Positions 1 to 64,000 of a stretch of DNA of 64,000 bases are shown here, in pieces. Every line of letters starts with the position of its first letter. Positions within the stretch are counted from its first letter, which is position 1. Origin of the DNA: Thozetella sp. PMI_491 (Eukaryota > Ascomycota > Sordariomycetes > Chaetosphaeriales > Chaetosphaeriaceae); contig MU270057.1 in assembly GCA_021432635.1 (NCBI GenBank), forward strand, positions 124,001-188,000, written 5' to 3'. The translations under genes were made by a program, and so were the position numbers. A model generated the notes under the pieces. That model did not search any database. It worked only from the letters and a program-made list of their open reading frames with translations, and was not told the origin of the DNA.

Positions 1-308
1 TTGGTCCCACTAGAAACACCGCAAAACCAATAGCTACCCAATTAAGCATGCACATCGAGTACCAAAATATAGAATGCATCAATCCCACACGAATATACAG
101 CACATGACGCTGGGCTGATCTAGGGAAATGGGAAGAAAGTGAAATACCTCAACACATACATTCAATGTATATACATTTCCAATATCGGCACGACACCAGC
201 GGTATTGTCTTAACGAATTTGCAGTTTTTTATTCTTCAGCGGGCTTTTCCGTCCTTGCGATTGTACCCTTGTATAACAACAGCCTACGCAGCATACACTT
301 TTATCTGC
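1..308. other. Left edge, non-coding
   Basis: No gene is visible. This is the 3' flank of the GH79 gene, which reads leftward and stops just inside this edge. Only short ORFs without homology features are present. Confidence 0.5.
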
Positions 309-1991
309 CTAGTTGACCGTGACTATGACTGCTTCGCTGTTAGGTACTGTTAAAGAGAGTACGCCGTTAGTTACCGTCATAGTGGTCTGTTGTGCGGCGC
401 CCGTTGTGTAGTGCCCTTTGCCTTGGTCGATGGAATAGCTCCACTGCTCCCCGGCCCAACTAACATTGCTGGTCGGACCACCAAAGTCGTATCCCATAGC
501 CGCGACGCCCTTATCCGCATGGAGACTGCGGACCACGGCCGATTTCACAGCGGTTCCCAGTGAAAGATTGAAGGTAACAGATCCTCTGGTGTTACCCACA
601 AGGGCTGCGTTAGTAGCATTGTAAATGCGCATATTGACGAGGGCAACCCTGAGCAGCTTGCTAGTAGAACCATCGTACATAGCATATGCGCTCAGTAAGG
701 GAATCCCGGTGCCCAAGTTGATCTCAGTCACCGCAGCATTGGTCTCAGAGCCAATAAAATCTGCCACAAACATGGCGGCGGGGAAGGGAGCCCGGACTTG
801 GGGCCCGGGGCTATTCGTGCCACCCGTGCTATCCGGGTTCCAGAACACACGCCTCGACGTAGGGGCTCCGCAGAGGTTGGCTACTCGGTTGATCTTTCGT
901 GCCATTGCCGCCAGGTTGAAGTCGACCGCCCAAAGGGTGTAGCCGAAACCACCGGAAAATTCGATCGGGGCGCCACCGAGAACGGCCGCATCCTCAGCCA
1001 TTACGAATGGGATGTTGAGGTTCCGCGAAGCGGTAATGTCAGGTATGAACAAGTTGAAACGCTCAGTGATTGCCGTGTGATTCAAAACGAGACCTATCAC
1101 AAATATTAGCTACAGTAACTCCGCCATCGAGCTAGGGGGCCGGCAAGAACGCACTCTGCATATTTGCATCCGTCCAATCCGGGGTATCCATGATTTGGTA
1201 ATAGTGCTCGGCAGTACTTTTGATCAGGCCGTTGTTGGCAATACCGGCTGCTAAAATGTCCTGGCTGTTTTCATGCGAGCAGGTTAGAGAACAGTGTCCA
1301 TTGACACAGCGGAGCGGATGGCATACACTGAATAATAGGCGCCATTTTTCACGGTCCCACTGGCAGTGTTTCCTGCCTGGAAGATCCTCGCAGCGGTACC
1401 GCTCAGGCTCAAATTTGCCACGATGGCAGATTGAAGACTCAGGGCTGCGCTAGTGTATCGCGCAGCGCCTCCGGGATAAATGAATTCGACCTCATTCCCA
1501 AGGGCAATAGAAGCCACTCGCGCTCCGTTATCCAGAGCTTTCCAAGCTTGATACACAAAGTCCACCGTGTTTGTGGTGTTTATCGGATTGTTTAGCGGTG
1601 CTTGTATGATCATCATGGCGTCTTTGAACCGTTTGTAGCCGTTGAAAAAGCTAGGCCCAAGCAAATAGGTGGCGGTGGATGACCCGCATGACCCCGAGAC
1701 GCAGGCCTTCTCTGCTGCGAGATTCGGGTCGAACTGGAAGTAGTCGCCGCCTGTACCCCCGACGCGAAGGAAAGGGGGCAAGGTCATGCGACCCGCTAGG
1801 GCACTGACGAGATTTTCGGAGAAGTCATTGGCGAAGTTGTTCAGGAAGGCCGACTCGATGCCAAATCCCACGAAGTCCTTAGGCACAACGAACGCATCGG
1901 TCGGCTTTGCGGTCGGGACAACGACGGAGAAGGTGCTGGTGAGAGCCATTGTGGCCGGAACCAAGCACACGAAAGGGATGCTGGGCTTCAT
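309..1991 (-). CDS. Secreted GH79 glycoside hydrolase (beta-glucuronidase-like)
   Basis: Exons 1991-1329, 1260-1155 and 1093-309 join in frame to 517 aa. The introns are 68 and 61 nt. The start opens a hydrophobic signal-peptide-like stretch (about residues 3-22). Residues 36-52 (VPKDFVGFGIESAFLNN) match the opening strand of the family barrel. GH79 is a clan GH-A retaining family, so two Glu are expected: Asn166-Glu167 (IALGNE) fits the acid/base and Glu290 (PFVMAED) the nucleophile. The last ~200 residues look like the beta-sandwich GH79C domain. The family removes glucuronate or 4-O-methyl-glucuronate from arabinogalactan and similar glycans outside the cell. No functional link to the aromatic genes is evident. 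Family assignment is fairly secure, exact substrate is not. Confidence 0.82.
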
Positions 1992-4706
1992 CTTTCAACG
2001 CGGGCGGAGCGTGAAAAGTGGCTTGTCCCCTTCAAACAAGCGCAGCTATCCATCTATAATACCAAGGGGTTCATCGGTATATTAGTACGGCTCAGAGGCT
2101 GCCGCCGATCAGGCAGCTTCGCCTCTATAAACAATCCTACAGGATGACAACGCGTGTTCGGACCCTTGAGCGGGAGATCAACCCAATAGAATTTGCCGGA
2201 AGTTGCCCTACCGGCTCCATCTTTCCCTCGGACGGAAATCATAGTCCAGCTAAGGCGGCCGCTAACGTCGGAGCCGATCCCCATTCTGGTTGAGATCCCG
2301 ACGGCCGCCGACACCCGACAGGCGAAAATTATGCTCCTAGGGGCTCGATTAGAGAGCCTCTAGCCCTGTATCTTGCTGACGATAAGGGTATAATAGGACA
2401 CCTTATATCAAATTTAGACCTGGGCCAGGCACATGGACTGACTAACCGTTGACACCAAGGGTGCAATTATTACTAAAGCCCGAAACTGCAAGACTCGGAG
2501 ATGCATCACATCTGCAGGTACTGGGAACGAAGATCGTAGTTCACTCCATCGGTTCCTGCTGAAAGTACCAGTTTCCCAATAGCCCATACATACCCGGGTA
2601 AGGCAACACTTTAGGAATACCTATTAGCAGGGAAAAATCGTAGAACATAGAGCGTCTGCACCTATTTAGCGGCGACCATAACCATGACGAGGTCTCCGTA
2701 TACACTCCAGCATGGTTAACTGAATAGAGGGTCGTACTTTACTCTTCAAGAGTCGTAAAAAGCTGCGACCAGGAATTTAGCTTGGCGGAAAAGAGAGCGG
2801 AAACCCGTTAGATAGCATCGTGTCGGCTGTGTTGAGAAGTGGGCTACCTCGTTTGAGATGGAATTTCGAACGAGCCGCGTTCGGGAACGCTTAAGTTACT
2901 TACAATGAAATTCTAGATCAAGTTATAATTTTAGGCCTCCATATCGAGCTCCCCCTTCATCGTGGAAACGTATTCGTTGAAGACCCAAAAGTGGCACCTT
3001 AGCATTGTCTGCATTACCGGGGATTAAAGTTCTTCTTAGTTCTAACTCTGATCAGGCTAGATGTTTGACAGAGCAGGCAAAGTAAGTATATGCAAGCATT
3101 TAAACACAGATGTGGCAGCGGCTCTTATACAGCATCCCATTAGCTTACCGTTAACATGATACCACCGTAGCGTCATTTCTTACGAGTGCATTAATAGTAG
3201 CATAGGTGCGACCTGTGTGCAGGCTCAGACATCGGGCTACTATATACATCTCCCCCTGCACTGTTACTACCAACCTAGTAAGCGTGTCGTGAGAAGTCAA
3301 AGCTCATTAAATGCCCGATCGGAACGACATACTGCTGACATGGGTCGTGGCTGGGTATACCCTACCGGCTTTCTCATATCCGAGATGTGTTAATCCGACC
3401 TTTTCAACAAGTGTATGTAGCTGGCGTAGTTGTGGTCGGCCTTGCCTATGTGCCTGCCACAGCAAGCAGGCGTTTTGCAACGTATGTTGCGTGAAGCTCC
3501 TTATTCTTTAAGGTTGCTTGCTGGGAGATCCACTAAGTGGCTATCAAAGCTCGTGTGATCTCCTGATACGAGTTATCCGAGCGGTAGAGCTCCCTCTCTA
3601 CCCGTATCTAGATCAGATATTAATCCATTCTTTATGTGGCGTCTTCCTACACGCAGTTGTGTCATAGTGTATGCCAACCGCGATACCACACCTTCCCTTT
3701 CCAAGACGCCTTGGACGAAGCCAATAGAAGTGACTCGACCCCAAGATATGAACTATAGGCAGAACGCAGGCGATCTACTAGGATCGGATCTCAGTAGTTC
3801 CAAAGGCGGTTGCAGGTATCCTTTCCTATCTTGGACTTCCGGATTCGCGGATTCCGCCTCCAAAGTTAAATATACGTGCAAATTTGTGGAATTTTAGTAA
3901 CCAAGGGGAGGACGCGTTAAGTAAGCCGCCTAGGGCCTGCCAGAGCGCAATAAATGCGACCCCGTGGGGGCCGAAAGATTAGGCATGGCGGCTGACTATC
4001 GTAGCTCCGACCCGCTCTACTGCGATGGACGCAGCGCGCTCCTTGAGTCCACAGCAGATATCACCAGTCTGGTTGCGGCACGGGTCTTCTCAATTATCTC
4101 TTGCACACGACCTAGCCAGTCATAGTGATACGATACCCGCCTTGCTCTGCAGGGGTTTTGAGATTCGGCCCCGACTGCCTTGTTAGACATCTATCATAGT
4201 ACTATTGTTACTCTTAGTGGTCTAGATGCGCTTGGCAATCTTGGCACTACCGATTCTAACATAGTCAATGTAACTACACCCTCACACGGCGCAAATTAGC
4301 TCTACTCCTTTCTGCACAAACTCATCGCTGTCATAGATACATATACGGAATATGCACCACGTATTTGGACGATTATTGGGACTTGAGTCCCGTAAATTAG
4401 CAGCCCTGCCAAGGTGCAGCAACCAGGTCACATTGCAGGCTAATTGCTCAGGAAACCCCTGCCGGGACCACAAATGACTACATCCCTAGTGAATCTAGAT
4501 GTAGGTGCAGGTTGAACTAGATTAGGTGCATATATATGGTCTAGAGCTCGGCGCGATAGTCAAGAAACAAGGGGGTACTGAAGGTGGGTAAGGGTAGGAT
4601 TGTAAGGCCTCCCATAAAGTTAAAGACCGCTTATCTCTCGCTCTTAATCGCCGTGAAGCAATATCTCGGGAGCACTATAGACACAGTCTTTCACCTTCCT
4701 CCTGCT
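1992..4706. other. 2.7-kb gene-free stretch between two secreted-protein genes
   Basis: I see no supportable gene. ORFs of 60-90 codons at 2054-2314, 3311-3511, 3634-3897 and 4282-4473 lack domain motifs and splice continuity. The left few hundred bases should hold the GH79 promoter and the right few hundred the promoter of the SGNH gene. No tandem repeats, long inverted repeats or tRNA-like folds were noticed. Confidence 0.5.
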
Positions 4707-7700
4707 ATGGCTATTACTCTGCTGCGAGCATGGCTCGCAATCCTAATTCTCATAATAAGCTCTACAGCTGCCTCTCCTCGGCCAGCTATCCCTCGTAGCA
4801 ATTCCTTGCTATATTCGAATTCCAGCGTGGCTCTTGGAGATGTATCAACACTAGCGGCAAAGCCATTTTACCTCCGGGTGGCGCCTCTAGGAGCTTCAAT
4901 TGTCAACGGCTATCTGTCCTCTGACGGAAATGGATTCCGCAAACCCCTTAGGGACCAGCTCCGCCAAGAAGGATGGCCCGTCAATATGGTCGGCGGTATC
5001 AAGACTGGCACCATGGCCGACAACGACAACGAAGGTCACATTGGATATCTGATTCAATATATGATCGGCTTCGCCCTGCCCAATCTCATACCTTTACAGC
5101 CTAACCTAGTGTTGATCAACGTCGGTACTAACAACGCCATCCAAGACAATGACGTTGCAATTGCTTCGGATCATTACATAGAGGTGGGCTTTTCACAATG
5201 TCACGTCTCTTTTCTAACGTCTGATTGTGCCAATCTATCCGAGTATCTGACCTGGAAATCCTCTAGCTTCTTGATAAACTATGGGAGCAGATACCTGGCG
5301 CTACTGTCATTATTTCAACATTGATACCAAACAAAGTCGATGCAGCAAACACTCGTGCCGAGGCTATCAACGTGCAGCTACGTACTACGGTGATGAGCCA
5401 TTACACTGCGCTGGGCAAGAAGTTGTTTCTGGCCGATATGAATGATGGCTTCATTACTAAAGCGGACCTTAATGATGATACCCACCCAACTGATTATGGC
5501 TACAAGAAAATGGCGTCAGTGTGGTGGTCAGCATTTCAGTCGGTCGAGTCTAAGGGCTGGCTAACAGCACCACCTGATGTTGGCATTCCAGACACCCCCA
5601 CCTCCTACACATGCCCTAAAGTGTATGGACAAGAAGACGGCAATTATCAAATCCAACTAGGCAGCGGCACTGATGACGGCAACTACGTTCACAAATCACA
5701 GGACCAAGGCGTCGTCTGGAGGCTGCCCTTTCTCAGCCCCGCAGTGGATTCAACTCTTGATGGTTTCTTCTTCGCCCAGCTCGTGAATGCTGGCGGAAAC
5801 CCCAACAGGGGCGGCGAAGTCGACGAAATTATATGGGCCCAGGCCAGTGGCTCTTCTTGGTCTTGGATGTTCTGGACCAACAACAACAATAATAATTTCG
5901 GCACTCAAGTCAATTTCGACCCCGGTATCAATTGCGCGCCCAGGTCTGCGCGTTTTGCCGACCTAAACAACGACGGCCTAGATGACTTCATCTGCATCGA
6001 TCATGGCGCCCTTCGAGCCTCAATCAACCGAGGAGGCAACCCTCCAAGATTTGAGAACATTGGCGTCGTATGACACCTTACGCTCCTTCCTCATCCTTTG
6101 TTCGCTGTTCGCTGACCTGGTGGCTTCAGATCGCCGCCACGCCTGCTTTCTGGACTGATGACTTCTACACTGCCGACTTGGTCCACCTGGCAGATATCGA
6201 TGGGGATGGCCGCGCGGACTGGTGTCTCTTTGTCTTTCCCGGTGTGATCACCTGTCAAAGAAATGGCGGACAAGGAGACATGCCTAGTTGGGTTGACTTT
6301 TCCACCGGCAGCCCGGGCTGGACTCTGGTCTTTCCCGTCAAGGAGAACCGAGGTAATCCGCTTGGAGTCAACCTAGTCGATATCAATGGAGACTTCAAGA
6401 GTGACTGGCTATATATGGATAACACAGGCAAGATCGACACCTCCATAAACCAACGAGGCACCGGAACTGGCATGGTTCCGGACTGGAACTATGCTGGGTT
6501 TACTCACGACGGGATAAGCGGCGTGACTAATGGCAATAGCGCCTTCAAATTTGGTCGCATGTATGGAAGCGGTAGGCGAGACGTAAGGAAATCCTCGCTC
6601 TCATGAAGTCTGGTCGAACACATTTCTGACATAAATTTGTAGTATATCTATCTTCGACACGCCAATGTCGGAAGCGACAATCGTGGTACAGTGGAATTGC
6701 GCATCTGGAAGAATCTTGGCTCGGGTGGGACGTATCTCAAAGGAGATGGAACTCATTACTGCGATATGAATGGAGACGGAACTGACGACTATATTTGGGT
6801 TGGCCCTAATGGAGAGATCGACATATATTTGAACATTGGCCTGCGGCCCTACTGGGAGAACCACCAGGGCGTGACCACCTTGGGTGTTCCCAGAAAGACG
6901 ATCCACCTAGCCGATCTTGATGGAGATGGGAGGTGTGATGTGAGTATCTATGCCTGAATGGGGTGCAATCCCTTAGGCACTCGTCAACTTTACTAACTTC
7001 GACTTAACAGTTCCTCTCTGTTGATAAAGTAACCGGTGCAGTACGCATGTGGCTTAACAACTGGGACGGTTCCTCCCGGACATGGAAATTTGTCGACCAA
7101 GGCATCGTCTCTGGTTCAGCGGGTTGTAGCCAGGGCTATGGTGTAATCGAAAACGACCTGGGTGTCCGGTTCGCAGATCTAACCGGTGACAAGAAAGCGG
7201 ATTATCTCTGTATTGAGAAGAATGGGCATGTCACAGGCTATCTCAACAGGGGCATGTCCTCTGGCAAAGTCAACTTCGAAGATATTGGCCAGATCAAGAT
7301 TGCTACAAATTACGACCGCCAGAATGTTCGCTGGAACGATGTCAACGGTAAGCATGGATAACGCTGACGGGCTGAGGGAGTTGTGCGGCTGACAGTCCGT
7401 TCTAGGGGATGGGAGGGCCGACCTTCTCTACATTGACAACTATAGCGGTGACACGACAGTCTGGTTGAATGCCGGAGAGATCCCGACCGGGGGTAGTCAT
7501 TTTAAGTGGGACATTCAAGGACCTCTCTACAAGGGTTGGGATCGCGGCTCCAATATGAATTTCGGGGCTCTTGGTGGCCAAGGTCGAGCTGATATTATAC
7601 AAGTCGTCCCCCGTTCTAATACTGCTTGGGTAGCCTACAACAAATGCCCGGTCACAGGCACAGGCGGAGACGACCCGGGCATGGGGGACCCCGGATTACC

Positions 7701-7722
7701 AGCCTATACTCCAAAACGTTAA
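4707..7722 (+). CDS. Secreted SGNH/GDSL hydrolase fused to FG-GAP/VCBS repeats
   Basis: Six exons (4707-5183, 5267-6067, 6130-6582, 6643-6939, 7011-7347, 7406-7722) keep one frame and give 893 aa. The start was chosen at the ATG opening a signal peptide (residues 1-22, LLRAWLAILILIISST); the ORF is open further upstream but has no signal there. Residues ~56-250 form an SGNH hydrolase: block I PLGASIV with Ser64, block III VGTNNA with Asn142, block V DDTHP with Asp230 and His232. The rest carries at least seven calcium-loop-like repeats of the type D.NGDG.ADL (for example ADLNNDGLDDF, ADIDGDGRADW, NDVNGDGRADLL), the FG-GAP/VCBS pattern of a beta-propeller. An extracellular esterase or acetyl-esterase with a binding propeller is likely. 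Block I has Ala where GDSL enzymes have Asp, as in many fungal members. Confidence 0.85.
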
Positions 7723-8253
7723 ACAGTTGTCAGTAATTGAAAGTAATGCGTAGGACCCCTTATATCACAGCTCTGCAGCGAACGAGAGTAAGAGAGTTAA
7801 TATATATATAATCGATGCATCTCTATCTGCCATTCCATAACATTCTGTTGTATTGACATAGCTTCGGGTGCCACATTGGTCTTTAAACCTTCTATTGTCT
7901 TGTTGGAATATAGTCAACCTGATAGAAAGAAAGCCCAACATGGTATCACAGAACTTGCTTCTCCAAAACACCTCATACCGTACAGAGGGTTCCCCCCTCC
8001 AAGAGGCTTCTTCGGTGAGATCTTGGTGCCTGAGTTTGGGTTGCACTATCATTTACAACAACCGGGAGATTGACCATTCTCGACACTGAAAGGGGCAATG
8101 TCCCACGAGCCGACTCTACGGCCTAGGAACCTCCCCTCGGGAAGAAAAAAACCGCTGCAATGCCCTGTAGTCCATTTCTTTCTCAATTTAAACTATATAC
8201 TGGGGTGCTCCTCGTCGCTGATAGGAATAGAAGGCCAAGTCTTTAATCCTAAC
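7723..8253. other. Convergent 3' flanks
   Basis: This 531-bp spacer separates two convergent genes and should hold both polyadenylation regions. Apart from a short TATATATATA run near 7800, nothing distinctive was seen. Confidence 0.5.
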
Positions 8254-10030
8254 CTACTTGGAGGTATCATCGGTCCGTATATCTGGAATAGGATCGGGGA
8301 TTGACGGGGAACAAATAGCTGGTAGATATCCGTCTGTTAGAACCGTCTCGTCTAGATCGATATCAGAGAGAGCTTCTCTTGGAAACCTCTTGTATCCAGT
8401 GTAGCCTCTGAGAGCCTGCAAGACACCAAGATCTCGGCCAATCTTTAGCAGTGCATCTTTGGCAACAGCTCGGTGCTGCGCTGGAACCGTAGGTATCATG
8501 AACATGGACGTCAGAGGCCACACCAATCGCATGCCAACATAGCCAGCAGACGGCGAATCTAGGTCTAGATCCGATGCGCAGCCACCCAATAGTATAGGTA
8601 GACCTTCAATAATGTCTGCTGAGATGCAAGCGGTGTTATATAGACACTGCCTACGCTGCCATGTCAATGCCTCTGGGCTGTACGGCGAGTTCGGCGCATG
8701 TTCGACTAGGCTGGAAAGCAAGATGATAACATAGTTCAGTTTGATCCTACAGCCGCACCAAGAGGTCCGGTAACCACGGTAAATGCCATCTCGCGGCTGT
8801 TGAGGCATCCACGGGCTCATTACTTCGGCTTCTTCTGCCAGGTATGCAGTGTCAGGGTAGACTTCGCAAGCCTCGGGGAACTTGGAATCGACGATTAACG
8901 GCATCGCTAACTCAAATAGCGAGCATGCGGTGCTGATGAACCTCGCGACGTTCAACAGTGTTTCTTCTTCCGGTGTAAGGAACGCCTGGAGTCCGTTGAG
9001 CCAGACAGTTAAATCCGCTGGACATCGGACGTTGGATATCATACATTGGATTTGCTTCTGAATATTAGCGCGTACTCACTATATTGAAGGTCGAAGGTCT
9101 TGGTGCGTACAATCGTGTTGTAGATAGTCCAAAACATCTGGCGAACAAAAGGGTCCGCTAGGTTAACGAGACCTCTGTTGCGGAGAAGACTCGTCAGGCC
9201 CGCAAAATGGACTACCAACGCGTTCGGGTCTGATCCGCGCTTCTCAAAGCCTCCGACAAGGACCTACCCGAGTACTGCATTAGCGAGTGAAAGGAAAAGC
9301 GGACCAATGAGTTTCTTGCCTCGTTCAGTCCCAATAGCCACACCGCTGCGATTGTGGCGTCTTCTTTGCACCTGAGATCGTCGTTGATGGCGGCCTGGAC
9401 CGCCTGTAGAGAGTTCCCCAAGTAGGTGGATACTTCTCTTTTATCCCGAGGGGCATTGTACCGATTCCCCATGTAGGTCCTAGCAAAAACATGGCTCACA
9501 AGCGCGAGAGGGTGGCCTTCTGGAACGCTCCCGAGGAGACGGGTGAAAAAGGGCAGGGAAGAAAAACATTCCATCACCAGTGGAATCGAGTGTGCTGTCC
9601 ACTGCTCTTTCACCGAGGCCGCCGGTGGCAACAGAGCCGGTAGGCTGCGAACATTATAGAAAGTCGACACCGGCAAGGGCTCAGTGCGTCCGTGCGGAGG
9701 TCTAACAGGACCAGTGGCGACTCCAGCAGGCGCGAGACTGCATGGCTCACTGGTCCCGGGCGATGTGCAGCGAATCCGCGAGCCCTCCTCGGCGTCAGCA
9801 TACGTGTTGCGGAAGACGAATTCTTTCTTGTCTCGGTAGCCTGGGCATTCGGCTCCATATTTCAAGCATCTCTGGCATTTCGGCCTCCCAAGATCACACT
9901 GTACTTGGTAGGTTAGCCTCGATCGTGCCTCTGGTCAGCCAGATTCCGCCAAAGGTTCAACCAGGCCCACCTTCACTCGCCTGCGCCGACAAAGATGGCA
10001 GTCCTGGCTCGGCTTCCCAACGTTCGGCAT
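8254..10030 (-). CDS. Zn2Cys6 transcription factor (regulator 1)
   Basis: Exons 10030-9971, 9898-9320, 9263-9080 and 9017-8254 give 528 aa. The N-terminus is a compact zinc binuclear cluster with Cys11, Cys14, Cys21, Cys28, Cys31 and Cys38 (CHLCRRRRVKCDLGRPKCQ), split by intron 1 right after Lys20. The remainder is helical and resembles the poorly conserved middle region of short (~500 aa) fungal regulators of the type often divergent from FAD monooxygenases. The second intron only keeps the frame if a GC donor (GAG|GCAAGA) and the acceptor GGGTAG are used, so this is a GC-AG intron. The gene is head-to-head with an FAD monooxygenase 485 bp away, which makes that gene its most likely target. 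Nuclear DNA-binding role is known for the family; target is inference. Confidence 0.85.
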
Positions 10031-10515
10031 AATCGCAGAATTGGCAAAGGATCCTATCCTGTTCAAGACCTAGAGCGCTTATTGATACATTCTAGGTAGC
10101 CGGCTTCACCGAGCAGAAATCTCCCAACCTCTCTTGCCGTCTTGAAAATGGTGGCGGGCGATGCTTCCCAATTTCCACTTTGCCTGGTGCAGATTTCAGA
10201 GACGGATGCAGTGACCCACACGGCCCCACAAGCTCGAAAGGGGTTTCCCAAAACGGCTGAGCGTCCGAATAGCTGTATTCGCCTATCGAGTAGAATAGTT
10301 CGAGAGCCTCAGCCCAGGTCATGGGCCAACTATCAAGGGTCTCACTCCTTGATGCAGGGACTAGAGCTACAAATAACCCAATCCTCCCCAGTTCGCCCAT
10401 ACTGAGGGCGATGCGCTCTAGGCATGATCTACCGCCAGTCCTTCCGACGGCCCACATCGACGTTCAGCTGCCATCTCCACTATCGACACTACCAAGCCCA
10501 GAGCGCTCAGCGGCA
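10031..10515. promoter_or_regulatory. Divergent promoter, regulator 1 / FAD monooxygenase
   Basis: The 485-bp divergent region serves both flanking genes. No palindromic CCG/CGG operator of the kind seen elsewhere in the window was found. A 121-codon reverse ORF (10092-10457) crosses it but has no domain or splice support. Confidence 0.5.
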
Positions 10516-11833
10516 ATGAACAACATCCAGAAGGTACGAGGGTCTGTATTCTCCAATACGTGTATTGATGCTAACATCTAATCTCGTGTAGGTCATCATC
10601 ATCGGGGGTGGCCCAGCAGGGCTGCTAGCCGCCCTACGACTGCAGCAAGCGCATCGAATCACGCCGGTGATCTACGAAATACGCCCGCAACCTACTACTC
10701 TTGGGGGATCTGTAGGCATACCTCCAAATGGACTGAGACTTCTAAGTCGTTTGGGGCTCTACGAGAGTATTTTAGCCAAGGGTGCGGAGACACCAGATAT
10801 GCTCGTGCACTCTCTGAAAGGAGAAGACCTAGGCCAAATATCCATGATATCGTGGAGTAAGCATCAGACAGGCTTTGGATACGTCCGAGTCAGGAGAACC
10901 GATCTGGTCGATGTGCTACTTGAGGCTATCGGCAAGACAGGAATTCCTATTCACAATGGCAAGCACTTAGTTGGCATCGAGGAGAAGGACGACCAAGTTC
11001 TAGTTTCGTTCTCGGACGGCGCCCAGGACAGTGCCGACCTCCTCCTGGGTTGCGATGGCATACACTCCGCGGTACGTAGGCTTCATGTCGATTCGGAATG
11101 CGTCCCGGAGTACTCGGGTATTGCGAACATGTACTCGCTCATATCTGCGTCGGAGCTACCGCCCACGGCCTCCGCGTTGAAAGGGCTTAATACGACCCTA
11201 ACGTCCGATGGGCTCATTGCGATCTCTCCCACCTCGCCGAACGGCGACCTTTATTGGTTCTTTTCTCGTCAAGTTGCCCTCCCCGCTACAGAGGATGCTC
11301 ACGAAGGGTGGGAAGAGCGCGGAAAGCAAGAGACGGAAACTTGGAAGTCTACCCTTTTAGGTCTCTTTGGCCCCGAGCAGAGTGAGTGGAACGGCGTGCT
11401 ACGCAGTGTCGTCGAAAAAACGGAAAGCATCAAGTTCTATCCCATCTACAAGGTTCCTACCAATACAAATTGGTTCAAGGGTCACTGCCTCTTGCTTGGG
11501 GACGCCGCTCACGCCATGCCACCTCACGCCAGCCAAGGAGTGTCTATGGCGCTTGAGGACGTGTTTCTTCTTTCAAAGATGCTCGAGAAGCCGTGGGGCC
11601 GGCTTGAAGACGGGCTGCGAGAATACGAGCAGAAGCGAAAAGCCAGGACGAAGGACGTGTTACACACGGCAGAGCAAAATGGCACAATTCGGCAGAAAAC
11701 TACCCCGTGGGGTTTGTGGGCGAAGGAAAAGGTGATATCTGGAGGCTTGCATGCGCACAAGGCACTTGGGCTGGATAAGATGGGACTGCACCAGAAATAT
11801 CTTGTATACGATGTTGAGAATGAGCAGTTCTAG
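10516..11833 (+). CDS. FAD-dependent aromatic monooxygenase (group A)
   Basis: Exon 1 (10516-10533) encodes six residues and exon 2 (10592-11833) the rest, 419 aa in all. Class A flavoprotein hydroxylase fingerprints are in order: GGGPAG at residues 11-16 for the FAD ADP part, CDGIHSAVR with Asp161-Gly162 for the DG motif, and GDAAHAMPPHASQG with Asp310 for the GD motif. Such enzymes use NAD(P)H and O2 to hydroxylate phenolic acids, sometimes with decarboxylation. The neighbouring 2,3-dihydroxybenzoate decarboxylase, catechol dioxygenase and a second monooxygenase suggest a salicylate-type substrate; one attractive option is 3-hydroxylation of salicylate to feed the decarboxylase. The product is not determined by the sequence. 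It is probably controlled by the divergent regulator. Confidence 0.85.
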
Positions 11834-12512
11834 TAAGGTTATAGCGTTCTTCATCAAGATAGTGGGCCGGAGTTGGCGAGTTATCGCGTGGTTCTGGATC
11901 TCCAATCTTCCTTGAATGGAGTTCGGAGCATCGAACAGAACTGCTCTGTCATATTCTGTGTAGAGGTCTCGAGACGCGCCGTAGGGCAAACAATGATCGA
12001 CTAGCCGCAGTACAGACTCTCGTGTGAAGTGTAATCCACATGGGCCCTAATGTTGACGCCCCTTGTAGGACATGCTGCATGGTGCGGGACAGGTATAGCT
12101 TGTCTCCAGGCTGCAGGTTTCCAAGCTGCAGGCCAGTAGCCGCAGGTCGGAGTCAAGACCCAAGTACTGCGCATCCATTGGGTGCCCGTACGTCAGCTCG
12201 ACAGAGCATGATAATAAGCAGTAAGCTTGGAGGATCCCTATTACCGTTGAATTACAGGGCTGAAACAAGGCCATCAGCTGGCTGTGGGTCCAAATATTTG
12301 AACGCTAACCACCTTCAGATAATCCATTCGAAGTGCAGCCTTGGCATTGTCAAAATGGAAGAGATGGCCTACCGGCAAGTTCTGCTGGCAGGCTACCTCC
12401 CAGGCTTGGAAAAAAAAAAGTATATTACTTGCCGTGTCGTCGATTGCCTTGATATCTTTGTCTACCATCTTAAGATACTGTACATTTCTTTTGTTTTCTT
12501 TCATACCTCAAC
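11834..12512. other. Intergenic, no gene seen
   Basis: This 679-bp stretch lies downstream of the monooxygenase and upstream of the membrane-protein gene. ORFs in it (for example 12040-12606) run through the real start region and show no domain features. A short A run (A10 near 12410) and a pyrimidine-rich stretch precede the next ATG, as is usual for fungal promoters. Confidence 0.45.
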
Positions 12513-13919
12513 ATGGAAGAAGTCCCATCTGAACCTATCGAGAGCGAGCGGCTCGTGTGCGAGAAGATCGCCGAGCCTATGCCCGATATCGCGGGAATTG
12601 GTGTAAGTCAGGACTCTTTTCCTGTCCTACTAATATATTCCCCCTTTGGCGGAATTGGGGTAGCGTTAGTGCTCACAATTTGCGTGGCAGATTCTCTTGG
12701 GATTCAGTGCCCAGGCCTTTATCTCGATCGTCCTCGCTGTTTGGGTCTTTTTCCTTTCCAAGCTCGGGCGGCTCGAGGTCGAACATGAAGAGGGTACACA
12801 CGAATTTGCAAGCGAGAAGAAGCGTCTAGATATCGTTCTGAGCATGTTGATGGTGGGTAACGATATTCAAATGCTCACAGGTAATGCCCATCTTTTATAC
12901 CTGCACACTTGCTAGTCGCGCTAACATTAAGCCAGGAACTGCGCTGCTTGTCACAACATTCACGGCCGGATCCCATGCCGACCTATACCACTTACATCTT
13001 GTATACGACACGGTCTCATTCGTCGGGTATGTGATCTCATCCTTGAATGCATTGTATAGCATTGCCTAATGCTAGCCTCAGAATCTCCAACTGTGCAGCC
13101 CTTGTATGCTACAAATTTATTACGGCAAAGAACGCCTCACGCACTCCAGTGGCAATGCGAACGGCTCCGAAGGGCTTTCATCGCATTGACGGCCTTGCTC
13201 CACGCTTCCGTGTAGCATACGCTTATGCCATTCTCTTCCTCATCATCACTATTATGCTATTGGTAAAGCTCTCCAAGTGGTCCCTGACCAGCGAGGAGCT
13301 TGGATACTGTTACAGAACCGAGTACATGTCTATTCCTGCATCCCACCATCCCTATACCGATCAAGCTTACGTCGCCGTCACCGCGATCTGGCTGCTCAGT
13401 GTAATGTTCGGGACTATATTCGGCAGCATTCGATGGCGAAAGGTGCTGCTCGCCATGAGCGTCGTGCAGTTCCCTCTGCACTTATATTTCATGATCGCTC
13501 TTCGGTCTGCAAACATGCCTCATCTCGAGAGCGACGGCGACGAGACCGAGGATAATTGGGACTTTGGCCAAACCACTGCTACCCTGCTCTTATGCACTGC
13601 TCTGGCTGAGCTATTCCTCAAAGGTCTTGAGTATTACAGTTTTGAGAAGGACCTGAAGAAGTATGGTCCCGAGCGTGCAAATCGCAACGCGGAAATGCGC
13701 GCCGAGATTGAGAAGGAAAAAGGCGGGAGAGTTGGGCCGGTTGGCGTTGTTGTTGATACCCTTCTTGAGGCTTCCAGGTCACACTCACGGTTTGAACATG
13801 GTGATGTGCAAGGAGGATACGAGTTGACTCGGCCCCTTACAGACCCAAGTTCTGGGAATGCCTTCCCAAGTTCAGGGCCAGGCTACCCCAACTCCGGTGT
13901 GGCTTACTCACATGCCTGA
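12513..13919 (+). CDS. Multi-pass membrane protein of unknown function
   Basis: Exons 12513-12602, 12691-12880, 12936-13026 and 13082-13919 join in frame to 402 aa. About seven hydrophobic segments are visible, including AFISIVLAVWVFFL, GTALLVTTFTAG, YAILFLIITIMLLV, VAVTAIWLLSVMFG and TATLLLCTALAELF, followed by a ~90-residue polar cytoplasm-like tail rich in Gly, Pro and Ser. The opening EPMPDIAGIG is a pattern I associate with a family of uncharacterised fungal membrane proteins. I do not recognise a catalytic or transport motif. Its position inside the salicylate-type cluster makes a role in sensing or transport possible, but it may be unrelated. Confidence 0.75.
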
Positions 13920-14678
13920 TGCATTGTCTCTAGTCCAATTAGGACACCATCTACGGAGCGTGAGTGAAATTTCCTTAGAATATAGCTATTTATACAAAGA
14001 TCAAAGAAAAGCAGCTGCTAGAGAGTGGCGTCTGGGAACCTACTTTGCCTGTGATTTAACAACGGCCAGACCCATTCCGCGGCCCATGCGGACGTCCGGA
14101 CCGGGCGGTGAAGACTGGTGATAATGTGTCCTTTAGGAGTATGCTCCGCCATCTGTGCTTCGCGGCATTGAGGTCGCAAGTATGAGATGCTAGGCTTCGC
14201 AAGGCGAGCGTCACGCAAGTCGATGCACTATGCCGAGGCTAAGTAGACTGAAGCCTCATCCGCTTTCATCGCTAAATCTGGAGCTAGCCGCGGTTAAACT
14301 AGACGAGCTAGCATATGGCCCCCTTAAGCCATCTAAGCTTCAGGTACTCAATGCCATTGACACCTACATCTCGATCGTTCGGATTTCCCCACACCTTGCC
14401 GAATGCCCATTCTTTCAAACAGTAAGCTGGTCTTTGTGGCGGGGTAAGCCTAGATTATCTAGATAATCTTGCGATGCGCCATGCCTTATGTTGCCTCGGC
14501 AAATATTATCTCCGGCCCGACCAGGCTAAAACCTCTGCGGAATGTTTGTTTTCAGTGTGCAACCGGAAGATCAACCATCACCTCCGGAGTCCGACACAGC
14601 ACGCATAGTAAATTCTTTCGCAGTAGACAGCGTATACTGTTACTTGGAATATTGGCCCCGCCGCTCCATCTTGTCACC
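13920..14678. other. Intergenic, no gene seen
   Basis: The 759-bp stretch has several short ORFs (14230-14466, 14469-14690, 14542-14958) without motifs; the last partly shadows the next gene. It presumably contains the terminator of the membrane-protein gene and the promoter of the DUF2231 gene. Confidence 0.45.
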
Positions 14679-15245
14679 ATGTCTAGGTAAGCGTCCTAAT
14701 GCCCTCAATTGCTCACAAAACTCTAACGTGCCAGCCATCCTGCTCACCCCGCGGTCGTCCATTTTCCGCTCGCTTTCTTCACCACAGCTTATGGTATTGA
14801 CCTTCTGCGCCCCGCTTTGTCCCTCCTCCCAGCCGCTCTGCAAGAGCTCCTTCCCCCGGGTGCGGACCTCACGCGTATATCCTATTACGCGCTATGCGCG
14901 GGCCTGCTCACTGGCATCCCGGCCGCGGTCACCGGTGTTCTTCAGGCAGGTAGCTTGATGAAGAAGACGGGGGATATGTATCTGGAGGACAAGAAAACCT
15001 TGAAGCCAAAGGTGAAATTCCTGTTCATGCACGCTGGAATGAACGACGCGGTTATTCTGCTCAGCGCCGGGTATTGGTGGATGCGCCGCCAAGCTGGTGG
15101 CCCGACCTACGAGCCCGCGGCATGGATGGTTCTGTTGAGTGTGCTGCTCGAAGGCGTTCTCATCTTTGCTGCCAGTTTGGGCGCAAAATTGGTATACAAC
15201 TACGGGGCTGGCATGGCAATTGCAAAGGACAAGAAGCAGCAGTAA
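14679..15245 (+). CDS. DUF2231 small membrane protein
   Basis: A two-and-two-thirds-codon first exon (14679-14686) is joined over a 48-nt intron to 14735-15245, giving 172 aa. The joined start reads MSSHPAHPAVVHFPLAFFTT, and the HPA-HPA..VHFPLAF signature followed by four hydrophobic helices is the DUF2231 pattern. Members are predicted membrane proteins of unknown function in bacteria and fungi; the paired His have been guessed to bind haem or metal. It ends in a lysine-rich KDKKQQ tail that could be an ER-retrieval-like signal. Without the tiny first exon the protein would lose its conserved histidines, which supports this start. Confidence 0.82.
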
Positions 15246-15569
15246 AATGTGGTTTGCTTGCCCAGCTACTTTTCCTCCTTAGTCATAGTGAAGTCGAATC
15301 TTGGCATATGCTACATTTCTTGACCAATCTGGTATCATATCAGTGGATAAGACGAGGTATTAGAGAGAATTGAGGTAATAATACCTCATTGGTAGCTTGA
15401 AAACATTAACACTGAGCTCAGAGCATGACTACCTTATGCAAGAGTGGCGGGGTAGCAAGTGTAGTATTGACATCTCTCTGATCACTGCAGCTAGTGTTCT
15501 AGGTGTTTATTACGCTTCATAGATGTATTTACAGAGGCTACATATGTTTTGCGGCTCAGTTCTGCTTGC
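15246..15569. other. Convergent 3' flanks
   Basis: This 324-bp AT-rich spacer lies between the convergent DUF2231 and decarboxylase genes. No further feature was seen. Confidence 0.5.
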
Positions 15570-17565
<1,996 letters not shown>

Positions 17566-18586
17566 ATGCCGTTTACTGAAGCAAATGGGAAGAGGCTTTT
17601 TTATTACAAGGCGGAGCCCGTGAAGGCTGTCCAGCCGCAAAACCTCTCTGTGCTCGCTATTCACGGCCTTGGATCGAGCCACGCGTTCTATCTGTCTGTC
17701 TTCCCAGACCTCGCTGCTGCCGGGCTAACATGTTTTTCATACGATACTTATGGTAAATTCTCCATCTTAATGCCGCCTTGAGGTCGACAACGATGCTGAT
17801 CTAGCTGATTGGGTGCGTTGTAGGAAGCGGGCTCTCGGTTCTCTCCGGTGACCCGGAGCAGAGTGTTGAATCTATGGCACAGGACACACTGAGTCTTATG
17901 GAGAATTTGGGCCTTACTGCCGAGCGGACTTTCATCATAGGACACTCGATGGGCGGCATGGTAGCCTGTCAGCTTGCTTCCAAGCACCGCTTTGCTGGAG
18001 TAGTCCTCCTAGGACCTGTACACCCGAACCCTGCAGCTGCGGGTATATTTGCGAAACGAATTGATGTAGTTAACCAATGTCAGTTAATCCGATTTCTGCC
18101 CCCTTAAATTTCGATATTAGGCGCTAACTTGTTCTCTCCTTCTGGAAAGCTGGCATGGAAGCCATGGCCGACGTCATCCCCATAGCCGCGACCGGCTCAA
18201 AGTCGACGCCCATGCAGCATGCCTGGATCCGCTCTCTTATTCTCTCTCAGCAGCCTACCGGATACATATCCCTTTGCCGCGTCATCGCTAGTGCAACGGC
18301 CCCTGTATACCGAGACATTGTGAGCCCGCTCCTGATAATCGCAGGAAGTGAGGATAAATCAGCGCCGATGGATGGCTGCTTGAGCATATTTGAGAGGCAA
18401 GTAACATGATGCTCTCCGAGATTTCGATGAACGATCTTGCTGATTCGCCCATTTATAATGATTAGCTGCAGTACCACTGCTTCTGCCAAGAATCTGGCGG
18501 TACTGGAGGGAGTTGGTCACTGGCATTGTGTAGAAGCGCCACAAGAGGTTGGACGACTGTTTTTGCAGCACATGGCAAAGTCTTAA
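17566..18586 (+). CDS. Alpha/beta hydrolase, 3-oxoadipate enol-lactonase-like
   Basis: Exons 17566-17752, 17824-18078, 18150-18396 and 18472-18586 give 267 aa. The third intron begins with GC (GAGAG|GCAAGT), a textbook GC-AG donor; no GT donor nearby keeps the conserved C-terminus in frame. An acceptor six bases earlier (18465) would add two residues. The alpha/beta-hydrolase order is clear: oxyanion HGLGSSH near residue 33, nucleophile elbow GHSMGG with Ser104, acid in GSEDKSAP, and the catalytic His in GVGHWHCVEAP. Similar hydrolases cleave 3-oxoadipate enol-lactone or related ring-fission lactones, which fits a cluster with catechol dioxygenase. It runs tail-to-tail with the SnoaL-like gene only 46 bp away. 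Substrate is inferred. Confidence 0.82.
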
Positions 18587-18632
18587 GTCTCGGATAAATC
18601 TATTGACGGGGCCTTCGTCGCTATCTCCTTTC

Positions 18633-19180
18633 CTAGTTCGCCATATCCTAGTCCCACGAGTTAGAGCTGACTCCATCTTTGCTAATTGGTGGAAGGATCT
18701 ACCCACAAGATAGACTTGGTAGAAGCTAAGCCTCCATTTGCCATCGTCTGAACTCCTTTCTAGGACGGCTCGACCTGCCCATTCCTTGCCGGCCTTGTTA
18801 CCGTTCTTTAGATCGTAGTCTACCGTCCCGTAGAGCATAATTTCCGGCGTATCGGCCGAAGAAGCATAGACCTTATGCACCTTATGCTTACGAGCTACGA
18901 CATGTGTCCACATGCTCTCACGGAACTGTCTGATATCTTTACGGGCATTGCAGGTTAATAACTGCAGCTAGTCGAATGGGTTATTGGCAGCAGAAAACAT
19001 ACCAGCGGTTCCCTTAACTCTTTTAGAGCCCATGACTAGAGTGGCATCCGGGGTAAACTGGCTTGCATACACATCGTGCTCGCCTGGAGTGTCCGAAATG
19101 CTATAAAACTTCTCTATGAAGCTGTAAATACCTTGGTCGAGGGCGACCGCGGGTTTTTCGAACGTGTAAGCTGATGCCAT
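18633..19180 (-). CDS. Small SnoaL/NTF2-like protein
   Basis: Exons 19180-19003, 18936-18707 and a 15-nt last exon 18647-18633 give 140 aa. The long-open alternative, reading through the last intron, would run antisense across the neighbouring hydrolase exon. The spliced form instead ends FYQVYLDMAN, matching the usual end of this family. SnoaL-like features are the N-terminal helix YSFIEKFYSISD, the conserved HDVYASQFTPDATLVMG strand-loop and the final FYQVYL strand. Members are small cone-shaped barrels acting as isomerases, cyclases or hydratases, or with no known activity. In this setting it could isomerise a muconolactone-type intermediate, but that is a guess. Confidence 0.72.
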
Positions 19181-19598
19181 TAGGCTGCCTTGGAAGGGTT
19201 TTTTTTATTGCTGTTAGACTTGGTGTTGTGAAGTTCGAACGGATACAACGGGGAATCAGGTCGGAGAAGGGCTAGATTTTATAAGTCTGGCCGATGCAGC
19301 CCAAGCGGGGTAGTAGAGGACGATAAGGTGGAGTAAAAAGGCCAATGTTGGAGAAGGAAAGTCAAAGAGCAGCCATGTGCTAAGACCGAATTTGAGTAGG
19401 TACGCTTCAACGAAACTTGATGCACTGCAAGCTACATCAAGCGGCGGGCTTGAGACACCTTCCGACCTTACAAGGGTTCTTTTTTTATGTCACTGGCAAA
19501 ACTTGAAGTGTGTTCGTCGTGGTACTATCTATGTAAGGCATAGGTGGGGATTTGCTCGGATTTCACCCATGGCTTAACAGCATCTTTATTTTTTTTTT
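19181..19598. promoter_or_regulatory. Promoter region of the SnoaL-like gene
   Basis: The 418-bp spacer holds the upstream region of the SnoaL-like gene and the 3' end of the CoA-transferase gene, both on the minus strand. Homopolymer T runs near 19200 and 19587 are present. No clear operator was seen. Confidence 0.45.
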
Positions 19599-21531
19599 CT
19601 ACGACACTGGTAGACCGCTTGCCACCCGCCTATGGATGTCTCCATTGCTTGAGAAATCCCATGTGGGGTCGTCTGAGCCGTTAGGCCGACTGGCCCTCTG
19701 GAACCCGATTTCCAGTCCTTCAATCTCAGCGACGGGATTGACGGCTCTCACATCGGCTTTGTACTTGTCCGCATACCACCAATCGGTAAGGTCTTCGCGG
19801 GTGAAGAATTCCGGGAAACGCTGCCGCATCTCACGCAGCGCTAGCCCACTGATCTGGTCCACGCTGTTGTCGTGCCGCAAAGCCAAGAACCCGGGCCCCA
19901 TCAGGGTGCGAAGTCTCTCTTGCACCTCGTCGGTATGCAAACCCACCTTGAAGAGAAGCATGTCATACTGCAGCAGCGAGACCTTGCCATGCCAGGAACC
20001 CCCCCGCGTTGTGCGGTGCAGGAGGCCTATAAGCGCAGCGACTGCACCCATGCAGCCTGTCCCGTAGTCAGAAATGGGGAACGGAGGCACAACGGGCTCG
20101 GAGAGTCCCATGAAGCGGCCCTGCTCCCAGGCGACACCAGTGACCTGTGTTGAGTAGGCCACTTGTTAGCTCAGCCTCGTGTAAATGCCCGCTTACCACC
20201 TTGCGCGCCGTATCAAGCCTGGTGAGAGAGGTCGCACTTACACAGTCGGCGATCTGTTGCCAGCCCGCCCGGTGCGCCCACTCGCCCTCGTAGCCAAAGC
20301 AATTTTCATTGATATAGACGATTCCCTTGCCTCGCTTTGCCGCCCGCTCGCTGAGAGCATGTGGTCCGTATCCGAGGCGGTCGAAGGCTCCAGGGCGGTA
20401 ACCGTCCACAACGATATCAACCTCATCCAAAAGCTTCTCGAACGCCTCGCGGCCTTCGGGTGTCTTCAAATCCAGGTCAGCGGCGTGCTTTCCCATGTTT
20501 CCGTCCACCTGGAAGAAGGGTACGTCACTCAGCTTCGGGCTGGTGATCTTCAGCACCGTTGCTCCGTATTCGCCGAGAATGCGCGTGATCGTGGGGCCAG
20601 CGATGATGCGGCACAACTCAAGGACCTTGATTCCCGACAGAGGCCGTGAATCCCCAGTATTGGGCAGTGGCGACGGTGGTGAAGAAGTCTCGAGAGGGGA
20701 CACAGCCCATGGGCTGAGCTTTGCCGCGACTTGGCCCTTCGTTTGTAAGCGTCAGTGCATGATCCTCATAGCGCTCGGGACCAACGTGAATCGGCTTACA
20801 TGCGGCGTCTTGATGAAATCCTCGTGCTTGAGCGCGGGGACACCAGCTTGTTTATTAGCCGCGTTCATCTCTTCAAGCTGCTCGACAGTGAACCTCATCA
20901 CCGCGGTTTCTATCGTTCTGGAAATTGCTTCGTGGGTCCCGAGGTCAGGGCGGAAAGGCTCGAGGCCAATCATGCTCAATGTCGTAGAAGCTTCCAGCGA
21001 ACCGTGAATGTGGTAGTATTCTCCTTGTCGTTTCGTCTTATACAAATTCGCAGACATACGGCGGTAGGGGTCAGATTGCGCCTGCAGTAAATCAGTGTCT
21101 ACCGATCCTACAGTTAGCGAATGTCGTTTAACTCTACATCCTCTTCCTCGACATGGCACTCTACCTTTGAGAAGCTTTTTTACCTCCGGGTCGAGCTTCC
21201 CTAGCCCGCCGACAGTGGCCAGATATGCTTGAAAAAGAAAGGCGGTGGTCTTCTCATGGTCGATGGTAATTAGTCGTGTACTTTCTTTCCCAGCCTTGAG
21301 ATCACCGAGGGCTGCCGCCGCTGCTGCCTCGAGGGCCTTCAGGGCGGAAGTAGTTTCTGTTTCTTTCAGCGGGATGGGAAAGTACGGGAGGTCACGATGC
21401 GCCTTGAAGGTGACATGTTCGCGTCGACTTCGTACTTGAGTCGGAAGGGAGTCTTCATCCCCAGGGAAGGAACCCAGCAAAAGGTCGAGAATTCTCTTAG
21501 TCTCCTCAATTGAAGAATAACTGGACGCCAT
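19599..21531 (-). CDS. Family III (CaiB/BaiF) acyl-CoA transferase
   Basis: Exons 21531-21165, 21107-20800, 20736-20242 and 20144-19599 give 571 aa. The C-terminal half has the family III signature LSGIKVLELCRIIAGPTITR, then TPEGREAFEKLLDEVDIVVDGYRPG and PFPISDYGTG, where Asp416 aligns with the catalytic Asp of formyl-CoA transferase. The N-terminal ~240 residues include YYHIHGSLEASTTLSMIGLE, part of a second, degenerate CaiB-like half typical of long fungal members. These enzymes swap CoA between carboxylic acids. In the cluster it could activate 3-oxoadipate, or an aromatic acid before further conversion. It is divergent from the dioxygenase across 763 bp, which suggests shared regulation. 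Confidence 0.87.
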
Positions 21532-22294
21532 CCTAACTACCTGGTCCCAGACAGCCCAGAGAAAAAAAAGCTGAGGATGGCAGATGGATATCGTACGACA
21601 GATATGTTCCGTTGTCGCATGGACGGTAGCTAAGGGCCTGGTCCCTCGAGAAGCCTCACACGTAAGTGGACAGGGGCTAGACCAGCTTCTGCTGTGCAGC
21701 TAAGCCAACATGGTGGATGGATCCGGTGTCCAGCGATGCGAGTCAGGAAGGAACTCGGCTGGGCGGTGCCCCTCATCGTGGAGATGTGGCGGGACGGTAG
21801 ACGGCCTCCCCGCAGTGCGGATATGTGACGCAGTAGCTTCCTATGAAAGAGTCGTGCAGTTTCGGCTGTGGGTCCCGCCGCGTAAGGGAGCGGACCGCCG
21901 CACCCTTCTCCCCATGCGGGACTGATGCACTTTTCCGACGCCTACGAAGTAGGTAACACGCACGAGTGAGATCCACAGAGTCGTGCCAATGGGCGCTAGC
22001 TGCTTTCCAATTGTTGCGGGGTAGATGCTCTGATGATCGCCATTGTGCTGGGGCTTTCAAGGGGTAGATAGCAGTGAGTTCAAATGCAGGGGGGCTGGCC
22101 CGCTTGGCGCAAGCCCCAGAATCGCTAGGTCGTAGAGGTAGTTATAAGCTTGAACTCTGAGGTGGCCGCGTCTTGCGGTCTTTGACAACATCACTACTCC
22201 ATCTCCGTGGACACTATCCTTCCAACTGGCGCCCCAATCACCGAATATCAGATTGCTCAACCCAGGCCCCTAGATACCATCAAAATTCCCAAAC
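21532..22294. promoter_or_regulatory. Divergent promoter, CoA-transferase / dioxygenase
   Basis: The 763-bp divergent region is rich in CGG/CCG triplets (for example TTCCGTTGTCGC near 21607 and TTTCCGACGCCTACGAAG near 21932), but none forms the exact TTCCG-N8-CGG repeat seen in the right-hand cluster. Confidence 0.5.
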
Positions 22295-23442
22295 ATGGCT
22301 ACCAACGGCATGAATGGCGCAACGAAGCCCAAGTATGACCCGGATTTCACCGACAATGTCATCAAGGCTACCGGGCCGAAGGCGAACCCCCGGGTTGCTA
22401 CTGTTATGGCTAGCTTGATCAGGCATATCCACGACTTTGCTCGTGAGGTAGACCTAACCGTCGAGGAGTGGATGATGGGCGTAAACATGATCAACCGAGC
22501 GGGCCAGATGAGCAACGACCGCCGTAACGAGGGACAGCTAGTCTGCGACGTCATTGGCCTTGAGACGTATGTTCTGTAGCAAGCTTTAGGCGTCGCCTCC
22601 TTCATCTGTTCCTCATCCTACCGAGGAGCTTGCCAAGGGAGACTCGTAAGCTAACCTAACGGAATCCAAAAGACTAGTCGACGAGATCACCAACAAGCTA
22701 CTCATTGGTGCCGACTACGAGGCGACGAAGACGGCTATTTTGGGCCCTTTCTTCCGCCACGATACCCCTCCTACAAAGAACGACGAAAGCATCATCAAGA
22801 CCATGCCCCCCGATGGCGAGGTAACCTACATGCACGGGATCGTGCGCGACGCCGCTACTGGCGAGCCCCTCGAAGGAATCAAGGTCGACATTTGGCAATG
22901 TAGCACCAACGGCCTCTATGAGCAGCAGGACCCCGACCAGGCCGAGTTTAACCTGCGTGGAAACCTGACGACTGACAAAGACGGCTACTACGGCCTTTAC
23001 TGCCTGCGACCCGTTCCTTACCCTGTGCCCTTCGACGGTAAGTCACAAGCTAGCCATTACTTCACACTAGAATTCGAATTGTTGATACATCCGTGTGTAG
23101 GACCTGCCGGCGAGCTGCTTCAGCTTCTCGACCGCCATCCGTACCGCCCCGCCCATATTCACATCATTGTAAGTCCTTCGTCATACATCTTCTCCATGTC
23201 TACATTAGACACAGGCAATCGCAACGGACAGTACACTAAGTGCTTCTTACCAGGCTGGTAATGAGAAATATACTCCTCTCACTACACAAATATTCGACAA
23301 GACAAGCAAATATCTCGTCGATGACAGTGTGTTTGCGGTAAAGGATGACTTAGTTGTCGACTTTAAGCCGATCGAGGGCAACCCTAAGGCCACTCTCGAG
23401 CTGACGTACGATATTCGTCTAGCAGCGATCAAGAAGGATTAG
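22295..23442 (+). CDS. crcA: Intradiol ring-cleavage dioxygenase (catechol 1,2-dioxygenase-like)
   Basis: Exons 22295-22566, 22673-23037, 23101-23168 and 23254-23442 give 297 aa, normal for the family. An N-terminal helical dimerisation domain (residues ~20-115) precedes the beta-sandwich. All four Fe(III) ligands are visible: Tyr173 (NGLYEQ), Tyr207 (PVPYPVP), His231 and His233 (RPAHIHI), with the conserved Arg just before. The reaction expected is catechol plus O2 to cis,cis-muconate. The divergent CoA-transferase, the enol-lactonase-like hydrolase and two aromatic monooxygenases fit a catechol branch of the 3-oxoadipate pathway. Hydroxyquinol 1,2-dioxygenase is the main alternative, since the two are hard to separate by eye. 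The symbol follows the Aspergillus niger salicylate pathway and is tentative. Confidence 0.88.
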
Positions 23443-24026
23443 ATCTGTTCTCTCGATATCAGTTTTGTGGAAGTTAGCGAGACTTGGAACTGTATTGTTA
23501 CGAATATTACACAACTAAGGTACCAATCTATTAGTTTGAACTATATTTCCGGATCCAAGAGTTGCGAGTGGACCTACTCCATATAGTACCTCGTTTGCAC
23601 TGTCGTTCTGGGATTCTTATATACCATTGCCCAAGCTCAAACATCAAATTTCTAGACTCACAATGTGCAGATTCTTTCAGCTATTATATGTTCATTTTAT
23701 GTCTTCTTAAGCGTACTGGTATATGGCCTTCGTCTGATTTTCTGTAAGCTTCGACTACGGCTCTGTAACTATATCGAACGTAAATCGTCAGCCGGGAAGG
23801 GACGGCCCAGTGCTGCCCCTTTTGATGACTTAAAGGGTGAGTAGTAGTTCTTGCGATGTTCAACATCAAAGTTTGTCTCCATCTAATTGCCTCAAAAGTT
23901 GTATCTCGCTTAACCCGCAACGCCATATGTACAACAACCCCAGTTCTGTGCCTACATTCACGCCGGAGCATGAGGAGAATCAAGCTCTCCTGGGACGGAG
24001 GATAATATCTAAAGAGAAGAGCCAAA
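23443..24026. other. Convergent 3' flanks
   Basis: This 584-bp spacer between convergent dioxygenase and salicylate-hydroxylase-like genes shows only short ORFs without features. Confidence 0.5.
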
Positions 24027-25712
24027 CTAAGCGGATGGTCGTGCAATCGTAATGCCATTCGAGAGCTTCAGGCCAATTGGCAGACCTCCAATCCACTTCT
24101 CCTTGTCGGCATAGTCCTGGTTCCTCTTCTTCGCGAGACACTCATCGGCGTCGCGGTACATGTCGTAGGCATTCATCTCCTCAATAGTGAGCTTCTTCGA
24201 CTCGTCCTCGACCTTGTAGGTGGCGGTATCTGTGTTGCTAGAGAACCCTAGTGGCGCAATATCATTAGAGTGAATCGCCCAGGGAGGGGAAGAGGGTATC
24301 ACGACTTACCGATTCTCTCATTGATGTTGTAGGCAGCCTTGGCCGCCGCAGCCTGCACCTTCGTGGCCCTCGGCAGCCGGATCTGCTCGTATACAGCGAG
24401 ACTCTCGGCGATGTCACCGTTGAAGTAGTCTTTGTTGAAGAGAATGCCGAGCGCGGCAGCGTCCTCGATGGCCATGCAGGCGCCCTGGCTCTGGTGAGGC
24501 ATCATCTAAGGCATGTTAGACTTAGGGACTATGCAAGGCGTTTCGGAAAGCATTCATGCATACCGGGTGGCCAGCGTCACCGAGAAGAGCGATTCTGCCC
24601 TTGACAACGTATGGGTAGGGCTCGCTGGAGACTGGAGTCAGTCCCGATTCTAGGCAATGATCACTTTTCGGAGGGGAGGTGTAACATACTGAACCCAGAG
24701 CCGCCACGGCTGAATTTCCTTGCCGATAGCCAAGTGATTGCGGACTTGGGAGTCAAGCTCGGGATAGGGTGCAAGAAGCTCCTCGACGGGACGATCTTGG
24801 CCACCCCAGTTGTGGTTGGCATAATCGCCGGCGGTACGAGGAAAGAAGCAGTAGTATGAGAGGAGCTTGCCACCGTTGCAAGGCGACAACACGATCTTGT
24901 CCCACTTGCCTTCCTGGCCGCCCCAGTACTCGAGTGCACTGTCAAGAGAATAGTCAACCAGTCCAAGCTTTCTGGCCTCCTCCGTGGTGACATTGGCGTG
25001 CAAGCAGCTGGAGTCAGAAGGGCGCTTCTCAGGGGTCAGGCCGATGACCTTCCGGACTACGGATCCGATACCGTCGGCACCGATGATGAGGTCATGCTGG
25101 GCTGTGTTTCCATTGGCAAAGGTGATCACGCCATTGTCAATGTCAATGGACTCGCACTGTGACTTCCTGTCAGCTACTATAATTACCTCCCGAGTGAAAG
25201 GCGAGGGATGCTAACGGCATGGTTAACCATCAACTTGGCCGGGGTCCCGGCTCCTTCTTCCTGGAGAGCGCAGTCCTTCAGCATGCGGTGCATGTACTGG
25301 CGGTGGAACATGTTGTAGACGTAGCCCCATCGCTCCTCATAGTCATCAAGGTGGTACACGCTGACTGGTTCTCCGGTCTGAGCACGGCAATTAGCAACTA
25401 GAGGGAACTATGCAGCTCACGTGAACATGAGCATGAGGGAGGAATAGTAACCTTCCAGTCCCGATTGATCAGTGACTTGAGAACGACAGGGTCTCCCTTC
25501 TCAACATCAACCTGCCACTCGTGGAGCCAACGGGTACCGTTGGCGGCACAAGATACGGAGGCGCCGACCTCACTTGCAAAATCATTGCGCTCATAAATGG
25601 TAACATCGTGGCCGGCGCGTCGCAGAGAAATGGCTGTGGACATGCCGCCGATGCCACCTCCCACAACTGCGACGTTAAGACGCTTCCATCCGGATGTGGA
25701 CTGGGAGCCCAT
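24027..25712 (-). CDS. Salicylate-hydroxylase-like FAD monooxygenase
   Basis: Six exons (25712-25452, 25377-25216, 25156-24690, 24624-24564, 24505-24310, 24247-24027) give 455 aa. Motifs in order are VVGGGIGGMSTAISLRRAG at residues 17-35 for FAD, GADGIGSVVRKVIG for the DG region, and LLGDAGHPMMPHQSQG for the GD region, the last interrupted by an intron between GHP and MMPHQ. The overall length and the ending with a charged helix (EEMNAYDMYRDADE) resemble fungal salicylate 1-hydroxylases that convert salicylate to catechol with loss of CO2. Together with the dioxygenase this would be a complete two-step route to cis,cis-muconate. The gene is head-to-head with a Zn2Cys6 regulator. Other hydroxybenzoates cannot be excluded. 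Confidence 0.87.
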
Positions 25713-26389
25713 CGTGTGTAGGATTCTCGGCGTGCTTTGTTTGGGACAGATCGGAAGACAAAAGTGAGCTGAGCTGACGATTCTGTGCCTCCAGTGAGCT
25801 GAGTTGAGACTGTGGGAGTTAAACTCGCAAGATGGCGACGCGAATGGCTATATCTACATGGGTGAGAGTTGCCCACGATGAAGTCATTTTTATCGCCAGA
25901 CGGACCTCGGAGAGCAATCTCCCCAAGTTATCTCGATCGGATCATACCCAGCGACTATCAGCTAGTCTGCGGTTATCTCTCATCGCTCCAAGGAACCTGG
26001 CATCTGCCAGGCCCGAAGCGCAGGGACAGCCGCTCTCCGCGACCCCCTTTTCGCCCCTTTGCTCTATCATGCATTGGGTCAACACAAGGGCGGGTGCGGG
26101 GCAGAAGTGCCCCATCCGACGCTAGCGGGCTTAGACCTGGTCGGCGGAGGTCCAAAGTGGCTTGCCGCGATTCCGGCCAAGCCCACTTCCGAAAGATAGC
26201 GGCTATGAACCACCCGCGGGGCATGCCCATGAAGATAAGCACCTCGGGGCTTGAACGGAAGCCGCACCGGCGCGACAATAATACGTAACACATCCGCCAT
26301 CAGGCGGGTTCCCCATCACACCGCATCCACACCACCTACCACGCACGCTCCACGCCGAGCTCCAGGTCAGTCGACTTCCGCGTTCCCAA
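25713..26389. promoter_or_regulatory. Divergent promoter, salicylate-hydroxylase-like / regulator 2
   Basis: The 677-bp divergent region contains several separate CGG/CCG triplets, including a direct pair of TTCCG cores (near 26171 and 26189). No exact palindrome with the right-cluster geometry was found. Confidence 0.5.
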
Positions 26390-28934
26390 ATGCCCCGCCC
26401 GCCAGTGAAACCCGAAGACCGCCAGCGAGTGGCATGGGCCTGCAACGCGTGCAAGGCGTCCAAGAAGCGCTGCGATGGCAAACAGCCCTGTAATGCGTGC
26501 CGGAAAAGGGGCCAGGTTGACTCTTGCCGCTATGCAGCGGGCCGTAGAAACCACCTCCCACGGCCAGGAACCAGCTCTGATGCCAGCTCCAGTACGCGGC
26601 CATCAGTGCATCCTGTAGTGTCTCCACCAGCCACCTGGGGTAGCCGCCATGTCAGCCCTGAGCCAGCACTGGCAGGCTTGGCTCACCATCGGGTCGCTGC
26701 CATACGAGAGAACTCGTCTGAAAACATTGCTGGTGATGCAAGCGACACCCAAGCTTCCTCTACCGACAGCTTCGGCCAGCCAGCCGTCATGGTATCTAGC
26801 TTGAGTGGTGAGAAGGGTAAAGTGTCTTTTCATAGTAGTCTACACCTCTAGTCTCATCTATTCCCCTTCTCCCACGCGATCTCATCTATTCCCCACGCGA
26901 GTCACGCATCCATCTCATACTGCGGGTGTCATCCGCGTCGAATACCTATGTAGCCGTTGCTGACCAAACACGCTGCAGTATTCGTCGGGGACACGGCAGC
27001 CATATCATTCTTCAGATTCCTCCAGAGGACCCTGAAGCGCCATGTTGGCCCCTCGGGCTTCACCGACGACCAAGATAGCCATAGGTTGTTCGAAGTTACC
27101 GCCTCAGACACGTCAACAGAACGCTTTCGAGACGACCTTGGAATAGAGGAAAAGAAAGCGTTCATCCAGTGCTTCTTAGATGCAGTGAGTTACCCTGAAT
27201 TTGTGCCCTATATCACAGATGTCACGAGTTCTAAAACGTGCTCTAGTCGAGTGGACTGTTAGACCTTTTTACATGGAGAGAGATAACACAGCTTCTGGAG
27301 CTCTCGCAAGAGGTCAACAGGGCATCATCCGGCACCAGCACTCCCAAGAATGTAGAGGACGCAGGCCTAGCGTCTCTATATCTCATCATCGCTATTGGCG
27401 CCCAATGCAGGGGGAGCAACCCAGAAGATCTCTCCCTCGCTGCCAAGTTCTTTGTGCAGGCCCGCAAGATGTCGTTCGATAAGATGCTTCAGGATCCGAC
27501 TCTCAACCTCACCCGAGCTTTTCTTCTCATGGCCTTCTACATGTGCGGCGCGTGCCGCCGCAATTCGGCCTTCATGTACATTGGCGTGGCTTCCAAGGCC
27601 GCCGATATCCTGGGCCTGCATGTATCCGGACAGAATAAGAATCTTCCTTCCGAGGTTCGAGATGCTAGGTATGCTTGTCCCATTTTCGCTGACCCTCTCT
27701 GCTCTGATGCTAGCTCTTGCATTCTCGCCACCTTCTCCGCTCCGAACTAACCTTTTGTACGATCCAGACTTCGGACGGCTAGGAGTCTTCGTGCCTTCGA
27801 CGTTGTCTGTAGCTCAATCCTCGGGCGGCGCAGCAGCGCCATGCCCGTTCGTTCGGCGGCCTCAAGTAGTCCGAGCAATTTAGATGCGCATGTAACCCCA
27901 GGTACTTATCGAGCTCTCGCCCTCACCGCCACGTATGAGCTCACGACGGTGCTGGACGCTGCTGTTGCCAAGTCCTCTGAGGATGGCCTAGATGCCACCT
28001 CTGCGGAAGTCTTTCTTCGCTCGCTTCGTGAGCGGAGCAGAGCCCTGCCAGGTGCGCTTCGACAACAGCCTGAGAAAGGGGATGGCAGCCGTGAAGTTAC
28101 AATCGGGAACGTACATGTCGCGGGGACATACTATTTCGGCGTCATCCTAGTCACACGGCAGTTCCTGATTCATCACATCATGCCTCAACTGCGTGGGAGG
28201 CAGCGTCTGCCGTCCAGGATTCGGCCATTTCGAGAAGCACCCACGAATGACGTTGTCGCCGAGCTCTCGCGGGCATGCATCGAGGCAGCGACTTACATGG
28301 CGCAGATGTGCCGTCAGGTCATGGAAGCTGGCGCGCTCCTAGGCAACATGTGTATAATGAAGTACGAGAAGCCCACACTTCTTGCGAAAGTATCGTTCGC
28401 TAATGTGGCAGCAGAGCTTGGATCTTTGCCACTGGACTTGTGCTAGGTTTTTCCCTCCTCGTAGAGGACAACGACAACTCGGAAGGTCGCCAGGCATTCC
28501 TCAGCTCTCTCCGGGTCCTAGGCGAGCTAAAGCGACTTAGCCCGCAAGCTGGACAATACTACGGCATACTCACCAACTTCTCTGAGGCCATTGAGTCGTA
28601 CAAGCAACAACTTCAACGAGAGGAACAGACCGCGAGAGAGAGCCTCGTTGATCGCATTTTCTCTCCTACTTTCCATGATGACCGAGAGCCGCTCAATGCT
28701 CACGAGCTTCCCACGCAGCTGCCTACGCCAAATATGACTGTATTGGAGGATTCGCCCGTGACATGGCTAGGCGATAATAGCATGCCGGCATTTGGAGCCC
28801 CTTTGAATGAGCAGCAGTGGTGGATGTCGGGGGAGAACGACGTGATCATGCGGTTACTATGGGATGGCTACGCTACGGATTGGTCCAATCCCCTGTCGGC
28901 ATCGGATGGGCTCGATATACCGTTCGAAACCTAG
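26390..28934 (+). CDS. Zn2Cys6 transcription factor (regulator 2)
   Basis: Exons 26390-26816, 26979-27184, 27247-27668, 27768-28361 and 28412-28934 give 723 aa. The zinc cluster uses Cys18, Cys21, Cys28, Cys34, Cys37 and Cys46 (ACNACKASKKRCDG). A Ser/Pro-rich linker leads to the fungal-specific regulatory domain, beginning FVGDTAAISFFRFLQ and continuing through LYLIIAIGAQC and ARAFLLMAFYMCGACRRNSA to AWIFATGLVLGFSL. The last intron (50 nt, branch GCTAAT) is needed to keep that final helix in frame. Being head-to-head with the salicylate-hydroxylase-like gene, it is the most likely pathway-specific activator of the left cluster. The acidic C-terminus (GLDIPFET) could serve activation. Confidence 0.87.
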
Positions 28935-30302
28935 TGATAGGGCCCTTATGGTCCCCTAAGGTCTTTTGATGATTTGAATATCTACATTGTTGGCTTTGTA
29001 CTATACATTAGGGCGTTGTGTACATACCCCCTGTCTGCAGATGATACCACATTTTTTAAATAATTAGTAGCTGATTATGGAACACTTGTGGTGTGAAATA
29101 GATCTTTGGGTTTATATACCTAAGCTTTGACTCGCTAGAGGTTGCTATGCTGGAGTTTAGTATCTCAAATTAGCTATACTTGATTCCTTGTATTGTGTGA
29201 ATGCTCCTAGTAGATAACTAATACTAAATAGTTAGGCCTGTATATGTTAATAGAAGTTATAAACCATCCTCTGACTATATTCTAACTACAGCTATGATAT
29301 AAGCGCCTATAGAATAGTATGAGCGACAGGAATGCTTATCTATGCTGGGTAGGAGAGATATAAGGTCTAAGCACTATTGCGTGACTTTTTCAGTCAGAAT
29401 AAGCTCCTGGTTGTACAGGCATTTAAGGTATAGTTAAAGCCTTCTCTTGGAATAAATTTCTCCTAAGGTAAGTTACGTTATAATTATATATAACGTAATC
29501 CATAAGCGAGTGACGAGGACAAGCGAGTGACGAATTTCTTATCGCATATTATACTCTCCATTTTCTTAACATCGTAACAACACCATACTTTAATAAAAAG
29601 TCGTAAAACTTTGTAGATCTCTTCCGACAATAAGTAAGTAATTAATTAATATTTTTAGTAATTATAGAAAAAAGTATTCGGGGGTGGATATAGAGGGTGG
29701 GTGGGCTCAGGTATCCACTTTTCTACTTTCTCGAATTTATTTAGTACTTTTATTTTTCTAGAATTATAGAAAAAGGAGTTATAGATAATATAATATTTCT
29801 TCAAAATACCTGTAAGTTTTTAGAGCTTTTTATTAAAGTATGGTCTTGTTATGATGTTAAGAAATATTGAGGACAATATGTGATAAGAAATTCGTCACTC
29901 GCTTGTCCTCGTCACTCGCTTATGGATTACGTTATGCCTTGACCTAAAAATAGGTTTAGATATCTAGAAGACAGATAGATATACGAACTAGGTAGTAGTT
30001 CACTACCATCTATTATTAATAAGGTATACCTGCGGACTACTTGGATATGCATATGAGTGCACACTGCACCGCGACTAAGATACGATGCCAGTCTTATTCG
30101 GAAATATTCGGCAGATGACATCAGTAGAGTATGGGGGTCCCTTCCTCAAACCTTGCCGTGATGTACCAATTCCATATCTCAGCCTACCGGAAAACACGAT
30201 CGTGTCTTCCAGTGCCTGCCAGCTGCCCCACCATTTTCGCCCGGACGATTCAAGGACACGGAAGAGCTGAACGTCAAAATAGGTCTTCTATTTGCTAGGC
30301 TA
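28935..30302. other. AT-rich spacer holding a MITE
   Basis: No gene is visible. The stretch is clearly richer in A+T than the flanking clusters and contains the inverted-repeat element at 29491-29934. A short palindrome, TTACGTTATA..TATAACGTAA (29473-29498), overlaps the left end of the element. Confidence 0.55.
29491..29934. mobile_element. Non-autonomous inverted-repeat DNA element (MITE)
   Basis: A 444-bp unit has terminal inverted repeats whose outer 53 bp are identical on both ends (TAACGTAATCCATAAGCGAG...). Similarity continues for about 120 bp in total with scattered, mostly transition, differences. Each arm contains the direct repeat AAGCGAGTGACGA twice. A TA dinucleotide sits at each outer edge, so the element proper may be ACGTAATCC...GGATTACGT flanked by a TA target duplication, as in Tc1/mariner-pogo elements. 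No coding capacity remains, so it must have been moved by a transposase encoded elsewhere. Family assignment rests only on the ends. Confidence 0.78.
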
Positions 30303-31001
30303 TCAGTATAGCTGAAGGTCATACGGCTGTAACTCATCCGGGAAAAGGTCCAGGGTATCCAGCCACTGAATGATACCACATCCTCTTGGCCCACGAATCC
30401 AGACCAGGTCGCCCACTCTAACCAGCGGAAGTTCGACCGCAGTTGCTCGGTATCGCGTTGGCCTCCAACGAACATCTTTCTCAGGCACATCATGCTCACG
30501 ACCGTGGGTATCAACAACCGTAATCCAACCATCAGGTAAGCTGCTCTTCTTCCTCTCCCCGTTTGGGCCAAGAACTATCCGCAATATCTCCTCCGGTCGG
30601 ATCTTAGAGGGACCGTCACGCGCCAAGGCATCTCGACGCCCTTGATCATTTAGAAATCCGTAGTAATGGATGTGATCCTGAACGCCGGCCATCAATTTTG
30701 CTTTTCCTGGCTCAAGCGCGTGTCCACATGCGTAGCAACTATGCTCTCTTACTTCGTCCTCCGGAGGCAAATCTCCCGTTCGTGGTGCATAGAGAAGGTA
30801 ATATCTGTCTGGACAAGTATCCATCGCCTTTTGCACTTCAGCTGTAACAGCTCCTAGTGGTTTATATTGGCCGTGTGGAGCATCAACGGTACAATCAGGC
30901 GTTCTGATGAATTCGCCGCGGCTCGGATGCTCTTCGTGAGAGTCCCACGACTCTACTCTGAATAAATTCTCCGGAGGGGGCGATCCGACCTTGGATAACA
31001 T
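30303..31001 (-). CDS. Orphan protein, 232 aa, function unknown
   Basis: A single uninterrupted 232-codon ORF starts at 31001. I do not recognise the family. It has a possible metal-binding HSCYACGH motif (two Cys two apart plus flanking His) at about residue 88, and a C-terminal beta-rich part (PLVRVGDLVWIRGPRGCGIIQWLD) that looks like a small barrel. A methionine-led upstream stretch with a GTAAGT donor exists near 31050-31110, but no acceptor joins it in frame, so the start is uncertain. It sits alone between the MITE and a poly-A run and may be a lineage-specific gene or a decaying one. Confidence 0.5.
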   Translation of the reverse strand: MLSKVGSPPPENLFRVESWDSHEEHPSRGEFIRTPDCTVDAPHGQYKPLGAVTAEVQKAMDTCPDRYYLLYAPRTGDLPPEDEVREHSCYACGHALEPGKAKLMAGVQDHIHYYGFLNDQGRRDALARDGPSKIRPEEILRIVLGPNGERKKSSLPDGWITVVDTHGREHDVPEKDVRWRPTRYRATAVELPLVRVGDLVWIRGPRGCGIIQWLDTLDLFPDELQPYDLQLY

Positions 31002-31199
31002 GAGTATTGACCTAAGGTATACTAAAGAGAAATTGGTATGTACTTACATTTTTATCTTTCTCGGCAGTTCGGGGCCGAAAGAATTCGGACAATCCCGCAA
31101 AGAACTTCATACTTAATAGGCTGCGGGCAAGAATCAAGATCAAGTAGCAGGTCGACAATATTGCATAGAATACCTTCTTTGTGAAAGAAGTCTAATTTA

Positions 31200-31200
<1 letters not shown>

Positions 31201-31238
<38 letters not shown>
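31201..31238. repeat. Poly-A run, 38 bases
   Basis: An uninterrupted run of 38 A. It could be a simple homopolymer tract or the tail of a lost retroposed sequence; no element body or target duplication was identified beside it. Confidence 0.9.
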
Positions 31239-31239
<1 letters not shown>

Positions 31240-31849
31240 GGAACGAAGTTGTGCTTCGGGAGCAATGTATCTCCTATGCATCCACCAAGGTATCGGAGAT
31301 TAGCATCTTTAGATTCCGCTCGACCATGGAACTGAGCAGGCCGTAATAGAGCTTTGTTATTAATGGACCAATCCGTTTGAGGCTCCTAGGACGCTAAAAT
31401 CAATTAAAATTTTAATCTTGCCTTAAAATGGTCATGTTACAGCTGCAATGCAAGGCGCCCTTACCTCCAGGCACCCTACGGGTGGAACAACGTCATGGGA
31501 GACGCTGTGGGGTGTCTTCACTAGGCGCATCCTAATCGCTGTGTCTATGTGATCCTGCTATTGCGCTTAAATGGATAGTTACCCTTTCTGTGGGATCTGG
31601 TTTAGCATACCCTCAATGCGGTTGGGAGCTTATTAGAAGTTCCGTGCACTCGTTCAAAACACGTAATACCTGAGGGTGAAACCGGGAGAGTTTTGATTGT
31701 ATCTGTCACGGCGCTGGCGGCGATGAACTGTATCTGTAGCCGTGTTTATTAAAATCGCACAAAATTCTAAGCTAAAGAGAGGAAGAAGGTAAACGGAAGC
31801 TACAGATCCAGATGGATATAGTGGTTAACTGGGCCACTATATTACGTGG

Positions 31850-32100
31850 ATGCAAACGAACGAGTGTGGTGTATCGCTTGGGGATGGGCCATCGAGCTTA
31901 GATGGGTCAGGGTGTACCAGCCATGACGATCGTGGAGAAGAAGTTGTGGTTGGTGGCTGTTGGGTAACGAGCTAGCATACGGTATCGAGTTGTTGAAGTA
32001 TGGCTATAAGCTCGTTATTAACCAGGCTGAGTTGCTGCTTTGCAGCTTCCAGCTCGTGGGCCAGTGAAGCATACCAAGCGTTCACCTACATTGTTCCAAC
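31850..32100 (-). mobile_element. Possible fossil scrap of a Ty3/gypsy gag region
   Basis: The minus strand shows a coiled-coil-like stretch followed by a Thr/Pro/Ser-rich piece and the words HPDPSKLDG, reminiscent of the start of fungal Ty3/gypsy gag proteins. No LTRs or pol parts were found nearby. If real, it is a short, broken, old fragment. The call is weak. Confidence 0.22.
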
Positions 32101-32410
32101 TGTATGGCTTGGCGAAGATATTATGCTAATCGAGGTATTGGCGGTACGAGTCAAATTAAAGGCATTTCAATTTTGCCTTCGCTTGGATTCCCTCTGTGTT
32201 GGGGTCTTAAATACATAGTCTCCAGAATATTAAATACACTCCTTGCCTTCAAAGTGACAGATAAACATATCCCCTGAGCATCACCACCGAGCGAACGCTC
32301 ATCCGGGGCTACCGAGAAATAGGGAGCCGGAAAATATGCAGAAAGCCGGACAGTCGGCCCAAAGGCGCAAGTTATGACAGCTAACAGTTCTCTGGGGCCC
32401 AAGACTCTAC

Positions 32411-34148
32411 CTACAGGTTAACCTTTCTCTTCCATTCATCCACGACGCCGTAGTAGTCCCTGGGAGTGTAATGCGAGAATAGCTCTTTGTAGAAGCTTGG
32501 CTTCCGATGATTCCTTAGCCCCATGTCTTTGAGAAGCATATCCGCATAAGGGATACCCTCAAAGACAAAGTCAGGTAAGCTGGCGCCATACCCGCATGGG
32601 TACCTCCACTTCCCCCACTGGGTGTGCATCATGACCTCCTGCGTGATTTCCTCTTGTGACTTAGCCTCTCGTTCGAGCTTGCCATCTAGATAGGCTGAAA
32701 TCCAGAGACCTTGCATGGTGGCGCAGATTGCGGTGCTAACCGACGAAATCATGCCGGCGAAGGCCAGGTTCCGCTTGCCCATCACCCCAGAGGGAACCAT
32801 GAACCGATAGTACCGGAGAGGTTCGGTGGGCCGGGGAGTGAATCTAAGCTGCGGCTGCTTCTCGAGGACAGGGAACTGCTTGAGCACTTTGGTATCGAAC
32901 TCTTTGTTAAGCTCAAGTTGCTGCTTCTCCGAGAACGGCAGGCCAAGCCCAGCTTTATCGAGATTGGCGAACTTGATGCTAGACTCTTTCTTCCATCCGG
33001 TGGAGCACACCATAGCGTCGGCTGTAATGGTCTGGCCCGACTCAAGCACGACCCTGCCGGGCTCGAGACGGTCAATATTCTCAATGTGGACGCGGATGTT
33101 GCCGTTGCGCACCATGTCGAAGAGACTGGTGTTGTAGTTCAGGATTGATAGACCGGAGCCAGTCCAGAGTACCGAGTGCCAAGGCTTGAGTTTTTTGAGC
33201 TCCGGATGGCTGTCATAGTTGTTCTGCGTGAGAACATCATTGCCCATAGCACCCCAGAAAGCCCGGATGAGCATGCGTCCAAAGGCCGTGTTGTGCAGAA
33301 AGCGTCGCACGCGGCCGAAGCCATCCTCATGGCCCCAGGGGCAAGGGCTGAACCACGACATAAATCGGACATTGAGGATGGTGTCGGTTCGCTGCTTCAG
33401 CGGAGTAACGAATTTGGGAGCAATCCAAACCGGGCCGGTGCCGTCGGGTTTGATGACCAAGTCAACCTGGGCGCCGGCCTCCACCATGGCATAGGCGACG
33501 TCGTAGGCCGATTTCGCACCGCCGACAACAACGATGTTCTTGGACCCTTCGAGCTCGGGTGCTCGCCGGCAGAAGTCTTTGGCATGGAAGAGGGGCTTTC
33601 CAAAGTTCTCGCTACCGTTGTAGCTGGGCATATTAGGGGTGGAGGTCAGGCCAGTCGCGAGAATAAGCTTCTTAGTCTCGATTTTCTTGTCGCCCTGGGG
33701 GGTGTTGACGGTAAGCTTCCAGCCCTCCGGCGTCTGTTCTACGAGGCCAACGCTGGAATTGAACTGCAGGCGGTCGTAGATACCGTACTTCTGAGCGAAG
33801 TCGGTTAGGTAGCGGTGGAGAACGGCGCCCGGGATGTGGCCGCCAGGCTTCACACCGTATGTCTCCTCGCTCATGGGGAAGTCAGGGAACTCGTAGCTGC
33901 CAATCATGTTGTTGGACTTCAAGCCCGGATACAGTCGGCGCTTTGACCAGGTTCCTCCCACGCTGTCATTAGACTCAAGCACCGCGATGTTCTCGTTTGG
34001 ATGAGTCTCGATGTAGGCTCGCGCAGCACCGAGGCCGAACCATCCTGCGGCGAATTTGCATCAGCATGCAGCTTGGCTCCCTAACTTAGAAGGATCGACA
34101 AGCAGACTTACCTGAGCCCACGACGACCAAGTCGTACGATCCCGCCAT
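32411..34148 (-). CDS. FMO / Baeyer-Villiger-type flavin monooxygenase
   Basis: Exon 1 (34148-34112) encodes MAGSYDLVVVGS and a 67-nt intron separates it from 34044-32411, giving 556 aa. The joined GSGWFGLGAA (residues 11-20) is the FAD Rossmann motif, followed by ESNDSVGGTWSKRRLYPGLK, the usual FAD/substrate loop. The second Rossmann motif VVVGGAKSAYD binds NADPH. A late hydrophobic segment (FAGMISSVSTAICATMQGLW) may attach it to membranes. Family members oxygenate ketones, sulfides or amines; in an aromatic-acid cluster a Baeyer-Villiger attack on an aryl ketone or aldehyde is conceivable. It is encoded on the same strand as the SDR upstream. Substrate unknown. Confidence 0.83.
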
Positions 34149-34988
34149 CCGGCTTATGTGAATGGTCGCAAGTGGGGGGTTGGGGGGGTTCAGTAGCAGC
34201 TATGTGATCTAGAGCAAGCAGAGATGGACTTCAGCGCGAAATAGACAGATGGGAGCCTCAGTGACGTTCAGGTATGGAATCACTGCACTGAGGAGAAGAT
34301 ATAAGGTAGCTGCGGATGGTTATCTCCAACCTGGAACGGAGCTGATGCTGCGGATATCTTTGCCCACATCCGATAGCTCGGGTCTCCCCCAAGAATGATA
34401 AGCTAAGTTTAGGACCTGAATCGCATGTTCGATGTCTTCAGTCACGGGAGCTTCCAAGCTCTGGGATAACGAGCAGGGTATTCAGTGCGGCGTTATAGTT
34501 TAAGGGGGCGTCATGGCTGCAGTAGTACTTGAAATCCTCAGGGGTCCGGGGTCATCGGCAGCTCCTGTGTGGCTAGATGGGAGCACCCGGAATGCAATGC
34601 AGACGAAGAGCTCCCCCTGTTCAGTCGGCAGCTACTGGTGTGGGGGAGCTAAGGACCATTCCGGGCATTCCTGAAGCTCAGCGCCACCGATTGCGGAAAG
34701 TGGGTCGCTCCACCTTCCGTGATTCCTAGTCTCCAGTCACGCCAGTCCTCCGGCGGCTTGCGATGTGGTCTAACCGCACCGGATGTCCAGGGCGACGCAC
34801 ACGCGGTCATTTCCCCCTTGAGGTCCCCTTCCGAGATAGCGTGGCCTCAGCTGCGGTGGGATGTGTGCGTAGGAGATATCACGGTCGAACTCGTGCAAAG
34901 CAGAGTTGGGCGGGGCAGTGATGATACGACAGTAGTGTCCACAGGAATGTTAAGATCTAGGTAAAACAAAAGCTCTAGTGTTCACATA
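34149..34988. promoter_or_regulatory. Upstream region of the FMO gene
   Basis: The 840-bp region contains two direct copies of TCGGCAGCT(C/A)CTG (near 34555 and 34625), an imperfect inverted repeat CGGAAAGTGG-N6-CCACCTTCCG (34694-34719), and TTCCGAGATAGCGTGG (34829-34844), which shares its first 11 bases with the operator in the UbiX/UbiD promoter. Confidence 0.5.
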
Positions 34989-35870
34989 TTACTCGTCGTA
35001 GCTAATAACCCCATCAATAGAACCGGCGTGAAGCCCTCCGCTGATAATAATATCGGCCGCAGTTGTATGCCTAGCCGCGTCGCTCAACAGGTAGACGATA
35101 GCACCGGTCAGGTCATTCTGTGTGCTAAGCCGCCTGAGCGGCGGGGACAGCCACATCTGGTCTCCCTCTCTCTTGCTCTTGCTGGCCCGTACGCTTCTCG
35201 TCATGTCGGAGTCCACGAAGCCTGGTGACACGGTGTTGACCCGGATGTTGTTCTTGGCCAGTTCCACGGCTAGCGCCTTGGAGAGCATCAAGATGCCGCC
35301 CTTGGAGGCATTGTAGGCTGCCATTCTGTATCCCGGCAGCGCAATATGGGAGGACTGCGAGGCAATGAGGACGATGCTTCCGCCAGTTCCCTGCTCAATC
35401 ATCTTCTTGGCCACCCGTTGAACAATGAAGAATGTTCCTCGTACCTTGCTTGTGTCAGTGGAGCGTCAGAATGGCGGTGCATGGAGAGGAAGGCTCACGT
35501 TGATTTCTTGGATCCGGGTGAATTCGTCCCAGGTCTGGTCAACAAACGGTTTGTCGATTGCAATACCAGCTGCTGGGACGCATCCATCAATGGTGCCGAG
35601 GGCGGCGATGGCTTTGTCCACGCCGGAGTTGAGGCTGTCCTGCTTAGTGACGTCGGTTTGGAAGTAAAAGGTCTTGGATCCATATTTGCTCGCCAGAGTG
35701 CTAAACTCGGCGACGGGCTTTTCCTGTATATCGAGTACGGCGACGTTGCCGCCCATTTCGCAAATCGCTCGAGTCGTAGCGAAGCCAATGCCTTGGGCCC
35801 CTCCGGTGATCAGGTAGTTGCGACCCCGCAACTCGAACATGGGGCGTACTTCGTCGAGCTTGTCGGCCAT
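34989..35870 (-). CDS. Short-chain dehydrogenase/reductase
   Basis: Exons 35870-35499 and 35444-34989 give 275 aa. Classical SDR features are present: the cofactor motif TGGAQGIG at residues 22-29, catalytic Ser153, Tyr168 and Lys172 (YNASK), and VNTVSPGFVDSDMT after the active site. The usual NNAG motif is PAAG here. The acidic Asp at the end of beta-2 (AVLDIQ) favours NAD(H), although related sugar-alcohol and sorbose reductases vary. It shares a 687-bp divergent promoter with the dienelactone-hydrolase-like fusion gene. It probably oxidises or reduces an alcohol/ketone intermediate of the pathway; substrate not inferable. Confidence 0.85.
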
Positions 35871-36557
35871 TTTCCCTGTGGTCTTGCACTCGGTTGGCTT
35901 CTGTTCTCTCGTTCCTGCTCCTACCCTGATGGGATCTCAAGCTATCAGGCAGCGGCGACTTGTGTCGAGAAAGGGCAAGGGATGCGCAATATAATATGCC
36001 ACAGTTCGGGCGAGAACATCGAGCGAGAATCGGGATAAAGTCATTGTCTGCAATGGCATGCTGGGTCAGTCCTGCTAACCTAGTCAGTCACTTCAAGCCT
36101 CGGAATTTTTTTTTTTTTTTTAGGAACCTAAGTGCGGTATGATACGCCCGCCGTACCTGGTGGCTCAGGGGATGAGCCTAGAGATGCAGGGGGGAGGGAC
36201 GGGCGGCTTCCGACGACCCCACAGCCGCGGTGACCTCCGACCCCACATCGGTCGAGTGCTTCGGGTCTTCGGGCAGCACCAACCCCACCAGAAGAGCATT
36301 ACCCGCCAATCTACCCGACATACATTTGGTCGTACCACAATCAGGAAGGACCCCATTCGCTGTTATCGCAATCTATGGGTCCCCTCACTTCGACGAAGTC
36401 AGCCCGACCTATATACTGCGTCCCTAGGGTGCGTTCACACCAACCCTCGCTGAAGGCAGCAAAAGTAACGGAACACTACGCCATCAATTTCCCAGCTTGC
36501 CGCCCCGCCGCCGAAGAAGCAAAAAAATAAAGAGAGCAGAGAGTTAGGACTCCCGAC
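35871..36557. promoter_or_regulatory. Divergent promoter, SDR / hydrolase-SnoaL fusion
   Basis: The 687-bp divergent region has a 16-base T run (36106-36121) and several CCG/CGG triplets, including CTCCGACCCCACATCGGTCGAG near 36235 (CCG-N9-CGG), which is one base off the TTCCG-N8-CGG geometry. Confidence 0.5.
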
Positions 36558-38109
36558 ATGTCCATGTTCAACGATATCACCAAACCTGCCCCGCCTCTGC
36601 CGACTGCGGAGCTCAAGGAGCTCGGGTCCGGCTTGTCCCTCCTCCCGCCGCTTACCCGGCGCGGACACGGGCCCGGCATTATCCTGCTGGTAGCAGACAC
36701 AAATGACCAAATGACCATTAGTGAAGGCGTGCCTTCCCACCTTGTCAAGTGGGCTGAGGAGGGCTACACCGTAGTAGAGATTCAGCTCAAGGCCCTGAAA
36801 ACTGGGGCTGCCGCCGCTCTCTCCACCGCTGCCGATGCCCTATCGGGGCATGAGAAATGCCAGCCCAAAGAGAAGATCGGTTTAGTTGGTACGTCCGTGT
36901 TACTATCATCCTGTCACTATCATTGTATTTTGTATTTTGTGCCTGCTGTCCCTTTCCCCCTTTCTGTCTTTCCTACCCACATTCGACTCCGCCTTCAGTT
37001 TCGAAGGTTAGCTATCCACGTGCACACTTGCTCACGTTATCGGTCTGTAGCGTACGACCCTGAAGCTTGGGCAGAGGCTGCTGAGGCCGCCGCGGCGATC
37101 CCTGCAATCGCGGCCGCCGTCATTTTTGCCGATGCTGCCCAGGAGGGTTCCATCGCTGCTTCCAAGGTCCCTACCATCCACCATCTCGCTGGCAAGGGCG
37201 AGGGACGGCCGTTGCGCTCGGAGGCCCTCACCAAGTACTACTACCCCGGCGTTGACACTTATAAATTCGCCACTCCCTTCCAGAACTCTTTCCACTACAC
37301 GACCGAGGCTATCTCACACACTCGCAGCATCACGCTTCTTAAGCAGCAAATGGGCGGTCCATATTTCGATCTCGAGCTGATCTGGGAAGAGCACACCTAC
37401 TATGAGTTTGCCGACCGCTCCGTCGAGCATACTATGAGCACGATGGTCCAGGAGCCATATGTCAACCACGTCCCAGTTGTATGACTCACCTCTCTCTCTC
37501 TCTCTCTCTTCTCGCTCCCCGTACAAGATATCACACAGTCCTAGAATGCCGGCCTGCTAACTCCATGTCATGCAGCTCACAGGTGGCGTCGGCCGTGGGC
37601 CCCTGTCAAACTTCTACCGCTCTAATTTCATCTTCAACAACTCTGCCGATGCGGACCTCGAGCTTGTGAGCCGGTCCATTGCGATCGACCGCATTATCGA
37701 CGAGTTTATCTTCAAGTGCACCCACAACCTGGAGATTGATTGGCTGTGAGTTTTGACTTCCGTGCCGTCTTTCCTCAGCCATGACTGACACTGCCTAACC
37801 AGGGCACCCGGAATCCCCCCAACCGGTCTCAAGCTAGAGATTCCCTTCACCGCCGTAGTCAATGTCAGAGGAGACCGGCTGTACCACGAGCACATCAGTT
37901 GGGACCAGGGTACTGTGCTACGGCAACTAGGCCTCTTACCCGAATATCTTCCATACCCCTACCCGCTCCCCGGCGGCAAGCTCCCCGAGCCAGGCAAACG
38001 CTTCGAATATCGCGTGCCGGTCGCTGGTATTGACACGGCCCGTAAGATGAGGGACAGGAACTCGGTTCAATCTAATCAACTTTTCGAGTTCAAAGTCCGT
38101 GAAGTTTAA
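36558..38109 (+). CDS. Dienelactone-hydrolase-like domain fused to SnoaL-like domain
   Basis: Exons 36558-36888, 37051-37478, 37576-37745 and 37803-38109 give 411 aa. The N-terminal ~200 residues follow a dienelactone-hydrolase layout (GPGIILLVADTND, GYTVVEIQ, PTIHHLAGKG), but the nucleophile elbow expected around KIGLVAYDP lacks the Cys or Ser, so this half looks non-catalytic. The C-terminal ~170 residues are SnoaL-like (NFYRSNFIFNN, IDEFIFKCTHNLEIDWL, FTAVVNVRGDRLYHEHISWD, TVLRQLGLLP). The fusion could be a bifunctional or scaffold protein acting on a lactone or unsaturated-acid intermediate. Intron 2 contains a (TC) microsatellite. Function is unproven. Confidence 0.75.
37491..37509. repeat. 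(TC)n microsatellite inside an intron
   Basis: About nine TC units lie in the second intron of the fusion gene and probably strengthen its pyrimidine content. It is a plain simple repeat. Confidence 0.85.
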
Positions 38110-38629
38110 ATTGCGAAGATCAATAGCTCGTTGTTGTAGGGTCAATGGCGCCTATGTACATCATATTTACCTCTTGCTGCATGCCGCAGACCAATCAAAT
38201 GAAGCTGCAGATGCAACTTCGATGGTTATTATCCTCGCGCCATTTTGAAGATGATACACTAGCTTAAGCAGAAATGCCAATTCCCGAAAGCAATAACTAG
38301 GGTACCTACATAATAGTGCGGAACCGGGCGGCGGAAGGGTACTGAACCCCCTTGCGGCGCTTGACTGTCCAAGCGCCAGATCGGTACTAGCACAGCCCAC
38401 TATCCCCTCATTCTGTGCTGCTTCCCCATGGGGAGAAGCAGGATATATTCGGCCAGATGATGGCTGGGGGCACCCTACTCACCCACTGTTAGAAGAACGC
38501 TCCCCTGATGTACTTCCGGCCCCTACTCGCTTCGCTGTACTACAACAGACCCAAGCCACGCCAATCCGCCAAGCAAAGCCCCCAGTCGAAAGATATCGTT
38601 CGCGTATTTGCGGTCGCCTCAGAGGAATC
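38110..38629. promoter_or_regulatory. Promoter region of the GPR1/FUN34-type gene
   Basis: The 520-bp spacer holds the 3' end of the fusion gene and the promoter of the transporter gene. GCGGAACCGGGCGGCGGAAGG near 38320 is CGG-rich but not palindromic in the operator pattern. Confidence 0.45.
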
Positions 38630-39514
38630 ATGGCGTATCTCAAATTTAAAGACCCGGTTGAGAACCCGGTAGGGCGCTACAAAAGATCGATTGCACCGCA
38701 CTGCTTGCTGACTCCTGGAAGGCTGCCCTACTTCTGGGGGCATTAGGAACATTGCTCGTGACCTTCTTGCTTGGAGTGATAAGCCTCAGCGGAATATCTT
38801 CCCATTCCATTTTCTCTGGATATGTTCCGCTCGGAGCCGGCATTGGATTATTCGCCGTGGGCTATGGGGAGATGATCAGAGGCTCTAAATTTGCTTGCAC
38901 AATGCTCACCGCTTTTGGTACTTCCCCGTCCGAGTCGCCCCCCTTTTTAGGAGACTCCACTCTTACAATACATATGCAGGGTTGGTGTTCGGCGCTCTAG
39001 GCATGTTGGTAGTATTTTCTATGCATACCGCCGGCTTCAGCTATACGGCTGATGAACATACGGCACTGGGCTCGTGTATTTCCAGTGAGTTGCTACTCCC
39101 AACCATTACATGGATTCGACTTAGCCCTGCGACTACTAACTTGCAAAGTTTGGGCCGTGATCAACATGCTATTGCTAGCTGTTTCGCTACCATCGTGAGT
39201 GCACCCGTTTACCCCTCTTATTATTGGCCGTTAAACTTACTGTTCCCAGAAACGTGGTCTATATCCTTGTCTTCATACTCTTGGAGTTGTGCCTTGGCTT
39301 CAGCGTGGCCGCTTGCTTTGCCTTTGCCAGCGCCCAGGAATCAAACGGTACAAGTCTCAAAGAAGCAGCGGGCACATTCTGCTTTGCTTCTGGCCTCCTT
39401 GGGTATTATAGCTTAGCTCATTTTTACTGCCGTCGGAGGCTCCCTTCTTTTCCGCTGCCCATGGGAGACACTTCCCTCTTTTTTGATAAAATTCAAGGTT
39501 TAAATGCATACTGA
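38630..39514 (+). CDS. GPR1/FUN34/YaaH-like acetate-type transporter, divergent
   Basis: Five exons (38630-38668, 38722-38917, 38980-39084, 39149-39194, 39250-39514) join in frame to 216 aa with about six membrane segments. The N-terminal NPAALLLGALGTLLVTFLLG resembles the NPAPLGL signature. The middle IGLFAVGYGEMIRG and the ending AAGTFCFASGLLGYYSLAHF followed by LPMGD match the family plan (GGY.G..TA..A.Y...LPVGD). Members carry acetate or related monocarboxylates and succinate across membranes. It is shorter than usual (240-300 aa), and the conserved Tyr-Gly-(Ser/Ala)-Phe-Trp region is missing or removed by the 38918-38979 intron, so either exon 2/3 borders are wrong or the gene has diverged. 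Family call moderate. Confidence 0.55.
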
Positions 39515-40215
39515 ACTAGGGAAATCCCTACAATAGGCTGATCTAGCGAGCTTGGGCGACTCCGGTGGAATTTAGGGTGTTCTATCTGCTTAAAATTGAT
39601 AGACATACATGTATATTGTATATTCCTTCTAGAGAGCTGTATCTACAATATGCATGAGGAGCTGGCTAAGCTTCGGAGCCGGGCTACCTAGGCATGAATC
39701 TCATGAATCTCGACAAAATCTGAAGTTTATGCGATACTCCGCTTGGACCCCAGGGAAGTTGGGGACTCAGTGTGTAACCACATAGGCACCTGGAAGGGGA
39801 TCTAAGGCTTCCATCTCGTCGCCACTGGGATCAGGGTGTTGTTGAGATGTCCTCGGGCCGTTATCGGCTAAAGTCGTCTCTTAGGAACACTTCCGAGCAG
39901 GTCCGGGGCGGCGCCCCACTGGCCGGTTGGAATTGTGCTCATTAGCATTGTGGAGATCGGAACCTTGACATGGCGTGGGCATTGTTCAATAGGTGTAACT
40001 AGCCGCTAGCACCTTCATTTTGTAAATATAGTGATTATTGGAGGTACGACAGAAACAAATTACTGTGCTTTCCCCTGTTACATTTGTACCTTAGTCAACC
40101 TGCATATCCAACCCCTCACGTTCCCCGCCCACCTCACCAGACAGTGCACCGCCGTCAAGTCTTAACCAGATTCGAGCACCTATATCCTAGATCCGAGTAA
40201 AAAGTGCACTAGCCA
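39515..40215. promoter_or_regulatory. Promoter region of the ThDP enzyme gene
   Basis: The 701-bp region contains the operator-like repeat at 39891-39908. No ORF of note. Confidence 0.55.
39891..39908. promoter_or_regulatory. Operator-like TTCCG-N8-CGGGG
   Basis: TTCCG, 8 bp (39896-39903), then CGGGG: CCG-N8-CGG. It lies about 310 bp upstream of the ThDP enzyme start. It has the same geometry as three other sites in this cluster; the right arm departs from the perfect palindrome at two bases. Confidence 0.55.
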
Positions 40216-42256
40216 TGAGCAGCCGCCCGTATGTGCACCGCACGGTATATCGTTAGATGAGGAGAATTCTGGATACTGACATGCACGCTCTACCTGTAGG
40301 GAGAAGTATTCGGCATCCTTTGCCTTCTTCGAGGGCCTCTACGAGGTGAGCAGACGTATTCGCCTTCAACCCACAATGACAGTCCTCTCACCACAGTTTA
40401 GGCCGGTGTAAGCCATGTCTTTGTCAATCTTGGCTCGGACCACCCCGCTATCATGGAGGCGCTCGCCCACGGAGCGTATCTAGAGGGGGTAAACTTCCCT
40501 AGGGTCATCACTTGCCCTCACGAGGTAACAAACAAATCAACCCCAAAGAGATTGACCCGATGGAAGAGAAATCTGACATGTTACTAGATGGTCGCCATGT
40601 CCATGGCTGATGGGTTCGCTCGAGTCACCGGGAAGCCCCAGTGCGTCCTGGTCCACGTCGACGTCGGCACCCAGATGTTGGGCTGTGCCATGCACAACGC
40701 CTCCGTGGCTAGATGCCCTGTTTTCGTGTTTGCCGGTCTCTCGCCGTTCACACAGGAGGGTGAGATGCGCGGCTCTAGGACAGAGTACATCCACTGGCTC
40801 CAGGACGCTCCAGATCAGAAGCAGATCGTATCGCAATTCTGCCGATATTCGGGCGAGTTCAAGACCGGCAAGAACATCAAGCAGATGCTCAATCGTGCAC
40901 TTCAATTTGCCACCAGTGACCCCAAGGGCCCTGTTTACATGGTCGGGGCCCGTGAGGTTATGGAGGAGGAGATCTCGTCGTACTCCCTTGACCCCAGCGT
41001 CTGGGAGAGTGTGGCCCCCACGGGCCTGCCACCTTCCGAAGTAGAAAAGATTGCTGAGACGCTGGCTGGCGCTAGCAACCCTCTTATTATCACTGGGTAC
41101 TCCGGGCGAAACCACGCCGCTGTTCCCGAGCTCGTCAAACTCGCTGAGGCTATCCCCGGCGTACAGGTCGTGGACGCCCTGGGGAGCGACGTCTGCTTCC
41201 CGTGGAGCCATCGCTCCTCCTTGGGGATGGGCATTGGCCGCCATCCCAAAATTGAGACGGCAGATGTCATCCTAGTGATCGATTGCGACGTCACTTGGAT
41301 CCCGACCCAGTGCAAGCCTAAGGAGGATGCCAAGATCTTGCACATCGACGTTGACCCGCTCAAGAACAACATGCCCCTCCACTACATCCCAGCTTCCCGC
41401 AGGTACCGGGCTGACGCCGAGACCGCTCTCCGCCAGTTGAACACATTCATCGCTCAAAGCTCCAAATACTTGAATCTTGTCGCCCAAGAACCCTATGCTT
41501 CCCGCTGGAACGCACTGGCTGTGGAGCATAAGGAGCGCCTCGACAAGCTGGCAGAGATGGCGGCCGCGCCTCAGGACAAATCCGTCTCGCCAAATGTTTC
41601 GTATCTCTGCTCACAGCTTCGTCAGACCTGTCCTAGTGACACCATCTGGTGCCTGGAGACCGTCACCAACGCGCCGTTTGTCTACCAGCAGCTGCAGGTC
41701 GATGAGCCTGGCCACTTGCTCAACGCGGGAGGCGGTGGTCTCGGTTGGTCCGGTGGCGCCACAATCGGAGTCAAGCTCGCGTCCGACTATTTAGCCGGCG
41801 GACCCGGTAAGGGTAAGTTCGTTACAGAGATCGTCGGGGACGGTACCTACATGTTCGGCGTGCCCGGCACCGTATACTGGATTGCGAGGCGATACGAGCT
41901 GCCGACGTTGACAGTAGTGTTGAGCAACAAGGGTAAATATATGCAATAGCCTACATCTTTGGCTTGTTGAACGCTTTTTACTAACTCGCTGGGTAGGATG
42001 GAACGCGCCTCGTAACTCGCTGCAGCTCGTCCACCCCACGGGCTACGGATCTAAGGTCTCCAATAAGGAGCTGAACATTTCATTCGATCCCACGCCTGAC
42101 TACTCTGGCATCGCCAAGGCGGCAGCCGGCGGCAAGGCCTGGGCTGGGGTGGCCGCCACCGTGGAGGACCTGGATCGCATGCTTCCCGAGGCAATAGAGC
42201 AGGTCAAGGGCGGTATATCCGCCATCCTCGAGGTTCGCCTCGCGGGGTCTTGGTAA
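40216..42256 (+). CDS. ThDP-dependent 2-oxoacid decarboxylase (benzoylformate decarboxylase-like)
   Basis: Exons 40216-40229, 40300-40345, 40402-40524, 40588-41932 and 41997-42256 give 595 aa. It has the three-domain ThDP layout: an N-terminal Pyr domain with the cofactor-activating Glu61 (CPHEMVAMSMADG), a central domain, and a PP domain with GDG at 478-480 and Asn508 (VVLSNKGWNAP). Aligning by eye to bacterial benzoylformate decarboxylase, Ser32 (LGSDHP) and His84 (VLVHVDVGTQ) match its active-site Ser26 and His70. The rest is closer to fungal acetolactate-synthase-like proteins. A phenylglyoxylate-type decarboxylation to an aromatic aldehyde fits the two neighbouring aldehyde dehydrogenases and the 2-hydroxyacid dehydrogenase. 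Alternatives are acetolactate synthase or 2-hydroxyacyl-CoA lyase activity. Confidence 0.85.
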
Positions 42257-43384
42257 GCTGAGTTTGGGCACTATGGAAGATATATGCCCACTGAAGAATA
42301 GTCAACAACATCTACAAAGCTGTACAGAGTTCATCTTATTCGTATATAGCTCTGCGTATAATGCAAACTGATTAGCTCAACTTTAACTTACTCATATATT
42401 CTATTATCCCCTTTCACCTCCTTTACTACGGCGGTTGGCGGCTCTACGAAACTGAATGCAATGAGCGAACGTCCAGGGCACTCTACAGTCGAAGACTTAT
42501 TCGAGGTCGCCCTTGGTAATCTCGTGTTCTTTGCTACCCAGGTAAGAGGTTGGTAGCTACACCGGTAACTTGGCAGGGTTCGAGCTTAAGGCCTGCACAT
42601 GTGGATCCGAGTTTTATCTATCCCCCTCCCCCCACGGAGCGGCAAGCATTTGTCAGGGCAGCCAAGCTATATCGGTTCTTAAGCGAACCTCACCCTGCAA
42701 GCACGTGGAATTGCTTAGGGCCAATGCAGCTGACCCACACTAGCTCCCTGCGGCAGAAGAAGCTCTACTCCTCGAGGACGCTCGAGCTATCGTGATAAGA
42801 AGGGTAGTTTGGTATTGGGGGCTAAGGCTAGACCTAGAAGCTGGGCATAGATAGGAACGGAATACGGGGTGTTCCTAAGCTACGGAACCCAGGACAGGGG
42901 GATGCCCGGCGCTTACTACGCAAGGGTGGGCCCGCTCCGATTAAGGCACATTCCGGCCGGTGCTCGAGCTAGGCAAGCAGCCTAACCAACCCTTAATTGG
43001 TACCTCACTTCTTTTCTCCCCCTACTGCAGCTCCTATCCACCGAGCGATAGACTCTTCGGAAATGACTATTTCGATACGGGGCTTCTTAGCGAGTGGGTT
43101 CCGGGCGAGTCGATTCCGACCTAGAGCCTGTGCCTCGCGGACTAGGCTTAGCCGTAGCCCACCGGCCAATTTGGGCCAAGTTGTGGCGTGTGGATTGCGT
43201 TCGCGTGGGTGAGAGGGACGACTCCCGGGCTTCAGGTATGGTGGATAGTAAATATTGCTCGGATTGTCTGAAGATAAGGTCACTCTACTAATTCAAACCT
43301 GTTGGCCACCGTTGTCACCGGCGCCCTAATCCTACCCAAAGATCCTCTTGCGTCACCTGCTGAAGCAGCGTGACTAACCCAACC
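42257..43384. other. 1.1-kb spacer before the aldehyde dehydrogenase gene
   Basis: No complete gene is visible. A short ATG-led stretch (42461-42541) ends in a good CAGGTAAGA donor, and 42550-42795 is open, but they do not join in frame to anything recognisable. The right part should be the promoter of the aldehyde dehydrogenase gene. Confidence 0.45.
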
Positions 43385-45077
43385 ATGCTTGCCTCCCTGA
43401 GAGTCTGTAAGCGGTATAGCCACAGCAGTCAGAGTATCTACAGAATACTCCCCCAGCGTCAATTTTCTACAAGCTACGGCATGGCTCAGCAATTCTCAGT
43501 CGACCGACCCATCCCTTTGATAATCAACGGGAAGGATGTCGCAAGCGACATCACTTTCCCTACGGTTAGCCCGCTCACCGGCAAAGAGGTCTGGTCCTGT
43601 GCCTCAGCGACCCCGCAGCACATCGACGATGCCATGGCGGCCGCTCAGACGGCGTTCCGCACTTGGGGGAAGACCAAGCCCTCGTATCGCCGGGATATCT
43701 TCTTGCGCGCTGCCCAGGTGATTGAGAAGCGGAAAGAGGAGCTCGCCGGTTATATGCATCACGAGATCGGCGCCGACAAATTCTACCAAGATTTTATTCT
43801 CGGCCTTGCTATCGAGGGACTGAAGGATACAGCTGGTCGAATTTCTGGTGCTGTGACTGGCACTGTGCCAGATTCGATCCATGAGGGGATGCGCGCTATG
43901 GTCTGGAAGCGCCCATACGGCGTCAACCTGGGCATCGCTCCCTGGTAGGCTCTTTCAGCCCTCTTCTGTTATCGTGTTGCGTTGAGTTTAACGATAAGCT
44001 GACGCATAAATAAGGAACGCACCCTATCATCTAGGTCTTCGCTCCGTTACGTTCGCTCTCGCTGCGGGCAACACTGCGATTCTTAAGGGTGCCGAGTTCA
44101 CACCACACTGCTACTGGGCCATCGCCGATATCTTTAGGGAGGCTGGTCTCCCAGATGGTGTCTTGAACTTGGTCTTTAGCCGACCCTCAGACGCCGCCAG
44201 CGTGACTGAACAGCTCATCGCGCACCCTGATATGAAGAAGATCAACTTTACCGGTAGCAGCAAAGTTGGAAGTATTATTGCTTCTACGGCAGGAAAGCAC
44301 TTGAAACCTGTATTGATGGAATTGGGTGGGAAAGCAAATGCTATTGTGATGAAAGATGCGGATCTGAACAAGGCTGCCATGCACTGCTCTAGGGGGGCTT
44401 TCGTCAACGTAAGTCGACCGGAGCTTGAGGGGTTTTGTGCGAGGTAAAAGAGATAAGTGCTGATGAAGTTATTCTAGGCTGGCCAAATCTGCATGTCTAC
44501 GGAACGTATCCTCGTGCATGCGTCCATTGCCAAGGAATTCCAACAAATCCTTAGCAAGACTATTGATGAGATGTTCGGCACGCCAGAGCAGACCCCTGTG
44601 GTTGTGACTGCCCAGTCAGCCAAACGCAACCGTAGCCTAATCGAGGACGCCATCTCCAAGGGTGCTAAGAGTCTCGACCTCTTTAGCACCAAGACCGGCA
44701 ACCACGAGAATGTCGAATGTAAGATGCGCCCTGTCGTACTTTCTAATATCGACAAGTCCATGGAGCTTTATGGCGGCGAGTCTTTTGGCCCTAGCGTTTC
44801 CTTCTACACCTTTGAAACAGAGGAGGAGGCCCTAGAGCTTGCTAACGATACGGAATACGGCTTGGCAGCCTCGGTCTTCACCGAAGACCTGGGCGCTGGC
44901 TTCCGTATTGCTGAGGCTCTGGACTCGGGGGCCATTCATATTAACTCAATGACTGTGCACGACGAGTTTGCGTTGCCCCATGGCGGTGTCAAGAAGAGCG
45001 GCTTCGGTCGCTTCAATGGGTACCAGGGACTGGACGAATTTCTGTACACCAAGAGCGTGACCTGGATGGAGTCGTAG
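43385..45077 (+). CDS. NAD(P)-dependent aldehyde dehydrogenase (aromatic type) 1
   Basis: Exons 43385-43944, 44015-44408 and 44478-45077 give 517 aa. The ALDH fold is clear: IAPWNAPYHLG for cofactor entry, INFTGSSKVG for the Rossmann loop, MELGGKAN with the general-base Glu and NAGQICMSTERI with the catalytic Cys, then ESFGPSVSFY. The pattern resembles vanillin and salicylaldehyde dehydrogenases. The first 33 residues are rich in Arg and Ser and lack acids (MLASLRVCKRYSHSSQSIYR), as in mitochondrial presequences. A second in-frame Met (MAQQFSV) starts where soluble homologues begin, so two isoforms are possible. It would oxidise the aldehyde released by the ThDP enzyme. Confidence 0.88.
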
Positions 45078-45438
45078 TACCCTGGCGTTTAATTTGGAGA
45101 GTTATTTGTATAGGTACACAATAGCTTATGTATCACGACGTTTTAACAGTCGGCATCTTTCTCTAGAAATTCTAAAATCTGCCACTTTATAAAATGCCCA
45201 GAAGAGACCCAATGCCTAGATCATGCCTAGAATGGTGGCACCGCTATACCTACGAACGTCCCAAGTTCTGCATGCTTGGTGGAGGTTCCTTCCTTTGTGA
45301 TGGCCAATAAGCTGAAGTTTCCGCCTCTTATCAATGCACCTTAACCTAGCCTATATGCGTCCAGTTACAACAAACAAGACATTCTCACTAGAGCTGAATG
45401 AGCGTATCGATCAACCCTACTTCCGATTATCTTCCTAT
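45078..45438. other. Convergent 3' flanks
   Basis: This 361-bp spacer lies between two convergent aldehyde dehydrogenase genes. A reading frame at 45334-45765 overlaps the neighbour antisense and is a shadow. Confidence 0.5.
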
Positions 45439-47119
45439 TCACAGTTTAAAAATGTTGATTTTTACACATTTGAGTTGAGTCCACGCCTCCAAAGCTTCTT
45501 TGCCCAAGTCCCTACCAATACCACTCTCTTTGAAGCCACCGAATGTGGTGTTTGCGTTGACTGTGCCCCACATGTTGACGGTGACCTGACCGCACTCGAC
45601 CGCGTTGCTTACGCGCAAGGCTTTGTTAATGTCGTTGGTGAATACTGCTGCAGCCAGGCCATACGGCGTGTCGTTTGCCAGCCCGACTACCTCCTCCTCG
45701 GTCTTGAACCGAGCGATGCTAGCCACAGGGCCGAAAATTTCCTCGCGGATGATGGCCGCATCTGAATCAACATCGAAAAACGCTGTGTTGGGCACAAAAT
45801 GGCCTGGGGACGGCTCAGCGTCCCCACCGTGAAGAAGCTTGACGTTCTGCTCCTGACCCTTGCGGATGTATCCCATGACACGATCCTTCTGGACGCCACT
45901 GATGAGGGGACCCTTGGTTGTGGTCTCGAGTAGTGGGTCGCCAGCGACGGCGGCCTGCGACATCTTGGAAAATTCAGCTATGAAACGGTCGTAGATGTCC
46001 TCTTGGATGTATATGCGGCTGCCCGCGGCGCATATTTGACCATTATTCACGGTAATACCGGCGACGGTCCAGTTCAGGGCATTCTCAATGTCGGCGTCTG
46101 AGAAGACGATACTTGGGCCCTTGCCGCCTAACTCGAGTGTAACCTTCTTCAAGTTCGTCCGTGCCGACGCTGCAAGAATCTCTCGCCCGACTAGGCCACT
46201 TCCTGTGAAAGACAGCTTATGAACGTCGGGGTGCTCAGCGAGCCTCTTCCCCGCCACAGATCCGATTCCGCAAAGTATGTTGACGACACCGGGAGGGAAA
46301 CCGGCCTCGACGATAAGTTGGCCGAGCTTCTGGGCGTAAAGTGGAGAGAGTTCTGGTGTCTTGATGATTAGAACATTTCCGGCGGCGATAGCGGGAGCGA
46401 GCTTCCAGGTCGTGGTCATGCTGTGATGTAAAGGTTACTAAGACTATCAAGGTAAAGAATAGTGCACAAGTATGGTATATAATCTTTAGCTGAAACATTG
46501 GAGGCTCACAGAGGGGAGTTCCAAGGCACAATGGCCGCACACACCCCGAAAGGCTCGCGTCTCGTATACGCCATACCCTGGGGGATGGTCAAAGAATCGC
46601 CATTCAGCTTGTCAGCCCAACCGGCATAGTAGCGGCAGGTATCGGCCGCTTGCGGCACGAACATGCCAGAGGAGTCCCTAAAGAGAATGCCGGCATCAAC
46701 AGACTCGAGGGACGCTAAGATCTGGCTGTCACGCTCAATCAAGTCTGCTAGGTTGTTGAGCAGACCTCGCCGCTGCTCGGGCAAGGAGTTTCGCCAGGCT
46801 GTGTTGTAGGCTTTCTGGGCCGATGAGACCGCGCGGTCGACATCTGAAGCCTGCGCAGCTGAGACCTTGGCCAGGAAAGCACCCGTAGAGGGATTTTCGA
46901 GGTCGATAGTGGCATGACCTGCAGCAGGGACGAACTCGTTGTCGATGAAAAGACCCGTGGGGACTACGTGCTTGCGTAAGCTGAACCGTCATGAAGTATA
47001 ATAAGAGACATGGGTGTGAAGGTAGCCACCCTTCGGGTAAGGGCCTGGGCCAAGAGTTGATTTATATACTAACCCTCGATCTGGCGACCAGCCACGCCTG
47101 TGATAGTGACTGAAGACAT
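45439..47119 (-). CDS. Aldehyde dehydrogenase 2
   Basis: Exons 47119-47070, 46980-46510 and 46420-45439 give 500 aa. The first exon junction works only with the TTA|GTATAT donor, reading IEGYLRKHVVPTG. Family marks are IVPWNSPLMTTTWKLAP, KLSFTGSGLVGREI, LELGGKGPSIVF with the general-base Glu, NNGQICAAGSRIY with the catalytic Cys, and EIFGPVASI. This is the broad indole-3-acetaldehyde/benzaldehyde-type branch, different from the vanillin-type neighbour. A pair of aldehyde dehydrogenases beside a 2-oxoacid decarboxylase echoes the fungal mandelate route, where NAD- and NADP-linked benzaldehyde dehydrogenases were described. Convergent with the other ALDH gene. Substrate inferred. Confidence 0.87.
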
Positions 47120-48787
47120 AGTGGAGGGGTTGGGTGAGCAATAGGCGACGGCGTCTCAAAACGTACTTTGCCTATTTGGCCTGATTGTGGTACGACCAAA
47201 CAAACCGCAGCGGAGTTACGAGTTGTACAGCAGATATAACTATCCAATGTAAGGCGGCAGCTTCGCGGAACAGGCCCCCGAGTAAGCCACATTCTCACTG
47301 GGAGGACAGCTCCGAACTTTCCATGCGCAAAATAAGCTTCAGAGATTAATTCCAATTGGTTTGCTCCCTCCGGCCGGACAAATGATCAGAGAAAGATCCG
47401 AGTCAAATCGAACGATCATAGCATCCCACACATCTTCTTGGGCTGGCCTATAAATTGCTATTTACCACTGCCTATGGACGCTGATGAGATCATTTTTGGT
47501 CCCCCCCGGTCCTTGTCAAGATTTGCACACCATCTACCATAGCACTGGTCGTCTGTGTGTTTTGATGGACGTCTATTGCTGGCGTTTTGCTAGCAAATAG
47601 CAGGAGAAGTGGGAGAAGAAACGAGACGGACTTGGTTTCCGTTTTGGGGATCGAGGGCAGCTCCAGAAATCGCGGCACTATCCTTTTTACCCTTCCCAAC
47701 GCCGTTTACGCATTTCGCTTCCAAATCACCGATACCTTATCTCGAAAAGCGCTATCTTTACCTACTGCATCGATAAAGCACCAGTCGGGGGTTTTCTTGG
47801 AGTGGGAAAACTGTCTTCGTGTTTCCTCCCTTCGGAATGGAAGTGGGGCAAGTTCGGAAGTTCCGATGCGGGTCTGGTCTAGGCTAAGCCGGCGCCGCAC
47901 GAGCATGGCGCTCTCACCGCAGCCAAACTCGAAAGGGCAATGTTACGCCGGTGTTCCGATAAGGGCGACTTGTTGGCTAAAGATAGGCGCAATGCAGGAG
48001 CTCCGTGGAAAGCGACGATCTAGCTGCGCTGCGGTTGGCCCTCTGTTATGCGCCGGCATGGAAAGAGTTGGATTTAACTTTGACTAAGGGCTGCACAAAT
48101 GAGGCACGGGGCAGTAGTAGCTTGGGGAAGTTCACCCAACCCAAAATCGGGTAAGGGCTGGTGGCGGTCGGGTAAGGGAGATACCTCACTCGCCGGAGAC
48201 AGGATGTACCTCGGATCTTGACACGCCGCGACGGTGCTCGCTATTGGTGTTCGTAGGTGCTCCTAGCTGGTTTCTCATCAAACATAGTGGAGAGTGTACA
48301 TAGGCTGGAATGCCCTCAGAAGTTTCATGGTACAAGTGCTGTGAGCATGCCGCACCTAGGTTGCGCTTCCACAGGGGGTGTGGCGCTGTACCCCAGACTG
48401 TCCTGCCGCCGTGCGTCAGTATCGAGAGTGGTTAAGCGGCGTCATGGGAGCCCACTTCCCCGCATCATCTGCAACAGCCAGAACTTTTCCGCTATCTTGG
48501 TTCAGGAGTCTAGGGCTTGTCCGCTATCAAAGAGCGCCGCGAGTGGGCCTCTCTTATCTTGACCTACGGTATCTTATCCCTGCACCAAGGATTCCAATGG
48601 AGCTCAATGCCCCTTCGCTTCCAAGAGACGACTGCAACATTTGCATTCCCAGAATCCTCACTCGCGAGTCTGTCTGTGTCTTTGTCACTCCTGTATCCAC
48701 TCTACCTCGTGAGAGTTGAGACCAATTGACCCCAGGCCCTAACCTGCACAACTCGCGAGCCCCCCCGGTCGAGGATTAAAACCAAAG
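47120..48787. promoter_or_regulatory. Large divergent upstream region, ALDH 2 / regulator 3
   Basis: The 1.67-kb divergent region has a perfect palindrome TCCGGCCGGA (47369-47378), and CGGAAGTTCCG near 47855. ORFs within it (47587-48087, 48257-48562) lack features. Unusually long for this compact cluster, it could hold an unseen short gene, though I cannot support one. Confidence 0.5.
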
Positions 48788-51359
48788 ATGAACGACGTAC
48801 ACAGCCGGGTATCCAAGCGCCCTACAAAGGGAGACTTGGAGTCCGGGAAGCGCAGGGTTCCCTATGCTCTAAGAGCCTGCGATGCTTGCAGAAAACGCAA
48901 GGGCAAATGCTGCGGTCGGCAGCCATGCGAATACTGCGCCGGTCGCAACCAGTCCTGCCACTTCTCACCATTTACCGGCGAATGGCGACCCGGGGCAGTG
49001 AATATAGATCCGATTCATCATGAACACAGCGGTACTGGCACTCAGCCTTCAGCACCGCCAGCGTGGACGTCAGAGTGCGTTCATCCTTCCTACTCGTCGT
49101 CCCTCACATATCATGTCCTGCCATTTTGCTAACCCAAACCAATCCCAGTGCTCTTGGTTCACTAGGAGAGCTCGTGGCCAACCTACAAGGTCAGATTGAC
49201 AGCCTCAAAGCCCAGGTGAGGAACAGCCACGATGTCAACAGCTCGGCTAGGGAGCCATCTCTATCCTCAACGGACACTCTCGTGGGGCCTTCAACGGGTA
49301 GTCAAGCACCGGACGCAGCTTCCGATTTAGATAAAGTCACATCCAAAGTGAACCAAGACTCGACATTATACCCCCTCGGCGAAGTGCCCGTTAAGCATGT
49401 AACGCGTAGCCACTTCTACGGCCCCACCAGTCCTGACTTTGGCTTGAACGTGGCGCAGATCAAGCTGCGGCAGGGGAGCTTCTCCGGGTCGAACCTGGAT
49501 AGTCCCAACCTGGCGAGCATTGACGAGAACCAGACGGACGATGAAGACCCCAGCGGCGACGACGCCGCTGGCGAACAAGGCAGGGAGGCAGCAACCAACC
49601 GTCGCATGACCAACCCGGCGGTGAGCCAGAGGCTTCTGCAGTTCCGCAACTTCTTTGTTGTGCGGGAGGCGGTTCGCCTCCTTCTCGTGTACCAGGAAGT
49701 TGTGGGCCAGTACCATCCCATCCTAGACGTCGACATGCTCGTCAAACAGGTTGAGTGGTGGTACAGCTGGCCCAGAGGCCAGCAGCCTTCCGGCCTCACC
49801 GCGATCGATGAGACTAGCCTCTTAATCGCCAACCTTGCCATGGCTATCGCACTATGCATCGAATGCACATCACCTAAGACAGAGAACTGCAGCGTGCGAG
49901 ATAAGATCTATGCCGGCTGTCGTGAGCTCATCAATGCCAAGATCATGTCTCCTAACCCTAGCTTAAAGCATGTGATAATTATGCTCCTAGTTGTAAGTAT
50001 CCCGCTTCTGGATGCTCAAATCCATCGCATGGGGGGGTTTAGACTCTAACACAGTCTGCTAGGGGATATTTCACTTTTATCGAGATGTGCTACGATATGC
50101 ATGGCGCATGTGTGGACTCGCCGGCCGGACTTTGATGGAGCTCGGTTTACACAACCCGGATGTGTCAAGGCACGTTCTCAGCTCAAAGGAACAGTGGACC
50201 GAGTACGCCATCATCACCACTAGCATCATCGTGCTTGATCGCCAGTGGAGTGCTGCCACCGGACTGCCAACGCACTTCTCGAATACCGATTTTGACTTAG
50301 ATCTGAAGAACTCGGTATGTGTAGGATCTGACTTCTGTCTAGTCTAGTTAACCTATAATCATCGCTAACGGATTTGTCGTCCAGATCAAGAGTCCATATC
50401 TTAAAGGAATGATGGCATTCATCCTAATCAGCGACAAGTTCAGCGAGCCCAGTTCACGCGTGGCCAATGGAGGGGCCTACGAGGACGACGACGAATTTGA
50501 CATTATGAATTTCCAGATCGAGCAGTGGCGAAAGAAGGCGGTTGGGAGTTACGGCTTCCAGCAGATCCGTGCCGGTCAGTCGCCCTCTGGCTACCCTCCG
50601 GCCTGGGCGATCCTCCTCGACCTGCGAGCGAACGCCGTGCGCGAACTGCTGCTTCGACCATTCTTCTTTTCAAACACGTCGGCAGCAGCGAGCCGGAGGA
50701 ATATCCAGCCAGGTCTCAGGCTCATTACGGATTCCATCGATGTCCTTTCTACTCTCGACAAAACCACAGAGATCTATCGTCAGCATCACCCTTGCTTCCA
50801 GCATATACTAGCCACGTCCTGCGCTCTCCTGTTCCTCATTGTTGTCTACGTGGAACAGAACCGCGCCAGTCTCGGTAGCGACCTACCTGAAGGTTACGGT
50901 GCGTCAGTAAGCCGGAATTTCAAGAACGCGTACTCGCTTGCGAGCACGTACAGCAAATCTTCGCGCGCATCGAAGAGATTGTGGAAGCGCCTGGTGCTCA
51001 TGAAGAAGCTACTCATCGACGCGGGCCTTTTGCGTGCCGACGACACGGCGCCAGACACAACCCAACCGGTAGCCCCAGTCGCACCACCCGCCCCGGAGCC
51101 TCCTCGAGTCGAGAATGTTTACTCAGCCACTAAGGACGCAGTGAACATGCCACACTCTAGGGATGCTAGGGTACACGACCCCCCATTGGCCCCTTCGTTC
51201 ATAGACTTGGAGCATGAGTACCCATTCTCAACAGACTCTTCTTCGCCTTCAGACTCTCTGCCTGGGTTAGGTCCTCATGAGCTGAACATGGATTGGGCGG
51301 CATCGATGACGGAAGAATGGTCGATGAACAATACAAATGGTCTCTTTTGGGGCATATGA
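48788..51359 (+). CDS. Zn2Cys6 transcription factor (regulator 3)
   Basis: Exons 48788-49074, 49149-49992, 50063-50314 and 50385-51359 give 785 aa. The zinc cluster has Cys31, Cys34, Cys41 or Cys42, Cys47, Cys50 and Cys57 (ACDACRKRKGKCCGRQP). A short coiled coil follows (LGELVANLQGQIDSLKAQV), as expected for dimerisation. The fungal-specific domain includes FRNFFVVREAVRLLLVYQEVVGQYHPILD and YRDVLRYAWRMCGLAGRTLMELG. The C-terminus is Pro- and Ser-rich and ends in Trp-containing acidic patches (MDWAASMTEEWSMN) suited to activation. It is surrounded by the UbiX/UbiD, ThDP and dehydrogenase genes and is the best candidate to bind the TTCCG-N8-CGGAA sites. It converges on the UbiX gene with only 79 bp between stops. 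Confidence 0.88.
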
Positions 51360-51438
51360 CAATGTGTGGACAAATTGTACATTAGTAACTTGTCGAACTA
51401 ATTTATGGATGGCGAAAGCTCGCCCCCACCCCAAAATG

Positions 51439-52272
51439 CTAGCCCGTGCTATGATACCCCTGATTAGATTCCCTCTTGAATCCGTCCCACCTCTCAAATC
51501 CATCTGTGTGTATACCTAGAGAATCCAGCATCCTGCCTACCCCCTGATTGACTATGTCCTCCAGGCTCTCGGGTCGTGTGTAGAATGCGGGCATGGGAGG
51601 GAAGATAACGGCGCCTGCGCGCCGCAGGAACAACATGTTGTCCAGGTGTACGTCGGACAATGGTGTCTCGCGTACAGCAAGCAGTAGCCTGCGCCCCTCT
51701 TTAAGACTCACGTCGGCGGCGCGCGAGATCAAGTCATCGCAGAAGCCCACCCGGACTGCCGCCAGCGTTTTCATACTGCAAGGCACGATGGCCATACCAT
51801 CGTGCTGGAAGGACCCAGAGGCGATCGGCGCTGACAGGTCTTTGGCCGTGTAGTTGGCGTGGGCGAGGCCACGGATCTCACTCTCGGTCCAGTGTGTCTC
51901 ATACTTGAGCGTAGCCAGTGCCCACTTGCTTATGACCAAGTGTGTCTCAACGCCGAGGTGCCGCAGAACATTCAACATGCGGATTGCATACGGTGCCCCT
52001 GTTGCGCCTGTGATGCCGATGACGATGCGGCGTGGGCGATCGGGCATGTACTGGTGGCTGGAGGTAAGGGGAGGTGTGATACATGTGGAGCTGCCATGCG
52101 GTTTCTGGAAAGACGAGCTCGCTCTGCTTGAGGAATGGTTCTTCCTCATTGGTGCTTTGCAATGAAGGGAGGCTATGGGCCATCCGGACTGACATGTCTG
52201 GGTACGGACGGGCTGAAGGGCGACGCGGGAGATAGCTGTTGACGCCTCCCGCAACAAACTTCGCGGTGGCAT
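51439..52272 (-). CDS. PAD1: UbiX/PAD1-type flavin prenyltransferase
   Basis: An intronless 277-aa ORF. After an ~80-residue Arg/Ser-rich leader that looks mitochondrial, the flavoprotein core starts RRIVIGITGATGAPYAIRML. It continues through VISKWA, VPCSMKTLAAVRVGFCDDLISRAADV, RETPLSDVHLDNML and FPPMPAFYTRPESLEDIV, all hallmarks of UbiX. These enzymes prenylate reduced FMN with dimethylallyl phosphate to make the prenyl-FMN cofactor of UbiD decarboxylases. The UbiD-type gene is directly divergent across 655 bp, an arrangement also common for fungal PAD1/FDC1. The shared promoter carries a perfect TTCCG-N8-CGGAA repeat. Confidence 0.92.
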   Translation of the reverse strand: MPPRSLLREASTAISRVALQPVRTQTCQSGWPIASLHCKAPMRKNHSSSRASSSFQKPHGSSTCITPPLTSSHQYMPDRPRRIVIGITGATGAPYAIRMLNVLRHLGVETHLVISKWALATLKYETHWTESEIRGLAHANYTAKDLSAPIASGSFQHDGMAIVPCSMKTLAAVRVGFCDDLISRAADVSLKEGRRLLLAVRETPLSDVHLDNMLFLRRAGAVIFPPMPAFYTRPESLEDIVNQGVGRMLDSLGIHTDGFERWDGFKRESNQGYHSTG

Positions 52273-52927
52273 AGCTTTGCGTAGTCTCTCAAATCAGAAC
52301 CTAGAATCTAGAGAAAGCTTTGGTCCAGGCAGGCTAACTATCTGTGATCGCTGCCGAGATGCTTTACTGTGATAGTAGATACTAGGTTTACACAAGCAAC
52401 GTGTGGTTGTGATATGGTTGTGCCAGTCTCAAAATGTGGTGTCTCGAGCGGAGGTCACTGTCGCTCGCCAAAATATACTACAGAGAGCGAGCTTCTTAGC
52501 CCTCCCTACCCGCATTCGCCGTTAGCTTCAATCTCGCTACTGCTACACACATTACATACTGCCTCTGACAAAAGTCATTTTCGCTGTGGTTGGGCGTAAC
52601 AATGTCACCTATCCGCAATGGAGCAAGCCCCACTTCGCAACGAGGACGGAGGCGGACTAATTAATCGGTTCCGAGATAGGCCGGAATGCTTCCTAAAAGC
52701 ACATTGAGCGGTCCAGGAATGCGGACCGAAACTCGCTAGTGCAACTATAGGTACTCTTTTCTAACCTCCGAGTTGATGCAACGGCGCACTAGCGCCGGGA
52801 GAGCTCTGAGCTTGAAGATGCGCTTGAAGATGGGTGTAGCACCTTATACGGATCCTCGGTTTATCCTCGTCCCTGTTTTGTAGGTGTGTGGCTTCTCTAA
52901 GCTGGAATACCATTTTTCGAGAAATTC
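52273..52927. promoter_or_regulatory. Divergent promoter, UbiX / UbiD
   Basis: The 655-bp region drives both halves of the prenyl-FMN system and contains the operator-like palindrome at 52669-52686. CGGACTAATTAATCGG lies immediately upstream of it. Confidence 0.65.
52669..52686. promoter_or_regulatory. Operator-like TTCCG-N8-CGGAA (perfect)
   Basis: Perfect 5-bp arms around an 8-bp spacer (52674-52681). It lies 242 bp upstream of the UbiD start and 397 bp upstream of the UbiX start. Identical arms and spacing recur at 59423-59440. Confidence 0.65.
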
Positions 52928-54637
52928 ATGACAGCAGTGCCATCCATGTCTCTCGCACGCACACGCGGTCGGATGCTGCTGCCAAAGGCTACAACTACCT
53001 CTATCTCGACTCTTTTGCTGCCGGCACTGGCTCGTGGGGCGCATACTTCGAGAAAAGCAACCTCGAATATTGAGCCCGCTGCCGCACAACTTGACTTCCG
53101 GACTTTTATTGAGATACTTCGGCAGGATAATGATCTTGCCGAGATTAACCACGAAGTTGACCCTCATCTCGAGGTTGGAGCAATTGTGCGACGAGTCAGC
53201 GAAGTGAACGACAAGGCGCCACTCTTCAACAATGTAAAGGGAGCCAAGGACGGCCTTTGGCGCATGTTTGGAAATGCCGCGAGTCTAAGGAGCCGCAAAG
53301 AGGAGAGATTCGGTCGCATTGCAAGAAATCTCGGCATCCCTCCAACTTCAACCTGGCAGCAGATATGCGCACGTTGGCGAGAAGGCAAGAGGGCTAGCCC
53401 GCTTGTCCCAAATGTCCTTCCTACAGGCCCCTGCAAGGAAAATAAAATCTCGGGTGACGCCGTCGACTTGCACAAGCTCCCAGCCCCTTTACTTCATCAA
53501 GCAGACGGGGGCAAGTACATCCAGACATATGGTCTCCATGTGTTGCAGACTCCGGACAAGTCGTGGACGAACTGGTCCATCTTTCGCGGCATGGTGCACG
53601 ACAAGAACCGCCTCGTCTGTCTTGTGGGCAGCGGCCAGCACAACTCCCTGATCCGCGAGAAGTGGCTTGCAGCAGGAAAGACTGAGATTCCGTGGGCTCT
53701 AGCCTTGGGTGTGCCGCCGGCCGCTTCCATCGCCGCAGCCATGCCCGTACCCGAGGGCGTGTCAGAGGCTGAGTACGTAGGTGCCTTGGTCGGGAGGCCC
53801 CTCGACCTTGTCAAGTGTGAACTCAGCGACCTTCTTGTACCAGCAAACTCTGAAATTGTGATGGAAGGCACGTTCTCCTTTACGGATAAGGCCATGGAGG
53901 GGCCATTTGAGGACTACCTGGGACTTATGTTCGACGACGATTTGCATATGATGCCCCTCTTCACAGTCAAGACCATCACTTACAGAGACGATGCCATTCT
54001 TCCCGTGTCAGTTCCCGGACGCATCACCGACGAATCGGTAAGTCTCCCTTCCATGCATCGTTGGGTTGCCCCCATCCCTGCTAACTTGCGATGAAACTAG
54101 CACACAACCGCGGCGTTAGCAGCCGCCGAAGTCCTCGAGCTCTGTCAGCAGCACGGCCTCCCCATTCTCGACGCCAACGCTCCCCTCGAGACCCACGCCA
54201 CCTGGTGCGCACTGAAAGTCGACATCAAGAAGTTGGCAGAGATGAAGACAACTCCTGAAGAATTCTGCAAGAAACTCGGGGACTTGGTTTATAATGACAA
54301 GAGCTGCATGTTGGTCAACCGAGTTTTGCTCGTCGGCGACGATGTAGACGTACAAAATTTCAACGATATCGTCTGGGCCATGGCTACTAGGTGTCACCCA
54401 GGCAAAGGGGAGTATATCTTCGACGACGTGCCTGGGTTCTTCCTTACTCCCTACATGTCGCACGGGGTTTGCGACCCAAGGCGAGGAGGCAAGATCGTCT
54501 CGAACTGCTTACTCCCTATGGAATACGAAGGCAAGAGGAACTTCCGAGTGGTGGATTTTGAGAATTCATACCCAGAAGACATCAAAAAGCGGGTGTTGTC
54601 CAACTGGAAGAGCATGGGCTTTGTAACACCGGTATGA
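52928..54637 (+). CDS. FDC1: UbiD-family prenyl-FMN aromatic decarboxylase
   Basis: Exons 52928-54037 and 54101-54637 give 548 aa, including a ~45-residue Arg/Ser-rich mitochondrial-like leader. UbiD features include KAPLFNNVKG, PTGPCKENKISGDAVDL, TYGLHVLQTPDKSWTNWSIF, GVPPAASIAAAMPVPEGVSE and SHGVCDPRRGGKIVSN. Aligning by eye with Aspergillus ferulate decarboxylase, prFMN/catalytic residues Arg220, Gln237, His238 and Glu324 are kept. The third catalytic acid is Asp329 instead of Glu, and the hydrophobic stretch before the Gln-His pair (VIPPQH) is VGSGQH. Asp at that site is usual in bacterial UbiD acting on hydroxybenzoates, so a hydroxyaryl acid rather than cinnamate seems likelier. The symbol marks the family only. 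Confidence 0.88.
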
Positions 54638-55484
54638 TTATCGTGCGCCTTAGTATTCATGCTCATTCCTTCGCCGTCTTAGCTATAGGGAATACCTCCG
54701 TAAATAGACAATAGCAACTAACTGCTGACTTTTTGATGCCATAAACTTCGTTGTTCTCATCGATGCAACCAAAAGACGGGATTACCAGCTCTACTCCGGA
54801 GCCTACATCCGCCAAGAGGGCCGATTCCCATGTGGCTTATCTTCGCGCAGCCCACACGCTTATCACAGTCATATCTGCAATACACTAACTCCAAAGAGCC
54901 GGTCCGGCTCTGGGGACCTGGACAAGAGATAAGGCACCTGCGACTCTTGCTTGACTACGCCCTGGTAGCGAGTAGTGCAGTTCCGAATACCTACGGAGAG
55001 TCGCCGGAGGACCCATTCCGCAAGAATCTTGGCGCACGAGTTATCAATCCCAGGGTCTGTCCAGTTAGGAGCGCCCAATCTCAATTACAAATAGTAAAAT
55101 TGGGTTAGGTAGGGGGCTATGCTTGTTGATAAGGGCAACAGATGGCTGGAGAGGCCGCTAGGACGCTATATCCCCCACGTATCTCCGGAAGTAACCCTTA
55201 GTTGCTTCCGGTAGCCCCGGCGCCTCCCAAATAACCTGCACTAATTATGACAAGGGGCAAATTACCAGATACCTGCCCTGGATAATATCCCCAGGGCAAT
55301 AGTTGCAACCCAGATACGAGCAAGCAGCGCGCACATATCGGCGAACAGGTTATATTTGACCACTGACCCAATCGAGGTCCCTTGTTGCATGTAGCTCACC
55401 CTGCATCACTGATTAAATGTTCGCTCGAGGATCCTCGAATTTCTCATCGTTCCCGCTCAAATTACTTTCGACATCCACGCCACA
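54638..55484. promoter_or_regulatory. Promoter region of the MFS permease gene
   Basis: The 847-bp region includes the operator-like repeat at 54982-54999. ORF 54830-55108 lacks features. TTCCGGTAGCCCCGG near 55206 is a CCG-N7-CGG near miss. Confidence 0.55.
54982..54999. promoter_or_regulatory. Operator-like TTCCG-N8-CGGAG
   Basis: TTCCG, 8 bp (54987-54994), then CGGAG, one base short of the perfect palindrome. It lies about 490 bp upstream of the permease start and 345 bp downstream of the UbiD stop. Confidence 0.6.
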
Positions 55485-57032
55485 ATGAGTACCGACGAGG
55501 ATGGCGGTAAGAAGGATAATGTCCTTCTCTCGTCGCTGACCTCGAGCTCCGCTATCAAGATCAGCGACATTCAGGATCACCCGCCCAGCGAGTCTGCCGT
55601 CACAGAGAAGCCAGGATCTTCCACGGAAATGTTTGATCCCGAGATCGAAGCCCGCGTGAGGCGGAAGATTGATACTGCAATCGTCCCTTTGGCCACTTTA
55701 ATGTTCCTCTTTTGCTTCATCGACCGTGCCAACATTGGCAACGCCCGACTGGCTAGCTTCGAGGCTGATCTCGGTCTCAAGGGAAATGATTACAACGCGG
55801 TGAATAGCATCTTTTACATATCATACATTCTCTGCGAAATCCCATCCAACATCCTCTGCAAATATATGGGACCCGGCTGGTTCCTTCCGATCATCACCAT
55901 CCTTTTCGGTATCGTGTCTATAGCCAGTGCCTGGGTCAGCAACTACTCTCAGCTTGCTGCTGTTCGATTTCTTCTCGGCATGGTTGAGACTGGCTTAATG
56001 CCTGGGCTTTCTTATTATATGTCCCGCTGGTACCGCCGCTCCGAACTTACGTTCCGCCTCTCCATGTACATCTCAGCCGCACCACTCTCCGGAGCCGTCG
56101 GGGGTCTGTTAGCTTCTGGTATTCTTAGGATCCAAGGCTTTGGACCATTCCCTGCTGGGTCGTGGAGAACAATCTTTGTTCTTGAGGGCATTGTAACTGT
56201 CATCATTGGCCTTGTTGCCCTGGCCTTCCTGGCCGATCGTCCAGAGACGGCTCGCTTCCTCACGGAAGAGGAAAAGACCATTGCTATCAATCGGGTGAGG
56301 TCAGAAAGAGTCGGGACTTCGGATGTCGTCGATAAGTTGAATTTCAAAAAGCTCTGGAAGGGTGCTGCAAACCCAGTAACCGCTGCAACCGCTATCACCT
56401 TCCTTCTCGAAAGCATCACTGTCCAAGGGCTTACCTTTTTCGCCCCGACTATTGTCAAGACCATCTTCCCACAGGCCTCTGTGGTTCAACAGCAGCTGTT
56501 AACTGTTCCGCCTTATATCTTTGGTGTTATTTGCATCTTAGCTACATGCTACAGCAGCTGGAAGTTCAATACTCGGCAGCTCTTCATTATCATCACCTCG
56601 CCGGCAATCATAATCGGTTATCTCATCTTCCTCGCTACTCGGAACTCGATCGCTCGTTACATAGCAACCTTCTTGATTGCTAGCTCAGCCTTTACGATGG
56701 GTCCGCTTTGCCATTCACAAGCCGCTGCTAACGTTAGCAGCGACTCGGCTCGCAATATGGCGATTGCCGTGACTATGTTCTTTGGGAATATCGGCAGTTT
56801 AATTTCCACCTGGGCATTTCAGTCATGGGACGGCCCTGACTATCATATAGGCAATGGGCTGAATTTTGCTACGTCTAGCACGATGATGATAATTGCCACT
56901 CTGACCTTGTTCTGGATGAAATGGGACAATAACAAGAGGGACCGCAGCACAGACAGTGCATTGGATGGCCTGTCGCAGCAAGAAATTGAAGAGCTGGAGT
57001 GGAAGCATCCTGAATTCCGTTGGATGCCATGA
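55485..57032 (+). CDS. MFS anion permease (allantoate/nicotinate permease family)
   Basis: An intronless 515-aa protein with 12 predicted membrane spans between a ~65-residue polar N-terminus and a short C-terminus. The first helix IVPLATLMFLFCFIDRANIGNARL is the signature of the anion:cation symporter branch (Dal5/Tna1-like). It is followed by YILCEIPSNILCKYMGPG, LLGMVETGLMPGLSYYMSRWYRRSE and FLADRPETARFLTEEEK in the central loop. Such permeases import organic acid anions with protons. In this cluster it probably imports the aromatic acid substrate. An operator-like site lies in its promoter. Confidence 0.92.
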   Translation: MSTDEDGGKKDNVLLSSLTSSSAIKISDIQDHPPSESAVTEKPGSSTEMFDPEIEARVRRKIDTAIVPLATLMFLFCFIDRANIGNARLASFEADLGLKGNDYNAVNSIFYISYILCEIPSNILCKYMGPGWFLPIITILFGIVSIASAWVSNYSQLAAVRFLLGMVETGLMPGLSYYMSRWYRRSELTFRLSMYISAAPLSGAVGGLLASGILRIQGFGPFPAGSWRTIFVLEGIVTVIIGLVALAFLADRPETARFLTEEEKTIAINRVRSERVGTSDVVDKLNFKKLWKGAANPVTAATAITFLLESITVQGLTFFAPTIVKTIFPQASVVQQQLLTVPPYIFGVICILATCYSSWKFNTRQLFIIITSPAIIIGYLIFLATRNSIARYIATFLIASSAFTMGPLCHSQAAANVSSDSARNMAIAVTMFFGNIGSLISTWAFQSWDGPDYHIGNGLNFATSSTMMIIATLTLFWMKWDNNKRDRSTDSALDGLSQQEIEELEWKHPEFRWMP

Positions 57033-57553
57033 AACCCATCGTTTTGGCGTGCCACCCTCTTAGAGCTTGTAGCACAGAATCCTTGGTTGAAGGGTGACTG
57101 GTCTTTGAGTTGCTTGCAAATAAGGCACAGTTAGCGTTAGTGCATGGAGTTGATATGCAGCGCTTTCATACTCCAACTAGGTGATCAATAATACAAATAT
57201 CCATTTCAAGATCTTCATCCTCTTGCAGTGTAGCGATCGGACTTGTATAATGGCGAGCAGATATTGTTACATTTTACGGAAAGTAGGTGTGGCAACAACC
57301 TGCGGAAGGCGCCCACTGTAAAACGCCTCAGCCCTACTTCTAGCTACATTTAGCATGTCTATCAAGAGAGCAGTTACGAAGGCTGATATAACTCGAAATA
57401 GATTGAAGAAGCGAGACTTCGTTTATTCGAGCATAGAATTTAGTAATCGTTTCAGCACAGATACATAGAAGACTGACGAGCACGCCACTCTTTTCCTTCC
57501 TCTCCGAGGCAGCCTCAAGGCACCAAAGCCTGGGAACATGGTACTAAAAGCAC
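57033..57553. other. Convergent 3' flanks
   Basis: This 521-bp spacer lies between the convergent permease and flavin-oxidase genes. No other feature was seen. Confidence 0.5.
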
Positions 57554-59152
57554 TCATAGCTTCCCCCGTTTCTGAAGCTGATTGATTTTCTCGTGTGTCT
57601 TGACAAATGCTTTGTAAGTAGGGAATAGGCTGTTGGGGTCCCATTTCTGCCGGATTGTGAGGAACTTGGCCAGCGCAGTATCGGTGAGAACCTTGGTCTA
57701 CAGACATCCGAGTCAGCACTGGCTCATTAAATGCCGTAAATCGAGCACGCTTAGGTAATACTTGCGTTGGCATCCTCGTGGTTAATGTCAAACTCAGTTA
57801 TGTACATGCCGACAGCGACTGGGAACGCCCTCCTATAGTTGTCGCGCATCGGTTGCTGGATCGCCGGCTCGAGCTTAGGATCGGTCCAGCCAGTAATAGT
57901 CGAAATGTAGAGATCCTGGGGAAGACTGAGGCATGCATCCTCTTCATCGGGCACAATGTCGCAGTGGCACATGAAGACGGAGGAAGTCCGGGTCGGCAAC
58001 TCGAGCATGCACGGTTTGATGGCCTCGAGGAGCTGAGGCGAATAACATCAGTACGCTACCTTCCGTATCGCACATCTAGCCAAGATTACTTACTCGCTGA
58101 AGAGGAACGTCGGGGTCGTTCATGATGCTGTTGATCTGCCACTTCTCCTGCTTCCCGTTACCGAGGAAACCACGCTTGCGAGCAAATACCTCCTCGAGAT
58201 CTCTCCTCTGGACGGGCTTTGATTCGATGAGAAAGTCCTGGACCTGGGGGGTGAGCTTGTCATAGGCACCGAGGAGAGTCCTCGCCTCACGCTGCGTGTC
58301 GCAGTAGCAGAGGAGGTTGAGAGTCAAATGGAGCTTGCCCGAAGGAGGAATGGCATCGGTAGTGTATCGGGGGTCGTACTTCTCGGGGTAGTCGATGGTT
58401 AAGTTAAGATCAGTGCCATATTTGGGGGTGTCACGACCGCGCTCGATGGACCAAGTCATAATGTCCATGTAATTCTCGCGGTTGATGTCGAACTTGAGAA
58501 CCCTTTCCCACATGACAGATCTGGCAATGGTGCGGCCCCAGAAGCGAGTCACGACGGCGAAGAAGCCCTGGCCACTGCCCCGGGCGGCCCAGAACAAGTC
58601 GGGGTTCTCGCTCCGGCTAGCAATGACGGTGCGGCCGTCCGGCACGACCATCTCGATTTTGGTAATCCACGTCTGGTTCGTAGCACCCCAACCGCGGACG
58701 AACCATCCCTGGCCTCCAGCCAGCATGAAGCCGGCAGAACCGACTGTAGGGGCATGGCCGTGAGGGAAGAAGCGATTGACCTCCTTTAGTTTGGCCGCCA
58801 GCTCCTCGACGCGGCTGGCTGGGCCGAAGGCGATCTCCTGCGTGATTGGGTCATACTCTATGCGGCGGTTTAGGTTGACTGCGTCAATGAGGATGCCGTC
58901 CTGGATCAAGGAAGGAACGTGCATGATGTGACCGGATGAGCGGACACCGACGCAGACGCCCAGCTCAGTGGCACGCTCGAGAGCGTTGGCAACATCGGCC
59001 GGTGTCTCGGCAACATGAATCTCGCGAGGATAGCGCGGCAAGGTGTGGGCGGAGGGGTTGTTACGCCTGCAGCGCTCATAGTCCTCGGTTCCACGGATGA
59101 GGATCTTGGAAGAATATTGGGGAGTAGTGGTATAGAAACGGGGGTCCGTCAT
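57554..59152 (-). CDS. VAO-type FAD-linked oxidoreductase
   Basis: Exons 59152-58094, 58032-57766 and 57697-57554 give 489 aa. The second intron has a GC donor (AAC|GCAAGT); the only GT nearby breaks the frame before the conserved end KFLTIRQKWDPNSLFPTYK. PCMH-fold FAD-binding marks are GVCVGVRSSGHIM, with a His placed for 8-alpha-histidyl attachment, then TVGSAGFMLAGGQGWFVRGWG and GRTVIASRSENPDLFWAARGSG. The second covalent Cys of bicovalent BBE enzymes is not evident. Relatives oxidise phenolic benzyl alcohols, sugars or N-heterocycles. An in-frame Met 23 codons upstream is possible, but the MTDPRFYTTT start fits better. It is divergent from the 2-hydroxyacid dehydrogenase with a perfect operator-like repeat between. 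Substrate unknown. Confidence 0.83.
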
Positions 59153-59760
59153 TGTGCCCAATAGATAATATTTGCTTTCAGTTGGACTTGGAGAGGTATG
59201 ATACAATAGTGTGGCGGGCAATCTATATCTCTATAGTGCTATTGGGGCAATAGTGGTATAACTGCTTGATGAGATCTCACATCGGCCTACAACCAAGTCG
59301 TATTATTTATCGTGGCTGTCCAGAGCTCGTGATGTTTCGACGTAATAGCCCCACAGAGGTGAGCTACTGAGCATCGTAATGTGGGGGAAGCTGTCCATCC
59401 CAGCCTCTGCTCCGGTCGTGGATTCCGGCGACAGCCGGAACTTCCGGTCGCCTAACACGGCTAGCGTGTGCTATCACGACCGGGACCAGTAGGGTTTCAC
59501 TCCGGCACATGGTTCGATGCATCGTCGCTACCCACCGTATGCGCGGCAATGGGATTGAGATTAGTGGCCCTAGCGGGTCCAATGAGATAGAGCTCTCGGC
59601 TGCGTGCCGTCAAACAAGGTTTCGTCCAAGTCCAAGGCTTCCTTCCCTCGGCAGGGTGCTCTCTCCCTAGCCGGGGACACGATCAACAGAAGACTCATAT
59701 TACCTTTAAAGTATGATACTAGGCGCAGTGACAAGACGCTATTGATCGTATTAGATCTGG
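59153..59760. promoter_or_regulatory. Divergent promoter, flavin oxidase / 2-hydroxyacid dehydrogenase
   Basis: The 608-bp divergent region carries the perfect palindrome at 59423-59440, followed at once by another TTCCGG half site. Confidence 0.65.
59423..59440. promoter_or_regulatory. Operator-like TTCCG-N8-CGGAA (perfect, extended)
   Basis: Arms TTCCG and CGGAA flank an 8-bp spacer, and the symmetry extends two bases further inward (TTCCGGC-GACA-GCCGGAA). It lies 271 bp upstream of the flavin-oxidase start and about 320 bp upstream of the dehydrogenase start. The arms and spacing equal those in the UbiX/UbiD promoter. Confidence 0.65.
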
Positions 59761-61366
59761 ATGCAAGCCATCATGTCGAAGAAATTCAGCGCCTCTGAGG
59801 TCCTGCGACACAAATCGCCTGTAGATGCATGGCTCGTCGTGAATGGAAAGGTGCTGGACATGACCTCATTCGCGCCGAAGCATCCCGGGGGATCCGACAG
59901 TAGGGCCTGGTGTTTAATCCATGGGGAACGGCTGAAGTGGTGCTAACTCGAGGTTCTCGCTAGTTATTTATAAGTTCGCCGGCAGAGATGCCTCAGAAGA
60001 GTACAACAGTATACACGCACCATCGCTATTGATGAACCTTCCTCTTGAGTGCCATCTTGGGATACTCGACGACTCTACCATCAACAATGAATGGATAGCG
60101 TCGAACATGACGGAGGTGATCCACGGGAGGGTTTCAGCAGCGGATGCGCGGCCAGAGCTAGACGATATCATCAATCTAGAGGACTTCGAGAAAGCCGCCG
60201 AGAGTAATCTCACGGCCAAATCCTGGGCCTTCATTCACAGCGGTTCCAACGACAACATCACCCGCGAAGCCAACAACTCGTTTCTACGGAGGATCTGGCT
60301 CTGTCCAGCAGTGATGCGAAATGTAAGCCAGGTCGACACCAGGACACGGCTGTTTGGTTGCGATCTCGACCTGCCTATTTTTATCTCTCCAACGGGAGCT
60401 GCTCGCATGGGAGGTGCTGAAGGAGAACTTACCTTAGCAAGGGCAGCTTCTTCAAGCGGAATCGTACACTGCTTCGCCACGCCTTCGTCGTATCCGCACG
60501 AGGAAATCCTGGACGCAACCCTGCGACATGCTTTCTTCCAGCTCTACGTCAACAAGGAGCGCGAGAAGTCTGAGGCGGCGGTGCGCGCCGTGGTGGCTAC
60601 CGGTAAGGTAAAGGCGATATTTGTCACGGTAGACGTTCCTATGGTGCCTAAACGGGAGGAAGACGAGCGTGTCAAGTCAGCCCAGACACCAAGGATGGCC
60701 GGCATACAGGCCTCTGGCGGGGGGGAAGCCAAAAAGGACAAGAAAGGCTCTGGTTTGGCAAGACAGGCTTCGTCATTCATTGACCCGACCCTCAACTGGG
60801 AAGACATTGCTTGGCTTCGCTCCATAAGCAGCAACACTCCTATCGTGGTCAAGGGCATCCAACGGGCAGCCGACGCCAAGCTGGCGATGCTGATGGGGTG
60901 CCATGGGATCGTGCTCAGCAACCACGGTGGACGCGCTGCAGACAACGCCCCTCCGGCTATTCTCACCCTGCTCGAGCTGAACAAGCATTGCCCCGAGGTT
61001 TTAAGATCAATGGACGTGCTGGTGGATGGCGGCTTTCGTAGAGGCTCAGACGTCGTTAAAGCTATCTGCCTTGGGGCCTCTGCAGTCGGATTCGGCCGAC
61101 CATTCCTATACGCCCTCGGATACGGCCAGGAAGGGGTAGAACATGCAGTCAGCAGTAGGTATCATCTACACAATCTGCAGTCTGGGCGGAGCTGATGTGT
61201 CACAGTACTCAAGGACGAAATCGAGACGGCCATGAAGCTATGCGGAATCACGAATTTGATGCGGGACGCCTCCCCTGACTACGTCAACACCAACGATATA
61301 AACCATTTAGTCCCTGGTCTCAAACATCCATTCGCAGAAAAGATTACAAGGCAGAGCAGGCTTTAA
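59761..61366 (+). CDS. Flavocytochrome b2-type 2-hydroxyacid dehydrogenase (lactate/mandelate)
   Basis: Exons 59761-59899, 59964-61154 and 61206-61366 give 496 aa. Residues ~7-80 are a cytochrome b5-like haem domain with axial His41 (KHPGGSD) and His64 (NSIHAPS). The FMN barrel follows with FFQLYVNKER, FVTVDVPMVPKREED, GSGLARQASSFIDPTLNWEDI, VVKGIQ, LSNHGGRAADNAP (catalytic His and Arg) and VDGGFRRGSDVVKA. Where yeast flavocytochrome b2 and glycolate oxidase have the substrate-carboxylate Tyr (AYYSSG), this protein has AFIHSG. No long mitochondrial leader is visible, unlike yeast b2. It should oxidise a 2-hydroxyacid to a 2-oxoacid; next to a ThDP 2-oxoacid decarboxylase, mandelate or a hydroxymandelate is the attractive substrate, with L-lactate the default alternative. 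Confidence 0.88.
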
Positions 61367-61950
61367 GTATCTCTGGGGGTAGCTAGCGCAGGCGAGGAAC
61401 TGAAGAAACTGTTCAGCAACGATGCGCGTTGTTGTTTTGTACCTAGCTTTATCGTAATTTTGAAACTGTGTGTTACAGTGTAATCGTCAATTCCTGGTGT
61501 ATGCACACGGCCCTTATCGTTGCTAGCTGCAATTCGGAATTAGCGGTTTGGAGGATAGGAACTGCCGATGTTTATCTCTGTTTCAGCTAGCCTATCAGAT
61601 CACCCCAATCACACAGCGGTTGATACTTACCTTGCCTACCCTAGGCATGCGTGCGGAGGAGTTCCCCGCATGATTCTACTAAGAATAGAGGGCAAAAGGC
61701 AGAATAGATTGGCGCCACACGAAGATATAAGATGCTTTCACTCTACCACTTCAACCCGGAGGCTTGGCGCCAGCATAGTCTAGCCAAACCACCTTTCCGC
61801 TAACACTGTGGAACTGCGACTTCAAGTTTCCTACAAAATAGGAGCTACTCCGAACTCAACCCAGATAGCATCTCAAAGCGAAAGGAAAGGCACTCGGCAT
61901 TTTGTATTCCCTTCACCTCGCCTATTTCGTTGTGCTATGCAACAAACGAC
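61367..61950. promoter_or_regulatory. Promoter region of the APC permease gene
   Basis: The 584-bp spacer contains no TTCCG-N8-CGG repeat. ORFs 61568-61783 and 61808-62092 have no features; the second shadows the start of the permease gene. Confidence 0.5.
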
Positions 61951-63737
61951 ATGCAATCCCCCAAATCCAAAAACCCGATGGACAAAATTTCCACCAAGCT
62001 CGACAGAGCTAATTCCCTCCTCGAGGCGAAGCCAGGAACAGCCAACGCGGATGCCGAGCGTCTTGCTCAGCTTGGCCTTGAGGACCGCCTAGAACGGAGT
62101 TTCTCTCTACCTGCCTTGATTGCTCTTTGCCTATGTCTTATGGGCACCTGGGAAGCCTGCGGGGCGGTGATTGCCCAAGCCCTGACCAACGGCGGAGCGC
62201 CGTGCCTATGGTACAACTTGTGCGTCCAGTCCGACGGCCCCATAGCGCCCCATTATGCCGAGTCGCTAATGGTCTTCCTCTAGCCTCATCACGTTTCTCT
62301 GCTCCATCGCCATCGGTGCATCGCTCGGGGAGATCGCATCTATCTACCCTACGTCCGGCGGTACTCAGACCAAATTTTCCCTGTCCCGAAAGCATTCAAA
62401 GCTAATACCCGCACCCACACACAGGCCAATATCACTGGGTCACAGCCCTAGCTCCAGATTCGATCAACCGCGGAACTGCTTGGATTACAGGGTGGATCTC
62501 CATCGGAGGTCAGATTGTGCTGACCGCATCTGCTGCGTTTCTTGCCAGCGTCATGGTACAGGGTCTCATTCTGCTCGGCAATGAGACTTACGAGGGAGAA
62601 CGCTGGCATACCATGCTCATTTATTGGGCTCTCCTTATCTATGCCGCCCTCATGAATACCGTAGCCATAAAGGCACTTCCCACTGCGAATATCGTGTCTG
62701 GTGAGCGTTCGCTGCAAGTACATTGGATGTCGTTAAAGAAAAACTGACTGTATCGTCCTTCAGGCGCCATTCACATTGCAGGTTTTGTTGCTATTTTCGG
62801 CGTCTTGGCCGCTATGGCTAACAAGAATGCATCATCATATGTCTTCACCGAGATCTATAATGCCTCTGGTTGGGAGAATGACGGCGTGTCCTGGCTTGTT
62901 GGTCTGATAAGCTCCGTTTATCCGTTCCTCGGCTACGATGCAGCGTGCCACCTTGCCGAAGAGCTGCCCGATGCTTCTCGCAACGTTCCTCTTGCCATGA
63001 TCGGCAGTATTATCGCCAATGGCTTGATGGGACTGGCGTACTGTACGATGCTACTCTATTCTTCCCGCCCACTCGAGTCCCTCCTGGCAACTCCGACTGG
63101 ACTCCCCTTCCTCCAGATCTACCTCGATGCTACGAACTCTACCGCGGGAACAACGATCATGGCGCTAGTCCATGTCCTCACTGCCATTGCTGCGGCATTC
63201 GCTGGCATCACCTCGACATCGCGAACGCTATGGGCCTTCGCCCGCGACGATGCTACTCCCTTTCACAAGTGGCTGAGTCAGGTAGGCACCAAGTCGAAGA
63301 TTCCTTCCAATGCAATTATGGTCGTTGTCGGGTTGGAGATGCTTCTGGGCCTAATCTACCTGGGAAATTCTACCGCCTTCAACGCCATTCTCTCAATGGC
63401 CATCATTGGGATGTATCTCTCGTACTTGCTGCCAATCGTTCTCATGCTCTGTTATGGCCGCCAAAAGCTGCAGCCATCTGAGTATGGTCCGTTCAAGCTT
63501 GGTTACTGGCTTGGAACACTCCTCAACATTGTTTCAATACTCTGGGGAACACTTGCTATTATTTTCAGTACATTCCCCAGCATCCTTCCTGCTACGCAAG
63601 AAAACATGAACTACTCTATTGTTGTTATGTCGGGGTGGGCTGTCTTTGGGGCGATTTACTACGTTATTTATGGAAGGAAGAAGTTCCAGATGCCAGTTGT
63701 AGAAGCCAGCGTGGTTTTCGGCCTGGGTGGTGAATAA
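61951..63737 (+). CDS. APC-family amino acid/GABA/choline-type permease
   Basis: Exons 61951-62219, 62284-62360, 62425-62700 and 62764-63737 give 531 aa with about 12 membrane spans. Start MQSPKSKNPM; a second Met nine codons on is possible. Family marks are ERSFSLPALIALCLCLMGTWEACGAV in the first helix region, GEIASIYPTSGGQYHWVTALAP, SSVYPFLGYDAACHLAEELPDASRNVP and AFAGITSTSRTLWAFARDDATPF. These match the fungal Uga4/choline branch of the amino-acid-polyamine-choline superfamily. It carries amines or amino acids with protons. A link to the neighbouring aromatic genes is possible (for example amino-acid-derived substrates) but not shown; its promoter lacks the cluster operator. Confidence 0.9.
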
Positions 63738-64000
63738 GTCAAAATTGAGAAGTGATCAAAGGGTCTAACCTACTGGGACATAGCAAAGGGAATCCGATAG
63801 TTACGTATTACTAGTCATGAATTCGCACAGTAGACACATTTCGAATTATATTCTCGCGCGCAGAAAAGTCGCATTGATTCGATTCTCCACCTGAAGCCGC
63901 ACTGCAACTAGTTGCCCACTTCTCTAGCTACGTCGGCTTAGAAGAATTTTCCTTAGACTGGGGAACCGTGTCTCTAGGTTGGGCTCATCAAGTTGCACAT
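63738..64000. other. Right edge, non-coding
   Basis: This is the 3' flank of the permease gene, and nothing further is visible before the window ends. Confidence 0.5.

Follow-up and report, generated by a model that had tools for sequence, protein, structure and literature searches.

Candidate Zn2Cys6 dimer sites in two divergent promoters of a putative fungal aromatic-acid catabolic cluster

The palindrome TTCCG-N8-CGGAA occurs twice in a 64,000-nucleotide stretch of DNA from Thozetella sp. PMI_491 (contig MU270057.1, positions 124,001 to 188,000), the whole of which was analyzed and is hereafter called the window. Is this palindrome an operator through which a regulator controls the surrounding genes, or a repeat of the kind that arises easily where half-sites are common? 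A first-pass annotation proposed a regulon of four promoters in the right-hand cluster under a local regulator ("regulator 3"). We consider the two perfect palindromes to be candidate Zn2Cys6 dimer sites in cluster DNA that is rich in half-sites, with a fixed N8 operator acting across the cluster not established, and we assign this reading a probability of approximately 45%.

Positions of the palindrome and the genes around it

The two perfect copies reported by the first-pass annotation were confirmed at 52669..52686, in the divergent promoter between the UbiX and UbiD genes, and at 59423..59440, in the divergent promoter between the genes for an FAD-dependent oxidase and a flavocytochrome b2; exact matches occur nowhere else in the window. 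The arms of the second copy extend to 6 bp (TTCCGG-N6-CCGGAA). Opposed CCG and CGG triplets at a spacing of 8 also lie in two promoters with a variant right arm: TTCCG-N8-CGGGG at 39891..39908 (plus strand), upstream of the ThDP enzyme, and TTCCG-N8-CGGAG at 54981..54998 (plus strand; originally placed at 54982), upstream of an MFS transporter. The strict form TTCCG-N8-CGGRR has these four occurrences, all in the right half. The distances from site to start codon agree with the proposed range of 240-490 bp (UbiD, 242; FAD oxidase, 271; ThDP enzyme, 307; UbiX, 397; MFS transporter, 487); that for the flavocytochrome is 321 or 333 bp, depending on which of two in-frame ATGs is used. Start codons are ATGs read from the sequence and chosen by hand, and the gene models and intergenic mask were likewise drawn by hand.

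However, the proposal that the motif is absent from the left cluster is contradicted, and the claim of cluster specificity is left unsupported, by a TTCCG-N8-CGG at 26187..26202 (plus strand), which lies in a left-half divergent promoter between genes for an FAD-dependent enzyme and a Zn2Cys6 regulator and differs from the perfect motif at two positions, the same number as 39891. Another overlooked TTCCG-N8-CGG, at 38825..38840 (plus strand), has one mismatch, as does 54981, and falls within a possible Gpr1/Fun34-like gene (Gpr1 match of 20.0 bits, under the 25-bit cut-off). Two further sequences, at 14551 in the left half and at 31314, carry one mismatch to TTCCG-N8-CGGAA, in both cases within a triplet. 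Matches with at most one mismatch total 6 against 1.89 expected, and the maximum among 100 shuffles was 5. The two variant sites, 39891 and 54981, are indistinguishable from background.

By its gene families, the right-hand region resembles a fungal cluster for the catabolism of aromatic acids. A UbiX/flavin prenyltransferase-like (PadA-like) flavoprotein is encoded at 51439..52272 on the minus strand (PF02441, E 1.3e-43) and an Fdc1-type (CdcA-like) UbiD decarboxylase at 52928..54637 on the plus strand, the first exon of which matches PDB 7ney, Ferulic acid decarboxylase 1, with 411 bits. The ThDP enzyme (40215..42256, plus) has benzoylformate decarboxylase as its top PDB matches, which are distant (74.6 bits). 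The MFS transporter (55485..57032, plus) is followed by the FAD_binding_4 oxidase (57560..59152, minus; 3' limit approximate), which is BBE-like in a PDB search, and by the flavocytochrome b2-type 2-hydroxyacid dehydrogenase with Cyt-b5 and FMN_dh domains (59761..61195, plus). A Zn2Cys6 gene, probably regulator 3, adjoins UbiX at 48788..51359 on the plus strand (PF00172, E 1.4e-6). Its product contains the zinc cluster CX2CX6CX5CX2CX6C, a linker of ~40 residues and then, by eye, a coiled-coil-like stretch.

This arrangement resembles the A. niger SdrA-cdcA-padA cluster for cinnamate/sorbate decarboxylation, in which an Fdc1-type UbiD, UbiX and a Zn2Cys6 regulator are likewise adjacent, according to the accessible part of the source article (PMC6776626). 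A Zn2Cys6 gene also stands beside the UbiX/UbiD genes here; however, it lies beyond UbiX and not between UbiX and UbiD, the two enzyme genes have one common divergent promoter, and the neighbors include mandelate-type enzymes. A binding site for SdrA was not found stated in the available excerpts of the literature examined (PMC6776626).

Half-sites and their pairing

The half-site TTCCG/CGGAA occurs 47 times in right-hand intergenic DNA against 19.7 expected, which places it second among 5-mers, behind AAAAA. The left half also exceeds expectation (35 versus 21.5), and the right exceeds the left (p = 0.0028, segment permutation). Half-sites are, moreover, clustered: across both halves, 14 pairs lie no more than 25 bp from a neighbor, compared with 6.2 expected (p = 0.002). 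By eye, the sequences flanking these half-sites (47 on the right, 35 on the left) show no strong extended consensus.

Pair geometries are mixed. Among 20 close pairs in both halves, direct 10, direct 21, inverted 1 and everted 8 each occur twice; these 4 recurring geometries compare with 1.95 expected at uniform spacing (P for 4 or more = 0.087), and 52% of uniform-spacing draws repeat some palindromic geometry. The first half-site of the inverted N1 pair CGGAACTTCCG at 59436..59446 is also part of the palindrome at 59423, and the reverse complement of the pair, CGGAAGTTCCG, is present at 47855..47865 in the intergenic region between ALDH2 and the regulator. Upstream of an FMO-like gene, TTCCGAGATAG at 34829..34839 (plus strand) is identical to the left 11 bases of the 52669 site and has no right arm. 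Although its geometries are mixed, the half-site excess is more robust than the N8 palindrome.

Chance and the choice of pattern

The main competitor of our reading is chance combined with pattern selection. Since TTCCG is common and close pairs are frequent in non-coding DNA, some geometry will repeat, and the four "operators" would have been picked post hoc and have no shared function. We regard this explanation as possible but somewhat doubtful. Two perfect copies did not appear in any of 2000 intergenic dinucleotide shuffles, and they appeared in one of 300 order-3 and none of 300 order-5 Markov intergenic sets. The spacing also stands out: loose TTCCG-N8-CGG sites number 5 in intergenic DNA, a count reached by none of 150 other spacings (mean 1.18, maximum 4), and 6 in the whole window, which one of the 150 equals. 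The chance rate of the perfect motif is approximately 0.1 per spacing in a whole-window spacer slide (15 copies over 151 spacings) and 0.018-0.063 in intergenic nulls. The figure of 0.06 copies given initially was, therefore, of the right order for a single motif named in advance; as a measure of significance, it ignored that arm, spacing and orientation were picked after the data had been inspected. The motif by itself is unlikely by chance, but the pattern was selected post hoc.

When this selection is allowed for, chance gains ground. Among all 5-base arms combined with spacers of 0-20, 78 of 21504 categories have at least two perfect copies in the window, and some repeated CCG/CGG palindrome appears in 12% (narrow class) to 38-40% (wide class) of null sets. 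The CCG-N8-CGG dyad ranks 748th of 43206 in right-hand intergenic DNA (uncorrected p = 0.023). Three of 1344 triplet patterns reach 5 intergenic sites, namely, TTCCG-N8-CGG, TTCCG-N7-CCG and TGCGG-N20-CCG, the second of which counts one palindrome on both strands and occupies 4 places. A strict N8 rule was set aside on the dyad scan and the geometry test, with evidence on both sides: the spacing slide favors 8, whereas the dyad rank and the tied patterns do not, and other geometries recur equally often.

Among 32 overlapping trinucleotide classes, repeated intergenic palindromes with CCG/CGG arms show the top excess (4 versus 0.43; none of 200 null sets), against a null that is generally too low (597 palindromes observed versus 505, and 13 repeated categories versus 7.6). 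These four repeated categories occur across both halves, and CCG palindromes overall are eighth of the 32 classes (z 1.9). Other points also count against chance. Both perfect copies lie in divergent promoters of one apparent pathway, and the half-site excess and clustering are independent of any choice of spacing.

Candidate regulators and related sites

Under our preferred reading, TTCCG/CGGAA may be an extended Zn2Cys6-like half-site that is used in several spacings and orientations in intergenic DNA, and the perfect everted palindromes, one per divergent promoter, would be the foremost candidates for genuine dimer binding. In the accessible part of the literature (PMC12719309), the everted arrangement CCG-Nx-CGG is a recognized Zn2Cys6 geometry, with the triplets oriented as here, and it is plausible that these putative sites are ordinary Zn2Cys6 sites. 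The dimer geometry originally invoked is supported, as is the mid-promoter position of the two perfect copies; a fixed N8 is unsupported by geometry recurrence and dyad rank. From the observed sequences, positions, half-site excess and gene families, we infer that the palindromes bind a protein, possibly the local regulator, and that a single dimer bound mid-promoter could induce both genes of a divergent pair together. UbiX/UbiD would convert cinnamate to styrene, and flavocytochrome b2, the ThDP enzyme and ALDH may carry out mandelate-type side-chain oxidation, as their families suggest; lactate is an equally possible flavocytochrome substrate.

The case for a switch shared by four promoters is at most suggestive. 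We consider it unlikely that an SdrA-like regulator acts through TTCCG-N8-CGGAA to induce the two divergent pairs together, which would join cinnamate decarboxylation to mandelate-type oxidation in one cluster and represent a new everted Zn2Cys6 spacing. If true, a fungal aromatic-acid regulator would acquire an operator that can be put to the test, and the UbiX/UbiD decarboxylation genes and mandelate-type enzymes would be tied to one switch. If not, the locus exemplifies how easily Zn2Cys6-like palindromes repeat where half-sites are common.

In the CCGG of the right arm, CCG (direct, at N7) overlaps CGG (everted, at N8), which makes such sites readable in both ways. A general carbon regulator of the AcuK/AcuM type, and not a cluster regulator, may read them as CCG-N7-CCG, the described AcuK/AcuM element, conserved across Aspergillus and T. 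marneffei in the available excerpts (PMC11373862, PMC12719309), where these regulators act on gluconeogenesis and wider metabolism. The element is present in three of the four reported sites (39891, 52669 and 59423) and at 38825, and TTCCG-N7-CCG is among the tied top patterns. However, it does not fit 54981 or 26187, a direct repeat leaves the full 5-base inverted arms unexplained, and the plain dyad is unenriched in right-hand intergenic DNA (7 versus 4.3 expected, p = 0.15), which makes this explanation distinctly improbable.

Least credible is the cluster-specific regulon originally proposed, in which regulator 3, as an SdrA-like factor, controls four promoters defined by TTCCG-N8-CGGRR: the right-half confinement of that form and the control, direct or indirect, of cdcA and padA by the adjacent Zn2Cys6 factor SdrA in A. 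niger fit it, but the left-half site at 26187 matches the perfect motif no worse than 39891 does, intergenic TTCCG-N8-CGG was not found upstream of FMO, SDR, ALDH1, ALDH2, the permease or the regulator itself, so that cluster-wide control was rejected, and the motifs suggested for cdcA/padA are reportedly missing from neighboring A. niger genes (PMC6776626, excerpts).

Other known sites are related in part. The text string CCGN8CGG was absent from the literature searched, and TTCCG from the accessible portions of articles matched for TTCCG/CGGAA with Zn2Cys6. Everted sites have a spacing of N4 for Leu3 and N0 for Pdr3. Both factors are named with everted-repeat Zn2Cys6 sites in a reference title in one partly available article (PMC5082525). 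The AmyR/InuR site CGGN8CGG has an eight-base spacer between triplets, as here, but is a direct and not an everted repeat, in the accessible part of its source (PMC5468973).

The acetate regulator FacB has the consensus TCC/G-N8-10-C/GGA. TTCCG-N8-CGGAA contains TCC-N10-GGA and resembles this consensus; the TCC-N10-GGA dyad is not clearly enriched in right-hand intergenic DNA (6 versus 2.8 expected, p = 0.07). Relatives of UbiD were encoded by none of 10 candidate stretches in viral contigs and by 5 of 28 in genome contigs, all bacterial MAGs, with 39-45% identity.

Palindromes and the wider motif

The motif TTCCG-N8-CGGAA occurred only at 52669-52686, in the divergent UbiX/UbiD promoter, and at 59423-59440, in the divergent FAD oxidase/flavocytochrome b2 promoter. 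Judged by sequence, these two palindromes, in half-site-rich DNA, are good candidate Zn2Cys6 sites. The core TTCCG-N8-CGG gave 8 matches over both strands, versus 2.19 (sd 1.40) in dinucleotide shuffles of the window, none of which (0/100) reached 8. These correspond to 6 sites: the two palindromes, 26187, 38825, 39891 (upstream of the ThDP enzyme), and 54981 (upstream of the MFS transporter). The first-pass annotation had named four of the six, one position being off by a base, and had missed 26187 and 38825. Relative to the perfect motif, 26187 and 39891 each carry two mismatches, and 38825 and 54981 one.

The 38825 site falls within a possible Gpr1-like gene, the family match of which is below the cut-off. 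The 26187 site sits between an FAD-dependent enzyme and the left Zn2Cys6 regulator; an inner exon of this enzyme showed a sub-threshold FAD_binding_3 match and no Pfam match at 0.001. The four promoters had been proposed to form a regulon specific to the right-hand cluster. This specificity fails for the core motif, which is also present at 26187 in the left half with as many mismatches as at 39891, and the wider regulon is putative.

Significance of the motif

Twenty-seven gene spans were drawn by hand and masked; the 28 intergenic segments that remained total 24,031 bases. The significance of the two palindromes is strong for the motif as given, but marginal when its choice is counted. For the motif as given, 0.0175 perfect copies were expected, and two occurred in 0/2000 dinucleotide shuffles, 1/300 order-3 Markov sets, and 0/300 order-5 sets. 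Five intergenic core sites compare with 0.87 and 1.04 in Markov sets (0/300 and 1/300 reached 5). When the spacing was slid from 0 to 150 in the real intergenic sequence, spacing 8 gave 5 sites (mean 1.18 and maximum 4 over the 150 other spacings); in the whole window, its 6 sites were equalled by one other spacing.

Regarding the choice of motif, 78 of 21504 categories of 5-base arms with spacers of 0-20 had at least two perfect copies in the window. A repeated intergenic palindrome appeared in 12.4% of shuffles when the arm had to end with CCG or CGG, and in 38-40% of Markov sets when either triplet could stand anywhere in it. Four repeated CCG/CGG categories were observed across the left and right halves (TTCCG/8, CGGAA/1, CCGCC/4, and CGGCG/6) versus 0.43 expected (0/200 null sets). 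This excess was the largest among 32 overlapping trinucleotide classes (uncorrected), against a null that is too low for palindromes generally, with 597 observed where it gave 505 and 13 categories repeating where it gave 7.6. In total count, CCG palindromes ranked eighth of the 32 (49 vs 35.2). Triplet patterns were defined by an extended half, a second triplet, and a spacing of 0-20; of the 1344 scanned, three had 5 intergenic sites: TTCCG-N8-CGG, TTCCG-N7-CCG, and TGCGG-N20-CCG. In an unbiased dyad scan of right intergenic DNA, the top 12 were all poly-A dyads, and CCG-N8-CGG ranked 748 of 43206 (p = 0.023, uncorrected).

Half-sites and the CCG-N7-CCG reading

Since 39891, 52669, and 59423 all have CCGG as their right arm, these sites are also readable as CCG-N7-CCG, described in passages of two reports as the AcuK/AcuM element (PMC11373862; PMC12719309); 59423 is additionally readable as CGG-N6-CCG. 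No choice between everted N8 and CCG-N7-CCG is possible from sequence alone. The plain dyad CCG-N7-CCG was not enriched in the scan of right intergenic DNA. The inverted arms of 5 bases, together with the site at 54981, make us lean towards everted N8.

The half-site TTCCG/CGGAA occurred 47 times in right intergenic DNA (11.1 kb; dinucleotide expectation 19.7; rank 2 of the 5-mers) and 35 times in left (12.9 kb; expectation 21.5; rank 11). The right-left difference ranked 16/512 by counts (p = 0.027, not significant once corrected), with p = 0.0028 by segment permutation. Half-sites were clustered over both halves (14 neighbour pairs at most 25 bp apart vs 6.2 expected). The 20 pairs with spacers up to 30 were of mixed geometry; direct 10, direct 21, inverted 1, and everted 8 were each seen twice (4 recurring vs 1.95 expected, P(4 or more) = 0.087). 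The palindromic 11-mer CGGAACTTCCG lies at 59436-59446 and, as its reverse complement, at 47855-47865, both right-hand intergenic; the former overlaps the 59423 palindrome, placing three half-sites within 24 bp.

Two further sequences were observed. TTCCGAGATAG (34829-34839, upstream of the FMO-like gene) has 11 bases in common with the 52669 site, without the right arm. AGAGCCGGTCCGGCTCT (54895-54911, UbiD-MFS intergenic), a perfect palindrome with 8-bp arms and one central base, stands 70 bp before the 54981 site.

Gene content and regulator

The window is fungal, with intron-split genes (read by eye) and two Zn_clus regulators; a tRNA search of it found none. The right half (about 32.4-63.7 kb) encodes an FMO-like flavoprotein, an SDR, a ThDP enzyme (best PDB matches benzoylformate decarboxylases, distant at 74.6 bits), two ALDHs, a Zn2Cys6 regulator, UbiX, an Fdc1-type UbiD (411 bits), an MFS transporter, a BBE-like FAD_binding_4 oxidase, a flavocytochrome b2-type enzyme, and an amino-acid permease. 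From knowledge of these families, the right half could encode a route that forms styrene from cinnamate and takes mandelate via benzoylformate and benzaldehyde to benzoate. The best PDB matches of the flavocytochrome were to yeast cytochrome b2/L-lactate dehydrogenase (242 bits), ahead of L-mandelate dehydrogenase (139 bits), which counts against this route. The sequence mandelic acid, benzoyl formate, benzaldehyde, benzoic acid is described for A. niger in a passage of PMC12388069. The Cyt-b5 (59761-59943) and FMN_dh (59936-61192) parts of the flavocytochrome gene are in different frames, as if separated by a short intron.

The regulator beside UbiX (48788-51359, forward strand), read with intron 49075-49148 (one of four open splices), has a Zn cluster, a ~40-residue linker, and, on visual inspection, a coiled-coil-like stretch. 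Its upstream region contains no TTCCG-N8-CGG. It adjoins UbiX, similar to A. niger SdrA, which is located with cdcA and padA (PMC6776626), though it does not sit between UbiX and UbiD.

A weak GPR1/FUN34/YaaH match, below the cut-off, lies at 38660-39514; a member of this family is also found near padA/cdcA in the SORBUS cluster of P. roqueforti (PMC9200314). In the left half, 15570-28934 carries an amidohydrolase, a CoA-transferase III, an intradiol dioxygenase, an FAD-dependent, monooxygenase-like enzyme, and the second Zn2Cys6 regulator, possibly a lower aromatic pathway.
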